The notes under the pieces: model-generated
The model's input: the letters and a program-made list of their open reading frames with translations, nothing else
Database searches by the model: none
What the model was told of the DNA's origin: nothing
Made by a program: the position numbers and the translations under genes
From: Mya arenaria
Lineage: Eukaryota; Mollusca; Bivalvia; Myida; Myidae
Assembly (NCBI RefSeq): GCF_026914265.1
Contig: NC_069124.1
Coordinates: 73,966,765 to 74,030,764 of the forward strand
Direction of reading: 5' to 3'
Length of the DNA stretch: 64,000 bases
In this document: piece after piece, positions 1 to 64,000 of the stretch
Layout: each line of letters begins with the position of its first letter
How positions within the stretch are numbered: position 1 is the first letter of the stretch

Positions 1-930
1 ACAAAATGTCTCTGGATAATAGTACAATTTTTCCCACACATAAGATTGAATGCCGGTCTAATTTTAATATACCCCACCCACCACTGCAGGACAAGGCATG
101 ACCCTTTTCACTTGTCATGTTGTCAGATGCAATCATAAAAAATAGTTTAAATAAAACAGCAGCAGGGCAAACATACTACTAGTATTGAAAGGAAATATAA
201 AATACTGGGAGTTCTGACATAGGCTGGTGCCTAACAAAATGTGACTTTCTTTTAAACTGGGATTGAAACCTGGGTATGTTACCATTTGTACAGTTTATAA
301 TTTATTCCTAACTTTACTTCTTGGAGAATGGCAGAGAAATGTTTTTGAGATGCTGAAGTAGGTCAGTATTGTCACAATTAATTATGAAAATGTTTTGCTT
401 TCGGAAGGTGTGTGACGAATGGCAACACAACTAGCAATGACACACCACCTAACTGTAGCGATGCTCAGCAATGTCCTTATATAACTGAAATTCTGTTGAA
501 AAAGGACAAAAACAAACCTGTACCAAACTAAAAAAAAAAAAAAAATCCAGAGCTACCCTACCTATTCTTGGGGACCATGTTACCCGAACCATACAATTTA
601 TTTTTTTAGGCCTTATACAAATGTACTCCACCATTCAACCTACTTAATTAATCAAGTTAGATAACTCTGGTTAATGTTTTGCATGTAATCTAATTTACAG
701 TGATCTATGCATGTTTTACCAAAACTTTGCAATCCTTTAACCTAAAAGCGGCAGAAAGTCAAGCACGCTGTCTCTCTGACAGCTTTTGTTACATTTCAGA
801 CTATGATGGGCAAACTTAACGCACCGTTTTAAAGGTTTTGCTCTGATATTTGGTATACGCTACCAGCATAATGTGTAGTAGTGTCTGATATATTTTTTCT
901 ACACAATCTACTTGTCTTTAAGTAACATGA
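1..930. other. non-coding stretch, nothing recognised
   Basis: AT-rich sequence with a short A run near 530. I see no splice-bounded open frame, RNA gene or clear repeat here. The short open frames have no recognisable domains. Confidence 0.5.
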
Positions 931-933
931 CCT

Positions 934-1271
934 TGAAGCTGCACTCTCACAGATTGAACGTTTTGATAACTTTTTTATTTTTTGTCTTGGAACGAGAAAA
1001 TCTATGGAAACCAGTTTAATCAAACTGCTGACAAAAAATTAGATTGCAAATTTTTATATTTAAGTTCAAAAATTGATGTTTTATGCATTTTTCTTAAACC
1101 GTTAAGCTATAAAACATTAATTTTTGAACTGAAATATGAAAATGGCGATCTGATCTTTTGTCAGCAATCTTTTATCGTTGGTTTGCAGATATTACGCAAA
1201 AATTCGCTCTTTCCAAGACAAAAAATAGAAAACAGTTATTAAAATGGTACATCTGTGAGAGTACAGCTTTA
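934..1271. mobile_element. MITE, 'AAGCTGCACTCTCACAGAT' family, copy 1
   Basis: The left end at 936-954 reads AAGCTGCACTCTCACAGAT. The right end at 1251-1269 is its inverse with one mismatch. The interior is AT-rich, non-coding and itself partly inverted. Related copies lie at 17663-18003, 58339-58700 and 58999-59488. The other copies are flanked by TTAA, as in piggyBac-type insertions; here the left flank is TTGA. It is a non-autonomous TIR element with no transposase. Confidence 0.75.
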
Positions 1272-2870
1272 AAAATGATTTTTACAATTTAAGCAGTAAA
1301 TGCAGATAGTGGATTGAACAACTTCCAGTCTTAAAGATACCACTGTGACACTTGTTTTTAGTTGTGAAAGTCTTTTGAGAGTTATGTGCCCTTTTATTTT
1401 AGTTTTTGCTTACAGCTATATTGGCTTTTGCAGAAGTTTGTTTTGAACCTACACAGTCATGATCACAATGAAGTGTACCAATGGTAGGCATATTTCTCAT
1501 TAGCCACCACCTATTTGTATAAAATTATAGTTACGTGCCCTTCATCATTAGCAACCATGGTACTCCTTCCGTAACACTTCATACATACTGTGGGAAAATT
1601 GACGGACACAATCTCATTTAATGCATATGCATGAGGCATGGAGGACAACCCTCTTCCAATGAAATCATAATTTACAATTAAATACTCTTCATTAATCCTG
1701 TATTGTCATTTGTCTCCACAGGTGAGTGGTCCAGGTAGCTGTTTTAAAATTTGCGGACTGAGTTCAATTAGAGATTTCAGCAGTATACTTTTTTTCGGGA
1801 ATCCGAGTATGAGTGTCTGTGCATTTTTCCACATTTGATCCTTGTGGAACCAATGAAACTGCCTCATTAAGTATTCATGATATACGAGTTTTTTCAACCC
1901 CAATATGCCCACGAAGCATAGCGCAAGTAGTGCAAGGGGTATCTGACAATGTGTGCCATTAAGCTATATATTTTATGAAGTGAACTAGTTCCATATTTTA
2001 AGATTTGTTTTTATATTATTGGCATTGCCCATAAATGATCGACCAGTATTGTGATTTTCATTTTAATATCTGCCTGAATCACTAAAAACATCTTGTGTCT
2101 AGGCTACTAACGGGGGGTTGTCATACCTTCTGTGATTGCTTGAGTGCGCGTCTGCTTCAAAACGAAACAGTTGTGAGGGCTTTCGAAAAAACTTTTGCTT
2201 AGATCTTCCTCACATCCAGCCTTCAGTTATATTTTAAACATGGTCAAGCTCAAACTCAAGGTGCAAGATCATTTATTTTATTCACTCATTCTCTTAACCA
2301 ATGGGAGGATTGAATATAACAATGTGCAGAGTGTTTGTTCCAGTGACTTACTGTAATGGTCAAATCCACATAAGGGTTTAAAGGTTTTATGAGAGTTATT
2401 AATGTTTGCTTCATCTGACTAACTCCAGCCACGTACCAACAAGGTCAGGGCCAAAAGTTGGAGAACCATTTTTCATTCTCTTAAACATCATAGAATGTGA
2501 CCATCGCTTTGACACTAGAGAAACAGATAACAGTTTGACCAACAAAATATTTTTTTGTACATAAAATAAAGTATAAGATGTCAAATGAATTGAACAGTGT
2601 TTATTGTCATTTGAAGATGAAGTTAATCACATCTGATGTATGAATGGATTCTATTCAAGGTTATAAAACATTAATGCACACAAACAGAAACACATAATTG
2701 GGAATGATAATTGAATATACGTGATGCACAAAACAGCATTAAATGCAGATGCATTGATGAGTAATTGAAAACTATCTAGCCTGCATGATCTACGACACTG
2801 TAATATAATGTCTGTTTAAATCAATATAAAAGTGTTAACACTGTGTGTTCTATGTACACAAACAATTAAC
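1272..2870. other. non-coding stretch, nothing firm
   Basis: No gene is supported. A 68-codon minus-strand open frame at 1706-1912 has a protein-like composition but no partner exon or family that I can name. The rest is AT-rich intergenic sequence. Confidence 0.4.
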
Positions 2871-3910
2871 AAGAGGGCCAAATGGCCCTGAATCGCTCAC
2901 CTGTCATATATTGCACATTGGTTTGATAAGAAATCTGGATGGTTCAAAGTAGTTAAGGTTTTTTAGAAGTCTGGGTCATTTTTTACCCCAATGCCAAAGT
3001 TTGGACAATAAAGGTAGAGGTCCACTTAATGATGTTTTATGCGAAATAGCTCTAGTCCTTGTGAATTTGGAGAGAATTTTTTTTTTATGCTTCTATTATA
3101 TACAAATATTGAAAACCTAAGCCTATGAACACGGGGCGTGGCCAATTTTGACCCCAGGGCTAAAGTTTGAACAATCTTAATAGTGGTCCAATAAACGATG
3201 CTTTATACCAAATATCTAAGGCCTTCGCCTTTTGGTTTCGGAGAAGAAGATTTTTATCATATACATATTTAAGGAAACCCATGACCGCCTGGGTGGGGCC
3301 ATTTTTTGACCCCAGGGCCAAAGATTGAACAATATTGGTACAAGTCAACTAGATGATATATCATGCCAAATATCTAAGCTCTTGTCACTACTTGATTTTA
3401 TGTGTGTATCTATATATGTATATTTGTTATTAATTGTTGTATGTGGCCCATATTGAAAATTGGTATGTGTACTAAATATGTTATCCAGTTTAAATTAAGA
3501 TGTTACTTGTCTTTGTGAGTTCGGAGAAGATTTTTTAAGTTTTCACTATAACACATATAGAGAAAACCCATCAGCCCCGGGGTGTGGCCAATTTTGACCC
3601 CAGGGCCATGATTTGAACAAATTTTGTAGAGGTCCACTAGACGATGAATCATGCCAAATATCTAAGCTCTAAGCCACGTAAGTTCAGAGGAGATGATTTT
3701 TGAAGTTTTCAATATAAACATATAGAGAAAACCCATGACCCCACAAGGGGGCGGGGCCAATTTTGACTCCAAGGCCATAATTTAAACAATCTTTGTAGAG
3801 GTCCACTAGACGATGAATCATGCCAAATATCTAAGCTCTAGTCCAAGTAAGTTCAAAGGAGAAGATTTTTGAAGTTTTAACTATAAACATATAGAGAATA
3901 CCCTAACCCT

Positions 3911-3948
<38 letters not shown>

Positions 3949-5308
3949 GCCAATTTTGACCCCAAGGCCATAATTTGAACAATCTTTGTAGAGGTTCACT
4001 AGACGATGAATCATGCCAAATATCTAAGCTCTAAGCCAATTAAGTTCAGAGGTGATTTTTGATTTTTTTTAATATAAACATATAGAGAAAACCCATGACC
4101 CCCCGGGGCGGGGCCAATTTTGACCCCCAAGGCCATAATTTGAACAATCTTTGTAAAGGTCCACTAGACGATGAATCATGCCAAATATCTAAGCTCTAGT
4201 CCAAGTAAGTTAAGAGGAGAAGATTTTTGAAGTTTTAACTGTAAACATATCAAGTATACCCATGACCCCCCGGGGCGGGGCCAATTTTGACCCCAAGGCC
4301 ATAATTTGAACAATCTTTGTAGAGGTCCACTAGACGATTAATCATGCCAAATATCTAAGCTCTAGTCCAAGTAAATTCAAAGGAGATTTTTTTTGAAGTT
4401 TTCACTATAAACATATAGAGAAAACCCATGACCCCCCAAGGGGGCGGGGCCAATTTTGACCCCAAGGCCATAATTTGAACAATCTTTGTAAAGGTCCACT
4501 AGACGATGAATCATGCCAAATATCTAAGCTCTAGTCCAAGTAAGTTCAGAGGAGAAGATTTTTGAAGTTTTAACTATAAACATATAGAGAATACCCATGA
4601 CCCCCCCCCCCCCCGGTGCGGGGCCAATTTTGACCCCATTGCCATAATTTGAACAAATTTTGTAGAGGTCCACTAGACGATGAATCATGCCAAATATCTA
4701 AGCTCTAGGCCAAGTAAGTTCAGAGGAGAAGATTTTTGAAGTTTTCACTATAAACATATAGAGAAAACCCATGACCCCCCGGGGCGGGGCCAATTTTGAC
4801 CCCAAGGCCATCATTTGAACAATCTTTGTAAAGGTCCACTAGACGATGAATCATGCAAAATATCTAAGCTCTAGTCCAAGTAATTTCAGAGGAGAAGATT
4901 TTTGAAGTTTTCACTATAAACATATAGAGAAAACCCATGACCCCCCCCCCCCCCGGGGCAGGGCCAATTTTGACCCAAGGGCCATAATTTGAACAATCTT
5001 GGTAGAGGACCATTTGGTGATCCTACCTACCAAATATCAACGGCCTAAGCCTTGTGGTTTGGGAGAAGAAGATTTTTAAAGTTTTTCCTTTTGGGTGCCA
5101 TGGCAACCAGAGTTCTGCATGGAATTGAATTCTTTGAACAACTTTGATAGAAGACCACCCAAGGAACATCCCTATGAAGTTTTATTAATATTGGCCCAGC
5201 GGTTAAGGAGGAGATGTCTTTTAAGTAAATTGTTGACGGACGACGCACGACGGACAAAAGGAGATCACAAAAGCTCACCTTGTCACAAAGTGACAGGTGA
5301 GCTAAAAA
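2871..5308. repeat. pearl-like element with a core of about 165-175 bp tandem units
   Basis: Units containing 'caattttgacccc', 'gaacaatctttgtagaggtc' and 'ccaaatatctaagctctag' recur at 3951, 4115, 4282, 4451, 4625, 4791 and 4965 (spacing 164-174 bp), with more diverged copies from about 2960. Spacing varies mostly through C/G homopolymers, including about 30 Gs near 3918-3947. The array is bounded by GCTCACCTGTCA (2895-2906) and its exact inverse TGACAGGTGAGC (5291-5302). A tandem core between short inverted ends is the layout described for bivalve pearl elements, which may be non-autonomous Helitron relatives. Open frames inside are by-products of the repeat. Confidence 0.8.
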
Positions 5309-6502
5309 AACACACAATTGATTACAAACAACAATATCACAACCCTATTTTTCAATTAATTACACAATCATGATATAAGTGATGCTGTGAAAAGATTCAA
5401 TGATAATGCTTCCCTTTCTGTTATGAACTACATTTACGACTATTTTGATTTTTGGGCAGATATGGCTGTTCCTGGATTTTCGTCAAAAATATTTCCCTAC
5501 TGAAATGTGTAAGATAAGATTTTTTAAGTCAACACTTTTTCATTATTGTTTCATTTCTGTACAGTGTCACAATGAAATGTGAAATAAATGGTTGAAATAT
5601 AGGACTTTGCTAACTGTATCTAACCCAGGTTGACCACAATGCAATAGTGTATATGTGTTAACTTTTGTGTTTTATTGATAAAAAAAGAAAGAGTCTTACA
5701 AGGAAATATACATGCGTCCAGGAGAGACCAGAACAGCACCTTTGTCACCAAAATATACACAAACAATTCCAAGATCAATAATAAATAGAACATCAAGAAA
5801 AGGAAATAACAGTAAACTTAACATTCATTCAGCAACGAAAATTGCACAGTTTTGAATCACAACAACAACATACAACCTGTGTTGCATATTCTACAGACTT
5901 ACTCTAATACATGTAACACAAAAGAATAAAAAAGAAAACATAAATATGAGCTCAGAGTCCGGTTAAATCTTATATTAGCTAAATGTTTGTTTTGTATCCC
6001 TCTTTCATCACAGAACACACACAGCGAGACCAACAAAATAAAAGAACTCAGGGTGGTTTATTAGAAATAATCTCCAGGCCACAGTGTCTTCAACAATCTT
6101 AAGTCCCTTATTACTGGATCAAGCCAAGTTCACTATTTTTGTTTCAGTAAAATTTTGGTAATATTATCATGCTGGCTGACTTTTGAAACTTTTTAATGAA
6201 AATTAGTTTAAAGGTCATGATGATAACAACATATTACTTATTTAAATGAATTTGTTATGTTGAATGTTTTAATCTGAATAAACATCAATCAATCAAACAA
6301 ACAATGAATTAATCAGTTTTAAAAATGGATCAAATCAATTCTATCTATATGTCAAAAACAAACAAAATAATAAGATCTTTGTCAATTTCATGCACATATA
6401 AACTGAGAGTTTTTCAAGTTTTGTAAGTTTAAGATAATTCAACTTTTCACATGGATTAAACCCTTTTATTCCAAATGTTTCAATTTCAGCATAAAATTAT
6501 GT
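5309..6502. other. non-coding stretch, nothing recognised
   Basis: AT-rich intergenic sequence with no supported exon, RNA gene or repeat structure beyond simple low complexity. Confidence 0.45.
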
Positions 6503-8012
6503 TTAACCCTTTACTTCATAGATACGCAATTTTACTTATCTATCCATAGCTTCATAGATACGGATCTTAACGTTTTATCCATAGCTTCATAGATACGTAA
6601 TCCTACGTATTCGTAATGTAGGGGCATTTATTTTCATACCTGATGCTTGTTTATGCGCTATAAATTCATATTCATGAAGTATAAACATCGATAAATACAA
6701 TGCACTAAAAAAAACACTATGTTACTATTTAAAGAATTTCGGAAAAATCGCAAAATAAGGTCACTGGTATCAAAGATGCGTAAAACGTTGACTGCGCAGG
6801 TTTGTGGGCATTCCTGTCTCGTTTTCCTCGTGGAAATTTACACAATACTGCAAGTTATAATTAACTACCAATAATACAACTATATTTTATTGATCACGCG
6901 CCTGACGTCACAGGTCATGGTTCGAAAACGTGTCAAAATGTCGGCCATGTTGGATAAACAAAAAATCATCTGGCTTGTATAAACAAAGGCCATAAATCAT
7001 TATATGGGACATATGTGTCACTTCTGTTTCGCTAATCCGGTCATAAAAATGCGCATCTGCTTCTACAAATTGAAAGTAAGTACAAATGTGTTATAAAATA
7101 ATGACTATCCCTATTGTTAAACTTTGACATGACCCAATTTAACATCGATCAGCTGTTGGAACACGTGTTTTCGAATACACAAGAATGCAATGTAGAGCTA
7201 ATTTCTGCTCTTGTTAACTTCAGTTTAAACAACATTCCTGAATAATGTCATTTATATTTCAGTGTTTGTCTGACGAATCGGAACATTCTGGCTTCAATTA
7301 AAATGAGTTTGAGACATTGAGTACGACGTCGAGAATTCAGACCTCGGCGTCACGCACACAAGGATACGAGCAATGAGGATTTTTAAAATCAAACCCAAAT
7401 GACAATACATGGACATGCAATAAACGATATAAATTTAGTAAACAATAGCATGCAGGCCTCATTTAGTAGTTGAATAATAACTTTATTTGTTCATTGTAGT
7501 GTTAAATAACCGAAAGTTATACGTACTGTGACTGTTGATCAACTTTTTTTTCTTCTGTATCATATATATAAATATACCGTGCTTCTTTGTTGTGAACTAT
7601 TTTTTAATTCTGTCCATCTTTGTTTCAATTCAGGTTGCATTAAATGTATTATAAAAATATGTTGTTTATATAATATTTCGTGTTATGTTTGATAAATAAA
7701 AGTGTAATAAAAATTAATTTTCATCAAATTTGACATATTTTTCTGTTTGTTTATGAATATCATGCGGAAATAATTTAGATAACAAAATAAAATTTATATG
7801 ACTGGATTGGAAATTTAATTCTCTATAAACTTTACATTGATGACTTATTGATTAAACCAAAAGAAATACTAAGAAAATAGGTTTGTAATACATTAGGGTT
7901 AAAATTCCAATAATATCAATAATCTCCTATGAAGTAGGGGTACTGATATGAACTGATAAGCCATGAACTGGCAGCCTGAAATGGCTTAGGTTTACATGAA
8001 GTAAAGGGTTAA
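6503..8012. mobile_element. 1.5 kb TIR element bounded by TTAA
   Basis: TTAACCCTTTACTTCAT at 6503-6519 is matched exactly in inverse at 7996-8012, giving 17 bp perfect terminal inverted repeats with TTAA at both outer ends. Subterminal 'cttcatagatacg' motifs repeat near 6518, 6549 and 6586. No long open frame is present, so this is a non-autonomous derivative, probably mobilised by a piggyBac-type transposase given TTAA target use. Confidence 0.7.
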
Positions 8013-8536
8013 GCAAAAAACAAACTTAAGCACTGCTTTCTGGCAAATAAAATCAGTCTATCTGGATTCCTATTTCAGGCCATATTCCCTCGATCTGCAT
8101 CATCAAAATCAACATTGTACATTTGAAAACAACAAGTATTGTGTCAAGCACTTGTGTGAGCATTTTATATAATTATGCAAAGTCTCCTCCATGAAAAAAT
8201 CTGTATATATATAATAGATTTGTGAAGAAATGAATTTTGAAGAAAAAAATCAATGGCATTACCAGTACATTTCGACAAAAACAATCACAACATAGCAAAT
8301 TCACACAAAATCATGGTAATCTTTCCAAGCGGGATGGTCAACATAAAAGCTCCGATAATTGAAATAGATAAGACCATGTAAGCTGAATTATAAATACTAT
8401 TTTGGTTAAAAAGACACCCTCCATTCCTATGACAACAGTTATTATTTGTTGTCCGGTAAGCTACTATATCATAGCTACGTTTCTTATATCATGGAACAGA
8501 ATGACGTGCATTGGTAATTACTCCATCACCATTAAT

Positions 8537-8967
8537 CCTTAAAGGGACTCGCTCCAACTTTTTCCTGGTAATGCATCTGAAAATACTTATACCCGGTAAC
8601 TTTTTCACTCTTTAATATTGAAATTGCAGAAAAAAGTACACTAAGTATAAAAAAATACTCTGGTTTTAATAGGGTACAAACCCACACCGGTAAAGTCAAG
8701 AAAAAATTAGAATCCTGACAACAAAACCTTATGCCCACAAGAACTCATACACAAGAGAAGAACTTAACCTTTAAGCCTTTTGTTGATTAGTTACTAAAGA
8801 TATTCAAATTCATGGACTTCAAAGATAATATTTGAGCATATATTAACATTTGTTGATTTTTTCAAGCCATCAGTATCTTAGTTTACTCTTAATGATTTGC
8901 CACTCTTTATTTTCTGTGGTACAAAAAAAAGTGTATTTTACAAAAACATGAGCGAGTCCCTTTAAGG
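8537..8967. mobile_element. 431 bp MITE with 17 bp perfect TIRs
   Basis: CCTTAAAGGGACTCGCT at 8537-8553 is matched exactly in inverse at 8951-8967. TTAA lies at both ends (8539-8542 and 8962-8965), consistent with a TTAA target duplication. The interior is AT-rich and non-coding. It sits just beyond the 3' end of the WHAMM/JMY gene. Confidence 0.75.
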
Positions 8968-8992
8968 AGCACCAGCACAAACTACATAATTA

Positions 8993-8998
8993 TTTATT
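8993..8998 (-). terminator. candidate poly(A) signal of the WHAMM/JMY gene
   Basis: TTTATT on the plus strand is AATAAA on the minus strand, 157 bases past the stop codon at 9155. It is the nearest canonical hexamer that I see in the right orientation. Transcript data are needed to confirm its use. Confidence 0.4.
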
Positions 8999-9154
8999 TC
9001 ATTGAATAATCCACAATGCAAGAATATTATGCATTACAACTTATCAATAAATTATTTAAAATTAGGCTCTTAATCCATTTTCAAAAGTTTTCAAAACAGC
9101 TATGCTCAATATAAAAGACAGCCTAAAACCTTTTCCCCTGCTATAAAAGGACTC

Positions 9155-9372
9155 TCAGTCATCAAACTCGCCATCATCGGTGTCGCTGTCAGGTGAACTT
9201 TCTCGTGTGAACAGGTTGATCCTATTAAGGCTCTCAACCAAAAGTTTCATGTGGTCCTCGGAGGGAGTCGTCTGCTGAGGGGTTTCAGGTCTGGAAACCT
9301 CACGCATTGGACGCAGTTTTACACCCTTCTTTATCAGATTTACCATCTCAGCCATTGGGTCGGCTGATGGAG
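9155..9372 (-). CDS. WHAMM/JMY exon 10: second WH2, connector and acidic tail
   Basis: The last exon encodes 'MVNLIKKGVKLRPM', a good WH2 motif. 'HMKLLVESLNRINLF' follows as the Arp2/3 connector helix, and the protein ends with 'SPDSDTDDGEFDD' and a TGA stop. The acidic end has Phe where the Arp2/3-binding tryptophan is expected in the family. Confidence 0.88.
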
Positions 9373-12300
9373 CTAAACCAATACAAAAAAAAACACATTC
9401 ACTCATATAATGTTTTGGAAATTCTGCATTTTCAACAACACTTAAGAATTGCAACATTGAAATCAACAAATAATTTAAAAGTTTTTAAAGACACAGTTTA
9501 ACTTCATCATTCTATATTTGATGTGTAAACACTATTGCCAGGACTTAATTACATCACTCAAACATTATGCATACCATACATGTAGTGTTTTTAAACCTTT
9601 TATTAAATGATTTCAAAATTAGAGATTTTACAAACCTTTTGGTTTCTGCATCTCAGGTCTGTCAGTGGCAGGCTTGAGTCCCTTAAGGCCCTGCTGTATC
9701 GCCTGGAGGTCTGGTTTCACCGGCTCACTACTTCCCTTCTTCTGGGCATCCAGTGTGCTCATATTCTCCCCCTTTTTCTTAAACACCAGGAGGGGTGGGG
9801 GTAAAGGCACTGAAGGAGGAGGCGGTGGCGGTGGTGGTGGAGGTGGAGGTGGGGGGAAACCTGGTGGAGGAGGGGGTGCCTGACTTGCAGTCTGAGATGA
9901 TTCACGCTCTTTTTCACTGAAATGATTGTCTGAAACTGGAAGTTCATGACTGGCTTCTGTTAGCCTTGTACCAGTTGGCTCACTGGTTGTCGTGTTTGTG
10001 TTTGATTGGCAAGGGGGAGGTCCACTCACATATATAGTGACGGGTATGTCACCATCAACTGTGTCTTTTTTGCCACTTTTTGGACGTGTCACTATACGTT
10101 TTTTGTCCTTTACATTAAAAGTAGCATTATTGTCCTTAGACACAGGTGTCTTTCTCTCTCTAATGGTTGAAAGCCCTTTGGTAGTTTGAATGAAAGACCT
10201 ACCCTTCTTCTGGCTGGGTGGCTGGTATCTTGGAGGTTTTATGGTCGCTGGGGTAGGATATTTCTGTAAATTGTAGACTTGGTTATAATATATAATAAAG
10301 ACATCAACACTAAAAGACTAAAGCTAATATATTAATATTTGTAACATATGCACATAATCTTAAAAAATGCTGAAAAAATAAAATAACTCTGATACCTACT
10401 TTATATTAATAAAAAATAATCCATGTCACAAGTTAGTTCTGCGATCAAATGATGATATCAGTTTGAAAAGAATCACAATGCAGAAAGAATAACCAGTCGA
10501 GATACATACCACCCTGAATGTTTTGAGGCGATCAATGGTTCGCCGGCGCTCTGACACTATCAAGTCCTGCTTCTGCTCCAGCTCTTCCCTCTGCTGTTCA
10601 CGTTTCTACAGAAATATACATGGATTCAATCAATGAGTTGTTTAAATACTAATTTATTTTAGCTCTACCTTGAAGACAGCTGAAAGCTGATATGAATCAC
10701 GCAGAGTCTGGTTCCTTGGTAAAAATCAGTACTAGTGCCTTTTTTAAAAAGCCTTGAGAAAGTTCCTCTGGTTGGGTTCAAACCTACAGCCTCTTGGGTG
10801 AGAGGCGGACACCTATAATTAGCAATCGGTTGATTCACACTGAAATTGTTCAGCACTTCATTCCAATAGTATTTACTTCTTGCATTCACTTTTTTCTACA
10901 TTTTGATACAATGAACTTCTTAATATAACCTTTTATTAATTAATTACCAGGCTGAGTCATGAATTGCTTGATATTTACCTTCTGTAATCGGTGGGCATAT
11001 TCAAATCTTTCAATTTCTTCTCTTTTCTGGTTTACTTTTGAATGCATCTTTGATTTTAAGTTGGCCTGAAAATAAATATCAACCATATGTTCCTGTGTAA
11101 GTTCAAAATGGGTCTTGCATTAAGAATTTGAAAATATACGTATGAACTTCCTAATCATCAATTTAGGAAGTTGTTCCCTGAACTGTGGAAGTTTAAGTAT
11201 ATGGTACACTAAGCATTTTTCCACTATTGTCAATCTAATATATAAAAAAAACATTTTTTTCTAAAGCTTGCCAGTTATACAAAATTTATATTAAAACAAT
11301 TACTTTACTTCAAGACTTAAATGTTATAAATATATTGATTCCTGGTTTTTTTAAGTAGAAATACAATTCCAAACATTCTTTAATGGAAGCACTGCAAAAC
11401 TTATTGCAACATGAGAATTAAAAGTAACGATACGTATCATCTATTAATACATAATATTGCCTACAGGCGGTGGTGTATGAGTATTCTATGAAAAGTTTTC
11501 TGGATGAGTTCGTTGTTGTTTGTTACAGGTTAAGTGCGATGAGAAAAGACAGAAAGGCGGGAATGGTTATGGGAAATTTTATACATAACACACCCACTAT
11601 AAAAACTATTTATTGAATAGAAAACTCACTTGACCACTCTCATAATTATACTATTATAGTAATACACACTGACCAATGACCATGAAGGATGTAAGCGAAA
11701 TCTGTATGAAAGCAAGAGTGCAATAAAATCATATGGTGAACACCCTGTTGCATAACCTATTTCTGAGAATAAAACATTCTTAGAATATTAATATGTAAAA
11801 CAGAAGTTCCTTAAAGTTATGATTTGTGTCATATAAACATCACAAACATTGAAAATTGTAAACAACCATTAATCATACCTTAATTGTCCTTAGCTTTGCT
11901 CTTTTAGTGTTGATGTCTTTAAGTTTAGAATTGATCTTTCTGAGGCGAGGGTCAGCCACCATCATAGACGGGAGGTCAAGGTCATCGTCCGGGCTCAAGT
12001 CATCGACGTTCTCAACAGCATCATAAAACACCACACGATCTGCCTCATCTGGAAAACAGCCTTAGGATACAAGAATGCAGCCTTTACATCTGTTAAATTT
12101 ATGGAAATCACTTGTATAGAGGTTTACACTCCTTTCTTAAACTACATACCAGAGTTTTTAATGGCAATTTGGGTAATGCATATAATTAAATGATTTCCAG
12201 AATAAAGCCTGCAGCTAAGAACAGTAATATATAAGATACTACTTATACCTTCTATAGTCCTTGTGATAGCCTCTTTCTGAGTTTTAACCAGCTGTTCCTC

Positions 12301-15300
12301 TGCCTTAAGTATATCTAGGTGAAGGTCATATATCTTTATCTGCCAATCAAACACATCATTCTCCAGTCTAAGAAGGTCATTTTTCAATCCAGGAGACTCA
12401 TCCATACTCGCTATCTTTTGGTAAAAAAGCAACACATGAATATTTAAATTGGGAGCACATCAACACCGATCATATTTTTTTCCAACCATTTCAAAATGAA
12501 CAGTTTTAACATGTTATGAACAGTTTACATTAACATGTTAATCTACTGGAAATTAAAATTAAACATACTTATCCTTTAATATTCCATTAAACAGACCAAT
12601 GTTAATATTGTTTCCACAAACAACTTCCTATTAGGTTTAAGATAAAATCATTCAAATAGATCTTATAAAAAGGCTTGAAATTTCACAATAAAATCCTACC
12701 ATTTCTTTCACTTTATCCCTTTCCTGTACAAACAGTTTCTTTTTACTTTGCAAAAGCTGGAGGTTTTCCAGACAGTAATCCTCCTTGACTCTGGAAAGAA
12801 AGTACATTATGAAAACAATTTCTGATTAAATTAGTTTGGTATTTCTAGGTCTACAAATCATTCTAATAAAACAACCTACATAGTACTACTAGTATGTTAC
12901 ATATATTGTGTAATACCTTCATTTGTTTTTAACAAAACCATAAAAAAATAATCAAGAAATAGAGGAAAATGAGATTTACATTTAACAAAAGTGCTGTGGA
13001 GCGTTCTTTTCCATCCATACGGGACATAGATTTACACTTGTAAAAGCAAAAAGTTTTGGCTTTGCTACACATGTGCACATTATCACTGGTATATAAGTAT
13101 CTTCCATGGTCGAGAGTGTAAGATAGGTTCATTCCGACCCAAGCGTAGGGTGTTTTGTGGAAACGAGGTTTACCGAGTTTCCGCAAAACACCCTGCGCGA
13201 GAGTCGGGATGAACCTATCTTACACGAGCGGCTATGGTAGATGCTTTTTCTCCCACCTCAGTTAAACAAAATTAAGTAAAAATGTATTTTTTGCTGGAAC
13301 TCTTTTTTGCTTAAAAGTGAAAATAATTGCGTATGGATATGCAATAATTCGTGGTTGTCATGGATATTCGCGCAGTGATTCAGAGTATGTAAATGGTCTG
13401 ATCGGTCTTTAAATAGTTCTAAGAAGAGTGAAGCATTATTTCTTGAAAGGTGCGTGAAAACTGTTTTCTGGTGACATTTGAAGCGAGAAATAATTAACTC
13501 GCGTTCTAAATATTGCCACCAGACAAGGTTTCCATGATGCGCTACAGACGACAGTCTTCAACAAGGGAGGTAATTACAATTTGGTGACCATTAAAAGAAG
13601 TTCCATAGGGCATTTTATCTTCGTCCGTGGGCAAGATAAGAAATTCTAGCATGGTTAAATTAATGGATCTACTTATCTGAGGTGGGAGAAATAAGTTTAC
13701 AACATTGCATGTGAAAATCTTGGATGTAACTTTCAGGCAATTTAAACTTTTTGCAAGACTTTCAAACTATCAAGGGCCATAACTTGACACATATTGAAAC
13801 AAGAGTCATGGGCCATGCTACTCATGTGCAACATTTTGTCATTTGTAACATGTGAATAAATTTTGAAGTGGATATCTTGAATGGTTATTAAGTCGGTCAA
13901 ATTAAAGTTTTTGCATGACTTTTTCAACTCTATCAGGGGCAAAACTTGAAAACAACTGAAGAGTAATTGGTCTTGCTACGCAATTGTATAGTGTCACCAA
14001 AATTATTAGCTCAATTTTTATGTGAATATCTTGAAGGGTTATGAAGTTATTATCAATCAAAGTTTTTGGCATGACTTTTCCACATCGGGCATAACTAGAC
14101 AATTATTAAGCAAGAGTTATGGTCCTTGCAACACAAATGGCATGTGCATTTATCACTTGTAGCATGTGTACAAAGTTTCAGGTATATATATCTTGAATGG
14201 TTATTTATGGTCAGAATGGAATTTTATGACTAATTTCAAACTAAAAAGGGCATAACTAAAGCAAGAGTTATGGGCCTTGTTGTACATGTGCACTTTGTAA
14301 CTAGTATAATGTGTAGGAAAGTTTTATGTGATTATCTTGAATGATTATATAAAAGAAAAATTACTTTTCTCAAACTATCAAGGGGGATAACTTGACTTTC
14401 ATTAAAGCCAGTTTTATGGGCGTTGCTGTGCATTTGCATACTGACTCTGGCAATAAGTGTAACATGGAAATATCTTGTTTTTAAATGATGGCCAAGGTTA
14501 TAGTTTTTCACAATATAAATGTTGATGCAGATGACACCAAGTCTGTGACAAAGACTCAACATTATTTTTCTTTAAAAACAGATGAGGTAAAAATTAAATA
14601 CTAGTATGTTACTGTAACTAAAATGATAAAAATGGTCTTGCCTATAATATCTTTCCTGAGAAACAAGCTGAAAAGAAGTAGGACCAAATCTCCTCCTGTC
14701 TTCATCAAGGCGCTTTAGAATATCTGAAGCATTTATCTTGTAATATAAACATTGAATAAGTTTGAAATGTGTCTAATTAGTAAACTTTACAAAAGGAATA
14801 GTAAAACCTAACAGAAACTTGTTTTGATCTTGAAAAAAATATTCACAATTAAACATGTAAGTTAAAACAAGCACAATTAATCATAAAGGTTTAAACTCTT
14901 ATTTTCAAATCATTTATCATTATTTATGAATCCCTTACATTTTTATAACAGTTCTTACTCACCCAGCAGTATGTCTTTAGTCTGTGTATAGTACTTGATA
15001 TAGTTGTCCTGTATGGTGTCAAGGGCTTGTTCATACTGACCCTGCCACTCAGACAGCTGAGCACAGAACTCACGCCGCACCCTCTCACCATTATCTGGGT
15101 TTTGAATCTCTGACTTGGCCTCCCGAACCTTGAGGCAGGCCACCTCTCGCAAATCAAGAAATGGCTGCAGCAGGTAGTTGAATAGTTCAGCCATTGCTAT
15201 GTTTAATTTGAATACAGCTGTGTCTTCTCTCTCATAAATACCTGTCATCTCTGACATATTGCTTGCATTTTCGCGTTCAAATAAAACATTCTTTAGTTCT

Positions 15301-16981
15301 TCTTCCGCTAGTTTTATATTATAATCATATCCCTGCCTCCTTAACTCACTAATGCTTTCAAAATATTCTTCTTCAGAATGCTCTTCAAACATTGTAGACA
15401 TGAGCAGATGTTCCTTGCATGTTATTAAAGCATTTGGGAAATAGAAGTTCTGCAATTGATCACATATGTCATCAATGTTTGGTGGGGTTTCCTCATTACT
15501 GACATACGCCCATATTCCCCAGGGCTCCTCTGGAAGATCAGGAAGAAAAGGCCCAAGGGACGGGTGAATAAGGCACAGTAGATCATGAATGGCTCGAAGC
15601 TCCCGGAAGCTGAACAGACCTGACCTGCCATGATGCTCAGCTGTGTCACTCACAACTCTGTTTCGTAGCCTGCAAATCAAACAAAATATTTCAGAAATTA
15701 ACGAAACTCTGCAATTATGTTTGTTCTGCCAGTATACCTACATAATTGGAGCTCTCATCCATCTCTTAATCAAACCTGAAAATAATCAAGAAAAGTAGCA
15801 GTTGCCCAAAATTATTGCTTACTGATACCCATGAACCATAAAAAATGACTTTTCGCCCATCAGAAATTTCTCCTTCCAACTGATTGGAAATATTTTAATC
15901 TGAAGACAATCAGGTTTCAGCATAACACATTACTCTAACAAGTGAAATTCGAAAGAGATAGAAGGTGCAACAATCAATGCTGACCAACATTCCTACAAGG
16001 TTTCAAGAGTTTTGGAACAATACGTTTGGTGCTATATGTGACACAATATTTTTCACACCATTTTTTTCTTAGACAAGGACCCTAACTCTTGTTAGACCGA
16101 GTGAAATAAGAAAGAAATGGCAGGTGCACAACAGCCAATGCTGAAAAACATTTCTTTCGATTCTAATATCAGAGTTTCATGAGTGGGGGTGTAATTCTTT
16201 ACAAGCTTCATGTGACACAAGCTTTTGTTAGACCCAGAGAAATGTGAAAGAAATGGGAGATGCATAGCAGACAATATTGACCAACATGAAGTTTCGATTG
16301 CGTAAGTGCAATATTGTTGGTGCTACATGCAAAACATTTTTTTTTTTACAATTTTAACTACGTCAAGGGCTGTCACTCTTGTTAACCCTAATAAAATGTG
16401 ACAAAAAATACAGAACCACAACAGCCAGTGCTGACCAACATTCCTATGAAGTTTTAACATTGTGGGATGATATATTTATTTTGGCAAAGGTGCAATACTG
16501 TTAGTACAATATGCAACACAATATATTACTTTTTAAAGGGCCATAACTCTAGCAAGTCCAAGTAAAATGTAACAAAAAAAAAACTGGTGCACACCACCCA
16601 TACTGACCAACATACCTACCAAGTTCCATGTGTGTACATGTGGGTGCAATTCTTTTGAAGCTACATGCAACAAAAGAGTTTTGGGATAAAATGGGACACA
16701 ACACAAGGAACACAACTCCTATACAGGATAATAGCCCCCAGTTATGTGGGAGTATAATTGTGTTTCTTAATACATTGGTGTGAGATATTGCTACTGTCTT
16801 TAACTAGTCCTCACCTGCATGTGACAGCTAGTTTTCTTTCCACATCATTCCAGGAGACCAGGAAGAGGAGGCGAGGAGGGATGATATTTGATGTGAATGG
16901 ATCCTCCTTGATAGCTACCCAACCCTCTAAGCTGTCTGGCTGGTCAAAACCATCACAAACTCTTGGACTGGCCATGGTCAT
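9155..16981 (-). CDS. JMY/WHAMM: WHAMM/JMY-type actin nucleation-promoting factor, complete
   Basis: Ten coding exons in transcript order: 16981-16815, 15669-14963, 14723-14642, 12790-12700, 12414-12249, 12048-11879, 11065-10979, 10605-10510, 10263-9636, 9372-9155. They sum to 2412 nt, giving 803 residues plus stop, with frame kept at every junction. Domains in order: an N-terminal membrane/WHAMM-JMY domain (about 1-290) with 'GWVAIKEDPF' and 'LLFLVSWNDVERKLAVTC'; a coiled coil (about 290-522); a Lys/Ser/Thr-rich linker; polyproline (652-681); two WH2-like actin-binding motifs (about 706-722 and 739-753); and a connector-acidic tail ending in DDGEFDD. Such proteins activate Arp2/3 on membranes during ER-Golgi traffic and autophagy. 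The length is close to vertebrate WHAMM and it has two WH2 motifs rather than JMY's three, but invertebrates usually carry one pro-orthologue. The third intron uses a GC donor. The start was chosen because the first Met precedes the conserved N-terminus; a splice-acceptor-like site at 16990 suggests a non-coding upstream exon. Confidence 0.93.
9636..10263 (-). CDS. WHAMM/JMY exon 9: linker, polyproline and first WH2-like motif
   Basis: The 628 nt exon begins 'KYPTPATIKPPRYQPP'. It continues through a Thr/Ser-rich linker, then prolines in runs of 5, 14 and 3 (about residues 652-679), the usual profilin-binding feature. The motif 'DLQAIQQGLKGLKP' near 706-720 fits a weak WH2 pattern (I..G..LK). 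The proline run is encoded by a GGN-rich plus-strand tract that is prone to length change. Confidence 0.88.
10510..14723 (-). CDS. WHAMM/JMY exons 3-8: coiled-coil region
   Basis: Exons 14723-14642, 12790-12700, 12414-12249, 12048-11879, 11065-10979 and 10605-10510 encode about residues 292-522. They are rich in Lys, Glu, Gln, Leu and Arg in heptad-like spacing, for example 'KREQQREELEQKQDLIVSER'. Exon 6 carries an acidic insert ('VDDLSPDDDLDLPS') before 'DPRLRKINSKLKDI', matching the family. Exon 3 ends in a GC splice donor (AG|GCAAGA at 14642/14641). Confidence 0.88.
10640..10830 (-). repeat. tRNA-derived SINE-like remnant
   Basis: The minus strand carries a box-B-like motif (complement of 'gggttcaaacct' near 10775) next to 'cctcttgggtgagaggcgga', followed by 'ggtaaaaatcagtactagtg'. 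The same arrangement recurs at 38690-38830. This looks like a degraded tRNA-headed SINE in an intron of WHAMM/JMY. Confidence 0.45.
11140..11410. repeat. diverged copy of a dispersed 'gaacttcc' repeat
   Basis: 'tgaacttcctaatcatcaatttaggaag' followed by 'ctgaactgtggaag' resembles 18680-18730 ('tgaacttcctgtccatcaatattggaag' then 'ctgaaatgtggaag'). The two share a dispersed element of unknown class. It lies within an intron of 813 bases (11066-11878), where I see nothing else. Confidence 0.35.
13098..13245. repeat. near-perfect palindrome of about 148 bp
   Basis: The left arm contains 'gtgtaagataggttcat' and 'gggtgttttgtggaaac'. The right arm contains 'gtttccgcaaaacaccc' and 'atgaacctatcttacac', with only a few bases between the arms. 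Transcribed, this would fold as a long hairpin. It lies in the intron between WHAMM/JMY exons 3 and 4 and is probably the inverted end of a transposon. Confidence 0.75.
13248..13689. mobile_element. MITE with TCTCCCACCTCAG ends
   Basis: TCTCCCACCTCAG at 13248-13260 is matched by CTGAGGTGGGAGA at 13677-13689. No coding frame lies inside. It abuts the palindrome at 13098-13245 and may be part of the same composite element. Confidence 0.55.
13715..14560. repeat. diverged tandem repeat of about 160 bp units
   Basis: 'atcttgaatggttatta' and 'gggccat(a)actt' phrases recur four to five times (near 13788, 13875, 14030, 14195 and 14335) with strong divergence. This is an old intronic copy of a bivalve tandem-core repeat. 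Open frames inside it are not genes. Confidence 0.5.
14963..16981 (-). CDS. WHAMM/JMY exons 1-2: N-terminal membrane/microtubule-side domain
   Basis: Exon 1 (16981-16815) encodes MTMASPRV and the conserved 'SWNDVERKLAVTC' strand. It ends in phase 2 at CAG|GTGAGG. Exon 2 (15669-14963) is the largest N-terminal exon and encodes about residues 56-291, including 'ELRAIHDLLCLIHPSLGPF' and 'EEPWGIWAYVS', characteristic of the family's N-terminal domain. The domain binds membranes in WHAMM and is less well understood in JMY. Confidence 0.9.
15950..16740. repeat. diverged tandem repeat of about 150-170 bp units
   Basis: 'gtgcacaacagccaatgctga', 'accaacattcctac' and 'ataactctagcaag' phrases recur near 15968, 16124, 16265, 16420 and 16580. 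It fills most of intron 1 of WHAMM/JMY. Its open frames are by-products of the repeat. Confidence 0.55.
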
Positions 16982-17259
16982 TTTATCACCTGCTTTAGAA
17001 AATTAACAGTTAAACATCATTGTATAACATTTTGTAAGTCTCACAAGCAGTTTAAAACGTTTATGTCATAGCAAGTTCCTAATGAAAATAGAGCCATTTT
17101 GCCATGGGCTGATAACACATTATTTATCACCAACAATTAAAACAGTGGAATTTTATTTTTATTTCTAAACTCTGTGCCATCAAAACTATTTCAGCTGTTT
17201 TACGAATATTTGTTACTGTTAGCACTAATTATAACAGAACGTTTAATTTAAGCATCTCC

Positions 17260-17943
17260 AGCATCCTGATGTTGTCTTGTATGTGTGGATCCAATATGGC
17301 AGGCTAGGGGCATATTCTACTACTTGTCCAATAACAGTCATGTAGCATAGCTCCTTCGTCTTCTTAGGGCTTTGTACATGTTTCTTTAGATGAAAACTCT
17401 GGTGTTTTCTGCTCTCTTACTGGCATTGTTGACATGGTTATTCAAGTTGTTTTCAATGTTAATTCTGAGGTAATTTGATGATTTAGTTACTTCTTCAGTG
17501 TGGATGTTGTATGACATGTGTTTCGTGTTTCTTTTTTGGTAATATGCAGCAATTGGCACTTCAGGGGATGGAATTCCATTTTGCACTCCACCTTCTTTAA
17601 CTGGTTTAGGTATTCTTGTAAAGCCTGGAGATCTCAATCACTTTTGACCTTTTGTATGGAAATTAAAGCTGCACTCTCACAGATTGATCATTTTGACAAC
17701 GTTTTTTTATCTTTTGTCTTGGAATGAGCCAATATTTACGAAAATGTCTAGAAACCAGTGATATAATAAGGCTTACTACAGATAAGATAGCAGTTTTTCA
17801 TGTTTATGGTAGAAAATTAATGTTTGACGCTTAAAAACTGCAATTTATGGACATTTTTTTCAGCAGCTGAGAATTGTTACATTGTGAGTTATCTTTTATG
17901 ACTGAATTAAAGGGATTGATGCCAAAATCAGTGTATTCGGAGA

Positions 17944-17977
<34 letters not shown>

Positions 17978-18255
17978 GTCGATCTATGAGAGTGCATCTT
18001 TAAAAAACAGTCTTCTGCAAATTATCAGAAATTGGATGTACAAGAGACATAGCTTAGTAGATTGTTACTGAAGAGGTGAAACAGCACGGGGCCAAGGTCA
18101 CTGCCCAGTGGTACGCTGGATTCCATGGCTGCAATTTCATATTTTATGGCATCTAAGTTGATCATTTGAGTTCTGTTCTTAAGTAAATCATATGGATCCT
18201 GTGATGGATCTTGTTTCTGATAGATTCTGGTAATTGAACGAAAACCCTCCTGCAC
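17260..18255 (-). pseudogene. LINE reverse-transcriptase fossil split by a MITE
   Basis: On the minus strand, 18255-18004 encodes a degraded RT palm segment ('MESSVPLGSDLGPVLFHLF', cognate of the SGVPQGSxLGPLLF motif). It ends in FAEDCF, the FADD catalytic box with Asp changed to Glu. After the MITE at 17663-18003 the homology continues in 17662-17260: 'LQEYLNQLKKV', 'MEFHPLKCQLLHI', then after a frameshift 'KSSNYLRINIENNLN' and an 'EYA...' region, the usual C-terminal thumb of a Jockey/CR1/I-type RT. Stops and frameshifts show that it is dead. Confidence 0.75.
17663..18003. mobile_element. MITE, 'AAGCTGCACTCTCACAGAT' family, copy 2, inserted in the LINE
   Basis: The left end TTAAAGCTGCACTCTCACAG begins at 17663 and the right end closes with TTAA at 18000-18003. 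An A run of about 30 lies at 17946-17975. The element interrupts the reverse-transcriptase reading frame just after the FAEDCF codons; the flanking TTAA is the duplicated target. Confidence 0.8.
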
Positions 18256-18647
18256 CAGAAATGTCAGTGATGACCAGTGGCAGTGGCAGTGACATTGTAA
18301 GCAAACGTGGGAGCAAAAAACACGTTTTTGCGTATGTTATTTTCTTTTCTAACATTCACTCCCACTCTACAAAATAAGTAATTTATCATATAATTATTAG
18401 ATTACCTTCATATATTAACCAACATTATTGTTTGTTCAGTGTTATTAACTACACAAAAACAACGAACAAGCATGATTAATCTTCTTTGTTTATGTTTTGG
18501 TTTGGTCAGCTGACATGTCATAATTGATATTGTTTACGCAGTGATATTTACTTTCAGGTTACACCCAACCATTATGCCTTCAGAAAGACCGCGGCACTAT
18601 TTACAAAAACGGACCAAATATATTTATATAACATAATATTTGCATCA

Positions 18648-19232
18648 GGGCTTCCATAAATAATTTGAAACTGGAAATATGAACTTCCTGTCCATCAATA
18701 TTGGAAGTTTTTCACTGAAATGTGGAAGGTACAGAATCTCGATTACAATATTTGTTTGCACTGTTTTCCAACTCTCGGGTATGTTAAAAATCCAATACTT
18801 TGCAACTATTACTAACTTGTCAAATTTCACAGATTTAGATTATAATTATTCATTTTATTTCAAAACTGATTGAAATTGTGACCATAAAAGTAATATTGAT
18901 ACCAGGTTTTGATGTTTTGAACTTTCAAGCTTTCAACTTTGGAAGTTTTCTTCAAAATTACAGAAGTTATATTGTACTCCTAAGGAATCAATTTTAAAAC
19001 TTTAAACCCATTTCGAGAGAGTAATACTGGCTGGGAAGCAGTTTCCGACGGCAAGCAGTTTCCGACAAATTGCTTTTTTTGCGTACTTAGATATCACCTT
19101 AATCAACAGGGCTTCCGTTAAAGTATACTTCCAAACTTCCTTTAACGGGCTTCCGTTAAAGTATACTTCCAAACTTCCTTTAACGGGCTTCCGTTAAAGT
19201 ATACTTCCAAACTTCCTTTAACGGAAGCTCTG
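18648..19232. repeat. TIR-like element with three 38 bp tandem units
   Basis: 'gcttccgttaaagtatactt' starts at 19111, 19149 and 19187, a 38 bp period. Each unit carries self-complementary 'cttccgttaaag / ctttaacggaag'. The left end 'cagggcttccat' (18648) and the right end 'acggaagctctg' (19221-19232) are roughly inverse, suggesting one element. The class is unknown. Confidence 0.5.
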
Positions 19233-19727
19233 TTTTCTATTTTAAACGAAACAAATTCTCCGTAATATGTGTTTGATTGCCAATGCTTAGTCTTGCTATT
19301 TATTAAAAGTGTTTATGAATAAGTAAAGCCACAAAAATCCGTTGACAATGCTACGACTGCGAGGTATGAATGATACAGATTCATGAAGTGCGCTGTGCAA
19401 AGTGGCGTTAGATCACTAGCAATGGCATGTCCGTTAGCCTGTCTCATGGTCCGAATGCATTTATTAACTTTAAAAAACCAACCTTACAGTTAAGAAAATA
19501 ATGTAAGTAAAAATGCAATTTGCTAAGTCATCCTGTTTAATTGAATAAAATCACATAAAATAAAGTTGCAATTAGCCCGCCAATCATTTAAAAGAAAACG
19601 ATTGCATTGTGGATGATCAAAGAGATATGGAATTAATATCCACCCCCACACACAGGAAATTACGGCGCTTCAAAGAGATGTGTTTGTCACCGCGTCGTTC
19701 TGGTGAGCGTATTATGAAGCTGTGATC

Positions 19728-19900
19728 GGTAGAGACCGTCCCGATAGCTCAGTAATAGAGCGTTCACTTCGGATGGGCAAGGTCCCGGGTTCAATTTCTG
19801 GCCGTGTCATACTGAAATACGTTGCACAAATGTTGTACCAACAGCCCCCTTGCCTGTCACTAAGCATGTAAAGGGTGGTACATGTACTTGGAAATTTTGA
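19728..19900 (+). repeat. tRNA-derived SINE head and body
   Basis: 'gatagctcagtaatagagcg' forms a D-arm with an A-box, and 'tcccgggttcaatttctgg' forms a T-arm with a B-box. The acceptor ends do not pair, so this is not an intact tRNA gene. The tail ('gttgtaccaacagcccccttg') is unrelated to tRNA, as in SINEs. Confidence 0.5.
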
Positions 19901-19915
19901 ATACTCAATAATGGT

Positions 19916-20374
19916 TTAAAGGGGCTGTTTCACGTATTGGCACTCATAAAAGTTTTTTCTGTAACGAATATCAGGACAATTATCTAATAGAATGTGTTAC
20001 GCTTTGATATCATAATTGTAAAAAAAGTACCAAAATGTAAAAAAAAATGTGTCGGACACCGGGTTCGAACCCGTGTCGCCAAAAAAGGCTTACTCTAATC
20101 GGGTGACATAATTAAGCTATACTCGGTAATATCACGTGATAACACCGACTAGCCAATCACGCATAAGGAATGAATTCTACCTGGTAGACATACCCAGTAA
20201 TCATTTTAATGGAAAAATACGAAATAACTGCAAAACTTAAATAAATTGTAAACTATGTGGTACTTCAGTTAGTAAGTTCCAATGCATTGTACACATCGAT
20301 GCCAAGTTTATGTCAGTTTTCGACAATTTTCTTTTTTTCCCGCTATTTTATCATACGTGAAACAGCCCCTTTAA
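19916..20374. mobile_element. 459 bp TTAA MITE carrying a tRNA-like segment
   Basis: TTAAAGGGGCTGTTTCACGT at 19916-19935 is matched exactly in inverse at 20355-20374 (the match is 21 bp in all), with TTAA at both ends. Inside, on the minus strand at about 20125-20045, lies a tRNA-like stretch with 'agcttaattatgtc' and a T-arm 'cacgggttcgaacccggtg'. A TIR element containing a tRNA-like promoter is unusual. Confidence 0.75.
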
Positions 20375-22120
20375 TTAAACACAGGAAGGTTGTATCCTGT
20401 GTACTTGTGTGATACAACAGGCACGTAAAAGTATCAGGAGGTATGTTTGAGAATGGTCTAGGGTATCGCATCTGGATCTTTTAGAATCTCACTTCATTTC
20501 GTCGACCCTGCTAATATCCGGAGGTGACAAAAACTTGTAGTTACGTCTATTTCATTTTAAAAACACACTTACTGCCTTGGTCACAGTTGGGTCAAGCCAT
20601 AATGCAGGCAATAGGTGCGGGCAGACCTTAAATTTTCAGCCGAGCAGGTGCAGTGGTTTCCGAGATTTTTCAATAATTTAGGGAAAGGGGCCGGGGCCGT
20701 CCATTTTTCTTATAAATTAACAAAACTGCTATGATAATCATGAGAGTTTGATTTGTTTATTGTTTCCAAAAGAAAAAAGACAGAGAGAGGAAAATATAGT
20801 GAAACGGAGTGTGTCTTAAAAATACACACCAAAAGGCCAAAAACATATTTTAGGCTGGAAAGCCTTAAATTTACTGAAATAGACATGTATGTTTTAGTAT
20901 ACAGACAAATCATGAGTTTCACATGATTTGAAGAAATCGCATATGTTCTGACATTAGGAATTAGTCAAAAAGGGCGAGGTATCACCGTACGTTGGGCACT
21001 ACCCAACTAATCTCAGACCAGGGTTGATATAGAGAAAATATGTGTTCCATACTTGATAAATTTTGCCAAATAATTTAGTATAGTTAATTTAGTTAAAACT
21101 TATTGAATATAGCTCCATTTGGAATCAAAAGCTGATATTAATGACTCTAGAGTCCGTTTGCTGTTTAAAACTCAGTGCAGGTTTACTTTTGAGAGACCAT
21201 GAGAAAATACCTCTTGTCAGGGACCAATAACAATTAGTAACTTGTATATCAATCAACTATTTGGGTGTACGACCAGGAGCGATCAATGTAAACCACTTGA
21301 TAAGTTTTCGGGTATTAAACCTGGCAATTCCCCCAAAACGAGGCAAAAATAATAAGCCTGATCGAAGCCAAAATCAACACAGTGAAGATTTCAATGTATT
21401 CCTTTACTATCTTCACGGCAAAAATATATAACTTTTGCAATATTTATTATGAACAGTCACGCACCAAAATTAATTGTGCATCGGTATACACAATAAACAC
21501 ATTATGCAAACAAAAAAATCACACCGTAGCCCTATAGAAAGTTTTGGCTGACAACATTAAGTAAATAGGCGTAATAAAGAAAACCATTAAGCGTCAGAAA
21601 TAAAACCCGTGCCTGATTTAACTGAGACGTTTTGAACAATTTCGAATTTGAACCACCGAATCGCATTTTACTTTTTGTTATTTTTCTAATTTTGTTTTAA
21701 CTCATTACAAAACTTTTTGTTAATTTATTTGTTAAATTTTAAAAACTTATGCACAGATTTATTGAGTGTAAAAAAATGAAAAAGAAATACATCAAATAAT
21801 TCGAAAATATCGATTCAGAGCAAGCACAACAGAGAAACAAAATGGTATTTTCTTTGAAATCATTTACTTACTCTAAAAACGTTTATCTCTGTTTATTTTG
21901 TATATGAAACATTAAAGGAAAGTCAAACTCATAAGACACATTAAATTGAAAATGTGTTTATTGCTTTCTTACTTCTTTATTTTTGTACAAATTTACCGGC
22001 TTCTCTGAAAATTGGTGGGTGGGGAATGGCTTAAAATGACAAGCTCTTTTTTTGGGTGCTCCTATTGGCACCATTCTCAATGGATCAAGTTGAATTAATA
22101 ACATAGGGATATTAAGTCAT
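20375..22120. other. non-coding; may hold the PSMA4 first exon
   Basis: AT-rich with no clear coding exon. At 21838 'aaaatggtattttc' offers an ATG directly followed by a GT donor, the form expected for a PSMA4 first exon that supplies only the initiator Met, but the donor is weak and nothing else supports it. Confidence 0.3.
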
Positions 22121-22123
22121 GTA

Positions 22124-23102
22124 TTCCCCTGTATTTCCCCATATTTGCTGAGATGACGTGTTGAATTGATGATGCCATAGCGGAATATTGCGTTTGAGTC
22201 TGGAAAGTTTTGGTGAAATTAGCGGGTAGTTGGTTCGAGTAACATGTTTTTTTTGCATTTCGGGTTTGAAATTGCATTTATTTTCAGTAAAAGTGTACAG
22301 TTTCTTAAAGATTTGTATTAACTCTACAAGGAAAGTCCAAAAGTGTAGTTCTGGCTTCCATAACTTTAATGTTGATATTTATTTTTTTGATGTTTACAAC
22401 ACATTAAAGTTATGGCGTAACCCCCATAGAAAAGTCCACCAGAATCAATTGAGTGTGATGATGCAATGCAGTCACATGACCATGATGACGTCGATGGATT
22501 CTATTTATAGCGTCAGATTCACATTGTTCATTTAGTTGAATCCAATTGCAGTAAGGCTGAAAATACCTTTTGATAAGTAAAAACAATTTATTTATTCCAA
22601 ATTTGTTATTAGTTATTTACTAATTATTCAGAATAGAAAAAATAACAGCAATATAAACACTACATTAGTGAGGTCAAATGTAGGTCACATGGGTATTTTC
22701 TGAAAATCTTGGTGTCACGTGATTAAATTTGAACACAACTATGACCTAGATAAGGAATGCTTGTAATAGGATTTATTAAAATGCTAAATCAACTATCTTT
22801 AAAGTGTTTTTTGGTTTTGAAAATGTGTTTGTGAACTACATTTTACTTCATTTACCTGAGGATACAGTTATTTTGTCTGTACAATGCATACAAGTGAAAT
22901 AACAGCATGACATAAAAATGTCACGAATTCTGGTAGGGTTTGGATATGGCGTTCTCTTCAGCGAACACATCCAAAAAGGTAATATATAACGTGTTCCCTG
23001 AAGTTCTTTAGCTACCAAAAGTGTAGAGTTTGGTTGCGATTTGACAAAGTTATGGCCTCTTGAGCAGGGTCATCTCAGCAAATATGGGGAAATACAGGGG
23101 AA
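22124..23102. mobile_element. 979 bp element with 34 bp perfect terminal inverted repeats
   Basis: The stretch 22124-22157 (starting TTCCCCTGTATTTCCCC) is matched exactly in inverse by 23069-23102. Inside is a second hairpin, 'ccataactttaatgt' (22357) against 'acattaaagttatgg' (22401). There is no transposase frame and no obvious TTAA or TA target duplication. It lies between the divergent WHAMM/JMY and PSMA4 genes. Confidence 0.7.
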
Positions 23103-24024
23103 AGACGTCACCCTTTACAAAGATAAAAGAATAAAAATTCAATTTTTTTTTTTGGTAAGTTATCATTAGTAACAGTTTCCCCATCATTAATAATTAGTCT
23201 GGGATTATTTTATTTTAAATGGGGGGGGGCGTGGTCAAAGGGGTGTGTCAAAACAACGCACCCTGCCCCTATGGTCTTATGTATACACAGCATACTACTC
23301 TACTGGACTTCCCTTGGGTTGTGTCACTGATAAATACATTGCCAGGTCAATGATATACTTTGCAACTTTTGATAAATTTAGAATGATTAATATTTTTTAT
23401 AAATTATTCAGCCAATGAATTAAAATCCACATGTTTTATTTTAATTTTAGATAATATTTGACAAAAAATGCACACACTGTCATAGTTTCCAATATAGTAC
23501 ATCCAACCAACTTGGTAAGATCCCAAGCCATTAAATCATTATCTCATCTCATGTATAGCAGTGGTCGAAATAAGCACAAGCCTGCTGTTTTGGGTTATAT
23601 ACATCAGGGCTTGTTCAAAAATGTAATTCAAAGCAGTAGTATAAGAATTCAAGCTTGTTAATCCAAAAGGCTAATCTCGATGACTGGTAGAAGTAGAAGT
23701 AGAAGTGGTATAGCATTGAAATTTCAGGTATATGCTTTTAACTATCCAACATAGTTCAATATTTCAGCAACTACTTGATGTATTGCATTGAGACTGTACA
23801 CAATGGTTCTCATCCATTCAACCTACTTGAATAACTATGTCAGATAAATGTTCTCCCTATGAAATTCAATTTATGGCCCTTTATTATTTGACTTAGAAAT
23901 TCTGGTTAAGGTTTTGCGTGTAACCACACAGTTTGCAGTATTTTGACCTCAAACGGAGGACAATTTCTGTCAAGTTAAAAATATGGATATAAAGAAAATT
24001 ATTCATGTTGTCTTCTTACTTCAG
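23103..24024. other. upstream flank or first intron of PSMA4
   Basis: The end of this stretch is the polypyrimidine tract and AG acceptor ('tcttcttacttcag') of the first recognisable PSMA4 coding exon. A 67-codon open frame at 23458-23661 has no recognisable family. Nothing else is supported. Confidence 0.4.
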
Positions 24025-27000
24025 TCTCGAAGATATGACACCAGGACAACAATATTCTCCCCTGAGGGAAGACTTTATCAAGTTGAATATGCCATGGAAG
24101 CTATTGGCCATGCAGGAACTTGTCTTGGAATCCTAGCCTCAGACGGAGTTCTCCTTGCTGCCGAAAGAAGAAACACAAACAAATTGCTTGATGATGTTGC
24201 CTATTCAGAGAAAATTTACAAACTTCATGAGTAAGCTTATAATTTGATTAAAAAGTCTGTACCATTCATATTTCAGCTAGATTTACCATGAATTGTGTGG
24301 AAGTGATCATGTAAGATTTTTATTTTGTGCACAAATGTCAAATAGACTTTCATATAATTTAAATGAATAATTTCAGTGTAAAAATATACATTATCGTCAA
24401 TTCAGGGACATGGTATGTAGTGTTGCTGGTATCACGTCAGATGCAAATGTTCTGACCAATGAACTGCGGTTAATAGCACAAAGGTTGGTAAAATGTCAAA
24501 ATATATAGCAAGTGTATATAAGACAATTAGATCTAAGTTAAATGTGTAGTTAAATTATGTTTGATGTCCTGGTAGTTACATTTATATCCATTAAATATAA
24601 ATTGAAGCTAAGAAATTGAAATTTGAAAAAAAAAATATATGCTTTTATTAAGTTGTGTCTCTGTGCAATGCAGTATAAGCCTGAATTACTCATATTTTTT
24701 TGTATATGCCTCTATTAAGTGCACAACTTGTAAGGCCATAAAATAGATGGAAAATAATGTTTTAATTTGCAGATATCTTCTGCAGTACCAAGAACCAATC
24801 CCTTGTGAACAATTGGTTAGCACCCTATGTGATATGAAACAGGCATACACACAGTTCGGAGGTAATGCTCTTCGTCCTTCTCCAGAAAACTTTCAGCCAA
24901 TTTCAATTTGATAAATGAATTTAGAAATATCTGGTTGAAAGAACATGTGTTATTCTGCAATGTTTACATTTGCCTTGTCCTTGGTATAGATAAAACTTGA
25001 TGTTCATATTGTAAAACATGCAATGAGTTATGAAATCATTGTTAATTTCAATATTGCACTCGGGTTGCCGTTGGATTAGCGCGATGTCACTTAACTAATG
25101 GTATACGATGTAAAAAAACACCCCAGCTTTTCTTTTAAAGAAACGTATGCTGTCGGTTACATTTCTTTAAGAATGATAACTCAAATGCAGAAGATTCTAC
25201 TTATTATCCCCCGCCTATTAAATAGGGAGGGGGATATTGAAATGGCGTTGTCTGTCCGTCCTTCCGTCCGTCCGTCCTTCCTTCTGTCTGTCCGTCCGTC
25301 CGTCACCTGTGTTTTCTCAGTAACTAGCCGGTAGAATTTCATGAAACTTGAAATAAATATGAACCACTATACTGGAATGATGCCCGTCCAAAAAAAAAAT
25401 TTGATTGGTCAATTGTCCTTGGAGTTATTGCCCTTGATTTTTTGAAAAATGTACATTCACAGCCATTTCTCAGTTACTAGCTAGCAGAATTTCATGAAAC
25501 TTAAAATAAATATGATTTACTATACTGGGATGATGCCTGTTCATTTTTGTTTGGATTGGTCAATTGTACTTGGAGTTATTGCCCTTGATTTTTTGAAAAA
25601 CTCATTTACAGCCATTTCTCAGTAACTAGTTGGTAGAAATTCTTGAAACTTGAAATAAATATGAACCAACATACTGCGATGATGCCTGTTTATTTATATT
25701 TTGGATTGTGTAATGTCTAAATGAGTTATTTGCCCTTGATTTATTAAAAGATCCATGTTTGCAGCCTTTTCTATGCAACTAGCTGGTAGAATTTCATGAC
25801 ACTTGGAATAAATAAGAACCAATATACTGTGATGATGCCTGTCTATTTTTTATTGCCCTTGATTTATTAAAAAATCATTGTTTGCAGCCGTTTCTCAGTA
25901 ACTAGCTGCTAGAATTTAATGAAACTTGAATGTTAAATGAACCAACATCCTGCAATGAACTTCTTCGGTGAATTTCTACGGCTACATTTTTATCTCAACT
26001 ATTTAGTACTATTTTGCAATGATTGATGTTTCCGAGTAAGCAGTTTCGGAAAAGACAGTTTTATTTAATCATCCCTCTGATTTATTTCGTTAAATTTTTT
26101 TATCATAAAGTAGTCCCGGTCGATATTTTATAATTTGGCTCGGAAAGGGATAAACCAATGTGCTTATCTTATTCTTTCTGAGATTTTTTTTAACTTTCAA
26201 GCACAAACAAGCCATCAAGCACAAACAAGCCATCATTGGCGGGGGATATCTTTTCACTGAAAATGCTTGTTTTTAACCATTATGAATAATTATTTAAAAG
26301 GTTAATATAAGTATTGATCACATTTTTTTTGCATTCATGCTGTATGAACACAGTAAGGCAAGCGAGCAAGTGACAAAGAAGGGCTAGTGCACTTCATGGA
26401 ATTTCCCTGCGTGCCCCACTGCTTTCATACATACTAATTTTTAGCTCCACTGGCCGAAGGCCATGGAGCTTATGTCGTCACAGATTGTCCGTCGTGAGTG
26501 CGTGCGTGCGTGCGTGCGTGCGTAAAATTTTACTTTAAACGACATCTCCTCTGAAACTGATAAGCGGATTTTGACAAAACTTCACAGGAATGTTCCTTTG
26601 GTGGTCCTTTACCAAAATTGCTCAAATGGTTCCGGTCCATTGCACAATATGGCCGCCAGAGCTAAAAATAGCAAAATCTTAAAACGACATCTCCTCTGAA
26701 ACGGTTCGGCAGATTTTGATGAAACTTGACAGTAATGTTCCTTGGGTGGTCCTTTATTAAAATTGCTCAAATGGTTCTGGTCCATTGCACAATATGGCCG
26801 CCACAGCTAAAAATAGCAAAATCTTTAAACGACATCTCCTCTGAAACGGATAGGCAGATTTTGATGAAACTTCACAGGAATGTTCCTTGGGTGGTCCTTT
26901 ACCAAAACATTCGGAACTCCTCGGCCATTTTTTCAAAAACAACCTCGGAAGTATGCAGGTACATCAGTTGAAATAGTTCGTAAGAATTTGAATTATATCA

Positions 27001-30000
27001 TTAATTAAATGTAGTGTTTCAGAGTTGTATTTATTGATCTAAGTTTAAATTGATTGCCATTAAATTGAATTATTGCAAACATAATTAAGAATTCCAAGAG
27101 TTAAGTCACAAAGTTTAAATGCTAAATAAAATTACTACGCGATCTACTTGCAGCGGACTTAAACGTACCACTTTTTGAGTATGTAAACCGTCCAAATACA
27201 TCCGAGGTTGTTTTCGATAAAATGGCCGAGGAGCTCCGAATGTTACCAAAATTGCTCAAATGGTTCCGGTCCATTGCACAATATGGCCGCCAGAGCTAAA
27301 AATAGCAAAATCGACATCTCCTCTGAAACGGTTCGGCAGATTTTGATGAAACTTGACAGAATTGTTCCTTGGGTGGTCCTTTATTAAAATTGCTCAAATG
27401 GTTCTGGTCCATTGCACAATATGGCCGCCACAGCTAAAAATAGCAAAATCTTTAAACGACATCTCCTCTTAAACGGATAGGCAGATTTTGATGAAACTTG
27501 ACAGAATTGTTCCTTGGGTGGTCCTTAACCAAAATTGCTCAAATGGTTCCGGTCCGCTGCACAACATGGCTGCCAGGGCAAAAAAATAGAAAAACCTTTA
27601 AAGAACATCTTCTCAGAAACCGATGATCAGATTTTGATGAAACTTAACAGAAATGTTCCTTGGATGGTCCTCTATCAAATTTGCTTCAATGGTTTCGGTC
27701 CACTGCACAAGATGGCCCCCAGAGGTAAAAATAGAAAAACCTTTAAACGACTTTTCCTCAGAAACCGATGATCGTATTGCAATGAAACTTGACAGAAATG
27801 TTACTTGGGTAGTCCTTAACCAAAATAGCCCAAACAGTTCTGGTCTGCTGCACAACATGGGCACCAGAGCTAAGAATAGAAAAAAACGTTAAACTACATC
27901 TTCTCAGAAAACGATTATCAGATTTTGATGAAACTTTACATAAATGTTCATCGGGATGCCCTTTAACCAAAATTGCCCAAATGGTTCCGGTCCGCTGCAC
28001 AACATGGCTGCGAGAGTTAAAAATAGAAAAACCTTTAAGGACTTCTCGTCCGCAGTCTTCACGAAAAACATTTTAACCTACTAGCCAGTTGGACTAGCAT
28101 AATGGCATATTTTACTAGTCCGAATGACAATCTAGTAGTCCGACTATTTTGCCACATTATAAAACTGTATGCTTGAGGTAAATACCTATTTCAATTGAGC
28201 AGCTTGCAGTTTGAGTAAACATTTCTTTATTATGATGCTCATGCAGTGATAGGGAGTGACATCCTTCTGTTACGAATAGTGCTTCTTGTTTTTCAGAACC
28301 TATGGGTACTATGTAAAAACAAAAGGCATCTTGCTTGAATTGACTGTAATAATATCAACATGGTTAGAAAAGAAATGCCATGCTTTAATAGCTTTGATTA
28401 CATTTTACTACTGAATTACCTGCCTTTAATAGAAAAAAAAATAATGTCTTAATTTTTCACGTATAGCATCTTTAAATAATTTTTAAACAATAATAATTTA
28501 TGAGTAAACATATAAGCATAAAGTTCTCACAAAAAGATCAATTTAAAAACGTTACATTTATACATAGGAAAGTATATATAGACTGAACATTAATTTTCGT
28601 TTAAGTGACATTCTGAAAGTTTATGAAACAGCTATTTTTAGTAACTTAAATGGCCGAAAAGTGTAAGTGAAACACCAAGTCGATTCTATCTCGTCAGTTC
28701 TTGTTCAGGTTAGATATTTGCTTCATAATCTATTCAGATTAAATGTTAACCGATGATCAGATTTTGATGAAACTTGACAGAAATGTTCCTTGGGTGGTCA
28801 TTAACCAAAATTTGTTAAATGGTTCCAGTCCACTGCACACCATGGCTGCCAGAGCTAAAAAATATAAAAAACTTTATACGACTTGTCGTCGAAACCGATG
28901 ACCTTTTTTCGATAAAACTTGACAGAAATGTTTGTTTGGTGCTCCTTTACTCAAATTGCCCAAATCATTTCGGTCCACTGCACAACATGGCAGCCAGAGC
29001 TATTAAAGTAAAAAATTTTTTTAAAGAACTTCTCCTCAAAAATTGATGATTGTATTTCTATGAAACTTGACGAAAATGTTCGATAGGTGGTCTTTGCTTG
29101 AACCTTTTGGCCAGTGGAGCACAGGCACTGATGTGCCTCTTGTATTATGATCCATGGATTATGCATGTTTCACTAAAACTTAAACATAATCTTTAAACTA
29201 AAGGGGCAGAATAGTCAAGTGCGCTCTGTAACAGCTCTTGATTTGATTTTTAATCTGTCTCTGAAACATAATATGTTGTGTAGCTGTTAGTAACTCATCT
29301 ATCCTTGCCACAGGTATGCGCCCATTTGGGGTGTCCCTGCTATACATGGGCTGGGACAAGCACTATGGTTTCCAGCTTTACCAGAGTGACCCCAGCGGAA
29401 ACTATGGCGGATGGAAGGCAACATGTATTGGTAACAACAGTGCGGTAAGTTGGAAATATCTTTAGAGGAGTGTGTTATGAAGATATTTAACAATTTTTAG
29501 TACTATTAGTAATGATACATGTACTATATTGAAGTAAGATCTTGATTTCTTTTTAGAAATTAAATCAAGTCATGTGAAGAATGAAGTTCATTTGTACATA
29601 TTAATTAAGACAGATTACCATAGCAATGGTTCAAATTTTACTTTTACAGTTAATTTTGTATTTAACTTCATGTCACATAGGCTGTACAAACATGTTTGTT
29701 TACTGTCACATAAATAAACACATAGTTGCTCATTCCCCAGAACGCTGTGTCCATGTTGAAGCAAGATTACAAGGAAGGGGAGGTTAACCTGCAGCAGTCC
29801 CTACAGCTCGCTGTCAAGGTCCTCAGTAAAACACTCGACATGACCAAACTCACATCGGAGAAAGGTTTGTAATCATAAGCTTTTGCTCAGGCATTCTATA
29901 ACATAAACCTTGAAAAGGTTCCTTATAAATGAGACCCTATTCAAATGTTGATTTAGTGATTATCTTTTATATATGAAATTATTTTGATTTTATTTCAAGG

Positions 30001-30288
30001 ACTTTTATTACTTCACACTGACCAAACATTTTTGTACACTGATGAAACACATTACTTGAACAATCAACCTTAAATATACAATCAATTAGGTTTGCTGTCC
30101 ATAAAATCATGGACTTAATGGGTTAATCGATCAATAACTCCTGTGTTTTAGTCGAAATAGCGACATTGACGCGGGAGAATGGTGAGACACGCATCAAGGT
30201 CCTTGACAACGCAGTGGTCGACCAGCTCATCAAGGTGCATGAGGCTGAGGAGGCCAAGGAGTCAGAGAAAAAGAAGGAAAAGTCTTGA
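24025..30288 (+). CDS. PSMA4: proteasome subunit alpha type-4 (20S alpha3 position)
   Basis: Exons: 24025-24230, 24406-24483, 24773-24861, 29314-29444, 29741-29864 and 30152-30288, with GT-AG introns and frame kept throughout. Exon 24025 starts at codon 2 (SRRYDTRT), so the initiator Met must come from a separate, unlocated upstream exon; with it the protein is 255 residues, near the family's usual 261. The proteasome A-type signature '[20 protein letters not shown]' is intact, followed by '[20 protein letters not shown]', '[17 protein letters not shown]', '[20 protein letters not shown]' and '[11 protein letters not shown]'. The C-terminus is Lys/Glu-rich (KKKEKS). Alpha subunits form the outer rings of the 20S core and gate substrate entry; they lack catalytic threonines. 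Near identity to vertebrate PSMA4 makes the call secure. Intron 24862-29313 is packed with repeats. Confidence 0.95.
25206..26239. repeat. tandem-core element, ends ATCCCCCGCC / GGCGGGGGAT
   Basis: ATCCCCCGCC at 25206-25215 is matched in inverse at 26228-26237. After a cgtccgtc simple-sequence block (about 25253-25305) come diverged units of about 140-165 bp, with 'tcagtaactag', 'agaatttcatgaaacttgaaataaatatg' split over variants, and 'gatgatgcc'. It has pearl-like layout and lies within the large PSMA4 intron. Confidence 0.7.
26443..29141. repeat. tandem-core element, ends AGCTCCACTGGCC / inverse
   Basis: AGCTCCACTGGCC at 26443-26455 is matched by GGCCAGTGGAGC at 29109-29120. A cgtg simple repeat (26498-26522) precedes units of about 137-148 bp with 'gattttgatgaaactt', 'tgttccttgggtggtcctt' and 'ggttccggtccattgcacaa'. 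The array is interrupted by a MITE (26908-27242) and by unrelated sequence at about 28040-28745. It lies within the large PSMA4 intron. Its open frames are not genes. Confidence 0.8.
26908..27242. mobile_element. 335 bp MULE-like MITE with 9 bp target duplication
   Basis: CATTCGGAACTCCTCGGCC at 26908 is matched in inverse (one mismatch) by the end at 27242; arm similarity runs for about 42 bp. The flanks are both TTACCAAAA (26899-26907 and 27243-27251), a 9 bp target duplication as expected of Mutator-like transposition. It is inserted inside a tandem unit of the surrounding element. Confidence 0.8.
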
Positions 30289-30810
30289 GCTTTTAGGATA
30301 CTCTCAGTCAGCAGTGAGGTAGGGTATACAAAGTCTTGATTAACTGAATGTAGAGCAAAAATGACTCCTTTATTTGCGCCAAATGGTGTGTGAAAATATT
30401 TCCAAAACAGTCAATAAATACATTCATGATAAACAAATAAAACTATATATGAAAAAGCAATCAACAGGAGATCCACAAGACTTTAATTTAATTTAAAAAT
30501 GTATTATAGTAAATATTTCTTTTGTTTTTCTGCAGGATTCCATCGATCTTCGGAGACTAACATGGAAGCATCTACATTTTTCCTGTGCAACCATGAACTT
30601 TCAAAACACTCTCTATTGATGCTCTGTTAAATATTAGTGTATACATTTAGTACAATTCTAATGCATTTGACAGTCTTTAAGATTTTATAAACAATACAAT
30701 TGTTGTGGTAAAAAGTTAATGAAAAAGAAAAGAAGGGTGTGCTAATTAAGTGCTATTCGTGTGATCACCTGTGAACATGTGTTGTTTTTGTCATTTCAGA
30801 CATTAATAAA
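30289..30810 (+). other. PSMA4 3' UTR with an intron and poly(A) signal
   Basis: A donor (GAG|GTAGGG at 30318/30319) and a polypyrimidine-AG acceptor ('tttctgcag' before 30536) indicate a 3' UTR intron. The junction lies 30 nt past the stop, inside the roughly 50 nt limit, so it should not trigger nonsense-mediated decay. AATAAA at 30805-30810 is the likely poly(A) signal. Confidence 0.5.
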
Positions 30811-32090
30811 ATTTCATCATTCTATGTTGCTATTTTTCTCTCTTGATTCACAGCTTGAAATTATGATAATCATAATGATTTGGCCGGAATATTCACACAC
30901 AAAAACTGAATACAATTATCAATCTCCTTATTTTACCACAAAAGCATAGCATGATTAGAATTATGTCTCCCCCCCATAAATGGGAAAACATTGTTTTTGC
31001 TGGAGTTGTCTGTCCATCTGTCTCGCCACAAATGAACAACCAGCTCAGGTCAAGGTCACACTGCGATCAAAGGTCATATGATTATATTTTGTGTCCTTTC
31101 CATATCTCTTGAACCGCTTCAAGGATTTTAAAATAACTAGCCACAAATGTTCACCATATTGAGACGCTATGCAATAACAACTGCCCAGTTCATATTTGTT
31201 TTGCTCTTTTTTTAAAAAAAAGCATTCTGTCATAGATTATGTTGATTTTAGAATCTTTGGTCAATATACTAAAGAAATCTCATTCCAGTCCAATTGATCA
31301 ATCTTTTTTTTTTTTTACTTCAGTTCATTTTTTCCCCTTAAGTTACTCCGTTGAAATATTGATCAATATATATATATTGTATGTTTTATGATAAAATAAA
31401 CGGATTGTTATAGATTGACAATTCCAAATTGAAAAGAAATATTGATCAATGATTTTATCACATAATACACAAGATAATTTGTTTTTAAAAAGGGTAAAGA
31501 AATTATGTGGAAAAGTCAGTTGAGGTTGACATACCTCGGTGATTCAAAACAGTTAACTGTCCAATTTTGCTCTAAATTAAAACGTATGTCTATGTTGGTT
31601 TTTAAAAATGGTCCTATTAATGTCTGCTCCATAACTCTTCAACTAATGAAAGACTAAACAACTTAAGCACATGTTCCTGATGCATACTATCAAAGTCACG
31701 GCAACAACTTGTGAGTCCACAGAATAATTATTTATTTATAACTGAATGAGATGTTAATGGTAATCTTTACCATGTTAAGGTCTGCTGTACAATAAAAGCT
31801 AGTTAAAACACATAAACCAGTTTTGGTAAAAATCTCACTGTTTCTGGGTCTCTGTAATTTATAAAAAACAGATGTTGTTATATTTACTGAAGATAAGTTT
31901 AAACCAAATCATTATAGTTTCTTACCATGAAAAAGTATTGTGAAAGCATTGGCATCATGTTATCATCATCTACATGCACAAATTTAACTTTGGTCATAAC
32001 CTTAAAATGTTCAAAGAAATTTAAATGGAACTGAGTACACATGGTCTGAAAACAATAAATACATGTACATTTGTAGGAATGCCAATAACT
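30811..32090. other. intergenic, old repeat remnant only
   Basis: AT-rich convergent intergenic space between PSMA4 and the SRCR gene. About 30963-31235 resembles a decayed tandem-core repeat ('gtctgtccatctgtctcgccac', 'ggtcaaggtcacac'). No gene is supported. Confidence 0.4.
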
Positions 32091-32097
32091 ATTTCCA

Positions 32098-32885
32098 TGT
32101 TGAGTTATGCCCCTTTATGAGTGACAAAACACCCAAAGATGAGACTTGGTATCCACCTGTTGAATTATGCTCCTTTATGACTGAAAAAAACCCACGGATG
32201 GGACTTCTTATCCTGTTGAATTATGCTCCTTTATGACTGAAAAAAACACCCACAGATGGGACTTTGTATCCTCCTGTTGAATTATGCCCCTTTATGACTG
32301 AAAAAAACCACCCACAGATGGAACTTTGTATCCTCCTGTTGAATTATGCCCCTTTATGACTGAAAAAAAACACCCACAGATGGAACTTTGTATCCTCCTG
32401 TTGAATTATGCCCCTTTATGACTGAAAAAAACACCCACAGATGGAACTTTGTATCCTCCTGTTGAATTATGCCCCTTTATGACTGAAAAAAACCACCCAC
32501 AGATGGAACTTTGTATCCTCCTGTTGAATTATGCCCCTTTATGACTGAAAAAAACACCCACAGATGGAACTTTGTATCCTCCTGTTGAATTATGCCCCTT
32601 TATGACTGAAAAAAAACACCCACAAATGGGACTTTGCATCCTCCTGTTGAATTATGCCCCTTTATGACTGAAAAAATATCCACAAATGAGACAAAGTATC
32701 TGCCTGTTGAATTATGCCCATTTATGACTGACAAAACACCCAAAGATGAGACTTGGTATCCGCCTGTTGAATTATGCCCCTTTATGACTAACAAAACACC
32801 CAAAGATGAGACTTGGTATTCGCTTGTTGAATTATGCCCCTTTATGACTGACAAAACAACAGATGAGACTTGTAGTCCACCTGAA
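32098..32885. repeat. minisatellite, 13 units of about 60-62 bp
   Basis: 'tgttgaattatgcc' recurs at about 32099, 32158, 32214, 32275, 32337, 32399, 32460, 32522, 32583, 32645, 32705, 32765 and 32825. Central units are nearly identical and edge units diverge. Where units are exactly 60 bp the frame stays open, giving spurious open frames of about 100 codons on both strands. Confidence 0.88.
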
Positions 32886-32994
32886 GTGCTCTTGTTTATG
32901 TTTGATGCCAAATACCAGCTTCACTTGGTGTCAGTTTAATTTTAGTTTTATGACCCCTTCGAAGAGGGGAATAAAGGTCTGCAAATATTGGTAG

Positions 32995-33300
32995 TTTGGA
33001 TGGTCTGTCGGGATGTTGGTAGACCATCTCTTATTTGCACAATAACTCAAGAACAGTTTGAGATAGGACCATGAAAATTCAGTGGAAGGCTGCCTTTAAC
33101 CAGGAGATTACCCTATTGTTTTTGAGGTCAAAGGTCATGGCCAACATACTTAGTAAAACTTTATCCAAACACAATATCTTCAGAATAATGTAATGTAGGA
33201 CCATGGAACTTTAGTGATATGTTGCTCTTAACCAGTTATGATCCCTGGACCAATAACAAAATCCTACTCCCAGATGATCCCTACTGTTGTTGAGTTCAGT
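32995..33300. repeat. decayed dispersed repeat
   Basis: 'ataactcaagaacagtttgagataggacc' and 'ggtcaaaggtcatgg' fit the same class of decayed tandem-core repeats seen elsewhere in the window. It is too diverged to bound precisely. Confidence 0.35.
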
Positions 33301-33411
33301 AACATTCAACAGTCTTATGAAAACTTTGTCTGTGCAATCTTAAGCATAATGTGAATTCTTCATGCAGTATTCTGGAAAAACAAAGGTACTATAATAGGGA
33401 AAATATATAGC

Positions 33412-33417
33412 TTTATT
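33412..33417 (-). terminator. candidate poly(A) signal of the SRCR gene
   Basis: TTTATT on the plus strand (AATAAA on the minus strand) lies about 730 bases past the stop codon at 34150. It is plausible, but other A-rich sites exist, so the 3' end is uncertain. Confidence 0.3.
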
Positions 33418-34149
33418 TTATGTTATATGTTTACAGGTAAACAACTGTTTAGTATTTAGAGACCGATAGTACATTTAATATATAATAAAAAAGTCTATAA
33501 CAATACAATGTACATCAAAACAACAACATAAATCATTTATCGAGTAAAAACTGTTTGAAAAACAACATCTGAACACTTAAATATGTTTAAATGGACAAAC
33601 TACTTAAAAAGTTTCCCATAAATCTGTATGTCCAAACAAAGTCGGGTTGCTAATGTATCGTTTATTCTAGAATTAAGTAATTGGAATGAAGGTTTTAACC
33701 GTTCATCATAAAAAATATTGGCCAGATTACTCGGATGCACAGATTTACTGTTTGACAGAACTGATGTTAACTTTTTCAGGAAAAAAACAAACACATTTAT
33801 AAAAATAAGTGATGTGAACACAAATTTTGTGAACAGTAAGCAAATAAAAGGTAAAATGGTTAACTCATCATTTAAATGGTCAACTAGTTAACTGTAGTGT
33901 TAGAAGGGGTTCATATTAGTTCCTGGATACTGCAATACAAAATTAATGTCTCTCAAATGAATGATTTCAATGGCACTGGCTGCATTATTTACAAATGGCA
34001 ATGCGCTAGTAACAAATGTTTACCAAACTAAATTCACAAAGAAGCATATGCAAGGGAAGATGAGACAATTATCACAATTTTTGCAAAAGAAACACCTTTA
34101 TAGGCAGTGTTTAACACCGATTTGGAATTCTAATGATCACAAAAGTCAT

Positions 34150-34701
34150 TTAATGTTCACCATCCGTTGTCTGTACTGGAAACTGTGTATGGTTCACAAA
34201 GTTTGTAGGGGATGACACTTCCTGCTGGTCAGCAAGAGAAGTCCTGAAATCTGGTCTGTCTGCTCGACCAGCATCAGGCTGGGTGGAGGGACCTTGACCA
34301 GCATTGTCAGGTGTGATAGAGGTGAATTCATCAGAACCGTCCCCTTGACCAGCATTGTCAGGTGTGATAGAGGTGAATTCATCAGAACCGTCTCCTAACT
34401 GTGATACTCTTATTTTGTCATACATGTGCGATGGAACAGGTGTGAGATATGTATTAGACAAAGGATCATTATTTTGTTGTTGTCGATCGTTTCTGTTGTC
34501 GTATGTATGAGGGTCAACATTTATAATACTGTTATAAATATGAGAACTGTTTCTTGGTATCTGAGCATCCTGAGGGGTGTTTCCCCCATAGTCTGGGTTG
34601 TTGATTGTGGGACTGATTCTCGCAAGTTCCTCATTCCCCCGTCGTGTAAAGCTTGCCCGTACTATCTCCGGTGTGGACACCCCATGCAGTGGATTTACAA
34701 C
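34150..34701 (-). CDS. SRCR gene exon 34: cytoplasmic tail with Tyr motifs and a 17-residue duplication
   Basis: Encodes 183 residues (1811-1993). NPDY (Tyr 1848) is a classic NPxY internalisation or PTB-binding motif. Tyr 1866 (HIYNSI), 1877 (HTYDNR), 1895 (NTYLTPV) and 1904 (HMYDKI) are further candidate phosphorylation sites. A 17-residue unit, GDGSDEFTSITPDNAGQ, is repeated head to tail (51 bp period at about 34300 and 34351 on the plus strand). The tail is otherwise polar and probably disordered. Confidence 0.9.
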   Translation of the reverse strand, partial: VVNPLHGVSTPEIVRASFTRRGNEELARISPTINNPDYGGNTPQDAQIPRNSSHIYNSIINVDPHTYDNRNDRQQQNNDPLSNTYLTPVPSHMYDKIRVSQLGDGSDEFTSITPDNAGQGDGSDEFTSITPDNAGQGPSTQPDAGRADRPDFRTSLADQQEVSSPTNFVNHTQFPVQTTDGEH

Positions 34702-37700
34702 CTGAAAAACATAACCGAGTGAAACACTACAATCAGAAGGCAATATATCAACATATTGATGCATGTCCAAAAGTGACAAAACAGAGGAGCCGGAGTTATT
34801 TCATATTGGGGCGGCAGGGTTGGGTCACGTCTGGGAGGGGGTCAACCCCTTCCAGTTGCTGGATTATTTTTTTAATTATATTGCTTAATACGCATTTTTA
34901 GGACTTACATCAATGGTTTGAAAGAGCTTTTTTTTTATATGTAAATATATTTATACCTCATTGTAGTGCAGCCAAGAGTAATTTGAACCACTGGCCCCAA
35001 TTTCTCGAAACTTCTTAAGCTTAACAGGCTTAAGTCGCTTATTTCAATTAGCCAAAATACACACTAATAATGGATTTTGATAAATGAAACATGATTTCTT
35101 CTAATTAGCATACAGATTTTTCTTATATAATTTATAAAAACTCTTAAAGAAGTAAATATAACGCATATTATAGAACAACAAAAATAGTGAGTTTAGCTTA
35201 ATCCATAAGGGACTTAAGAAGTTTCGAGAAATTGGGGCCTGAGCATTGAATGACCTTTTAAAAAGAACACTTAGGAAAATTCAAATTTCGAGGTTGTTTT
35301 AGCTCTGAAATGTGTGTTAAGAGAAAAATGAAGAAAATATGATGCATAACTGCTTCTGCTGCAACTTATTTTTGAATAAACAACATATTCTTTTGATATT
35401 TTCAGACAAATGTGATAAAATCTTAATTAGTCATCTGCAGTTTGCACATACTGTCATTGTTATACTTTACTCCACTAATCTTTGATGACAGCTGATTGCT
35501 TCAAAATCAATAAACGTGTCGTTGATTACCCAATACACCATCACTTTCCATAGGTACAGATGATAGCACCGTTCACACATTGGCAATAAATGAACAGTCA
35601 TAGCTAAATTATAATTTCGTAACAAAATATTTTTTTTTTTCTGCATTGGTCTTGATCAGCCGAAATATTGGGGAGGCTATTTTGTCAATATATATGCAAA
35701 AAGCTACAGAAACATGCTCAGTAGTAAAAAGTTTAAACATAAACCCGGTTTAGTGGCAAGTTTGGAATCAAGTACTTGCAAAAATTTAGATTTCAAGTCA
35801 TGTAATAAATGGTGTTATTAGGGAGGAATTATCCACAAAATCATCATTTTGGGCAACATTTTCATTGATATTAGTGTATTTAACCATGAGTGTCACCGAA
35901 AAGTGCCGATAAATGCATTTATAATTGGAAATGAACAGATTTTTCAAATAAACTGTTCCAGCGCTAAAATCTGCCCCTGCAATAAGGATCACGGTGTTAG
36001 TCAAGAAGCCAGGACTTGAGTGACAGCAATTTAATCTAATTTCGGATTTTTTCTAGAAATTGGGGAAAAATAAACATGTTTGGGATTTGGAATGGGTCAG
36101 ATATTTTGACCCGTCAGATGGGCAGAAAAAGGCCTGCAAGGGATAAACTTAGGAAACAGCATCTAGGAAATGTATAAAAACAAATAACGAGCAATTTTAA
36201 AGAAACATGCATGAATGAACTGTAATAATTCAATAAAGTTGTATCTACCCGAAGAGAGCTATGGTGGTGTTCTTCAACAATGTTGTTATGGAACTCCACC
36301 TTTGACTCGTCGGCCTGCCGCCTCTTTTTGTGACATTTATACAAGCAAAACACAAGTACTGCTATCAGCACGAGGACAACAAACACCACCACTGCTATCA
36401 CAATGGGCAGCTCCTCAAAACGATTCGGGTCTGTGGGTACCGTTATTATTTTCTCTGTAAAAACAGGAGTGTGCATTTATATATATTGATATTATATTAT
36501 TCTGCAATAATTATGGAACTATTTATTCGGTTTAAATGGAAATCTTCAAGTCTTTAAATTCTACCTTTAGATCTGTGACTCTCAGCAACCTTAAAACCTT
36601 GCGATTCAATTGAAAATGATTTTTTTTTTTATAAGACCTCTTTAAACTTTAATTTAATATGCAGCTTATCATAATCACTGACAACCTATAACACTTATAA
36701 AATCATAAAAAAATCTGCCATTCTAATTCTATGCCAATTTTTATAACTACTTGAAGTTCATGTATTAAGGACCTTCCACAGTATAAAAGTGGGTGGCAAA
36801 GGGCAAAACTACACGACAACCTACACATGTTGCAAATTGAGATATGATCAAAAGCCGCAACATGTCGAAAAACTTTGACCAAATTCAATCAGGAACCAGA
36901 CTTTATGTTTAGGATCACATACATTTGTTAAACTTAATTGACTGATGATGGTCACGGTGAACAACTGTGTAAAGTATCAAGTCAACTGAATTAAAGTTTC
37001 TTGAGATAAGACTAACAAATCTATATGCAACGCCCCCTCCCCCCCCCCATTTTTGTAGAGGCATAATAATCCCCAATTGCCCTTAAATGTTAACAAAGTT
37101 TCCAATGTCAATTAAGAACCATTATTTGTATTTAGGATATATAAAGTTGTCTTCATTAATTTAAATTCTTACAATGTTGGTGAAACAAGTTATTCCAACA
37201 TTTATTAATCACTCTTGTTGGCACGTTGTTACGCGAGAGTGTGGTCTTGTGTTGTGGGGGAGTACCCGGAGGAATCCACTTGTCCAGCTTTGTGACCACA
37301 AACCAGTGTCTATCTTCATTGACTGACACCCCTGTCCTCAATTGTGTTAAAGATCAAGTCAATTGAACAAAAGGTATTTAAGATATTAGAAAAATCCCAA
37401 CATTCCCTAAAAATTTAAGCAGACGCAGACGACGAAGCCAAGGTGAGTACTAAAGCCTGCCTAATTTGTTGAAAGTCCAGCTTAAAATGAAAAACTTTTT
37501 TTGTTTGGGTACTTCAAATGAACTCTTGCACTTTAGAAAGCATCTAAAAAAAAACCTGCTACATACGTGTAGTTGAAAGACTGAAACCATAGCAGATGAC
37601 AGAGGCATATTTCCCACCCTGACACGGGTCCACCTCCAGACAAGCTGTAACATCTTCCTCTGTACCATCACACTCCATCTGCAGCAATAATGATAACAGC

Positions 37701-40700
37701 AAATTTTACGAATATTTCAATAGGAATACAAAATTAACTCCCAATCTAAGCAGGACCTTGACCTTTCATGTAAATACCTGGGACTTGTGTGCGACACGCC
37801 AACTCATCATGGTGAACCTTCATGGCAAGTGTTTTGAAAATCCTATAATTCATGGTCAAGATACAATCTGGACAAGGATCATTTCAACCTTTGACCTCTA
37901 AGTGTGACCTTGATCTAGGTCTTGTGCGCATCACACCACCTCATTGTGGTGAACATTCATAAAAAGTTTTGTAAATATTTTAAGAATACTTGTTTAATGA
38001 ACCTCACCTTGTGTGTATCAAGAAGCGGGTATTTCGTTAGGTCACCATACAAGTCACAACACTGAGCCTGCCCGTCCCGGAAGCCAAGTTCCCGACACAC
38101 TGTAGCCGCAGATAGGTCCGTGAAGCCGTCAGAACACACAGTGTGCCATGTCTCTCCCCAGTACAGCAGCACAGCCCCCTTGTCCGTCTCCCGACCTACA
38201 CCAGTCGATAGCTTCACTGAAGGACAACAACAGGCGTATTATAATTTCATTTACTACATCATTCATTTAATTTACTTTTGGCTCACCCTTTTTAAAAAAA
38301 GGATAAAAAAGTGATAATGATAATGCCATTTATATCCAACAAAGAAAATAAATACCCTACCAATTTGAGAATTAAGCCTGAAAGGGTTTAAGAAAATATA
38401 AACACACACCGGAGGTGTAGCAGAAAGCACCGGAGTCCCTCTGGTGTCTAGCACAGGATGAAGATATTGCTGTGGTCCATTCAGATGACAGGCACTGGTT
38501 CAGGGAGCCCTCTCCTCCCCCACATGCTATGTTCACTTCCCACACTGAACCAGACATGGGACTCAAGTTTCTGGGTGATAAAAAAGAAATATTTTTTTCC
38601 AAGGTTAACAAATATGAAGAATTCTGATTAATCATTGTTCATTGTAGTATCTTTTACACTTTTTGCTTGATTTTTACGGCAGCTGATAGCTTATAAAATC
38701 ACTCTCCAGTCCATTTCCTGGGTAGAAATCAGAACTGGTGTCCATTTTCAGATACCATGAGAAAGTACACCGGTGGGTATCGAACCAACAACCTCTTCGG
38801 TGAGAGGGGGACACATCAGACCACTCTCCTTGTGTTCATTGTAGCAACATTCATCTCCAAGACTGGTAGGTCATGTTTCATACAATTTTGCAATAGGCCG
38901 ACAAATTTCCCTACCCTCCATGAAATGCCTCTCCAGTGCGAAACTCCAGCATTCTACATAGCACCTGAGCATCCACATCGTCCCAGTGTGTGTTACACAG
39001 GGACCGCCATTCCCCATTCAGGGACACCTCAACTCGGCCATAACGTGTCTCATTACTGCCGCCTAGGCGATAAAACTGACCTGCAACAACATTTGGCATT
39101 TCTTTAAACAAAGCAATCAATATGTCGAGGATATTTGTTGATTTCAGTGTAAGATCATATTCTATTTCACGAATGTCATAGAAAAACAAATTTTCACAAG
39201 TGGCAAAGCCAGGTTTTACTTTGTAATAGCAAGATATTTGTTGATTTCAGAGTAAGATCGTATTCTTTTTCACAAATTTCACAGAAAAACAATTTTTCAT
39301 GAGTGGCGAAGCCACGTTTTACACTTTATTAATTGATTTCAATGTAAGATTATATTCTATTTCACAAGTGTCATAGAAAAACATATTTTTACAAGTGGTG
39401 AAGCCAGGTGTTACTTTGTATTTGCACAATACATTTTGATTTCGTATTCTATTTCACAAGTGTCATAGAAAAACAAATTTTTCCAAGTGGCAAAGCCACG
39501 TTTTACTTTGTGAAAAAATGCTTGCTTTGAATATTTTTTAAACAAACTTGTTTGCCAAGGGAGGCAAATAGGGAACAACTAGTCACAGAGTTATGGCTCT
39601 TAAAAACATCACCATCTGATAATGTTTTAAAAAAATCCCTTAAAACCAAACTAAATTTCTGATGACAAATAAATTCCTTTTCTAAAACACTTCATTTCAA
39701 GGGAGGCATTTTAGGAAGAATTGGCAACATAGTTATGGTTCTTTTATGTGCTTAAGTTCAACTTATAATTGCTATTTATCAATCTTTGAAATATTAACTT
39801 CTTTCCATATATAATGCTGAAACATTTCATTTTTTAAAGGAAGGCAATTTGGTAAAAAGTGGTCACAAAGTAATAGTTCTTGTTTTAATACAAGTTCACA
39901 GTGATGTATTAATGCGTCTAGTCTCATTCAATTCCTTATATAACTGTTCAAATGTGATGAAAAGTGAATGTTTATGTTTAAAAGGCTTTAAACCTGACAA
40001 TATTTTTCTAGGATGTATGTTACTTGTCTTAGAAGAATGATTGTTACTGTTATCAAATGTTTAAGTATTTTGAGGTTGATATCTTCAATGGTTATTAAGA
40101 AAATATAAAATATGTGGTTGGACTTACAAACAGACATGTGAATCAATACAAAAGTAATAATTATATCAAATTCTGTGTCATGATTTTTCTTACCTTCATT
40201 ATCATAGCAGACAGCTCCAGCATGGCTAAGTTTGTTCACACAGTCGCTGGTGGAGCCTAGCTGTGTCTGCTCACAGTCCCCCAGCCTGCTCTCCGTGCCT
40301 GTACATTTCACATTGGACATCCAATAAGGGCCCTCTACTGTCCTGAAAACAGAATGCTAGCGGCTTATATGTGAAGAAAATGCTTTACCAAACTTCTACA
40401 TTTGTACAAGAAATTACCTGAAAAAAACAGTCAAGTTATTTTACTTGGTTGTACGATAGTGATTCCTTTGAAAACATTTTTTCTGAAGAAGTCTTATGAC
40501 TGAATACAAAATTACATCTATAAGGATGATAATGGCATGCAAGCAAAACATTAATAAAGCTGCCAAGGCATGGGCAAGTGTATTCTAACAAGAAACAGAG
40601 CATTAAAGGTACCACTCTCATGGTCTACCTTTCAGCATTGTTGTCATTTCCTTTTCTGCATCTATCACATCTATCATAGGCTGTGTTTATAAAAGGCAAT

Positions 40701-43700
40701 TTCATCAACCAATCCATCAATCAGTAGGACTTACATAACATTATCACCTACTTCTAACCTACCTTGCAGCATTGTAGGCAATTCCTCTCCTGTACCCCAG
40801 CTCCCGACAAGCCACAGAGGCATCTACATCATCCCAGCCATCAAAGCACACACTACCACTCACATTGAGGTACCGAACCTGTAGATGACCGATGTAGCTA
40901 CCTGGGATTGGCAAGCTTAAGGTGTAGTCTGGAAGAAGCAAGTATACATTCGTGTGCTTTGGTTATCACAGTAAGTGTTCCTTTTAGGAATAAAAGTTGC
41001 AACTTCAATAAACCAACTCAAAACTTTTGTCTAATTGTTAGGTAAATGTTAAAAGGTACCAAGCAAAACCTTGACCTTTGACCACATGTCACCACAACCT
41101 TGACCTTTGTCCAACTGACCTCAAGATCAATAGGGTCAACCTGTTGGCCATTTCCATCCAGCCTAACAAGTTTTAGATCTAAGGGTCCAAACGTTTTTCA
41201 GTTATGAAAAGATAGATTTTCAACTCAAAGTCACTACAACCTTGAGCTGCATTTTACCCTCGTAAGAAATGATTAAAATTACTTAATTTTATGAATGATA
41301 GGCAGTTAGGTTGTTGAATGTACCAGAGGGTTTATTCCCAGTGTAGCAGACAACAGCTGCATAATTCTTCTGGCAGAGGGCTGCCTGGTTTGCAGGGATG
41401 ACTTCATGGGGGCAGTCTGTTAGCTGACTTTCATCACCTGCAACAAGATATAGCAAGATAAAATGTCATATAAAAGTTATTATAAGGAGGGCCCGCACAA
41501 AACATTTCAAATATTTTCCTAACAATGGCAAGGTTCGTTTCACCTTTGAGTACAACATTTCAACTAATCAAATACCTCCCTTAAAAAAACCTCTTGTTCA
41601 GTTACAGTGAAATAAGATTATAAGCATAAATACAGAGTGTGTTTCTGTGTTCTGCATCCAAAATGAACTGTAAAAATCACATGGACTTGAAAGCGGGGCT
41701 GAAACTTTCCCGCCCTTTTTATTGCACAGTTTCAATTTAAGTAGTTGCTATGGTAATATGGAATCTCATGTGGTTCTTTTAAATAGCTCTATGGCTACAC
41801 AGACCTGCCTCAGGTGTTTACCTTTGCAATCTGTGTTTGCCTGAACAGTTTCGAGATTTATGACTTCAAATGGAGAGCAGCACAACAGGAGTCCGGCATC
41901 GTATCCAATACTGCTGCAGGCAATATCTGGAGAATATCAAACTGATGATAGAGAAATAAATTTATAAACACCAACGCAGAGACAAAACAAATTTTGTAGC
42001 AAGACATCAAAGATGCAGCTGAATAGGTTTACCGGTAAGTGTGAATATATATTTTTTATCAAAACTTAACTGTGAGTAATCATAAGTTTAAACATTATAA
42101 TAAGTAATTGAAATAAGCAGTGATCACATGAATTGATATATAACATATTAAACCAAGAGAGCGTATTGCAATCAGAATGACCCCCGAATGAAAGCAGATT
42201 AGTCATTTCCCAGTAAATGTCTGCTGGACTATTTTAGGACATAGAAATAATTTGATGGAAATAAAGAATCTTATGTCCTTTGCCAATGCATATGTTCTTA
42301 TTTACGCTTTTTTTCCTCAGGTTTTTTTTTTACTTAATCAATTTGAAAATGTGTTATTTATCATAATAATATTAGAAAGTTCAGCTTAGACTTCTTACAT
42401 CTTAAGTAATAATCATGATTTTTTTTATTTCAAAAAAAGATGATTTACTAGCTTCCTTCTTAGTGAATCCCTCAGCACACACAAGCCCTTGTCTTGTCCC
42501 CCGGGAAACCAGCACCGCCCCATAGAACGTAGGATCACCTTGTATCAATCGCACTGGGAAATTTAACAAACAATGCATTGATAGAAAAAGGCACATACTT
42601 GATCTTTATATGTAAATCACATATCATTGGATACTTGGTAATTATCTGCAGAAAAAAGGCATTGTCAACAGATATATGAGCAGATTCGGTAATAAACATT
42701 ACCAGCAGTGAAGCAGGTAGCCCCGGCTAGGCTTCCCGACTTTCCCCTGGTTTTCTCTGGGTCCCAGGCAGCCACACACTGCAGGATTGATGCTGCATTA
42801 TCCGGGCAACTCATGTTCACAACCCCATAGGAGCCCGACCCCGCACTAAAATAAAATGGCCACATATATCCATAGGCTACTTGACAACTCACAGCTAACA
42901 ATCAAATGCCTAAACCATTCCCTCATCCAACACACGCCATAACCCTTATCTTGGTAAAGTAGGCCTCATTGCTATATCCACAACCAGATGTCACTTAGGT
43001 GTTGAGAAGGTATGAAAAGCTTTGATGCTATTTGACAATAACCTGTATGAATTTCCCCCAGCATAGCCGAGACCTGAGCAGTAAACTGCAGCGGAGATAT
43101 CGGAGGTCGGATGGCCGGCCACAAGCAGTGTGTTTTCCCCAGCTTGAATTTCTAGTCTCGTGCTCATTTCTCCTCTCTCATAATCTAGCGGATTAGAGCG
43201 AAATTGAATATCTGTATCTGAAAATAATCAAATAGAGGATATTTGTTGCTTATAGTGAACGTTTATATTTTATTTCACTTGTGTTCAGAGAATTTTCTCT
43301 TTCTCATGGCACTCTGCAGTCATTGCTATGTCATTGTCTCGAAAATTGTCATCTGAGATCAAATGTGATGGTGTCTTTTTGAATTAAGTCACTTATGGCT
43401 GTGACTCCTGATGCTTCTTACAACACACACATTGGTAACTGGCTACAAATCAGCAAATATTAAATCATTTTACAAATGAAAATGGATCTGTTTAAAGCTT
43501 GTATCTAACAACAGGACAGTATAAAGCTATTTTGTTACGATGTTTATCAAACCATATCGCGATACAGTATCAATATTTTTTGTATCCTCATGACTAAAAA
43601 TTAGCTACTAAATGACTGATCTTTGATTAGCACATGAGAAGATTTCAGGTTATTTGCTTTAACAAATAAGGTTTATGCTAATAAACATAAACTTATGATC

Positions 43701-46700
43701 AAGTCATTAAGCAAAACCTAAAAAAACCAAGCTTATGTTCTTCATTTCATTTAGTTACACTACGTAAAAACACCAACTAAGTAGAAGTGCTGATTCATAC
43801 TAATAATTTAGCGAAACAAATCATTATTCATCAAAATCAAAATCAAAACTGAATATATTACTAAAATAAATACAGAAGATAGTCTTCCTTAGAATGTATA
43901 TTGCGTTTTCACTTTCATGGGTGCATTTCAAAACCAGCAAAGTCTCAGACGAAAACAGGAATCCATAAACGCAAAAGGGTATGGTCGATATTAAAATACT
44001 TTTGTTTGAAATCTTAATTTGTTTTCGCACAAACAAAATCATTTTTTTAAGATCACTTTTAATTTCAAGTTGAATAAATATTTGTAAAAAAGTAGGTCTT
44101 CTCAAGCCAGAGTGAAAAAAATGATCAATTTATCATTCACCAATATTTATCAACTTTTCAACCATATGCATGAAATAATATTAGTTTGTAATTGTGTATC
44201 ATGAATTATACAGGTACAGTCGAAACCTGTTGGCTCAATATCTCATGGCTCGATATCCTCGTTGGCTCGAACCAAATTAAAAGGACCGATTTTTGTTTAC
44301 TCTTTGTTCATATAAATTTCGATCGGATGGCTCGATATCTTGAGGGTCGATATTTCTCCACGCTCGAAGTCGTTTTCGCGGTCCCAAACAAGAATTTCAC
44401 ACTTTGATTTGTTTGCTTGGGTCGATGTCATTTTCGCGGGTTCAGTTAAGAATCACACACCTTGATTTGTTTGATTGGCTTCATTTAGCACAAGGCGCTA
44501 ATCGATTAAAATTGCTTGACTGATAATATAATCATTATCAAATTTAAATGGTTTAACAGTTTGAATAAACATGCCATCACTTTAAGGTCTGTCTGTAATT
44601 GTTATCCATCCCTAAATTACTATGCATTTTGATATAACTTTTAAGCTATGTTTGTGTTACCCACTGTTTACATTGCTTGTTTTCGCATAAATGTATTTTT
44701 ATTATAAATAAAAAAATAAAATGATATTTTTTTTTATAATCGAATAAGTCATATTACGATATTTAGGGTGCGTAATTAGGCCCAATAAATACGCTTCCTT
44801 CTCTTGCGGAGATAGCGTAGTCAATAACAAACGAGGCAAATAAGACTTTATGTAACTAATGAAAAAATAACATTCTGTAAGCAATCCCGCTTGGCTTGAT
44901 ATTCTCGAGGCTCGAAGTACTTTGGCCGGTCCCTAGAATATCGAGCCATCGAGTTTCGACTGTAATTCATATTGTCATAAGAAATAACCCAACAATACCT
45001 CTGCTAGAAATGCTGAACATTTAGATTAAACATAAAAGGAAATCCTCTTCTTACTTCTACTTTTTCACTTAAACAAAGGACTAAAGATTTGTTTACATAC
45101 CCCCATTGTAGCAGATGACCCCGGCAACAGTATTATCATCATAGCAGAAGCCCAGCTCAGCAAACAGAGCCCTTTGACAGTCCTGTAGCTGGTTCTCGTC
45201 TCCTGTACACGACACTGTACCTGCAGGACGCACAACAACAATGTCATATGTATATTAGTCTACAACAAAGATTGTCTTTTTCAGTAGCTGAAAAAATTCT
45301 GAGAGTGATATAATCTTCCACAATTTTTACTTTAGTCTTCATACATGAACATAAAATTTGTGAAGAACAGTAACACAACATGTACCTTGTATAATGGGAT
45401 AATTTTCAGTTCTGTATGTGTTCACTGCGGACCCAGCCTGGTAGCCAATCTGCTTACAGACTATCATGGCATCATTGTCATCAAATCCTGAACTGCACAA
45501 ATGTCCCCACATTCCAAACCTCTGAACCTCAACCGGGCCATAAAATACGCTCAAGGGCAGTCTCAAAGCCACATCTTAAGTAAAATAATTTTATGATAGC
45601 TTGGCGCTGAAAGGATTTTTGTTGGAAAAAACTGATTATAGAATTTAAGCTTCATTTTTTTCAGAAAGAAAGACTCCAATAGAATCTGACATGTTACTTT
45701 ATAAAACATGCATATCTTCAAACCTTCATTTCCAATTTCTGTCTCACTGCAGTAAAGTGCAATGGTAGTTTTAGATGAGCACTCTCCAGTTGTAAAGGTG
45801 CAATCAGTCTGGGAGACACAATCTACCTCCCTTATGAAGAACTGTACATTGTTTGCTGCCTTGGATGAAACTTTCTGAACAAGCCCATCCCTGTATCCCA
45901 TCTGGTGACAAATAACAACTGCATTGTGTACATTAAAGTTTGTGGCACATGTTGTCAACCACTGGTCTGTGTTGGGGTCATACATTTCCAGAAATCCGTA
46001 GTTGGCAGTCACAAAACCACTCAGCCGCACTGGACAAAGAAATTGTCAATCAAGTTTTCAACATTTTATCACAGAAACATTTACATTCCTACATTTGTAA
46101 AAACTGTCTTTTCTTGTTTTTGGTCCTAAAATATATTTCAACCAAACATGCATGATGAAAAGTGTGTATGTTAATAGGTTTCAGTGTCACTAGATATCGT
46201 CATAATATTAAACACGATAGCCAAAAGGGCCCATGATCGCTCAGTTGATTTATGGGATTTGGGCCATGGCATTTAGTCAGATTTAGCCCTTAATCAAACT
46301 TGGACTAGATCTTATGGTCTTACACTTTTGTTTTAAATATGATAAGGATTGGTCAAAAATGGTGCTAGAGCGTAAACAATGTTAAATTTGGCAGTTTTTT
46401 TTTAAAAATCAAGGGTCATAACTCTTGACCTACAGGTCAAATCTTTGCCTAGACTGTTGCCATATACATTGTTTCCAAGTTTGAACAAGTATGTTTCAAA
46501 AATGTATATGCTAGAGTGGTCAAAAGGTGATCACAAAAGATCACCTATGACCACTTTGTGGTCAGGTGAGCTAAATAAACAAGATAGACATCTGTGTACT
46601 GTTTGAATGCTTTGGCCAGTAAAAATACTTACTATCAGAGAAGCATGCCACAGCAGCGTCAGAAGAATGGTCACAAACTGCTGAACCAGACTGACCAAAC

Positions 46701-49700
46701 CCCGCCCACACACAATCACTGAAACTGCTCTCACTGCCTGCACATTGGAAAGATACATGGGTATATAACAGTTACCAAATAAAACCTTACATAGAAATTC
46801 TTGAATGAGTACAGACATCTATCACTTTTGGTGAATCATATATATTTTTTTTTTATATTTTAATGCATGTGTACTGTAAATTGTGATACAATAATTTTAA
46901 AAAGCTTCAATCAGGAAGTACTATAATACACTTCACGTCTTAATGAACAAATACTTTGTGGAAAGGAAATTGAAATCCTTAATAGCAGGTGATTTTCCAT
47001 GTAATTTCTAGAAAGAAATTTAAACATGATATAATGAAAACAAAATAAAATGTACATTGCTGAATGACATATTGTGCCGCGCCTGTGGAAGGTCCAATAT
47101 CATGTTTTCATTGGCCAACATTCCTTGATATTGTGTATATTACCATGCTAGTTAATACATGTAGTAACTTTGAATATAAGGCATAAAAACACCCACCATT
47201 ACACTTGAGACCAGTAAGGGCTATGTTCCCACTGCCAGGCCCAAAGTGTCCCGAAGTCATGATTCTGCCTGCACGGTACCCCAGCTCCCTGCATATCACC
47301 TTGACCTCCATACGGGTCAGGTCAAGGTCACACAACGTCCCCCATATGCCTTTGACCTTGACCTCTACACGGCCAGAGCTCTCTGTTCCATCCACTAGTC
47401 TCAAGTCAGTTGTTACCTCGTCTGATAAAAAGGTATTCAAGCATAATTACAACAGCTATAAGAACAATTACATTGAGAAGTCACATTTTTTAACGACTAG
47501 CTTAAAATGACAATATTTTTAACAAAGATGGAAGCAATGACTTAAATGTGAAGTTGAGTAAATGCAAGAAACATATTACATTCTATAAAATGTATAGAAG
47601 GTATTGGTATAGACATCACAATTTCAAAACTAAACTTATCGGCTTTCAGGATTGAAAGAAAACACAAGATAATACAAACTAAAACAAATGGCTACACATA
47701 TGCATAATAAAAGCAACATGGTGGAAGACCAAACACTCATCCATTTTATTTTGTCGCTAAAGAGGCATAACTAAACAATTATTGGAGTTTGAGTTATGGG
47801 TCTTGCTATAAATGTATGTATTGTCTTTGCCAACAAGTGTACCAAGTTTCTTTTGAATATCACCAATGAATTTTTTTATTATGGCTAGAGCAATATATTG
47901 CATTCTTAAGTAAAAAAGGGGCATAATTAAACATTCATTTAAGTGCCCGTTATTGGCCTTGCTATATGTGTAATAATTTTCATTTGAATGTCTTAAACGT
48001 TTTTTTTGGCCAAGTTTAAAGGTTAACACCAAGGGTATTACAATAAGAACTCTTTTTTCTATGAAAAACAGACAAACTGATAAATGTATAAAAAAAAAAT
48101 AACAAGGTTTCACCCTGCACACTGGAGCAGATGACCCCAGCCACAGAGCCCCAGTCACAGACCCCTATCTGGCCCCAGTTGTGAGCACCACACTGTCGAA
48201 AGTCAGTTTGACCTCCAGTACAATACAGGCCTCTTAACCAGCGAATTTTCTTTTCCAGGCCTGCAAAAGAATGTAAATAAGCTTTTAACAAATACTCTTT
48301 AAAACCATGAAGTGCATTATTTACCTTTTTGTTTGCCTAACAATGAAGAGTTTAACCAAGAAAACAGGAATCTCAGTAACTGTTAGTTGATAAACCGAGA
48401 TAACTTGAGTCTCAGTAACTGTTAGTTGATAAACCGAGATAACTTGAGTCTCAGTAACTGTTAGTGGATAAACCGAGATAACTTGAGTCTCAGTAACTGT
48501 TAGTTGATAGTAGTAGTAGTTTTTCCTTATCCTGGTTATATGGCCTTGGATGTATTTATCATCATAAACATAAAGTGCTTTCAATAATTGTTATATCAAA
48601 CCTTTAGCTGATGCTTTATATGCTCTTCCATAAAGATATCCCTGTTGAGTACAGATAACCTTGGCATCAAGATGTGAGAAGTCATCAGAACATATGTAGC
48701 CATCACGTAGGAAATAAGTCAGCTTAACCAGTGTATCTGCTGTGTTCAATTCTGCAATTATTTTGTTCTATTAAAGGTAAAGATCAACAGAAGGAATAGA
48801 TAATGACAGGGAAGCACAACACTGTCCTCTCTGACTTATTGTATGGATTCAGGTTGATAGAAATGTACACATATATATATAGACTAAAAAAAATAGTTTT
48901 TTCAAGACCAAATTATAATACATGCAGAGATTTAAAACAAACAAGCTAAATATTTATCTAAACAAAGCTCTGTATCTTTTACACTCTGTTTTTGATTTTG
49001 TTTTACATATATTTTTTCATTAAAATTAAAACTGTATCTGTTGAAACACGCAAGTGTTTATTTGTAAAAAGTACAAACATAAACTTACTGGTGTATCCTA
49101 TTTGAAAGTCACTGCAGACAACAGCAGCATACTGCCCTGAGATGCAGCTGACATCGTCCACAGTGTATTGGCAGTCTCTCAATGACGCTTCATTTCCCGT
49201 GCACTTCACTCCACCCAGTGTAAAAGTACGGTCAGATGGACCCATGGCTGAACAGCACAAAGGGATGCTATATTGGTGACCCATTTCTTTACACACCACG
49301 TCAGCTGCCTGTTGGTCAAACCCGTCAGCACAAACAAGTCCATACTCTTCTCCAGAGTGGTACTGAACTGAGCCATATGTGCTTCCAGGGACCAGTCGCA
49401 CTGCAACAACAATGAGTATTCACACCGATTCTACGCAGACATACATATTAGGCAATGATGGACTTTATATGGTAAAAAGGCGTTTTTCAAAGCAACAACT
49501 AAGAAAACTAGACGACAAATGGGCTCATTGAACGAGCACTTGAAACAGACATAATGCACTTCTATGCAACTGCAAACTCAGAATAACATAGAGTTGAACA
49601 ACTAGTGGAACTTGTGACAGCATGGTGAACCTTCATGGCAAAATTTTGAAAATCCTATTATGCAGTGTTAACATACTGGCTGAACAAAGTTCAGTCCAGA

Positions 49701-52700
49701 CCAGTTCTATTAACAGTACTCAATATGACATTAAACCACTAAGTGTGACCTTGATCTTTGAGATACAGACCTCGGTCTTGTGTGTGACATGTAATCTCAA
49801 TATGCTGAACCTTCATGGAAAGTTTTTGGAAATCCTAGTGCATGGTTAAGATACCGGCCGGACAACCTTTGACCCCTATCCTTGACTTTTGACGTACAGA
49901 CCTAGGTCTTATGCGCGACACACAACCTAACCATGGTGAATCTTGATGGCAAGTTTTTTGAAAATCCTATAATGCAGGGTTAAAATACAGCCCTGATATA
50001 GTTTATTCCGGATTGACAGATGAAGGCACGCACACACATACACTGAACCACCATTGTGACAACTTTGTCTCGCTCATTGCAAGTCGGCTCAACAAAAATA
50101 AAAAATGCTGATGAAGATAGATATTTACTTATTTTTTTATCGTAACACAACTTCTAAATTGATTGTAAAAGCAGCCAAATTGTAAAGGTCCATGAATTTC
50201 TGCAACTGTAAGGACTCGTAAGACAAATCCATATGTGAAGGAAGCAAATGCTAAACTTTTACCTTGTCAAGATATTCATTGAAATGTCATTAATACTGTA
50301 GTCGAATTAATAAATGAAGTCAAATAAACACAGCAATAGATGTATATAAAGACTACAAGTAACACAATTCTTAAGATTATTTTTAGGGATGGCAACGAGT
50401 AGTAAAATTGGTACTCAAGTACTCGGACAATCTTTCAAACGAGTACTCGATTACTCGGAAAAATTGAACTTGTTTTCGGGAAAGACAAGATCGTGTATAC
50501 ATGTATCGTTCATGACGTATATTGTGCATTGGTCGTATTATCTCATTTTCATCTTTAAATTAGACTTACCTGATGTACTTTAACAGAAAAATAAATAAAA
50601 GGAAAACAAATGTTGTTTCAGGCTTTTAATTTTGTCTTTTTCATTTCATTTTAATGATTTTATATATAAGAATGCACTGCAAATTAGCTACAATATAGCT
50701 GGAAAGTTTAACCCGGATTTTATTCAAGCGTCTAGATAATCGAGTTTATAACGAACAACAACCAGAATTACAATGACGAAAATTAATAGCATACAAAAAA
50801 ATAATGAACGAAATACTTCGTACTGTATTATTGTTGTTACCTCATTAATATTCATAATTCTTGATTTAAGATATCAACCAATCAATTGTGATAATAATTT
50901 GCAAAAATAGTTAAAATACGCCTATTAAGAAATCAATGCTCGTAACGGTTCGCTCATTAGCGTCCATTGTTTGGTGAAAGGTCTCTAATTGGTAAACAAT
51001 AGAATTGTGTAGGTGAAAGTACCGCTATCAAAACTTCGCTAATTGACATCAGTGCTAACTGGAAATAGGGGCCCTTTGTTGACAGTTTGCAACTCTCACA
51101 ACACTTCTGAAACTAATTTATTAGGGTCAATTGTGTACACAGCGGGGATTAAAATGACCGCAAATTGTCCTCTCGGCAACTAACCAGATCTTATACTCTG
51201 TAAAATCGTGTATTTGGTGATTTTTATAGATTTTTTTTTTCCCGAGTACTCGAGTAGTGATTTGGTACTCGAGTACTCGGACGATCGATCGAGTACTCGG
51301 GTACTCGTTGCCATCCCTAATTATTTTTGAATTGACAAGTACATGTATGCGGTACATGTTATATTTGGGTCAGAATACAAGCAGCTTCTATCACATGCAT
51401 AACTAAAAAAGTGTTCTTACATATTAGTATGCAGACATTTCCTAGAATACATGTAGCATGCTATTTGGCTTTTTTATCATCATTTTAGTGCTCACAAACA
51501 TCATAAATGCTTCCGCTGATAAATTAAGTGGACACGTAATACATGTACTCTACATACAATCATAAATAACAGAAATGTACCATGTTTATAACAGAAGACA
51601 CCGGCATCCTTGTTGTGAGTGCATAGGGAACTAGCAAGTCCCCAGCCAGCATTAGGACAAGCCAATATGGAGGATTCTGTTCCTTCACAGTCAACGTTAG
51701 ACAGGACCGTCTGAACCGATATGTCTGCTATCTCATTGTAAGCTGACCTGAAGAGTTCATAATGGACAAATACTAGCCAGCTTAAATAAGTGCATGCTCT
51801 ATTTCCCATACTGATTTTGCAATGCAGAAACCAAATTTATTATAGATTTTACAGTCACTACAATATTTTCATTTCTTTAATAATTGCATATATCCCCTAT
51901 AAAAGTAGATTTAAATAATGTCCCTGTCTGTGAGAAAAATAATCATTGATATATACACTAATCATACATGTACAAAAGAAATATAGTTACGGGTTTGACT
52001 GTCCTGAAGCAAAACCCAGTTCCTTGCAGACAACAGCAGAATCAGCATTGGTCCATCCCATATAACATATGGTGCCCCACCCTGTCATATCATGGTAAAC
52101 TTCCACCCGACCATGCACCTCATCTTTTCCCGCATTCAGTCGAACCAACGAGTCTACAAAATATAATTTACATATATCTAACTACTCAACAAGCGGTAAT
52201 ACGCTTATTATTTTTTTTATATACTAGACGATGCATTCATTTGAATTTAAACCAGATATGATTCTTAACTATCATTTCCTTACTGCTACAAATAAGATTT
52301 TACAATGAAATATACTGTTTTACCTTGTCTCCTCATGTTTTAAAGTATTAAATGTAACAAATCTGCGTTTCAAGTGACTGTTGTAGATTATACGTACTTA
52401 TTCTTTACAACTAAATGGCTGATTAAATTACCTGGCAATGAACTATTATAACACAACACGCCCGCAGGTCCAAAGTTCTTTGCACACGTGTAGTCCTGTG
52501 GGCTGGTTGCTTCATAGCTACATTGGGACAGGTCTGTCTCGGTTCCTGCACACTGGACATGGCTCAACCATGCTGGCTTGTACCTGTCAAAGTACAGCAT
52601 TTATTAACCAGGTCAAAAAGTTTTGAATGTTTTTGGGGGTTTTAAACACTCCTGGGTTTATAGAAGATACTTTAAAACAAAGTTACCATTTTTGTCAACA

Positions 52701-55700
52701 CTTTTTGCTTTTAGGCAGTTGGGTAATGAGAAGCCTTCATGAGACCTAATTCAATCAATAATAATTGAACTTGGCAAAGTTGACTTTTACCCCTTATGGT
52801 GGAGTAGTTGCCTTTGCGAACATTTTAGATACATTGTACTGGTATCTTGCCTTTGACTGATCATATTTCAAAACAATGACCACTAAAAAGGAATTCTAAT
52901 TGAAGTGTTTTAGACAATGCATGGTAAACAGTAGACACGAAACTAGACAGCTGAACCAATCACATACCGTGCATCAATAATTCTCAGCATGACCTGGTGA
53001 CCCAGTACAACCCCTGTCTGGTAACCAGCCTGCCTGCACGCCACTTGAGCTGCCATGTTGTCCAGGCCACCACGGCAGATGTACCCCTTAAGCCCCAGCC
53101 GATCCACCGTCACCGCTCCATCTCTCCCAGGCACAGAAAACGTGTATGCTGCATAGATATTTTACAAACTGTACATCTTATCATGATAATATTTTTTTTC
53201 ATATATATATATATATATATTGAAAGTAGTGAAGGGGGAGGGGTCTGAGGGTGAGGCGCATGTCCACAGGCTGTGGCCCCTTAAGTTAACCCTCTTTAAC
53301 CTAAATTTCTGGATCCACCCCTGTATATATACATGTATAAATGCTTCATTGATTTTGCTTCGACCCTGAAGCTACATGCATAATTATTAATTCAACTCGA
53401 GTCTATACTGGATCATATCAGTTCAGGCAATCACATTTAAATGGAACAAGGAACTGGTGTAAAGCCGGAGATCTTTACTCAATATCTTTTCATAAATACA
53501 TATGTTACTAGTATATATAGCAATACATTTGTACAGGGTTTCAGCAATTATTAACACTTCAATGAAACGAGGAAGAAAAGTCAAGTCTGAGATCTTATCA
53601 TTACTCACTGCCACATTTTCAAATATTAAATTTGTTCACATAAGTAAATAAAGGAACTCTGTTTTGTCCTATCAACTTTTACCAGACATATTACTGGATT
53701 AATCATAATTTCAATTTTACTCACTATCTGATTGTATTGAGTTTCTACAGAGCACAGCCGCATTCAGGTCAGGGTCACAGGCCCCTGTGGTGTATGGGCA
53801 TTCCTTAATGCTGGATTCCAGTCCGGTACAGTTCAAACTGTTAATTGTTTTGGATCTACAAGACAGAGACTAGGGATAAATAATCATCCAAACAATGGTA
53901 ATTGAAACTTAATCAAAACACTATAACAATAACAGTAACTGTAGTTCATCTGATCAGTTCAACAAAACATGTATCCAAATTGTCCAGTTCCATATACTCC
54001 CAGTATGCAAAATACACAGTACAAAAGATATATAAACAAAGCATAAAACTGATGTAATTATAATAAATTTGCATATTCTAACAGCAGGAAATCTACTATG
54101 CTTAAAAAACAAATATCATACTGTGTTCCTCTGTATTCACTGGGGAGGAGAATTTCCGCTGTGGAAAACCCCTGTTCCCTGCAGACAACGTTGGCGGCTG
54201 CCTGGGAAAGAGTCTCGGCACACACCGAGTACCAGAGGCCTCCATGCAGCACCTGCAGTCGACCAAGATGAACTTCATCAGTCTCAGTTCCCACTCCCAC
54301 TAGTCGCACTGAAAACAAAACAGAATGAGCATCTTGCTGTTCAAATAAAGTTCAAATGATGCCTATAAAATAAGAAATAATATTTTGAATACCCCTAAGA
54401 AATTGGAGTCTTCATCTTTTTATTTAATCAATTACTGTGTTGATTTTTCATATTTACACATACTCATTAATTACTCTCGCAATTTTAAATGTTTTCATTT
54501 TAATATATACTTGAATATACATATATGTATATGATCAGAACCTGTAATGATTCAATTCAGAAATAAATGTTCAGTTTTCCAATCATTATACAAATGCTTC
54601 TATACAGATAAGTTAATATATCTTACCATTTACATAGCAGAAAACAGATACAGCCTGGGCAGTTCCCTGACAGGAGTTGGAAACATTCCGCCAGCCATGA
54701 ATGTCGCAGTGGTAGAGGTCGGGCTCCTCATAACTGTCACATGACACTCTGGACAACACCACAGTATCAACATCCCCACTGTCAAAGACCTCACTGAATA
54801 AGGACAAGTATAACTTTTATAAAATATATTACCACCGGTAATTATTAGCTGCAAGTTGAACATTGAAACATAGTGTTTACAGATCCACCTTATTATGCAT
54901 CTATGCATGCAGTTTGTGCTAAATATGTGTTCACACAATTCATGTAAAAAAACTGTAAAAAAGTCTTTGTCCAATATGTTTTCACTTACCTAAGGGCAAA
55001 CTGTTGTGTAATTTAGTTGTATTCCCTTACCTCAGGAAACATCCTGTTGTGTATCCTAGTTTACCCTTACCTATTTACGCTTCCTGTTGTATATCCAAGT
55101 TGCCGACAGAGCACCAAGGCTTCCTTCCAGGTGAAACCCTCGGCACAGATTAGACCTTCCTGACCACCCGCACTGACCACAACTCGACCATAATTATGCT
55201 TGCCACCAGTCAAGTAGAAAGAACTTTCTGCACCTGTAAATTTAAATAAATTTAACAGTTGAACACATTTGTTTTAGTTTGTTTGTCATAACTTGACTCT
55301 GATAATCATTATTACCTTGACAATAGATAATCATTTTCTCGGGATACTATTTTATACAAATGGATGCAAAAAGAACGAAGAACTAAAACTTATTGGCAAC
55401 AAGAACAGTATTTCGCGCCATATATGTCATACCTGCAATTAGTCCACCTAAATGGCCGTCAATGAGTCTTTTGACGATTTTTAGACTATGGCAGACTCGT
55501 GACAGGGATACACATGAAATGTCGAAATAATAAAAAAAGTATCCCTGATCGCTCATTATTGTAGCTAATTGCTAGGCAACAGTTAATGGCGGCATCAGAA
55601 AATTAAATGACTAACTAGCTATAATGTATGCATGCGTCAACGACCTGGAATCAAATAACAGTAAACTCGTCTATCTACACTGTAGGTGTTGGGACAAAAG

Positions 55701-57890
55701 TTGTACATCGTCTTAAGGCCAAAGGGTCTGTTATGCGTTCACTTTGCTTAGATACGTTTGCAACGTTTATGTACTCATGCATGGACCGAACAACACATGT
55801 ATGCGAACGTACTGTCGGGTGGTTGGCAGACCACGCCCAATATTTTCCCAGCACGACAGTTGCCCTGAACATGACCGCAGTCTCCGAACACGGCTGCGCT
55901 GCCACAGTTCACCTCGGACCTCAGAGCCGGAATGGTCCAGTTGGAAGACAGATACAGAGCCCGACCTTGCTGGGAACATATTTGCATAATTTATATATAT
56001 ACAAGTAAAAGGAGACCCTTTCATGTATGTACACTATATACGCATATTATTTAAATCATAATGTAATACTGATGAGAAACCTCGTTATTAATAGTTAAAA
56101 TACACATCTAATTGAATTTTAGAGTGTCATCGATCAGCCGCTTGTTTCCCCAAAAATCAGTGAGCGGGTTAGGGTGGGTCTACAACCCAGGGGATTTAAA
56201 CAAACTTTGAATTTTATTGAGAAAAGTCCTATGAAGAAGTGAGATTTGTCAATCATCAACTGGCTCAGTAAATTATTGTACACATATGCCCTGGCCCGCC
56301 TACCCGGGTGAAGGACAAGTACACTGGACCGATAATCCTTGCTCATGAGATGACGTTTGCTTTACCTGAAATCCTTTCTGTCTACAAGCGAGCGCAGCAA
56401 CCGTCTCTATGCGAAATTCGTCGTCGATGTCTTTTTCTGCACAAACATGTCCCCATACATTGTGTTCGTAAATCAACAGTGGCGAGAAATAGCCTGACTC
56501 CGGAAAACTCAGATTCGAATCAAACTTAAAACTTCCAATCGGAACTGTAAAAAGAAACCAATATATAAACAGAAAATATATTTCATAATTATACAATATT
56601 TCAAATTAAACCGCAAACTGTATAGGACAAACCATAAAACTTTTTATAGAAAAACACGCACACAAGTTTGTAATGCCAACTAACCTGTTTGGGCGTCGCC
56701 GTTTCTACAACTGACAGCCGCATAGTTGAAGGAACTGTCTGAACACTCACTTACAGTGAATGTGCAATTCGACAATCTTACATTAGGACCATCAGGACAA
56801 TCTCCTACAATGGCTGGAAAAAGAACATTTCAATGACGATTCCACTCATTCACTCAAAGACTATATAGCCGACGACCGTGTAGAAACAGGTATACGTGAC
56901 AACATAACTGACAAACACGTATGCATACGTTAGTTCGTGTTTGCATATTTATGTAGGCTAATGAAAATCGAGAAATTTTGAAATTGCCTCTTCACTAATT
57001 TTTGGTAGATAGCTTCTGCCGGACGAATGCACCAAAAATAGTTTCAATGTGCATATTTCAGTCAGTCTTTTTCCACTAAGGCTTACTTGTTAAACTAGTG
57101 TTAAAAGTTTTGGTAACATATACTTGGTGTTGCAGTTCTAAGTCGGCCAATGGCAATCGATGATTTTTCGAATTTATTGTTCGTTAATTTTACGAAGGTC
57201 GATTCTGACGAATGTCCAAGTTTGCAAGTAGACACAATGGCCCAGTTTCTATTCAAAACGTTTACTTCTCATTTGTTTGCATAGAAATTATTTAACATGC
57301 TCATCTGTAAGACCTTATTATTCCAAGATCATATTCTTCACAGGTCACGGAAAAATAGGAATCTATTACCGTTGTAGGATTGGAGTTCAGTTTCAGCTAT
57401 TTCTCCAAATGATCCTGTCGGAAGCATAGAACCCTGGAGAAAGCCCAGTTGTCGGCAAACCAGTGAGGCGTGCTGGTCAGTAAATCCCGAACTGCAAATC
57501 TTGTATGTCAATGTCCCTTCTGTCAGGATTACCACGCCAACTGCGCTGTCTGTGAACCGACTGCCACGGTACATCGACACATCGCCTGTAAACAACCAGG
57601 AAGATGTGGGTTGGTACTTGAAATATTATACAGTTAAATAAATGTTTTCTTTGTTCATGTTTTGTAAAGAAAAACACTTTCTTGAGAATTCCTGTGTACT
57701 ATAATTATCTTGTTAAAAGTGTTTGTGTAATAGAGAACGCCAACGTTATGTATATAAATTGGATCTATAAATTCTAATACAACCAATACATCATTATAAT
57801 CACAATACCGCGCATACCATTGAAACCTTGAGCAATGGCTAGTGACGTAAACACGTGCGCGAGCAGAACCAACTGTCCTACTGAAAACAT
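34150..57890 (-). CDS. transmembrane receptor with 16 SRCR domains
   Basis: Thirty-four coding exons, from 57890-57818 (signal peptide) to 34701-34150 (tail), sum to 5982 nt: 1993 residues plus stop with frame kept at all 33 junctions. Order: signal peptide (about 1-22), SRCR domains 1-16 (25-1741, each about 100-115 residues), short stalk, transmembrane helix (about 1757-1780), then a basic stop-transfer (KCHKKRRQ) and cytoplasmic tail (1781-1993). Most SRCR domains have the six cysteines of group A; three (7, 13, 16) carry an extra CC pair. Every domain border is a phase-1 intron. The tail has NPDY plus four further Tyr motifs, suggesting endocytosis and phosphotyrosine signalling. SRCR receptors (CD163, DMBT1, M130 types) bind microbial or host ligands, so an immune or scavenger role is likely but inferred. 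I cannot name a specific orthologue. Confidence 0.92.
34993..35239. mobile_element. 247 bp MITE with 27 bp perfect TIRs
   Basis: GGCCCCAATTTCTCGAAACT at 34993 starts a 27 bp arm matched exactly in inverse at 35213-35239. It also has internal 'cttaagcttaacaggcttaag' symmetry. It lies in the last intron of the SRCR gene. No coding content. Confidence 0.8.
35240..36248. other. intronic sequence, nothing recognised
   Basis: Remainder of the last intron of the SRCR gene. AT-rich, with no supported repeat or exon. Confidence 0.4.
36249..36454 (-). CDS. SRCR gene exon 33: stalk, transmembrane helix, stop-transfer
   Basis: Encodes a short stalk ('IITVPTDPNRFEE'), then a strongly hydrophobic segment 'LPIVIAVVVFVVLVLIAVLV' extended by FCLY (about residues 1757-1780), then the basic KCHKKRRQ. 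Type I topology follows from the signal peptide and the position of the positive charges. Confidence 0.92.
37567..38216 (-). CDS. SRCR domain 16 (exons 31-32), membrane-proximal
   Basis: Exons 38216-38008 and 37678-37567, joined in phase 0, about residues 1635-1741. 'HTVCSDGFTDLSAATVCREL', 'AQCCDLYG', 'MECDGTEEDVTAC' and 'ASVICYG'. It carries the CC pair and eight cysteines, like domains 7 and 13. Confidence 0.85.
37740..37965. repeat. decayed tandem-core repeat
   Basis: 'aggaccttgacctttcatgt', 'catggtgaaccttcatggcaag' and 'gaaaatcctataat' phrases recur here and at 49610-50090. These intronic remnants belong to one dispersed family. Confidence 0.5.
38410..39080 (-). CDS. SRCR domain 15 (exons 29-30)
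   Basis: Exons 39080-38915 and 38570-38410, about residues 1526-1634. 'YGRVEVSLNGEWRSLCN', 'AQVLCRMLEF', 'IACGGGEGSLNQC' and 'SGAFCYTS'. Six cysteines. A tRNA-derived SINE-like sequence lies in the intervening intron. Confidence 0.86.
38690..38830 (-). repeat. tRNA-derived SINE-like element
   Basis: The plus strand shows 'gggtatcgaaccaacaacctc' (inverse of a B-box) next to 'tcggtgagagggggacaca', followed upstream by 'cctgggtagaaatcagaact'. It is related to 10640-10830, so the element is dispersed and lies on the minus strand. Confidence 0.55.
39120..39515. repeat. four tandem units of about 100 bp in an SRCR intron
   Basis: 'gatttcagtgtaagat', 'attctatttcac', 'tcatagaaaaacaaattttt' and 'aagtggcaaagcca' recur at about 39131, 39232, 39332 and 39425. 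The units are 80-90% alike by eye. Located between exons 28 and 29. Confidence 0.75.
40194..40928 (-). CDS. SRCR domain 14 (exons 27-28)
   Basis: Exons 40928-40763 and 40342-40194, about residues 1421-1525. 'SGSVCFDGWDDVDASVACRE' and 'VKCTGTESRLGDCEQ' are close to consensus, ending 'AGAVCYDNE'. Six cysteines. Confidence 0.87.
41040..41265. repeat. decayed dispersed repeat
   Basis: 'aaaaccttgacctttgacca' recurs as 'caaccttgacctttgtccaa', followed by 'ctcaagatcaatagggtcaa'. This is typical of the low-copy intronic remnants in this window. Confidence 0.4.
41324..42553 (-). CDS. SRCR domain 13 (exons 24-26), three exons
   Basis: Exons 42553-42449, 41926-41822 and 41437-41324, about residues 1313-1420. 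'GLVCAEGFTKKEAN' joins 'IACSSIGYDAGLLLCC', then 'NTDCKGDESQLTDCP' and 'YAAVVCYTG'. It carries the CC pair and eight cysteines. It is the only domain with two internal introns, both phase 1. Confidence 0.82.
42703..43217 (-). CDS. SRCR domain 12 (exons 22-23), cysteine-depleted
   Basis: Exons 43217-43043 and 42845-42703, about residues 1207-1312. 'NTLLVAGHPTSDISAAVYCS' lacks the first conserved cysteine. The second half has 'MSCPDNAASILQC' and 'AGATCFTA' but no cysteine in the stretch between them. Only four cysteines remain; the two that are missing normally pair. Confidence 0.8.
44215..44964. mobile_element. 750 bp pogo/Tc1-like MITE with TA target site
   Basis: TACAGTCGAAAC at 44215-44226 is matched by GTTTCGACTGTA at 44953-44964. 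Subterminal 'ggctcgatatc' motifs repeat on both sides. The outermost TA pairs fit a Tc1/mariner-pogo target duplication. No transposase frame. It lies in the intron between SRCR exons 21 and 22, which is about 1.9 kb long. Confidence 0.75.
45101..45574 (-). CDS. SRCR domain 11 (exons 20-21)
   Basis: Exons 45574-45386 and 45220-45101, about residues 1104-1206. 'GPVEVQRFGMWGHLCSSGF', 'MIVCKQIGYQAG', then 'VSCTGDENQLQDCQ' and 'VAGVICYNG'. Six cysteines. Confidence 0.86.
45724..46029 (-). CDS. SRCR domain 10 (exon 19, single exon)
   Basis: One 306 nt exon, about residues 1002-1103. 'WLTTCATNFNVHNAVVICHQ', 'REVDCVSQTDC' and 'IALYCSE'. Six cysteines with a short fifth-to-sixth spacing. Intronless like domain 7 but without its CC pair. 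Confidence 0.84.
46220..46575. repeat. short relative of the 2871-5308 element
   Basis: Begins 'gccaaaagggcccatgatcg' and ends 'gtggtcaggtgagctaaa', the same terminal sequences as the 2.4 kb element at 2871-5308, with one or two interior units. A tandem-core element with few copies in the core. Confidence 0.65.
46633..47421 (-). CDS. SRCR domain 9 (exons 17-18)
   Basis: Exons 47421-47197 and 46737-46633, about residues 892-1001. 'SSGRVEVKVKGIWGTLCD' and 'VICRELGYRAG' are canonical, then 'LKCNGSESSFSDC' across the junction and 'AAVACFSD'. Six cysteines. Confidence 0.87.
47755..48015. repeat. decayed dispersed repeat
   Basis: 'gcataactaaacaattattg' and 'gcataattaaacattcattt' mark two diverged units of about 155-160 bp in an SRCR intron, similar to 13715-14560. 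Confidence 0.45.
48114..48751 (-). CDS. SRCR domain 8 (exons 15-16)
   Basis: Exons 48751-48602 and 48260-48114, about residues 793-891. 'GYICSDDFSHLDAKVICTQQ', then 'LYCTGGQTDFRQCG' and 'VAGVICSS'. Six cysteines. Four tandem 39 bp intronic repeats lie between the exons. Confidence 0.82.
48371..48510. repeat. 39 bp tandem repeat, 3.6 copies
   Basis: 'tctcagtaactgttagttga' starts at 48371, 48410, 48449 and 48488. The 39 bp period is a multiple of three, which gives a spurious repetitive minus-strand open frame. Intronic, within SRCR domain 8. Confidence 0.85.
49089..49400 (-). CDS. SRCR domain 7 (exon 14, single exon)
   Basis: The whole domain lies in one 312 nt exon, about residues 689-792. 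'EEYGLVCADGFDQQAADVVC', 'PLCCSAMG', 'VKCTGNEASLRDCQ' and 'YAAVVCSD' follow. It has an extra CC pair, eight cysteines in all. No intradomain intron, unlike most neighbours. Confidence 0.87.
49610..50095. repeat. decayed tandem-core repeat, about three units
   Basis: 'tggtgaaccttcatggca' recurs at about 49622, 49805 and 49935 with 'tttgaaaatcctat', ending in 'ctcgctcattgcaagtcggc'. Same family as 37740-37965. Confidence 0.6.
50394..51319. mobile_element. 926 bp hAT-like MITE with 8 bp target duplication
   Basis: TAGGGATGGCAACGAGTA at 50394 is matched in inverse by TACTCGTTGCCATCCCTA ending at 51319. The flanks are both ATTATTTT (50386-50393 and 51320-51327), an exact 8 bp target duplication as in hAT transposition. 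Subterminal 'gagtactcg' motifs are abundant. No transposase frame. Located in the intron between SRCR exons 13 and 14. Confidence 0.88.
51581..52153 (-). CDS. SRCR domain 6 (exons 12-13)
   Basis: Exons 52153-51991 and 51747-51581, about residues 579-688. 'VHGRVEVYHDMTGWGTICY' opens the domain, then 'AVVCKELGF', 'VDCEGTESSILACP' and 'DAGVFCYKH'. One of the most canonical copies. The intron after it holds the hAT-like MITE. Confidence 0.87.
52432..53148 (-). CDS. SRCR domain 5 (exons 10-11)
   Basis: Exons 53148-52968 and 52583-52432, about residues 468-578. 'GYICRGGLDNMAAQVACRQA', then 'VQCAGTETDLSQCS' and 'GPAGVLCYNS'. Six cysteines. Confidence 0.85.
53725..54308 (-). CDS. SRCR domain 4 (exons 8-9)
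   Basis: Exons 54308-54122 and 53855-53725, about residues 362-467. Starts VRLVGVGTETDE; 'YSVCAETLSQAAANVVCREQ', 'LNCTGLESSIKECP' and 'AAVLCRNS' follow. Six cysteines in group A order. Confidence 0.85.
54627..55233 (-). CDS. SRCR domain 3 (exons 6-7)
   Basis: Exons 55233-55071 and 54793-54627, about residues 252-361. 'GLICAEGFTWKEALVLCRQL' begins the domain, and 'SCDSYEEPDLYHCD' and 'VSVFCYVN' end it. Six cysteines. Next to the donor of exon 6, a stretch of about 30 bp is partly duplicated ('cccttacct...cctgttgt' at 55024 and 55064), providing a second potential donor. Confidence 0.85.
55813..56544 (-). CDS. SRCR domain 2 (exons 4-5)
   Basis: Exons 56544-56366 and 55969-55813, joined in phase 0, about residues 140-251. 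'GHVCAEKDIDDEF' then an unusually long spacer before 'AALACRQKGFQ', followed by 'NCGSAAVFGDC' and 'VVCQPPD'. Six cysteines. Antisense open frames here are shadows. Confidence 0.82.
56685..57585 (-). CDS. SRCR domain 1 (exons 2-3)
   Basis: Exons 57585-57370 and 56813-56685, about residues 25-139. Motifs 'YKICSSGFTDQHASLVCRQLGF' in part, then 'LSNCTFTVSECSD' and 'AAVSCRNG'. Six cysteines are in group A order. The linker before the fifth-position cysteine is unusual ('VGDCPDGPNV'). Confidence 0.82.
57818..57890 (-). CDS. SRCR gene exon 1: start and signal peptide
   Basis: The exon encodes MFSVGQLVLLAHVFTSLAIA followed by QGFN, a typical hydrophobic signal peptide with an Ala-x-Ala-like cleavage region. 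It ends in phase 1 at AATG|GTATGC, the phase used by every domain border downstream. Confidence 0.85.
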
Positions 57891-58030
57891 CGCAGACCGG
57901 GCCCTGCAGCTATCGGCACTTCTAGCAATACTGTGGATGTTCCTGTTGAAGATTAATATGCTTGTGTACTGTAATGTTAGTTGGTAAATTTCGTTGCAAT
58001 ATGAAGACAGACAGGCAGTTTGTTCGACTT

Positions 58031-58036
58031 CTTATA
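58031..58036 (-). promoter_or_regulatory. candidate TATA box of the SRCR gene
   Basis: The minus strand reads ACACTATAAGAAG, with TATAAG about 140 bases upstream of the start codon at 57890. The position is sensible for a TATA element with a 5' UTR of about 110 nt. No other promoter evidence. Confidence 0.3.
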
Positions 58037-58338
58037 GTGTACATCGTTGTAATATTGTATATGTATTTGTATTATTAATAAGTGAGTATATTTAAATAAT
58101 ATAACAAGTTCTTCTTTACTAGATTTACAAAGATTATTTTTAAACAGAACAGACTGTTTAATTATTAGATTTATAGTCTCAATAAATGTATTTTCTAAAT
58201 ATATTCATGTCCGCACGTATCTGAACATATGATAAACGCTTCTTTTTTCAAAATGAGAATCAACGTGTCACGTACGCACTAACATTTTATCAGAACTTGT
58301 TAACATTGGCGGATATATTTTTATCATAACTACTACAC

Positions 58339-58700
58339 TTAAAGCTGCAAAGATTGAACGTTTTGACAAGTTTTTATTTTTTATTTTTTGTCTTGGAGCG
58401 AGCCATTTTTGTGCGAAAATGCATAGAAACCAGTAATATAAGACTGATGACAAAAAATCATCGCAGATTTTTACATTTAAATTCAAAAATTGATGTTTTA
58501 TGCATTTTTCTTAAACCGTAAATAACGGTTTAAGACATAAAACATGATTTTCGAACGGAAATATGAAAATCTGCGATCTGATTTTTTGTCAGCAATTAGT
58601 TATAACTGGTTTGCAGATATTAACGCAAAAACCTGCTCTTTCCATGAGAAAAAAGTTGTAAATCTGTAATCTGTGTATATCTGTGAAAATGCACCTTTAA
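58339..58700. mobile_element. MITE, 'AAGCTGCACTCTCACAGAT' family, copy 3
   Basis: Bounded by TTAA at 58339-58342 and 58697-58700. The left end is shortened ('ttaaagctgcaaagattgaacg'). Interior matches to 934-1271 include 'aaaattgatgttttatgcat'. Upstream of the SRCR gene. Confidence 0.75.
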
Positions 58701-58998
58701 TTATACTTGTACTATAAGTTGTTTTATTAATAAACGAGTAGCGTATCATGAACAAATGCTTCTTTAATATACAAACATTCATAACTTCCTTTTTATCAAA
58801 TGATGTCAATAATTGGTGGAATTTAAATACTGACGGATTAAAATAGTAAAGTCGTTTTATACAAGCTGTACTGTAAAGACTTCGTCAAATACATATGAGG
58901 TGATATTCATTCCCTATGTTCCTACCATTATGTACAACATAAACAATCATGTTCGTTACGAGGTATATTATTACGTGTATAACGACCTGTTTGTTTTC

Positions 58999-59488
58999 TT
59001 AAAACTGCACTCTCACAGATACCGTGTTCACAACTTTTTTTTTATTTTTTTGCCTTAGAAAGAGCAATTTTTTTGCGTAAATTTCGGCAAACATATGATA
59101 AAACATTGCTGACAAAAGATAAGATCGCAGATTTTCATAGTTCCGTTCGAAAATTAATGTTTTGTGGCTACGATCTTAATTTTTGTCAACAATCTTATAT
59201 CATTGGTTTGCAGATATTTACGCAAAAAATTGCTTTTTCCAAGATAAAAAAATAATAGTTGTAAAAATGGTATATCTGTGAGAGTGCAGCTTCAAACCGT
59301 TACTAACGGTTTAAGAAAAATGCAAAAAACACCATTTTTCTAACTTAAATACCAAAATCTGTATTTAAATTTTTGTCAGCAGTTATATAACTGGTTTCAG
59401 TGCATTTTCGCAAAAATCGCCTCGTTCCAAGACAAAATATAAAACAGTTGTCAAACGTGACGTTCAATCTGTGAGAGTGCAGCTTTAA
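58999..59488. mobile_element. MITE, 'AAGCTGCACTCTCACAGAT' family, copy 4, composite
   Basis: TTAA at 58999-59002 and 59485-59488 bound it. An extra internal end, CTGTGAGAGTGCAGCTT at about 59274-59290, suggests two copies fused or nested. Confidence 0.7.
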
Positions 59489-61230
59489 TGGGTTTGCAGA
59501 ATCTCTCAATTTAACAACTGTTTAAACGTAAGTTCAAATTCATATCCAAAAATACCTATTTCACACATTTCCACACAATTCTTGTTTAAATATATTTCAA
59601 TTCGTTTATAAACTCATTACCATGTACCGTTTGTGAGTTTTTAAGTACCTATGCAAAATCATAATCATTTATCAGTTTTTTAACATAAGAAACCCAGTAA
59701 ACACAACCTACACAGAATTTAATATAATGCTGTTGGTTTTGTAAATTTTAAACCAGTATTTAAATCTTCTTACATGTTTATTGATATATAAAGGATATAG
59801 ATCTACCTAGTGCCCCATGTACGGTAGCATTACATCTGTTTATATTATGTAAATCCAATTAAGTAAATAGAAGCATTCGATTTAGAAAATGACTCGATGC
59901 ACTTTTTAAAATTGCAGTTAATACAACAACAACATCAACTTAAACGTGTAATGCCTCTGTGATTATTGGCATCATTAACAGAACCTTTTTATGAAGAGGA
60001 ATAATAACGACTATAAAGCGTCCATAAGATTGTTATAAAAATATGTTTGATTTCACCGGGTATTCACCTGGTCTTCGACCGGGTATTCACCTTGTGCTGT
60101 GCACTTAACTAAATTGTATTAAACTGGTAAACTGATCACAATTAAAAACGATATATCTTAAACTCCGAAATACACGGAGATGTTCGAAGCAAAAACATAA
60201 ATAACCATTATTCTTTACATAGAATGAAGAAAAATGCGATCGACTCACCGTCAACTCCACAATCTTGCTTCAAACCTGCAAAGAAGTTACACAACACCTG
60301 GGCTATATATTCCACAAAAGTATTACTCTTTTGAAGTATCTGTTGAATTAAAAGTTACCTTTATCATGTTTATTTGAAAGAGTTATTTAATAAAATTAAT
60401 GCCTGGTTGAACACATGTTGAATATGCAACAAAGCAATTGAGGTGTATGTTGCCATTCAACATATTTGAAATGAAATGAAGAATTTTGAAGTCATGTACA
60501 GTTTAGTTTTAAAGACGTGACTACCTATTTCACAGTGTTATTGTGGTCATGGTTCCGTGCTTTTTTTGCTTCAGCGAAATCAATTCGATTGGTTATGCCC
60601 TGTTAAACAGCCGTGTTCTGCCTTCACCTATATACCTGACAATCCGCTCTGGATTGCCGAGATGGTCCGCTCAGCAGTGAGTTTATGCAAACGTTATTTT
60701 TGAAATGCAATGTTTACCGATACGTGACAAATAGAAATTACTTTAAAAACTATCATATACATAAGCTTATCTTGTAATTATACAAAGGCATAATACATAA
60801 AGTTTATTCCAGGCGTATAATGCAGGAACCATATTCCTTTTTCACATTTCAAATTTATATTTTTATCACAAAACGTTCATTGTTTCAAGTGAAGTTTATT
60901 TCATATTGTTTTTTTTACATATACCTTATGACCACTCTTGTAAGACATACGAGTATATTCTCTCATTTAGCGTCAAACGTTTAACCGATTTAAAAAAAAT
61001 ATATTCTTCTTTTGCCGGTGTCAAATGTGTCATTTCACCAAATATACTGAGTCAACTATCTAATGCTGTTCTTGCCGCATGTATTATTTCTTCCGCATTG
61101 TCGGGTTATACTATTCGGGAAGAACTGAAATATTATCTCTGTCTGTTAAATGTTTATTATATAGTAGGAAAAATACATGCACAGCTTTTGTTTATGGAGA
61201 GCTGAGTTTGTGTGTAAGTTTATTTATTCT
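59489..61230. other. upstream non-coding stretch
   Basis: No gene supported. The only splice-like object is the 27-28 nt candidate microexon near 60254. A short 'gggtattcacctgg / gggtattcaccttg' doublet lies at 60059 and 60081. Confidence 0.4.
60254..60281 (-). other. candidate microexon
   Basis: The minus strand reads 'tttgcag|GTTTGAAGCAAGATTGTGGA...GACG|GTGAGTCG': a good acceptor and a strong donor 28 nt apart. Read in phase 1 it encodes LKQDCGVD between split codons. It could be an alternative 5' exon of the SRCR gene or part of another transcript. Confidence 0.25.
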
Positions 61231-61590
61231 TGCACTTGGGCAAGGTCCATTCGGCGAGTGCACCGATAACTTGGGCATGGTCCATTCGGCGAATGCACCG
61301 ATAACTTGGGCAAGGTCCATTCGGCGAGTGCATCGATAACTTGGGCAAGGTCCATTCGGCGAGTGCATCGATAACTTGGGCAAGGTCCATTCGGCGAGTG
61401 CATCGATAACTTGGGCAAGGTCCATTCGGCGAGTGCATCGATAACTTGGGCATGGTCCATTCGGCGAGTGCATCAATAACTTGGGCAAGGTCCATTCGGC
61501 GAATGCACCGATAACCTGGGTAAGGTCCATTCGGCGAGTGCACCGATAACCTGGGCAAGGTCCATTTGGTGAGTGCACCGATAACGAGTG
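61231..61590. repeat. minisatellite, ten 35 bp units
   Basis: 'ggtccattcggcgagtgca' recurs every 35 bp from 61244 to 61559. Units differ at few positions (gca/gta, acttgg/acctgg, cac/cat). Three units make 105 bp, so all minus-strand frames stay open and produce spurious repetitive 'proteins'. Confidence 0.92.
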
Positions 61591-62394
61591 TTAGTCATAT
61601 ATTTGGTTTTAGGAGCACAGACAGAATGTTACGCTGGTTAGAGCTACCATGGTTCGTTCACGTGCAATAGTGTATAGCACAGTCACACGGAACCCCCATT
61701 TAACGTCCCTCTCGAAGACGATTAGTATTGTTTTAATGGTACAGTGGTGAAACGAACATGCGACCCCTGGATTGAAATGATAAGTTTGTGAAATTAAATA
61801 CGTAAAAGTAACATGGCTCACCAAAGTATATACTGTGCAACGACTTATTTAAGTACATTCAACACGCAACTAAGAATAAAATGTATCAATTAGTAAGAGT
61901 GCTGTGGAGGACCTTTTCAAAGTTTAAAGGCACTTAGGTTCAATTACTTTTATAAACTTAATTAAATACAAATCACTGATTCACCACATTGGCACAACAA
62001 CTTTTGCAACAACGAGTATAGTGCTCCAATAATCGCAAATTAAGGTCTAACATTTGTCACCAGGAGACTTTTTGTGAATAAAAAAACTACACATATATTG
62101 GAATTACTTAAACCTACAAAAACTTTTCATAAAAAAGGTGTTGAATTGTCAACATTTAGCTCTTGCACGATATGCGAGTTGCTAACAATCAAATTTTAGT
62201 TTTGTTTCGATTGTTTTCATTTATCATTAACCCATAATCAGCCGTAGTGGAATTCCCCGGTTTTTAAATCTTACTCGTAAATATCTCTAAAAGAAAAAAA
62301 ATAAGATATTATACTCACTGCTTACGCCCATTACAACTCATTGCCACAGCAAGATGCATTAGAGATACATGTAATGTGTTTAAGAGTTGTATTC

Positions 62395-63600
62395 ATTTTT
62401 GGGCAGCGGAGTTGATTCCACATGGACTGGTGTTGACCGTTCCCCATCAACTACTACGCACATAGCTCTTTACATTTTGAAGTTGCTGATCCAGGCTAGA
62501 AGTCGACCTTTGACGCCATATCATTGGAGCTTGTGTAGAAGTTTCTTGTGAGATACGGTGTCGAGCGCCTGCCTGAAGTCTAATAATTATAACGGTATCT
62601 ACTTCGTGGAAATTATCAAGCCGGTTGGAAAGTAAATCATGAATAGTGACATGCAGTTGAGATTCGCAAAGGTAGCTGCTTCTGACGCGATGGTTGATGC
62701 TTTATGTTTTGCAAGATGACCACAACATAATGTGACGACATATGAGCCGCGTCGCGCGATTTTGGGCCTTCGAACATATTTTATCTATTACAATGCTTTA
62801 AAGAATTTGAATGCCATGTAATTTCAGAAAGATATTCTGAAAATTCCATGATGATATCACTTAAATTGCGTTAGTTACGTGTTTACAAGTGAGATCATGT
62901 ATTGCGCATTTTGAATACTAAATTTGACGTCATTCAAATGACGTCGTAATGAAAGTGCATTATTCAAATGACGTGCAAAAGTATTGTATCAATACTACAA
63001 CTAGCTTATAATTTAAATTATTTTCTTATCACATAATCTTTAAGAAACATAAATTAAGATAAAAATAATGAATCATTTTTGTATTTTAAATTTTTAATAC
63101 ATTTGGCCGTTTTAAACACAGACTATCAATCCAGTCAAAATATGTCGGGACGAAATCCATGGTTGCTATGGAAACATGAGTCAACCAATGGTCATAAATT
63201 ATCGAGAAAATGATGCACCAATGACAAACCTTAAAAAGAAAGAAGTCAGGAAGAAATTGATTTACATAGAAAAAATCATTATTTTTTGGCATTTTTTATT
63301 AATGATTATTTCATTTGTAATACTTATGTCCGAAGGCCCAAAATCGCGCGATGCGGCTCATATATGACGTGATGTACGTAGCCTTATATATTTTGTAGGT
63401 AGGTGAAACGTGACGGTAGGTTTCAGGTTAGTGGCGGTCATCCTTCTTTAAGACAAGTGTTACGTAGGTATTTCTCCAGTCAGTCAGAAGTTGGCCGGAA
63501 TTAATTCATCGACGTTTGAAATATTGTTGTGTTTTTTGTTGGATATAATTCAACCGGCAAATATTCAATTTGGTAGTCCGTCGATCCCACAGGCTTTGCT
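62395..63600 (-). pseudogene. second LINE reverse-transcriptase fossil, split by a MITE
   Basis: Minus-strand 63600-63385 reads, with frameshifts, 'KACGIDGLPN' and 'LTDWRNTYVTLVLKK', cognates of the GPDGI and W..A.V.P..KK motifs at the start of LINE RTs. After the MITE (62732-63370) the homology continues in 62731-62395: 'HLAKHKA', then 'DTVSHKKLLHKL', 'GVKGRLLAWISNF' and 'GERSTPVHVES', ending where the SGVPQG box should follow. Many stops; inactive. Confidence 0.65.
62732..63370. mobile_element. MITE with about 33 bp TIRs, inserted in the LINE fossil
   Basis: ATATGAGCCGCGTCGCGCGA at 62740 begins an arm of about 33 bp, matched in inverse with one mismatch at 63331-63363. The outer TA doublets may be the target duplication. 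No transposase frame; a 3' exon-like open frame at 63176 is not supported. Confidence 0.7.
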
Positions 63601-64000
63601 CTAAACATCATACTTCAAGCTCATATCATAGTGTTTGTAGTCATTTCTTCACTCGCTGTTGGCAGGTAATAAGTTCTAAAATCAGATAATAGTATAATGA
63701 ATTCTGATTTGTAAGTTTGGGATTTATGGATTGGAACTTGATTAAAACAAGTCTAAAATTGTCAACGCGTGCTAGTATGAGGTCGATAATACATTATTTT
63801 ACATAATTAACATAAGAAAAATAAACGCAACACTCATGTTGCTAACTCATCTGAGTTTCCCTCTTTTAAAATAGCGCAGAATGGTTTCCCACTTAAAATT
63901 ATATATGTTTAGGAGTACAAACAAATATATCGACACAATTTCTAAACTTACTGGGATTTTCTTAGTAGGCAACAAATTTGTTACTGGAAAAAATGCAAAT
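63601..64000. other. non-coding end of window
   Basis: AT-rich. May contain more of the LINE fossil 5' region on the minus strand, but I cannot follow it. No gene supported. Confidence 0.35.

Follow-up and report, generated by a model that had tools for sequence, protein, structure and literature searches.

Of the closest described systems, DMBT1/SALSA is secreted and contains CUB and ZP domains, and CED-1, Draper and MEGF10 have EGF-type ectodomains. Cation sites are reported for SRCR1 and SRCR8 of SALSA (PMC7043408). In SRCR8, as described there, D1019, D1020 and E1086 hold the cation of site 2, D1020, D1058, D1059 and N1081 hold that of site 3, and the changes D1019A or D1020A each abolish ligand binding. 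The cytoplasmic tyrosines of WC1 are reported to be phosphorylated on activation (PMC8356672, PMC2906472), and in CED-1 the NPXY motif binds CED-6 and the YXXL motif, once phosphorylated by SRC-1, binds NCK-1 (PMC9388098). A survey of invertebrate SRCR genes stresses expansion of both genes and domains (PMC10855680), and the sections of this comparative survey covered here do not describe a receptor with the 16 or 26 SRCR domains discussed below. Neither receptor is described in the titles and abstract openings of the mollusc and bivalve SRCR literature, and a search of the open-access PMC literature did not find a description of the 26-SRCR receptor.

The window analysed, a stretch of 64,000 nucleotides from Mya arenaria (C3:73,966,765-74,030,764 in a 1.216-Gb assembly), contains a minus-strand gene that starts at 57890, stops at 34150 and has 34 exons that join in frame to encode 1990 aa (Table 1). 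The 1990 codons are open with no internal stop, all 33 introns are GT-AG and the ORF list has an in-frame stop upstream of exon 1. SRCR pieces, both half and whole domains, follow each other unbroken on the minus strand from 57.5 to 37.6 kb, most of them scoring 12-119 bits with the first SRCR profile. Three pieces (56787, 56473 and 55930) score only 5.6-8.9 bits, close to the best background match of 8.6 bits on the plus strand, and were assigned because they are supported by P0001 and by the later profile. The gene model was obtained by dynamic programming over splice sites and an SRCR profile, and was then mended by hand and from P0001, a 1788-aa 'C163B-like protein [Mya arenaria]' that is the public model of the same locus. 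A model from consensus splice sites only stopped at 24 exons, some ten short, and the bonus for the SRCR profile recovered those that were missing. Exons 4, 5 and 16 were set by hand, exons 15 and 19 were taken from P0001, and several splice sites of the model score poorly. Except for the choice of exons, the window matches P0001 at the level of single residues. P0001 backs most junctions of the 34-exon model, two of which were corrected from it, and lacks exon 1 with the leader, exons 25 and 32 and parts of exons 2, 11, 16, 29 and 31 (within D16, the end of exon 31 and all of exon 32 are missing). P0001 is either an incomplete annotation or another isoform; as an account of this locus, the public gene model is incomplete.

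Table 1. Features of the Mya 16-SRCR receptor gene, with positions in the window
Feature	Position	Strand	Basis
Exon 1: start codon and signal-like leader (MFSVGQLVLLAHVFTSLAIAQ...)	57818..57890	-	sequence read; absent from P0001
SRCR D1, exons 2-3 (= D5 of 26-SRCR receptor)	56685..57585	-	profile matches, order
SRCR D2, exons 4 (56544-56366) and 5 (55969-55813)	55813..56544	-	phase-0 join confirmed by P0001
SRCR D3, exons 6-7	54627..55233	-	profiles, P0001
SRCR D4, exons 8-9	53725..54308	-	profiles, P0001
SRCR D5, exons 10-11	52432..53148	-	profiles; P0001 has part of exon 11
SRCR D6, exons 12-13	51581..52153	-	profiles, P0001
SRCR D7, single exon 14, extra vicinal Cys pair	49089..49400	-	profiles
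SRCR D8, exons 15 (48751-48602) and 16 (48260-48114)	48114..48751	-	P0001 has part of exon 16
SRCR D9, exons 17-18	46633..47421	-	profiles, P0001
SRCR D10, single exon 19	45724..46029	-	profile, P0001
SRCR D11, exons 20-21	45101..45574	-	profiles, P0001
SRCR D12, exons 22-23, without C2 and C7 cysteines	42703..43217	-	cysteine alignment
SRCR D13, exons 24-26	41324..42553	-	profiles; middle exon 25 absent from P0001
SRCR D14, exons 27-28	40194..40928	-	profiles, P0001
SRCR D15, exons 29-30	38410..39080	-	profiles; P0001 has part of exon 29
SRCR D16, exons 31-32 (= D20 of 26-SRCR receptor)	37567..38216	-	profiles, order
Exon 33: stalk, TM helix IVIAVVVFVVLVLIAVLVF (aa 1756-1774), juxtamembrane	36249..36454	-	hydropathy 3.78 over 19 residues
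Exon 34: most of cytoplasmic tail and stop codon	34150..34701	-	sequence read
NPDY (NPxY/PTB-type motif)	34588..34599	-	motif
YNSI (YxxPhi)	34525..34536	-	motif
YDN (YxN motif)	34495..34503	-	motif
YLTP (YxxP motif)	34438..34449	-	motif
YDKI (YxxPhi)	34411..34422	-	motif
51-bp direct duplication, 17 residues twice in tail, GDGSDEFTSITPDNAGQ x2	34292..34396	-	

With PF00530, Pfam recognises 16 SRCR stretches (645 bits, above the Pfam cut-off, for an earlier 1978-aa version with one residue mistyped), which places the protein in the SRCR superfamily, and custom SRCR profiles likewise find 16 domains. The initial annotation had also given 16 SRCR domains, and its start and stop were exact; its 34 exons in frame are borne out by our model. 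The signal peptide it proposed corresponds to the signal-like leader read in exon 1, predicted, like the TM helix, from sequence and hydropathy, and the tail does contain NPDY and four more tyrosine motifs. Its architecture and its one TM helix stand, but the 1993 residues it gave for the protein become 1990, so that a few splice sites must differ, and its 213-residue tail becomes one of 216 aa after the TM helix. There are no further SRCR matches of at least 9 bits in the 40 kb above or the 20 kb below the window, versus 32 inside the gene, and the idea of missing N-terminal domains outside the window was set aside for lack of any such match in those 40 kb. A division into two tandem genes was dropped; a single gene is supported because the Mactra orthologue P0003, itself a predicted protein, carries these 16 domains on one chain and in identical order.

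A search of 5.8 billion proteins returned 98 matches, P0001 included, and the relatives are annotated as CD163-, M130- or DMBT1-like. Those of the 16-type are Mactra P0003 with 16 domains, Dreissena P0002 with 13 and Mercenaria P0007 with 11 (both N-terminally short), Argopecten P0038, Mizuhopecten P0040 and Pinctada P0035 with 15 each, and Solemya P0034 with 14; in the scallop orthologues P0038 and P0040 a signal-like leader directly precedes D1. When an alignment of seven 16-type proteins served as the query, a further search gave 89 matches, among which no new 16-type orthologue was seen, as judged by names and lengths. Proteins of the 26-type have ~3000 aa and mostly 25-27 domains, and occur in bivalves, gastropods, cephalopods and the nemertean Lineus. 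Orthologous domains are 38-68% identical, and identity between the 16-type and the 26-type is only ~33-36%.

Domain order was compared with that of the Mya receptor for 22 of the 98 matches, by domain-against-domain reciprocal best hits with shuffled controls. The same order in other bivalves, a check that the initial annotation had suggested, was found throughout in Mactra (16/16), Dreissena (13/13) and Mercenaria (11/11), and the longest ordered runs were 12 of 13 hits in Mizuhopecten, 11 of 12 in Argopecten and 10 of 12 in Solemya, with shuffle maxima of 8-9. Against the 26-type, hits lie on the +4 diagonal, 13 of 14 for Mizuhopecten 26a (P0004) and 10 of 12 for Mya 26b (P0012), again with shuffle maxima of 8-9. 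The corresponding counts are 7/10 for Patella, 6/10 for Octopus and 5/10 for Lineus, for which ordered runs of 7, 7 and 8 versus shuffle maxima of 7, 8 and 7 are weak on their own. By these sequence comparisons, the 16 Mya domains correspond in order to D5-D20 of the 26-SRCR mollusc receptor. Within the 26-type, the order of the Mya protein recurs in Dreissena (26/26), Patella (25/25), Mizuhopecten (21/21), Octopus (17/19) and Lineus (11/14), so that both the order and the number of domains (25-27) in this array have been conserved among bivalves, gastropods and cephalopods, and one nemertean adds support. Two lophotrochozoan proteins that are at or near the null against the Mya 16-SRCR protein, Tubulanus P0033 from a nemertean (4/10) and the 18-domain Patella P0032 (7/11), reach 11/16 and 17/18, respectively, against P0012. 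Sponge, placozoan, echinoderm and vertebrate arrays (seven invertebrate and two vertebrate proteins) do no better than the shuffles, with runs of 3-5, and homology by domain order to these arrays was rejected, all runs being within the shuffled range.

A midpoint-rooted FastTree analysis (LG, SH-like supports) of 1682 columns from 35 proteins unites the eight 16-type proteins in a single clade (0.999). The node that links this clade to the 26a proteins of bivalves and the 26a-like ones of gastropods has a support of 1.000, and the 26b type clusters with another set of gastropod proteins (0.992). Support for the sister of the 16-type among the 26a groups is only 0.389.

The cysteines of the Mya array follow the group A rule, C1 and C4 being absent from all 16 domains, and C2, C3 and C5-C8 are complete in 15, the exception being D12. 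C2 and C7 are disulphide partners in the SRCR fold, and both are missing from D12 in Mya and in all five orthologues checked (Mactra, Dreissena, Mercenaria, Argopecten and Mizuhopecten). Both C2 and C7 are retained in the corresponding D16 of two 26a proteins; for C7 in D16 of Mya 26b, two alignments disagree. An extra pair of cysteines, which is not C1-C4, is present in D7, D13 and D16 of the Mya receptor. Group A domains are as a rule encoded by at least two exons, and introns split 14 of the 16 Mya domains, D7 and D10 being single exons. The domains are flanked by phase-1 introns, borders that would allow domains to be lost in blocks.

Cation sites were located by MAFFT alignment to a single SALSA sequence. 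A site was scored as near-canonical when D, N or E occupied the positions equivalent to 1019, 1020 and 1058 and D or E that equivalent to 1086, and the counts leave out P0001 (same gene), P0035 (Pinctada, no TM in the record), P0028, P0029 and P0031. Among 21 proteins of the 26-type, near-canonical sites are present in 15 of the first domains, 18 of the last and only 4 of 506 internal domains; 14 proteins have a site at both ends, 5 at one end and 2 (P0014 and P0025) at neither. None of the 16 Mya domains has such a site, and the seven 16-type proteins together have one in 100 domains (1/84 without Mya). Scoring the site-2 residues only, the 26-type has 15/21 first, 18/21 last and 6/506 internal domains, and the 16-type 3/100, namely D6 and D7 of Argopecten and D7 of Mizuhopecten; with these scallop residues, loss of the site is not complete across the 16-type clade. 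No Mya domain has an acidic or amide residue at both the 1019 and the 1020 equivalent, a combination present in at least one domain of 4 of the seven 16-type proteins, and an acidic residue equivalent to D1020 remains on its own in Mya D7, D8, D14 and D16. In the Mya 26a gene, the site residues are directly visible in genomic D1 and D26. A Cys-anchored cross-check gave the same terminal pattern but could not decide 381 of 548 domains in one set and 63 of 100 in the other. Elsewhere, the canonical site is present in 26 of the 27 domains of an Acanthaster protein and in some domains of other arrays, and, by the canonical rule, in 0 of 22 for the sponge proteins P0045 and P0056; the large size of an array does not by itself account for its possession of the canonical site at the ends. 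The Mya protein, with 16 domains and none of them canonical, differs from the 26-SRCR receptors, with about 26 domains and canonical end sites, and shares with the 16-SRCR bivalve clade its domain order, its place in the tree and, for the five orthologues checked, a D12 without C2 and C7.

An NPxY motif is present in all seven 16-type tails, with 0.25 expected from shuffles, and in 21 of 24 tails of the 26-type, with 0.39 expected; in the 16-type it is kept beyond chance in this comparison, which is uncorrected for kinship. Tails of the 16-type are longer (115-263 versus 40-135 aa; 7 versus 24 proteins) and have more tyrosines (4-10 versus 2-7), with Mann-Whitney p-values of 3e-4 for length and 6e-4 for tyrosine count that are optimistic because the sequences are related. 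P0001 (same gene) and P0035 (Pinctada, no TM in the record) are not included in the 16-type tail counts, P0028, P0029 and P0031 are kept among the 24 tails of the 26-type, and P0024, P0030, P0032, P0033 and P0037, lophotrochozoan proteins with 18-25 domains and in some cases no TM, were placed outside the 26-type tail and site counts. A juxtamembrane stretch, F..xI....DGSL...N.L[YH], is common to 16-type and 26a tails, partly by eye; as a regular expression it matched only 8 of 31 tails, the further likeness to 26a having been seen by eye. Tyrosine motifs similar to those of Mya recur as HIYNSI in Mactra, HLYDSI and YLTP in Mercenaria, and YDKL, in a context similar to that of YDKI, in Dreissena. 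The Mya tail has no match to an ITAM (YxxI/L-x6-12-YxxI/L) or ITIM ([ILVS]xYxx[ILV]) pattern, and there are none in the Mactra or Mercenaria tails; ITIM-like sequences are present in 4 of 6 orthologue tails (Dreissena, Solemya and both scallops), with an ITAM-like pair in Dreissena, and with such motifs the receptor may, in some species, be inhibitory or act in a Syk-type manner. The view, implied by the initial annotation, that a large SRCR array with a TM helix and a tail is unusual is not supported, and large arrays with a TM helix prove to be common: of 75 matches with at least 10 SRCR domains (P0001 included), 56 have a TM, 33 an NPxY, 48 a tail of at least 50 aa and 25 a tail of at least 100 aa. 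The endocytic or signalling receptor that it had proposed fares better, as a plausible coupling in view of the conserved NPxY and the longer, tyrosine-richer tails, with the function itself predicted from these features. Its further suggestion, a ligand-triggered receptor of innate immunity, is a conjecture.

Contig C3 carries the 26a gene (34.807-34.864 Mb) and the 26b gene (73.087-73.158 Mb) as well as the gene in the window, and the 26a and 26b loci each have pieces of all 26 domains in order, most of those at 26b being 90-100% identical to P0012. At 26b, several additional D13-like SRCR exons separate D12 from D14 (C3:73.123-73.135 Mb; 29-74% identity to D13 or the nearest domain) and are perhaps alternative cassette exons. 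Within the 26a gene, a 79-bp unit made of the 3′ part of the first D9 exon and its GT donor is repeated ~34 times in tandem with 95% matches (C3:34,821,859-34,824,541; L028:6859-9541), and so forms a minisatellite of exon origin that offers dozens of potential donor sites. Over C3:13.49-15.54 Mb, an exon like that of D7/D11 has twelve matches; the one locus read there, near C3:13.572-13.575 Mb, has only D9-, D11-, D12- and D13-like pieces, nearest to 26b, which suggests partial duplicates. Dense SRCR clusters are found at C6:40.5-41.5 Mb, C6:54.5-54.7 Mb and C16:21.7-21.97 Mb. At least 204 SRCR matches are present in the Mya assembly, with 150 of 1340 candidates scored, and the clam accordingly has a large SRCR repertoire. 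The window also contains a proteasome alpha subunit exon (23947-24231, plus strand; Proteasome_A_N) and exons of a JMY/WHAMM-like gene (9631-15737, minus strand), with PF15871 and PF15920 at 14958-15737 and, at 12145-12459 on the minus strand, a weak match to PF15871 that falls slightly short of the cut-off. The 9631-10317 ORF has a long polyproline run and no Pfam match, and may be the 3′ part of this gene. Tandem repeats are located at 32098-32861 (62 bp), 61234-61585 (35 bp), 3523-5012 (166-340 bp) and 27243-28038 (145 bp).

The sites are almost confined to the ends of the 26-domain array, and the bivalve paralogue lacks exactly those ends, which raises the question of whether an array with no canonical site is still a receptor. 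In the account we propose, a bivalve type I membrane receptor would have arisen by duplication of a 26-SRCR mollusc receptor, nearest to the 26a type, followed by loss of domains 1-4 and 21-26 as blocks that left D5-D20 in unchanged order and removed both terminal domains with the SALSA-type dual cation site. The tail would have kept its NPxY and become longer and richer in tyrosines. In whichever cell type expresses it, the 16-domain ectodomain would bind a specific protein ligand or partner by contacts other than the canonical Ca2+ site; with no canonical cation-bridged surface, ligand would be captured through other surfaces or by way of a partner. Clustering of the receptor would then bring a PTB adaptor to NPDY and lead to endocytosis, and the YxxPhi, YxN and YxxP sites would engage SH2- or AP-2-type partners, as in CED-1/Draper. 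On this account, the Mya receptor is most likely an NPxY-coupled endocytic or signalling receptor with a specialised ligand, and not a classic polyanion scavenger, a function deduced from its architecture. Taken as a whole, from origin to working, we judge the proposal to be evenly balanced between right and wrong. The direction of change, with loss rather than gain, rests on parsimony given the midpoint root and the support of 0.389 for the 16-type sister, and sponge P0045 and P0056, without the site, and 26-type P0014 and P0025, with it at neither end, show that its lack is not special to the 16-type. A stronger statement, that bivalves made a second receptor solely from the non-canonical middle of the array, as a Ca2+-independent and ligand-specific or co-assembling signalling receptor, is tentative and on balance doubtful. 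If true, the central SRCR domains of giant arrays would have individual conserved tasks and would not be spacers or redundant binding units. Sites only at the ends and a paralogue without those ends make possible a direct test of which SRCR domains bind.

A conventional role is also conceivable, with the protein a multi-ligand scavenger or pattern-recognition receptor of haemocytes, like CD163 or DMBT1, that binds in a Ca2+-dependent manner over several domains and takes up ligand by way of NPxY, a role near to the one that the initial annotation had in view. The names of its relatives point in this direction, as do the partial acidic sites in some Mya domains, the complete site-2 residues in scallop D6 and D7 and the reported high expression of invertebrate SRCRs in immune-related tissues, notably digestive glands (PMC10855680). 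As judged by alignment, however, no Mya domain has the classic Ca2+ site that would be apt for a microbial scavenger of broad range and that is reported to be needed for ligand binding by SALSA SRCR8 (PMC7043408), and the part of the 26-SRCR receptor that has no counterpart here includes both of its canonical domains; we regard a conventional scavenger as rather improbable. The 16-SRCR protein might instead be a partner or modulator of the 26-SRCR receptors, in which the D5-D20 block self-associates, the 26-SRCR ends capture ligand and the 16-domain form adds its tyrosine-rich tail. The one-to-one correspondence of the central block and the presence of both receptor types in the Mya genome fit such a partnership, and it gains plausibility from CD163, whose multimers are reported to be built from base domains apart from the ligand-binding arms (PMC12274614). 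The CD163 contacts are, however, themselves described as Ca2+-mediated (PMC12274614) and the two types share only ~33-36% identity, so that we consider a partnership of this kind unlikely. That the gene is decaying or mis-modelled, with some exons wrong or the whole a pseudogene, could explain why the public model omits several exons, why D12 lacks two cysteines and why several splice sites score poorly. It is very improbable, given the open reading frame over 34 exons with GT-AG at every intron, the 38-68% identity of orthologous domains, and the absence of C2 and C7 from D12 in five orthologues, a change that is inherited and not a sign of decay.

Compared with known systems, the NPxY-coupled receptor proposed here resembles CED-1/Draper/MEGF10 in its tail, with NPxY and YxxL-type tyrosines (PMC9388098), and belongs to an unrelated protein family. 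WC1 of gamma-delta T cells similarly combines an SRCR array with a cytoplasmic domain but is group B and a mammalian multigene family. CD163 and CD163L1 (M130 and M160) are also type I proteins with an all-SRCR ectodomain, and CD163A has the tyrosine motif YREM in its tail and domain identities that are comparable across species (PMC2906472). They differ from the Mya receptor in being classed as group B (PMC2906472), with 9-12 domains, and, for CD163, in Ca2+-dependent ligand binding and multimerisation (PMC12274614). M160/CD163L1 P0062 is not colinear with Mya (a run of 4 among 7 reciprocal hits, null mean 3.5), and at this null level the Mya array shows no domain-by-domain correspondence with CD163/WC1. 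DMBT1/SALSA, the source of the annotated names, shares an SRCR array with the Mya protein, which differs from the secreted form in having a TM helix and in that no CUB or ZP domain was found in it by a Pfam scan up to E = 1. The caecilian DMBT1-like P0058 has cation sites in 3 of 14 domains, unlike Mya with none in 16, and is not colinear with it (a run of 5 among 8 hits, null mean 3.8, maximum 6). The 26-SRCR receptors (P0004, P0012, P0017 and P0026, 'DMBT1-like' by annotated name only) have the D5-D20 order, a TM and, in 21 of 24, an NPxY, and their 26a type also shares the juxtamembrane stretch of the tail. They are distinguished from the Mya receptor by their 25-27 domains, by domains with the Ca2+ site, which 14 of 21 have at each end and a further 5 at a single end, and by tails of 40-135 aa with fewer tyrosines.
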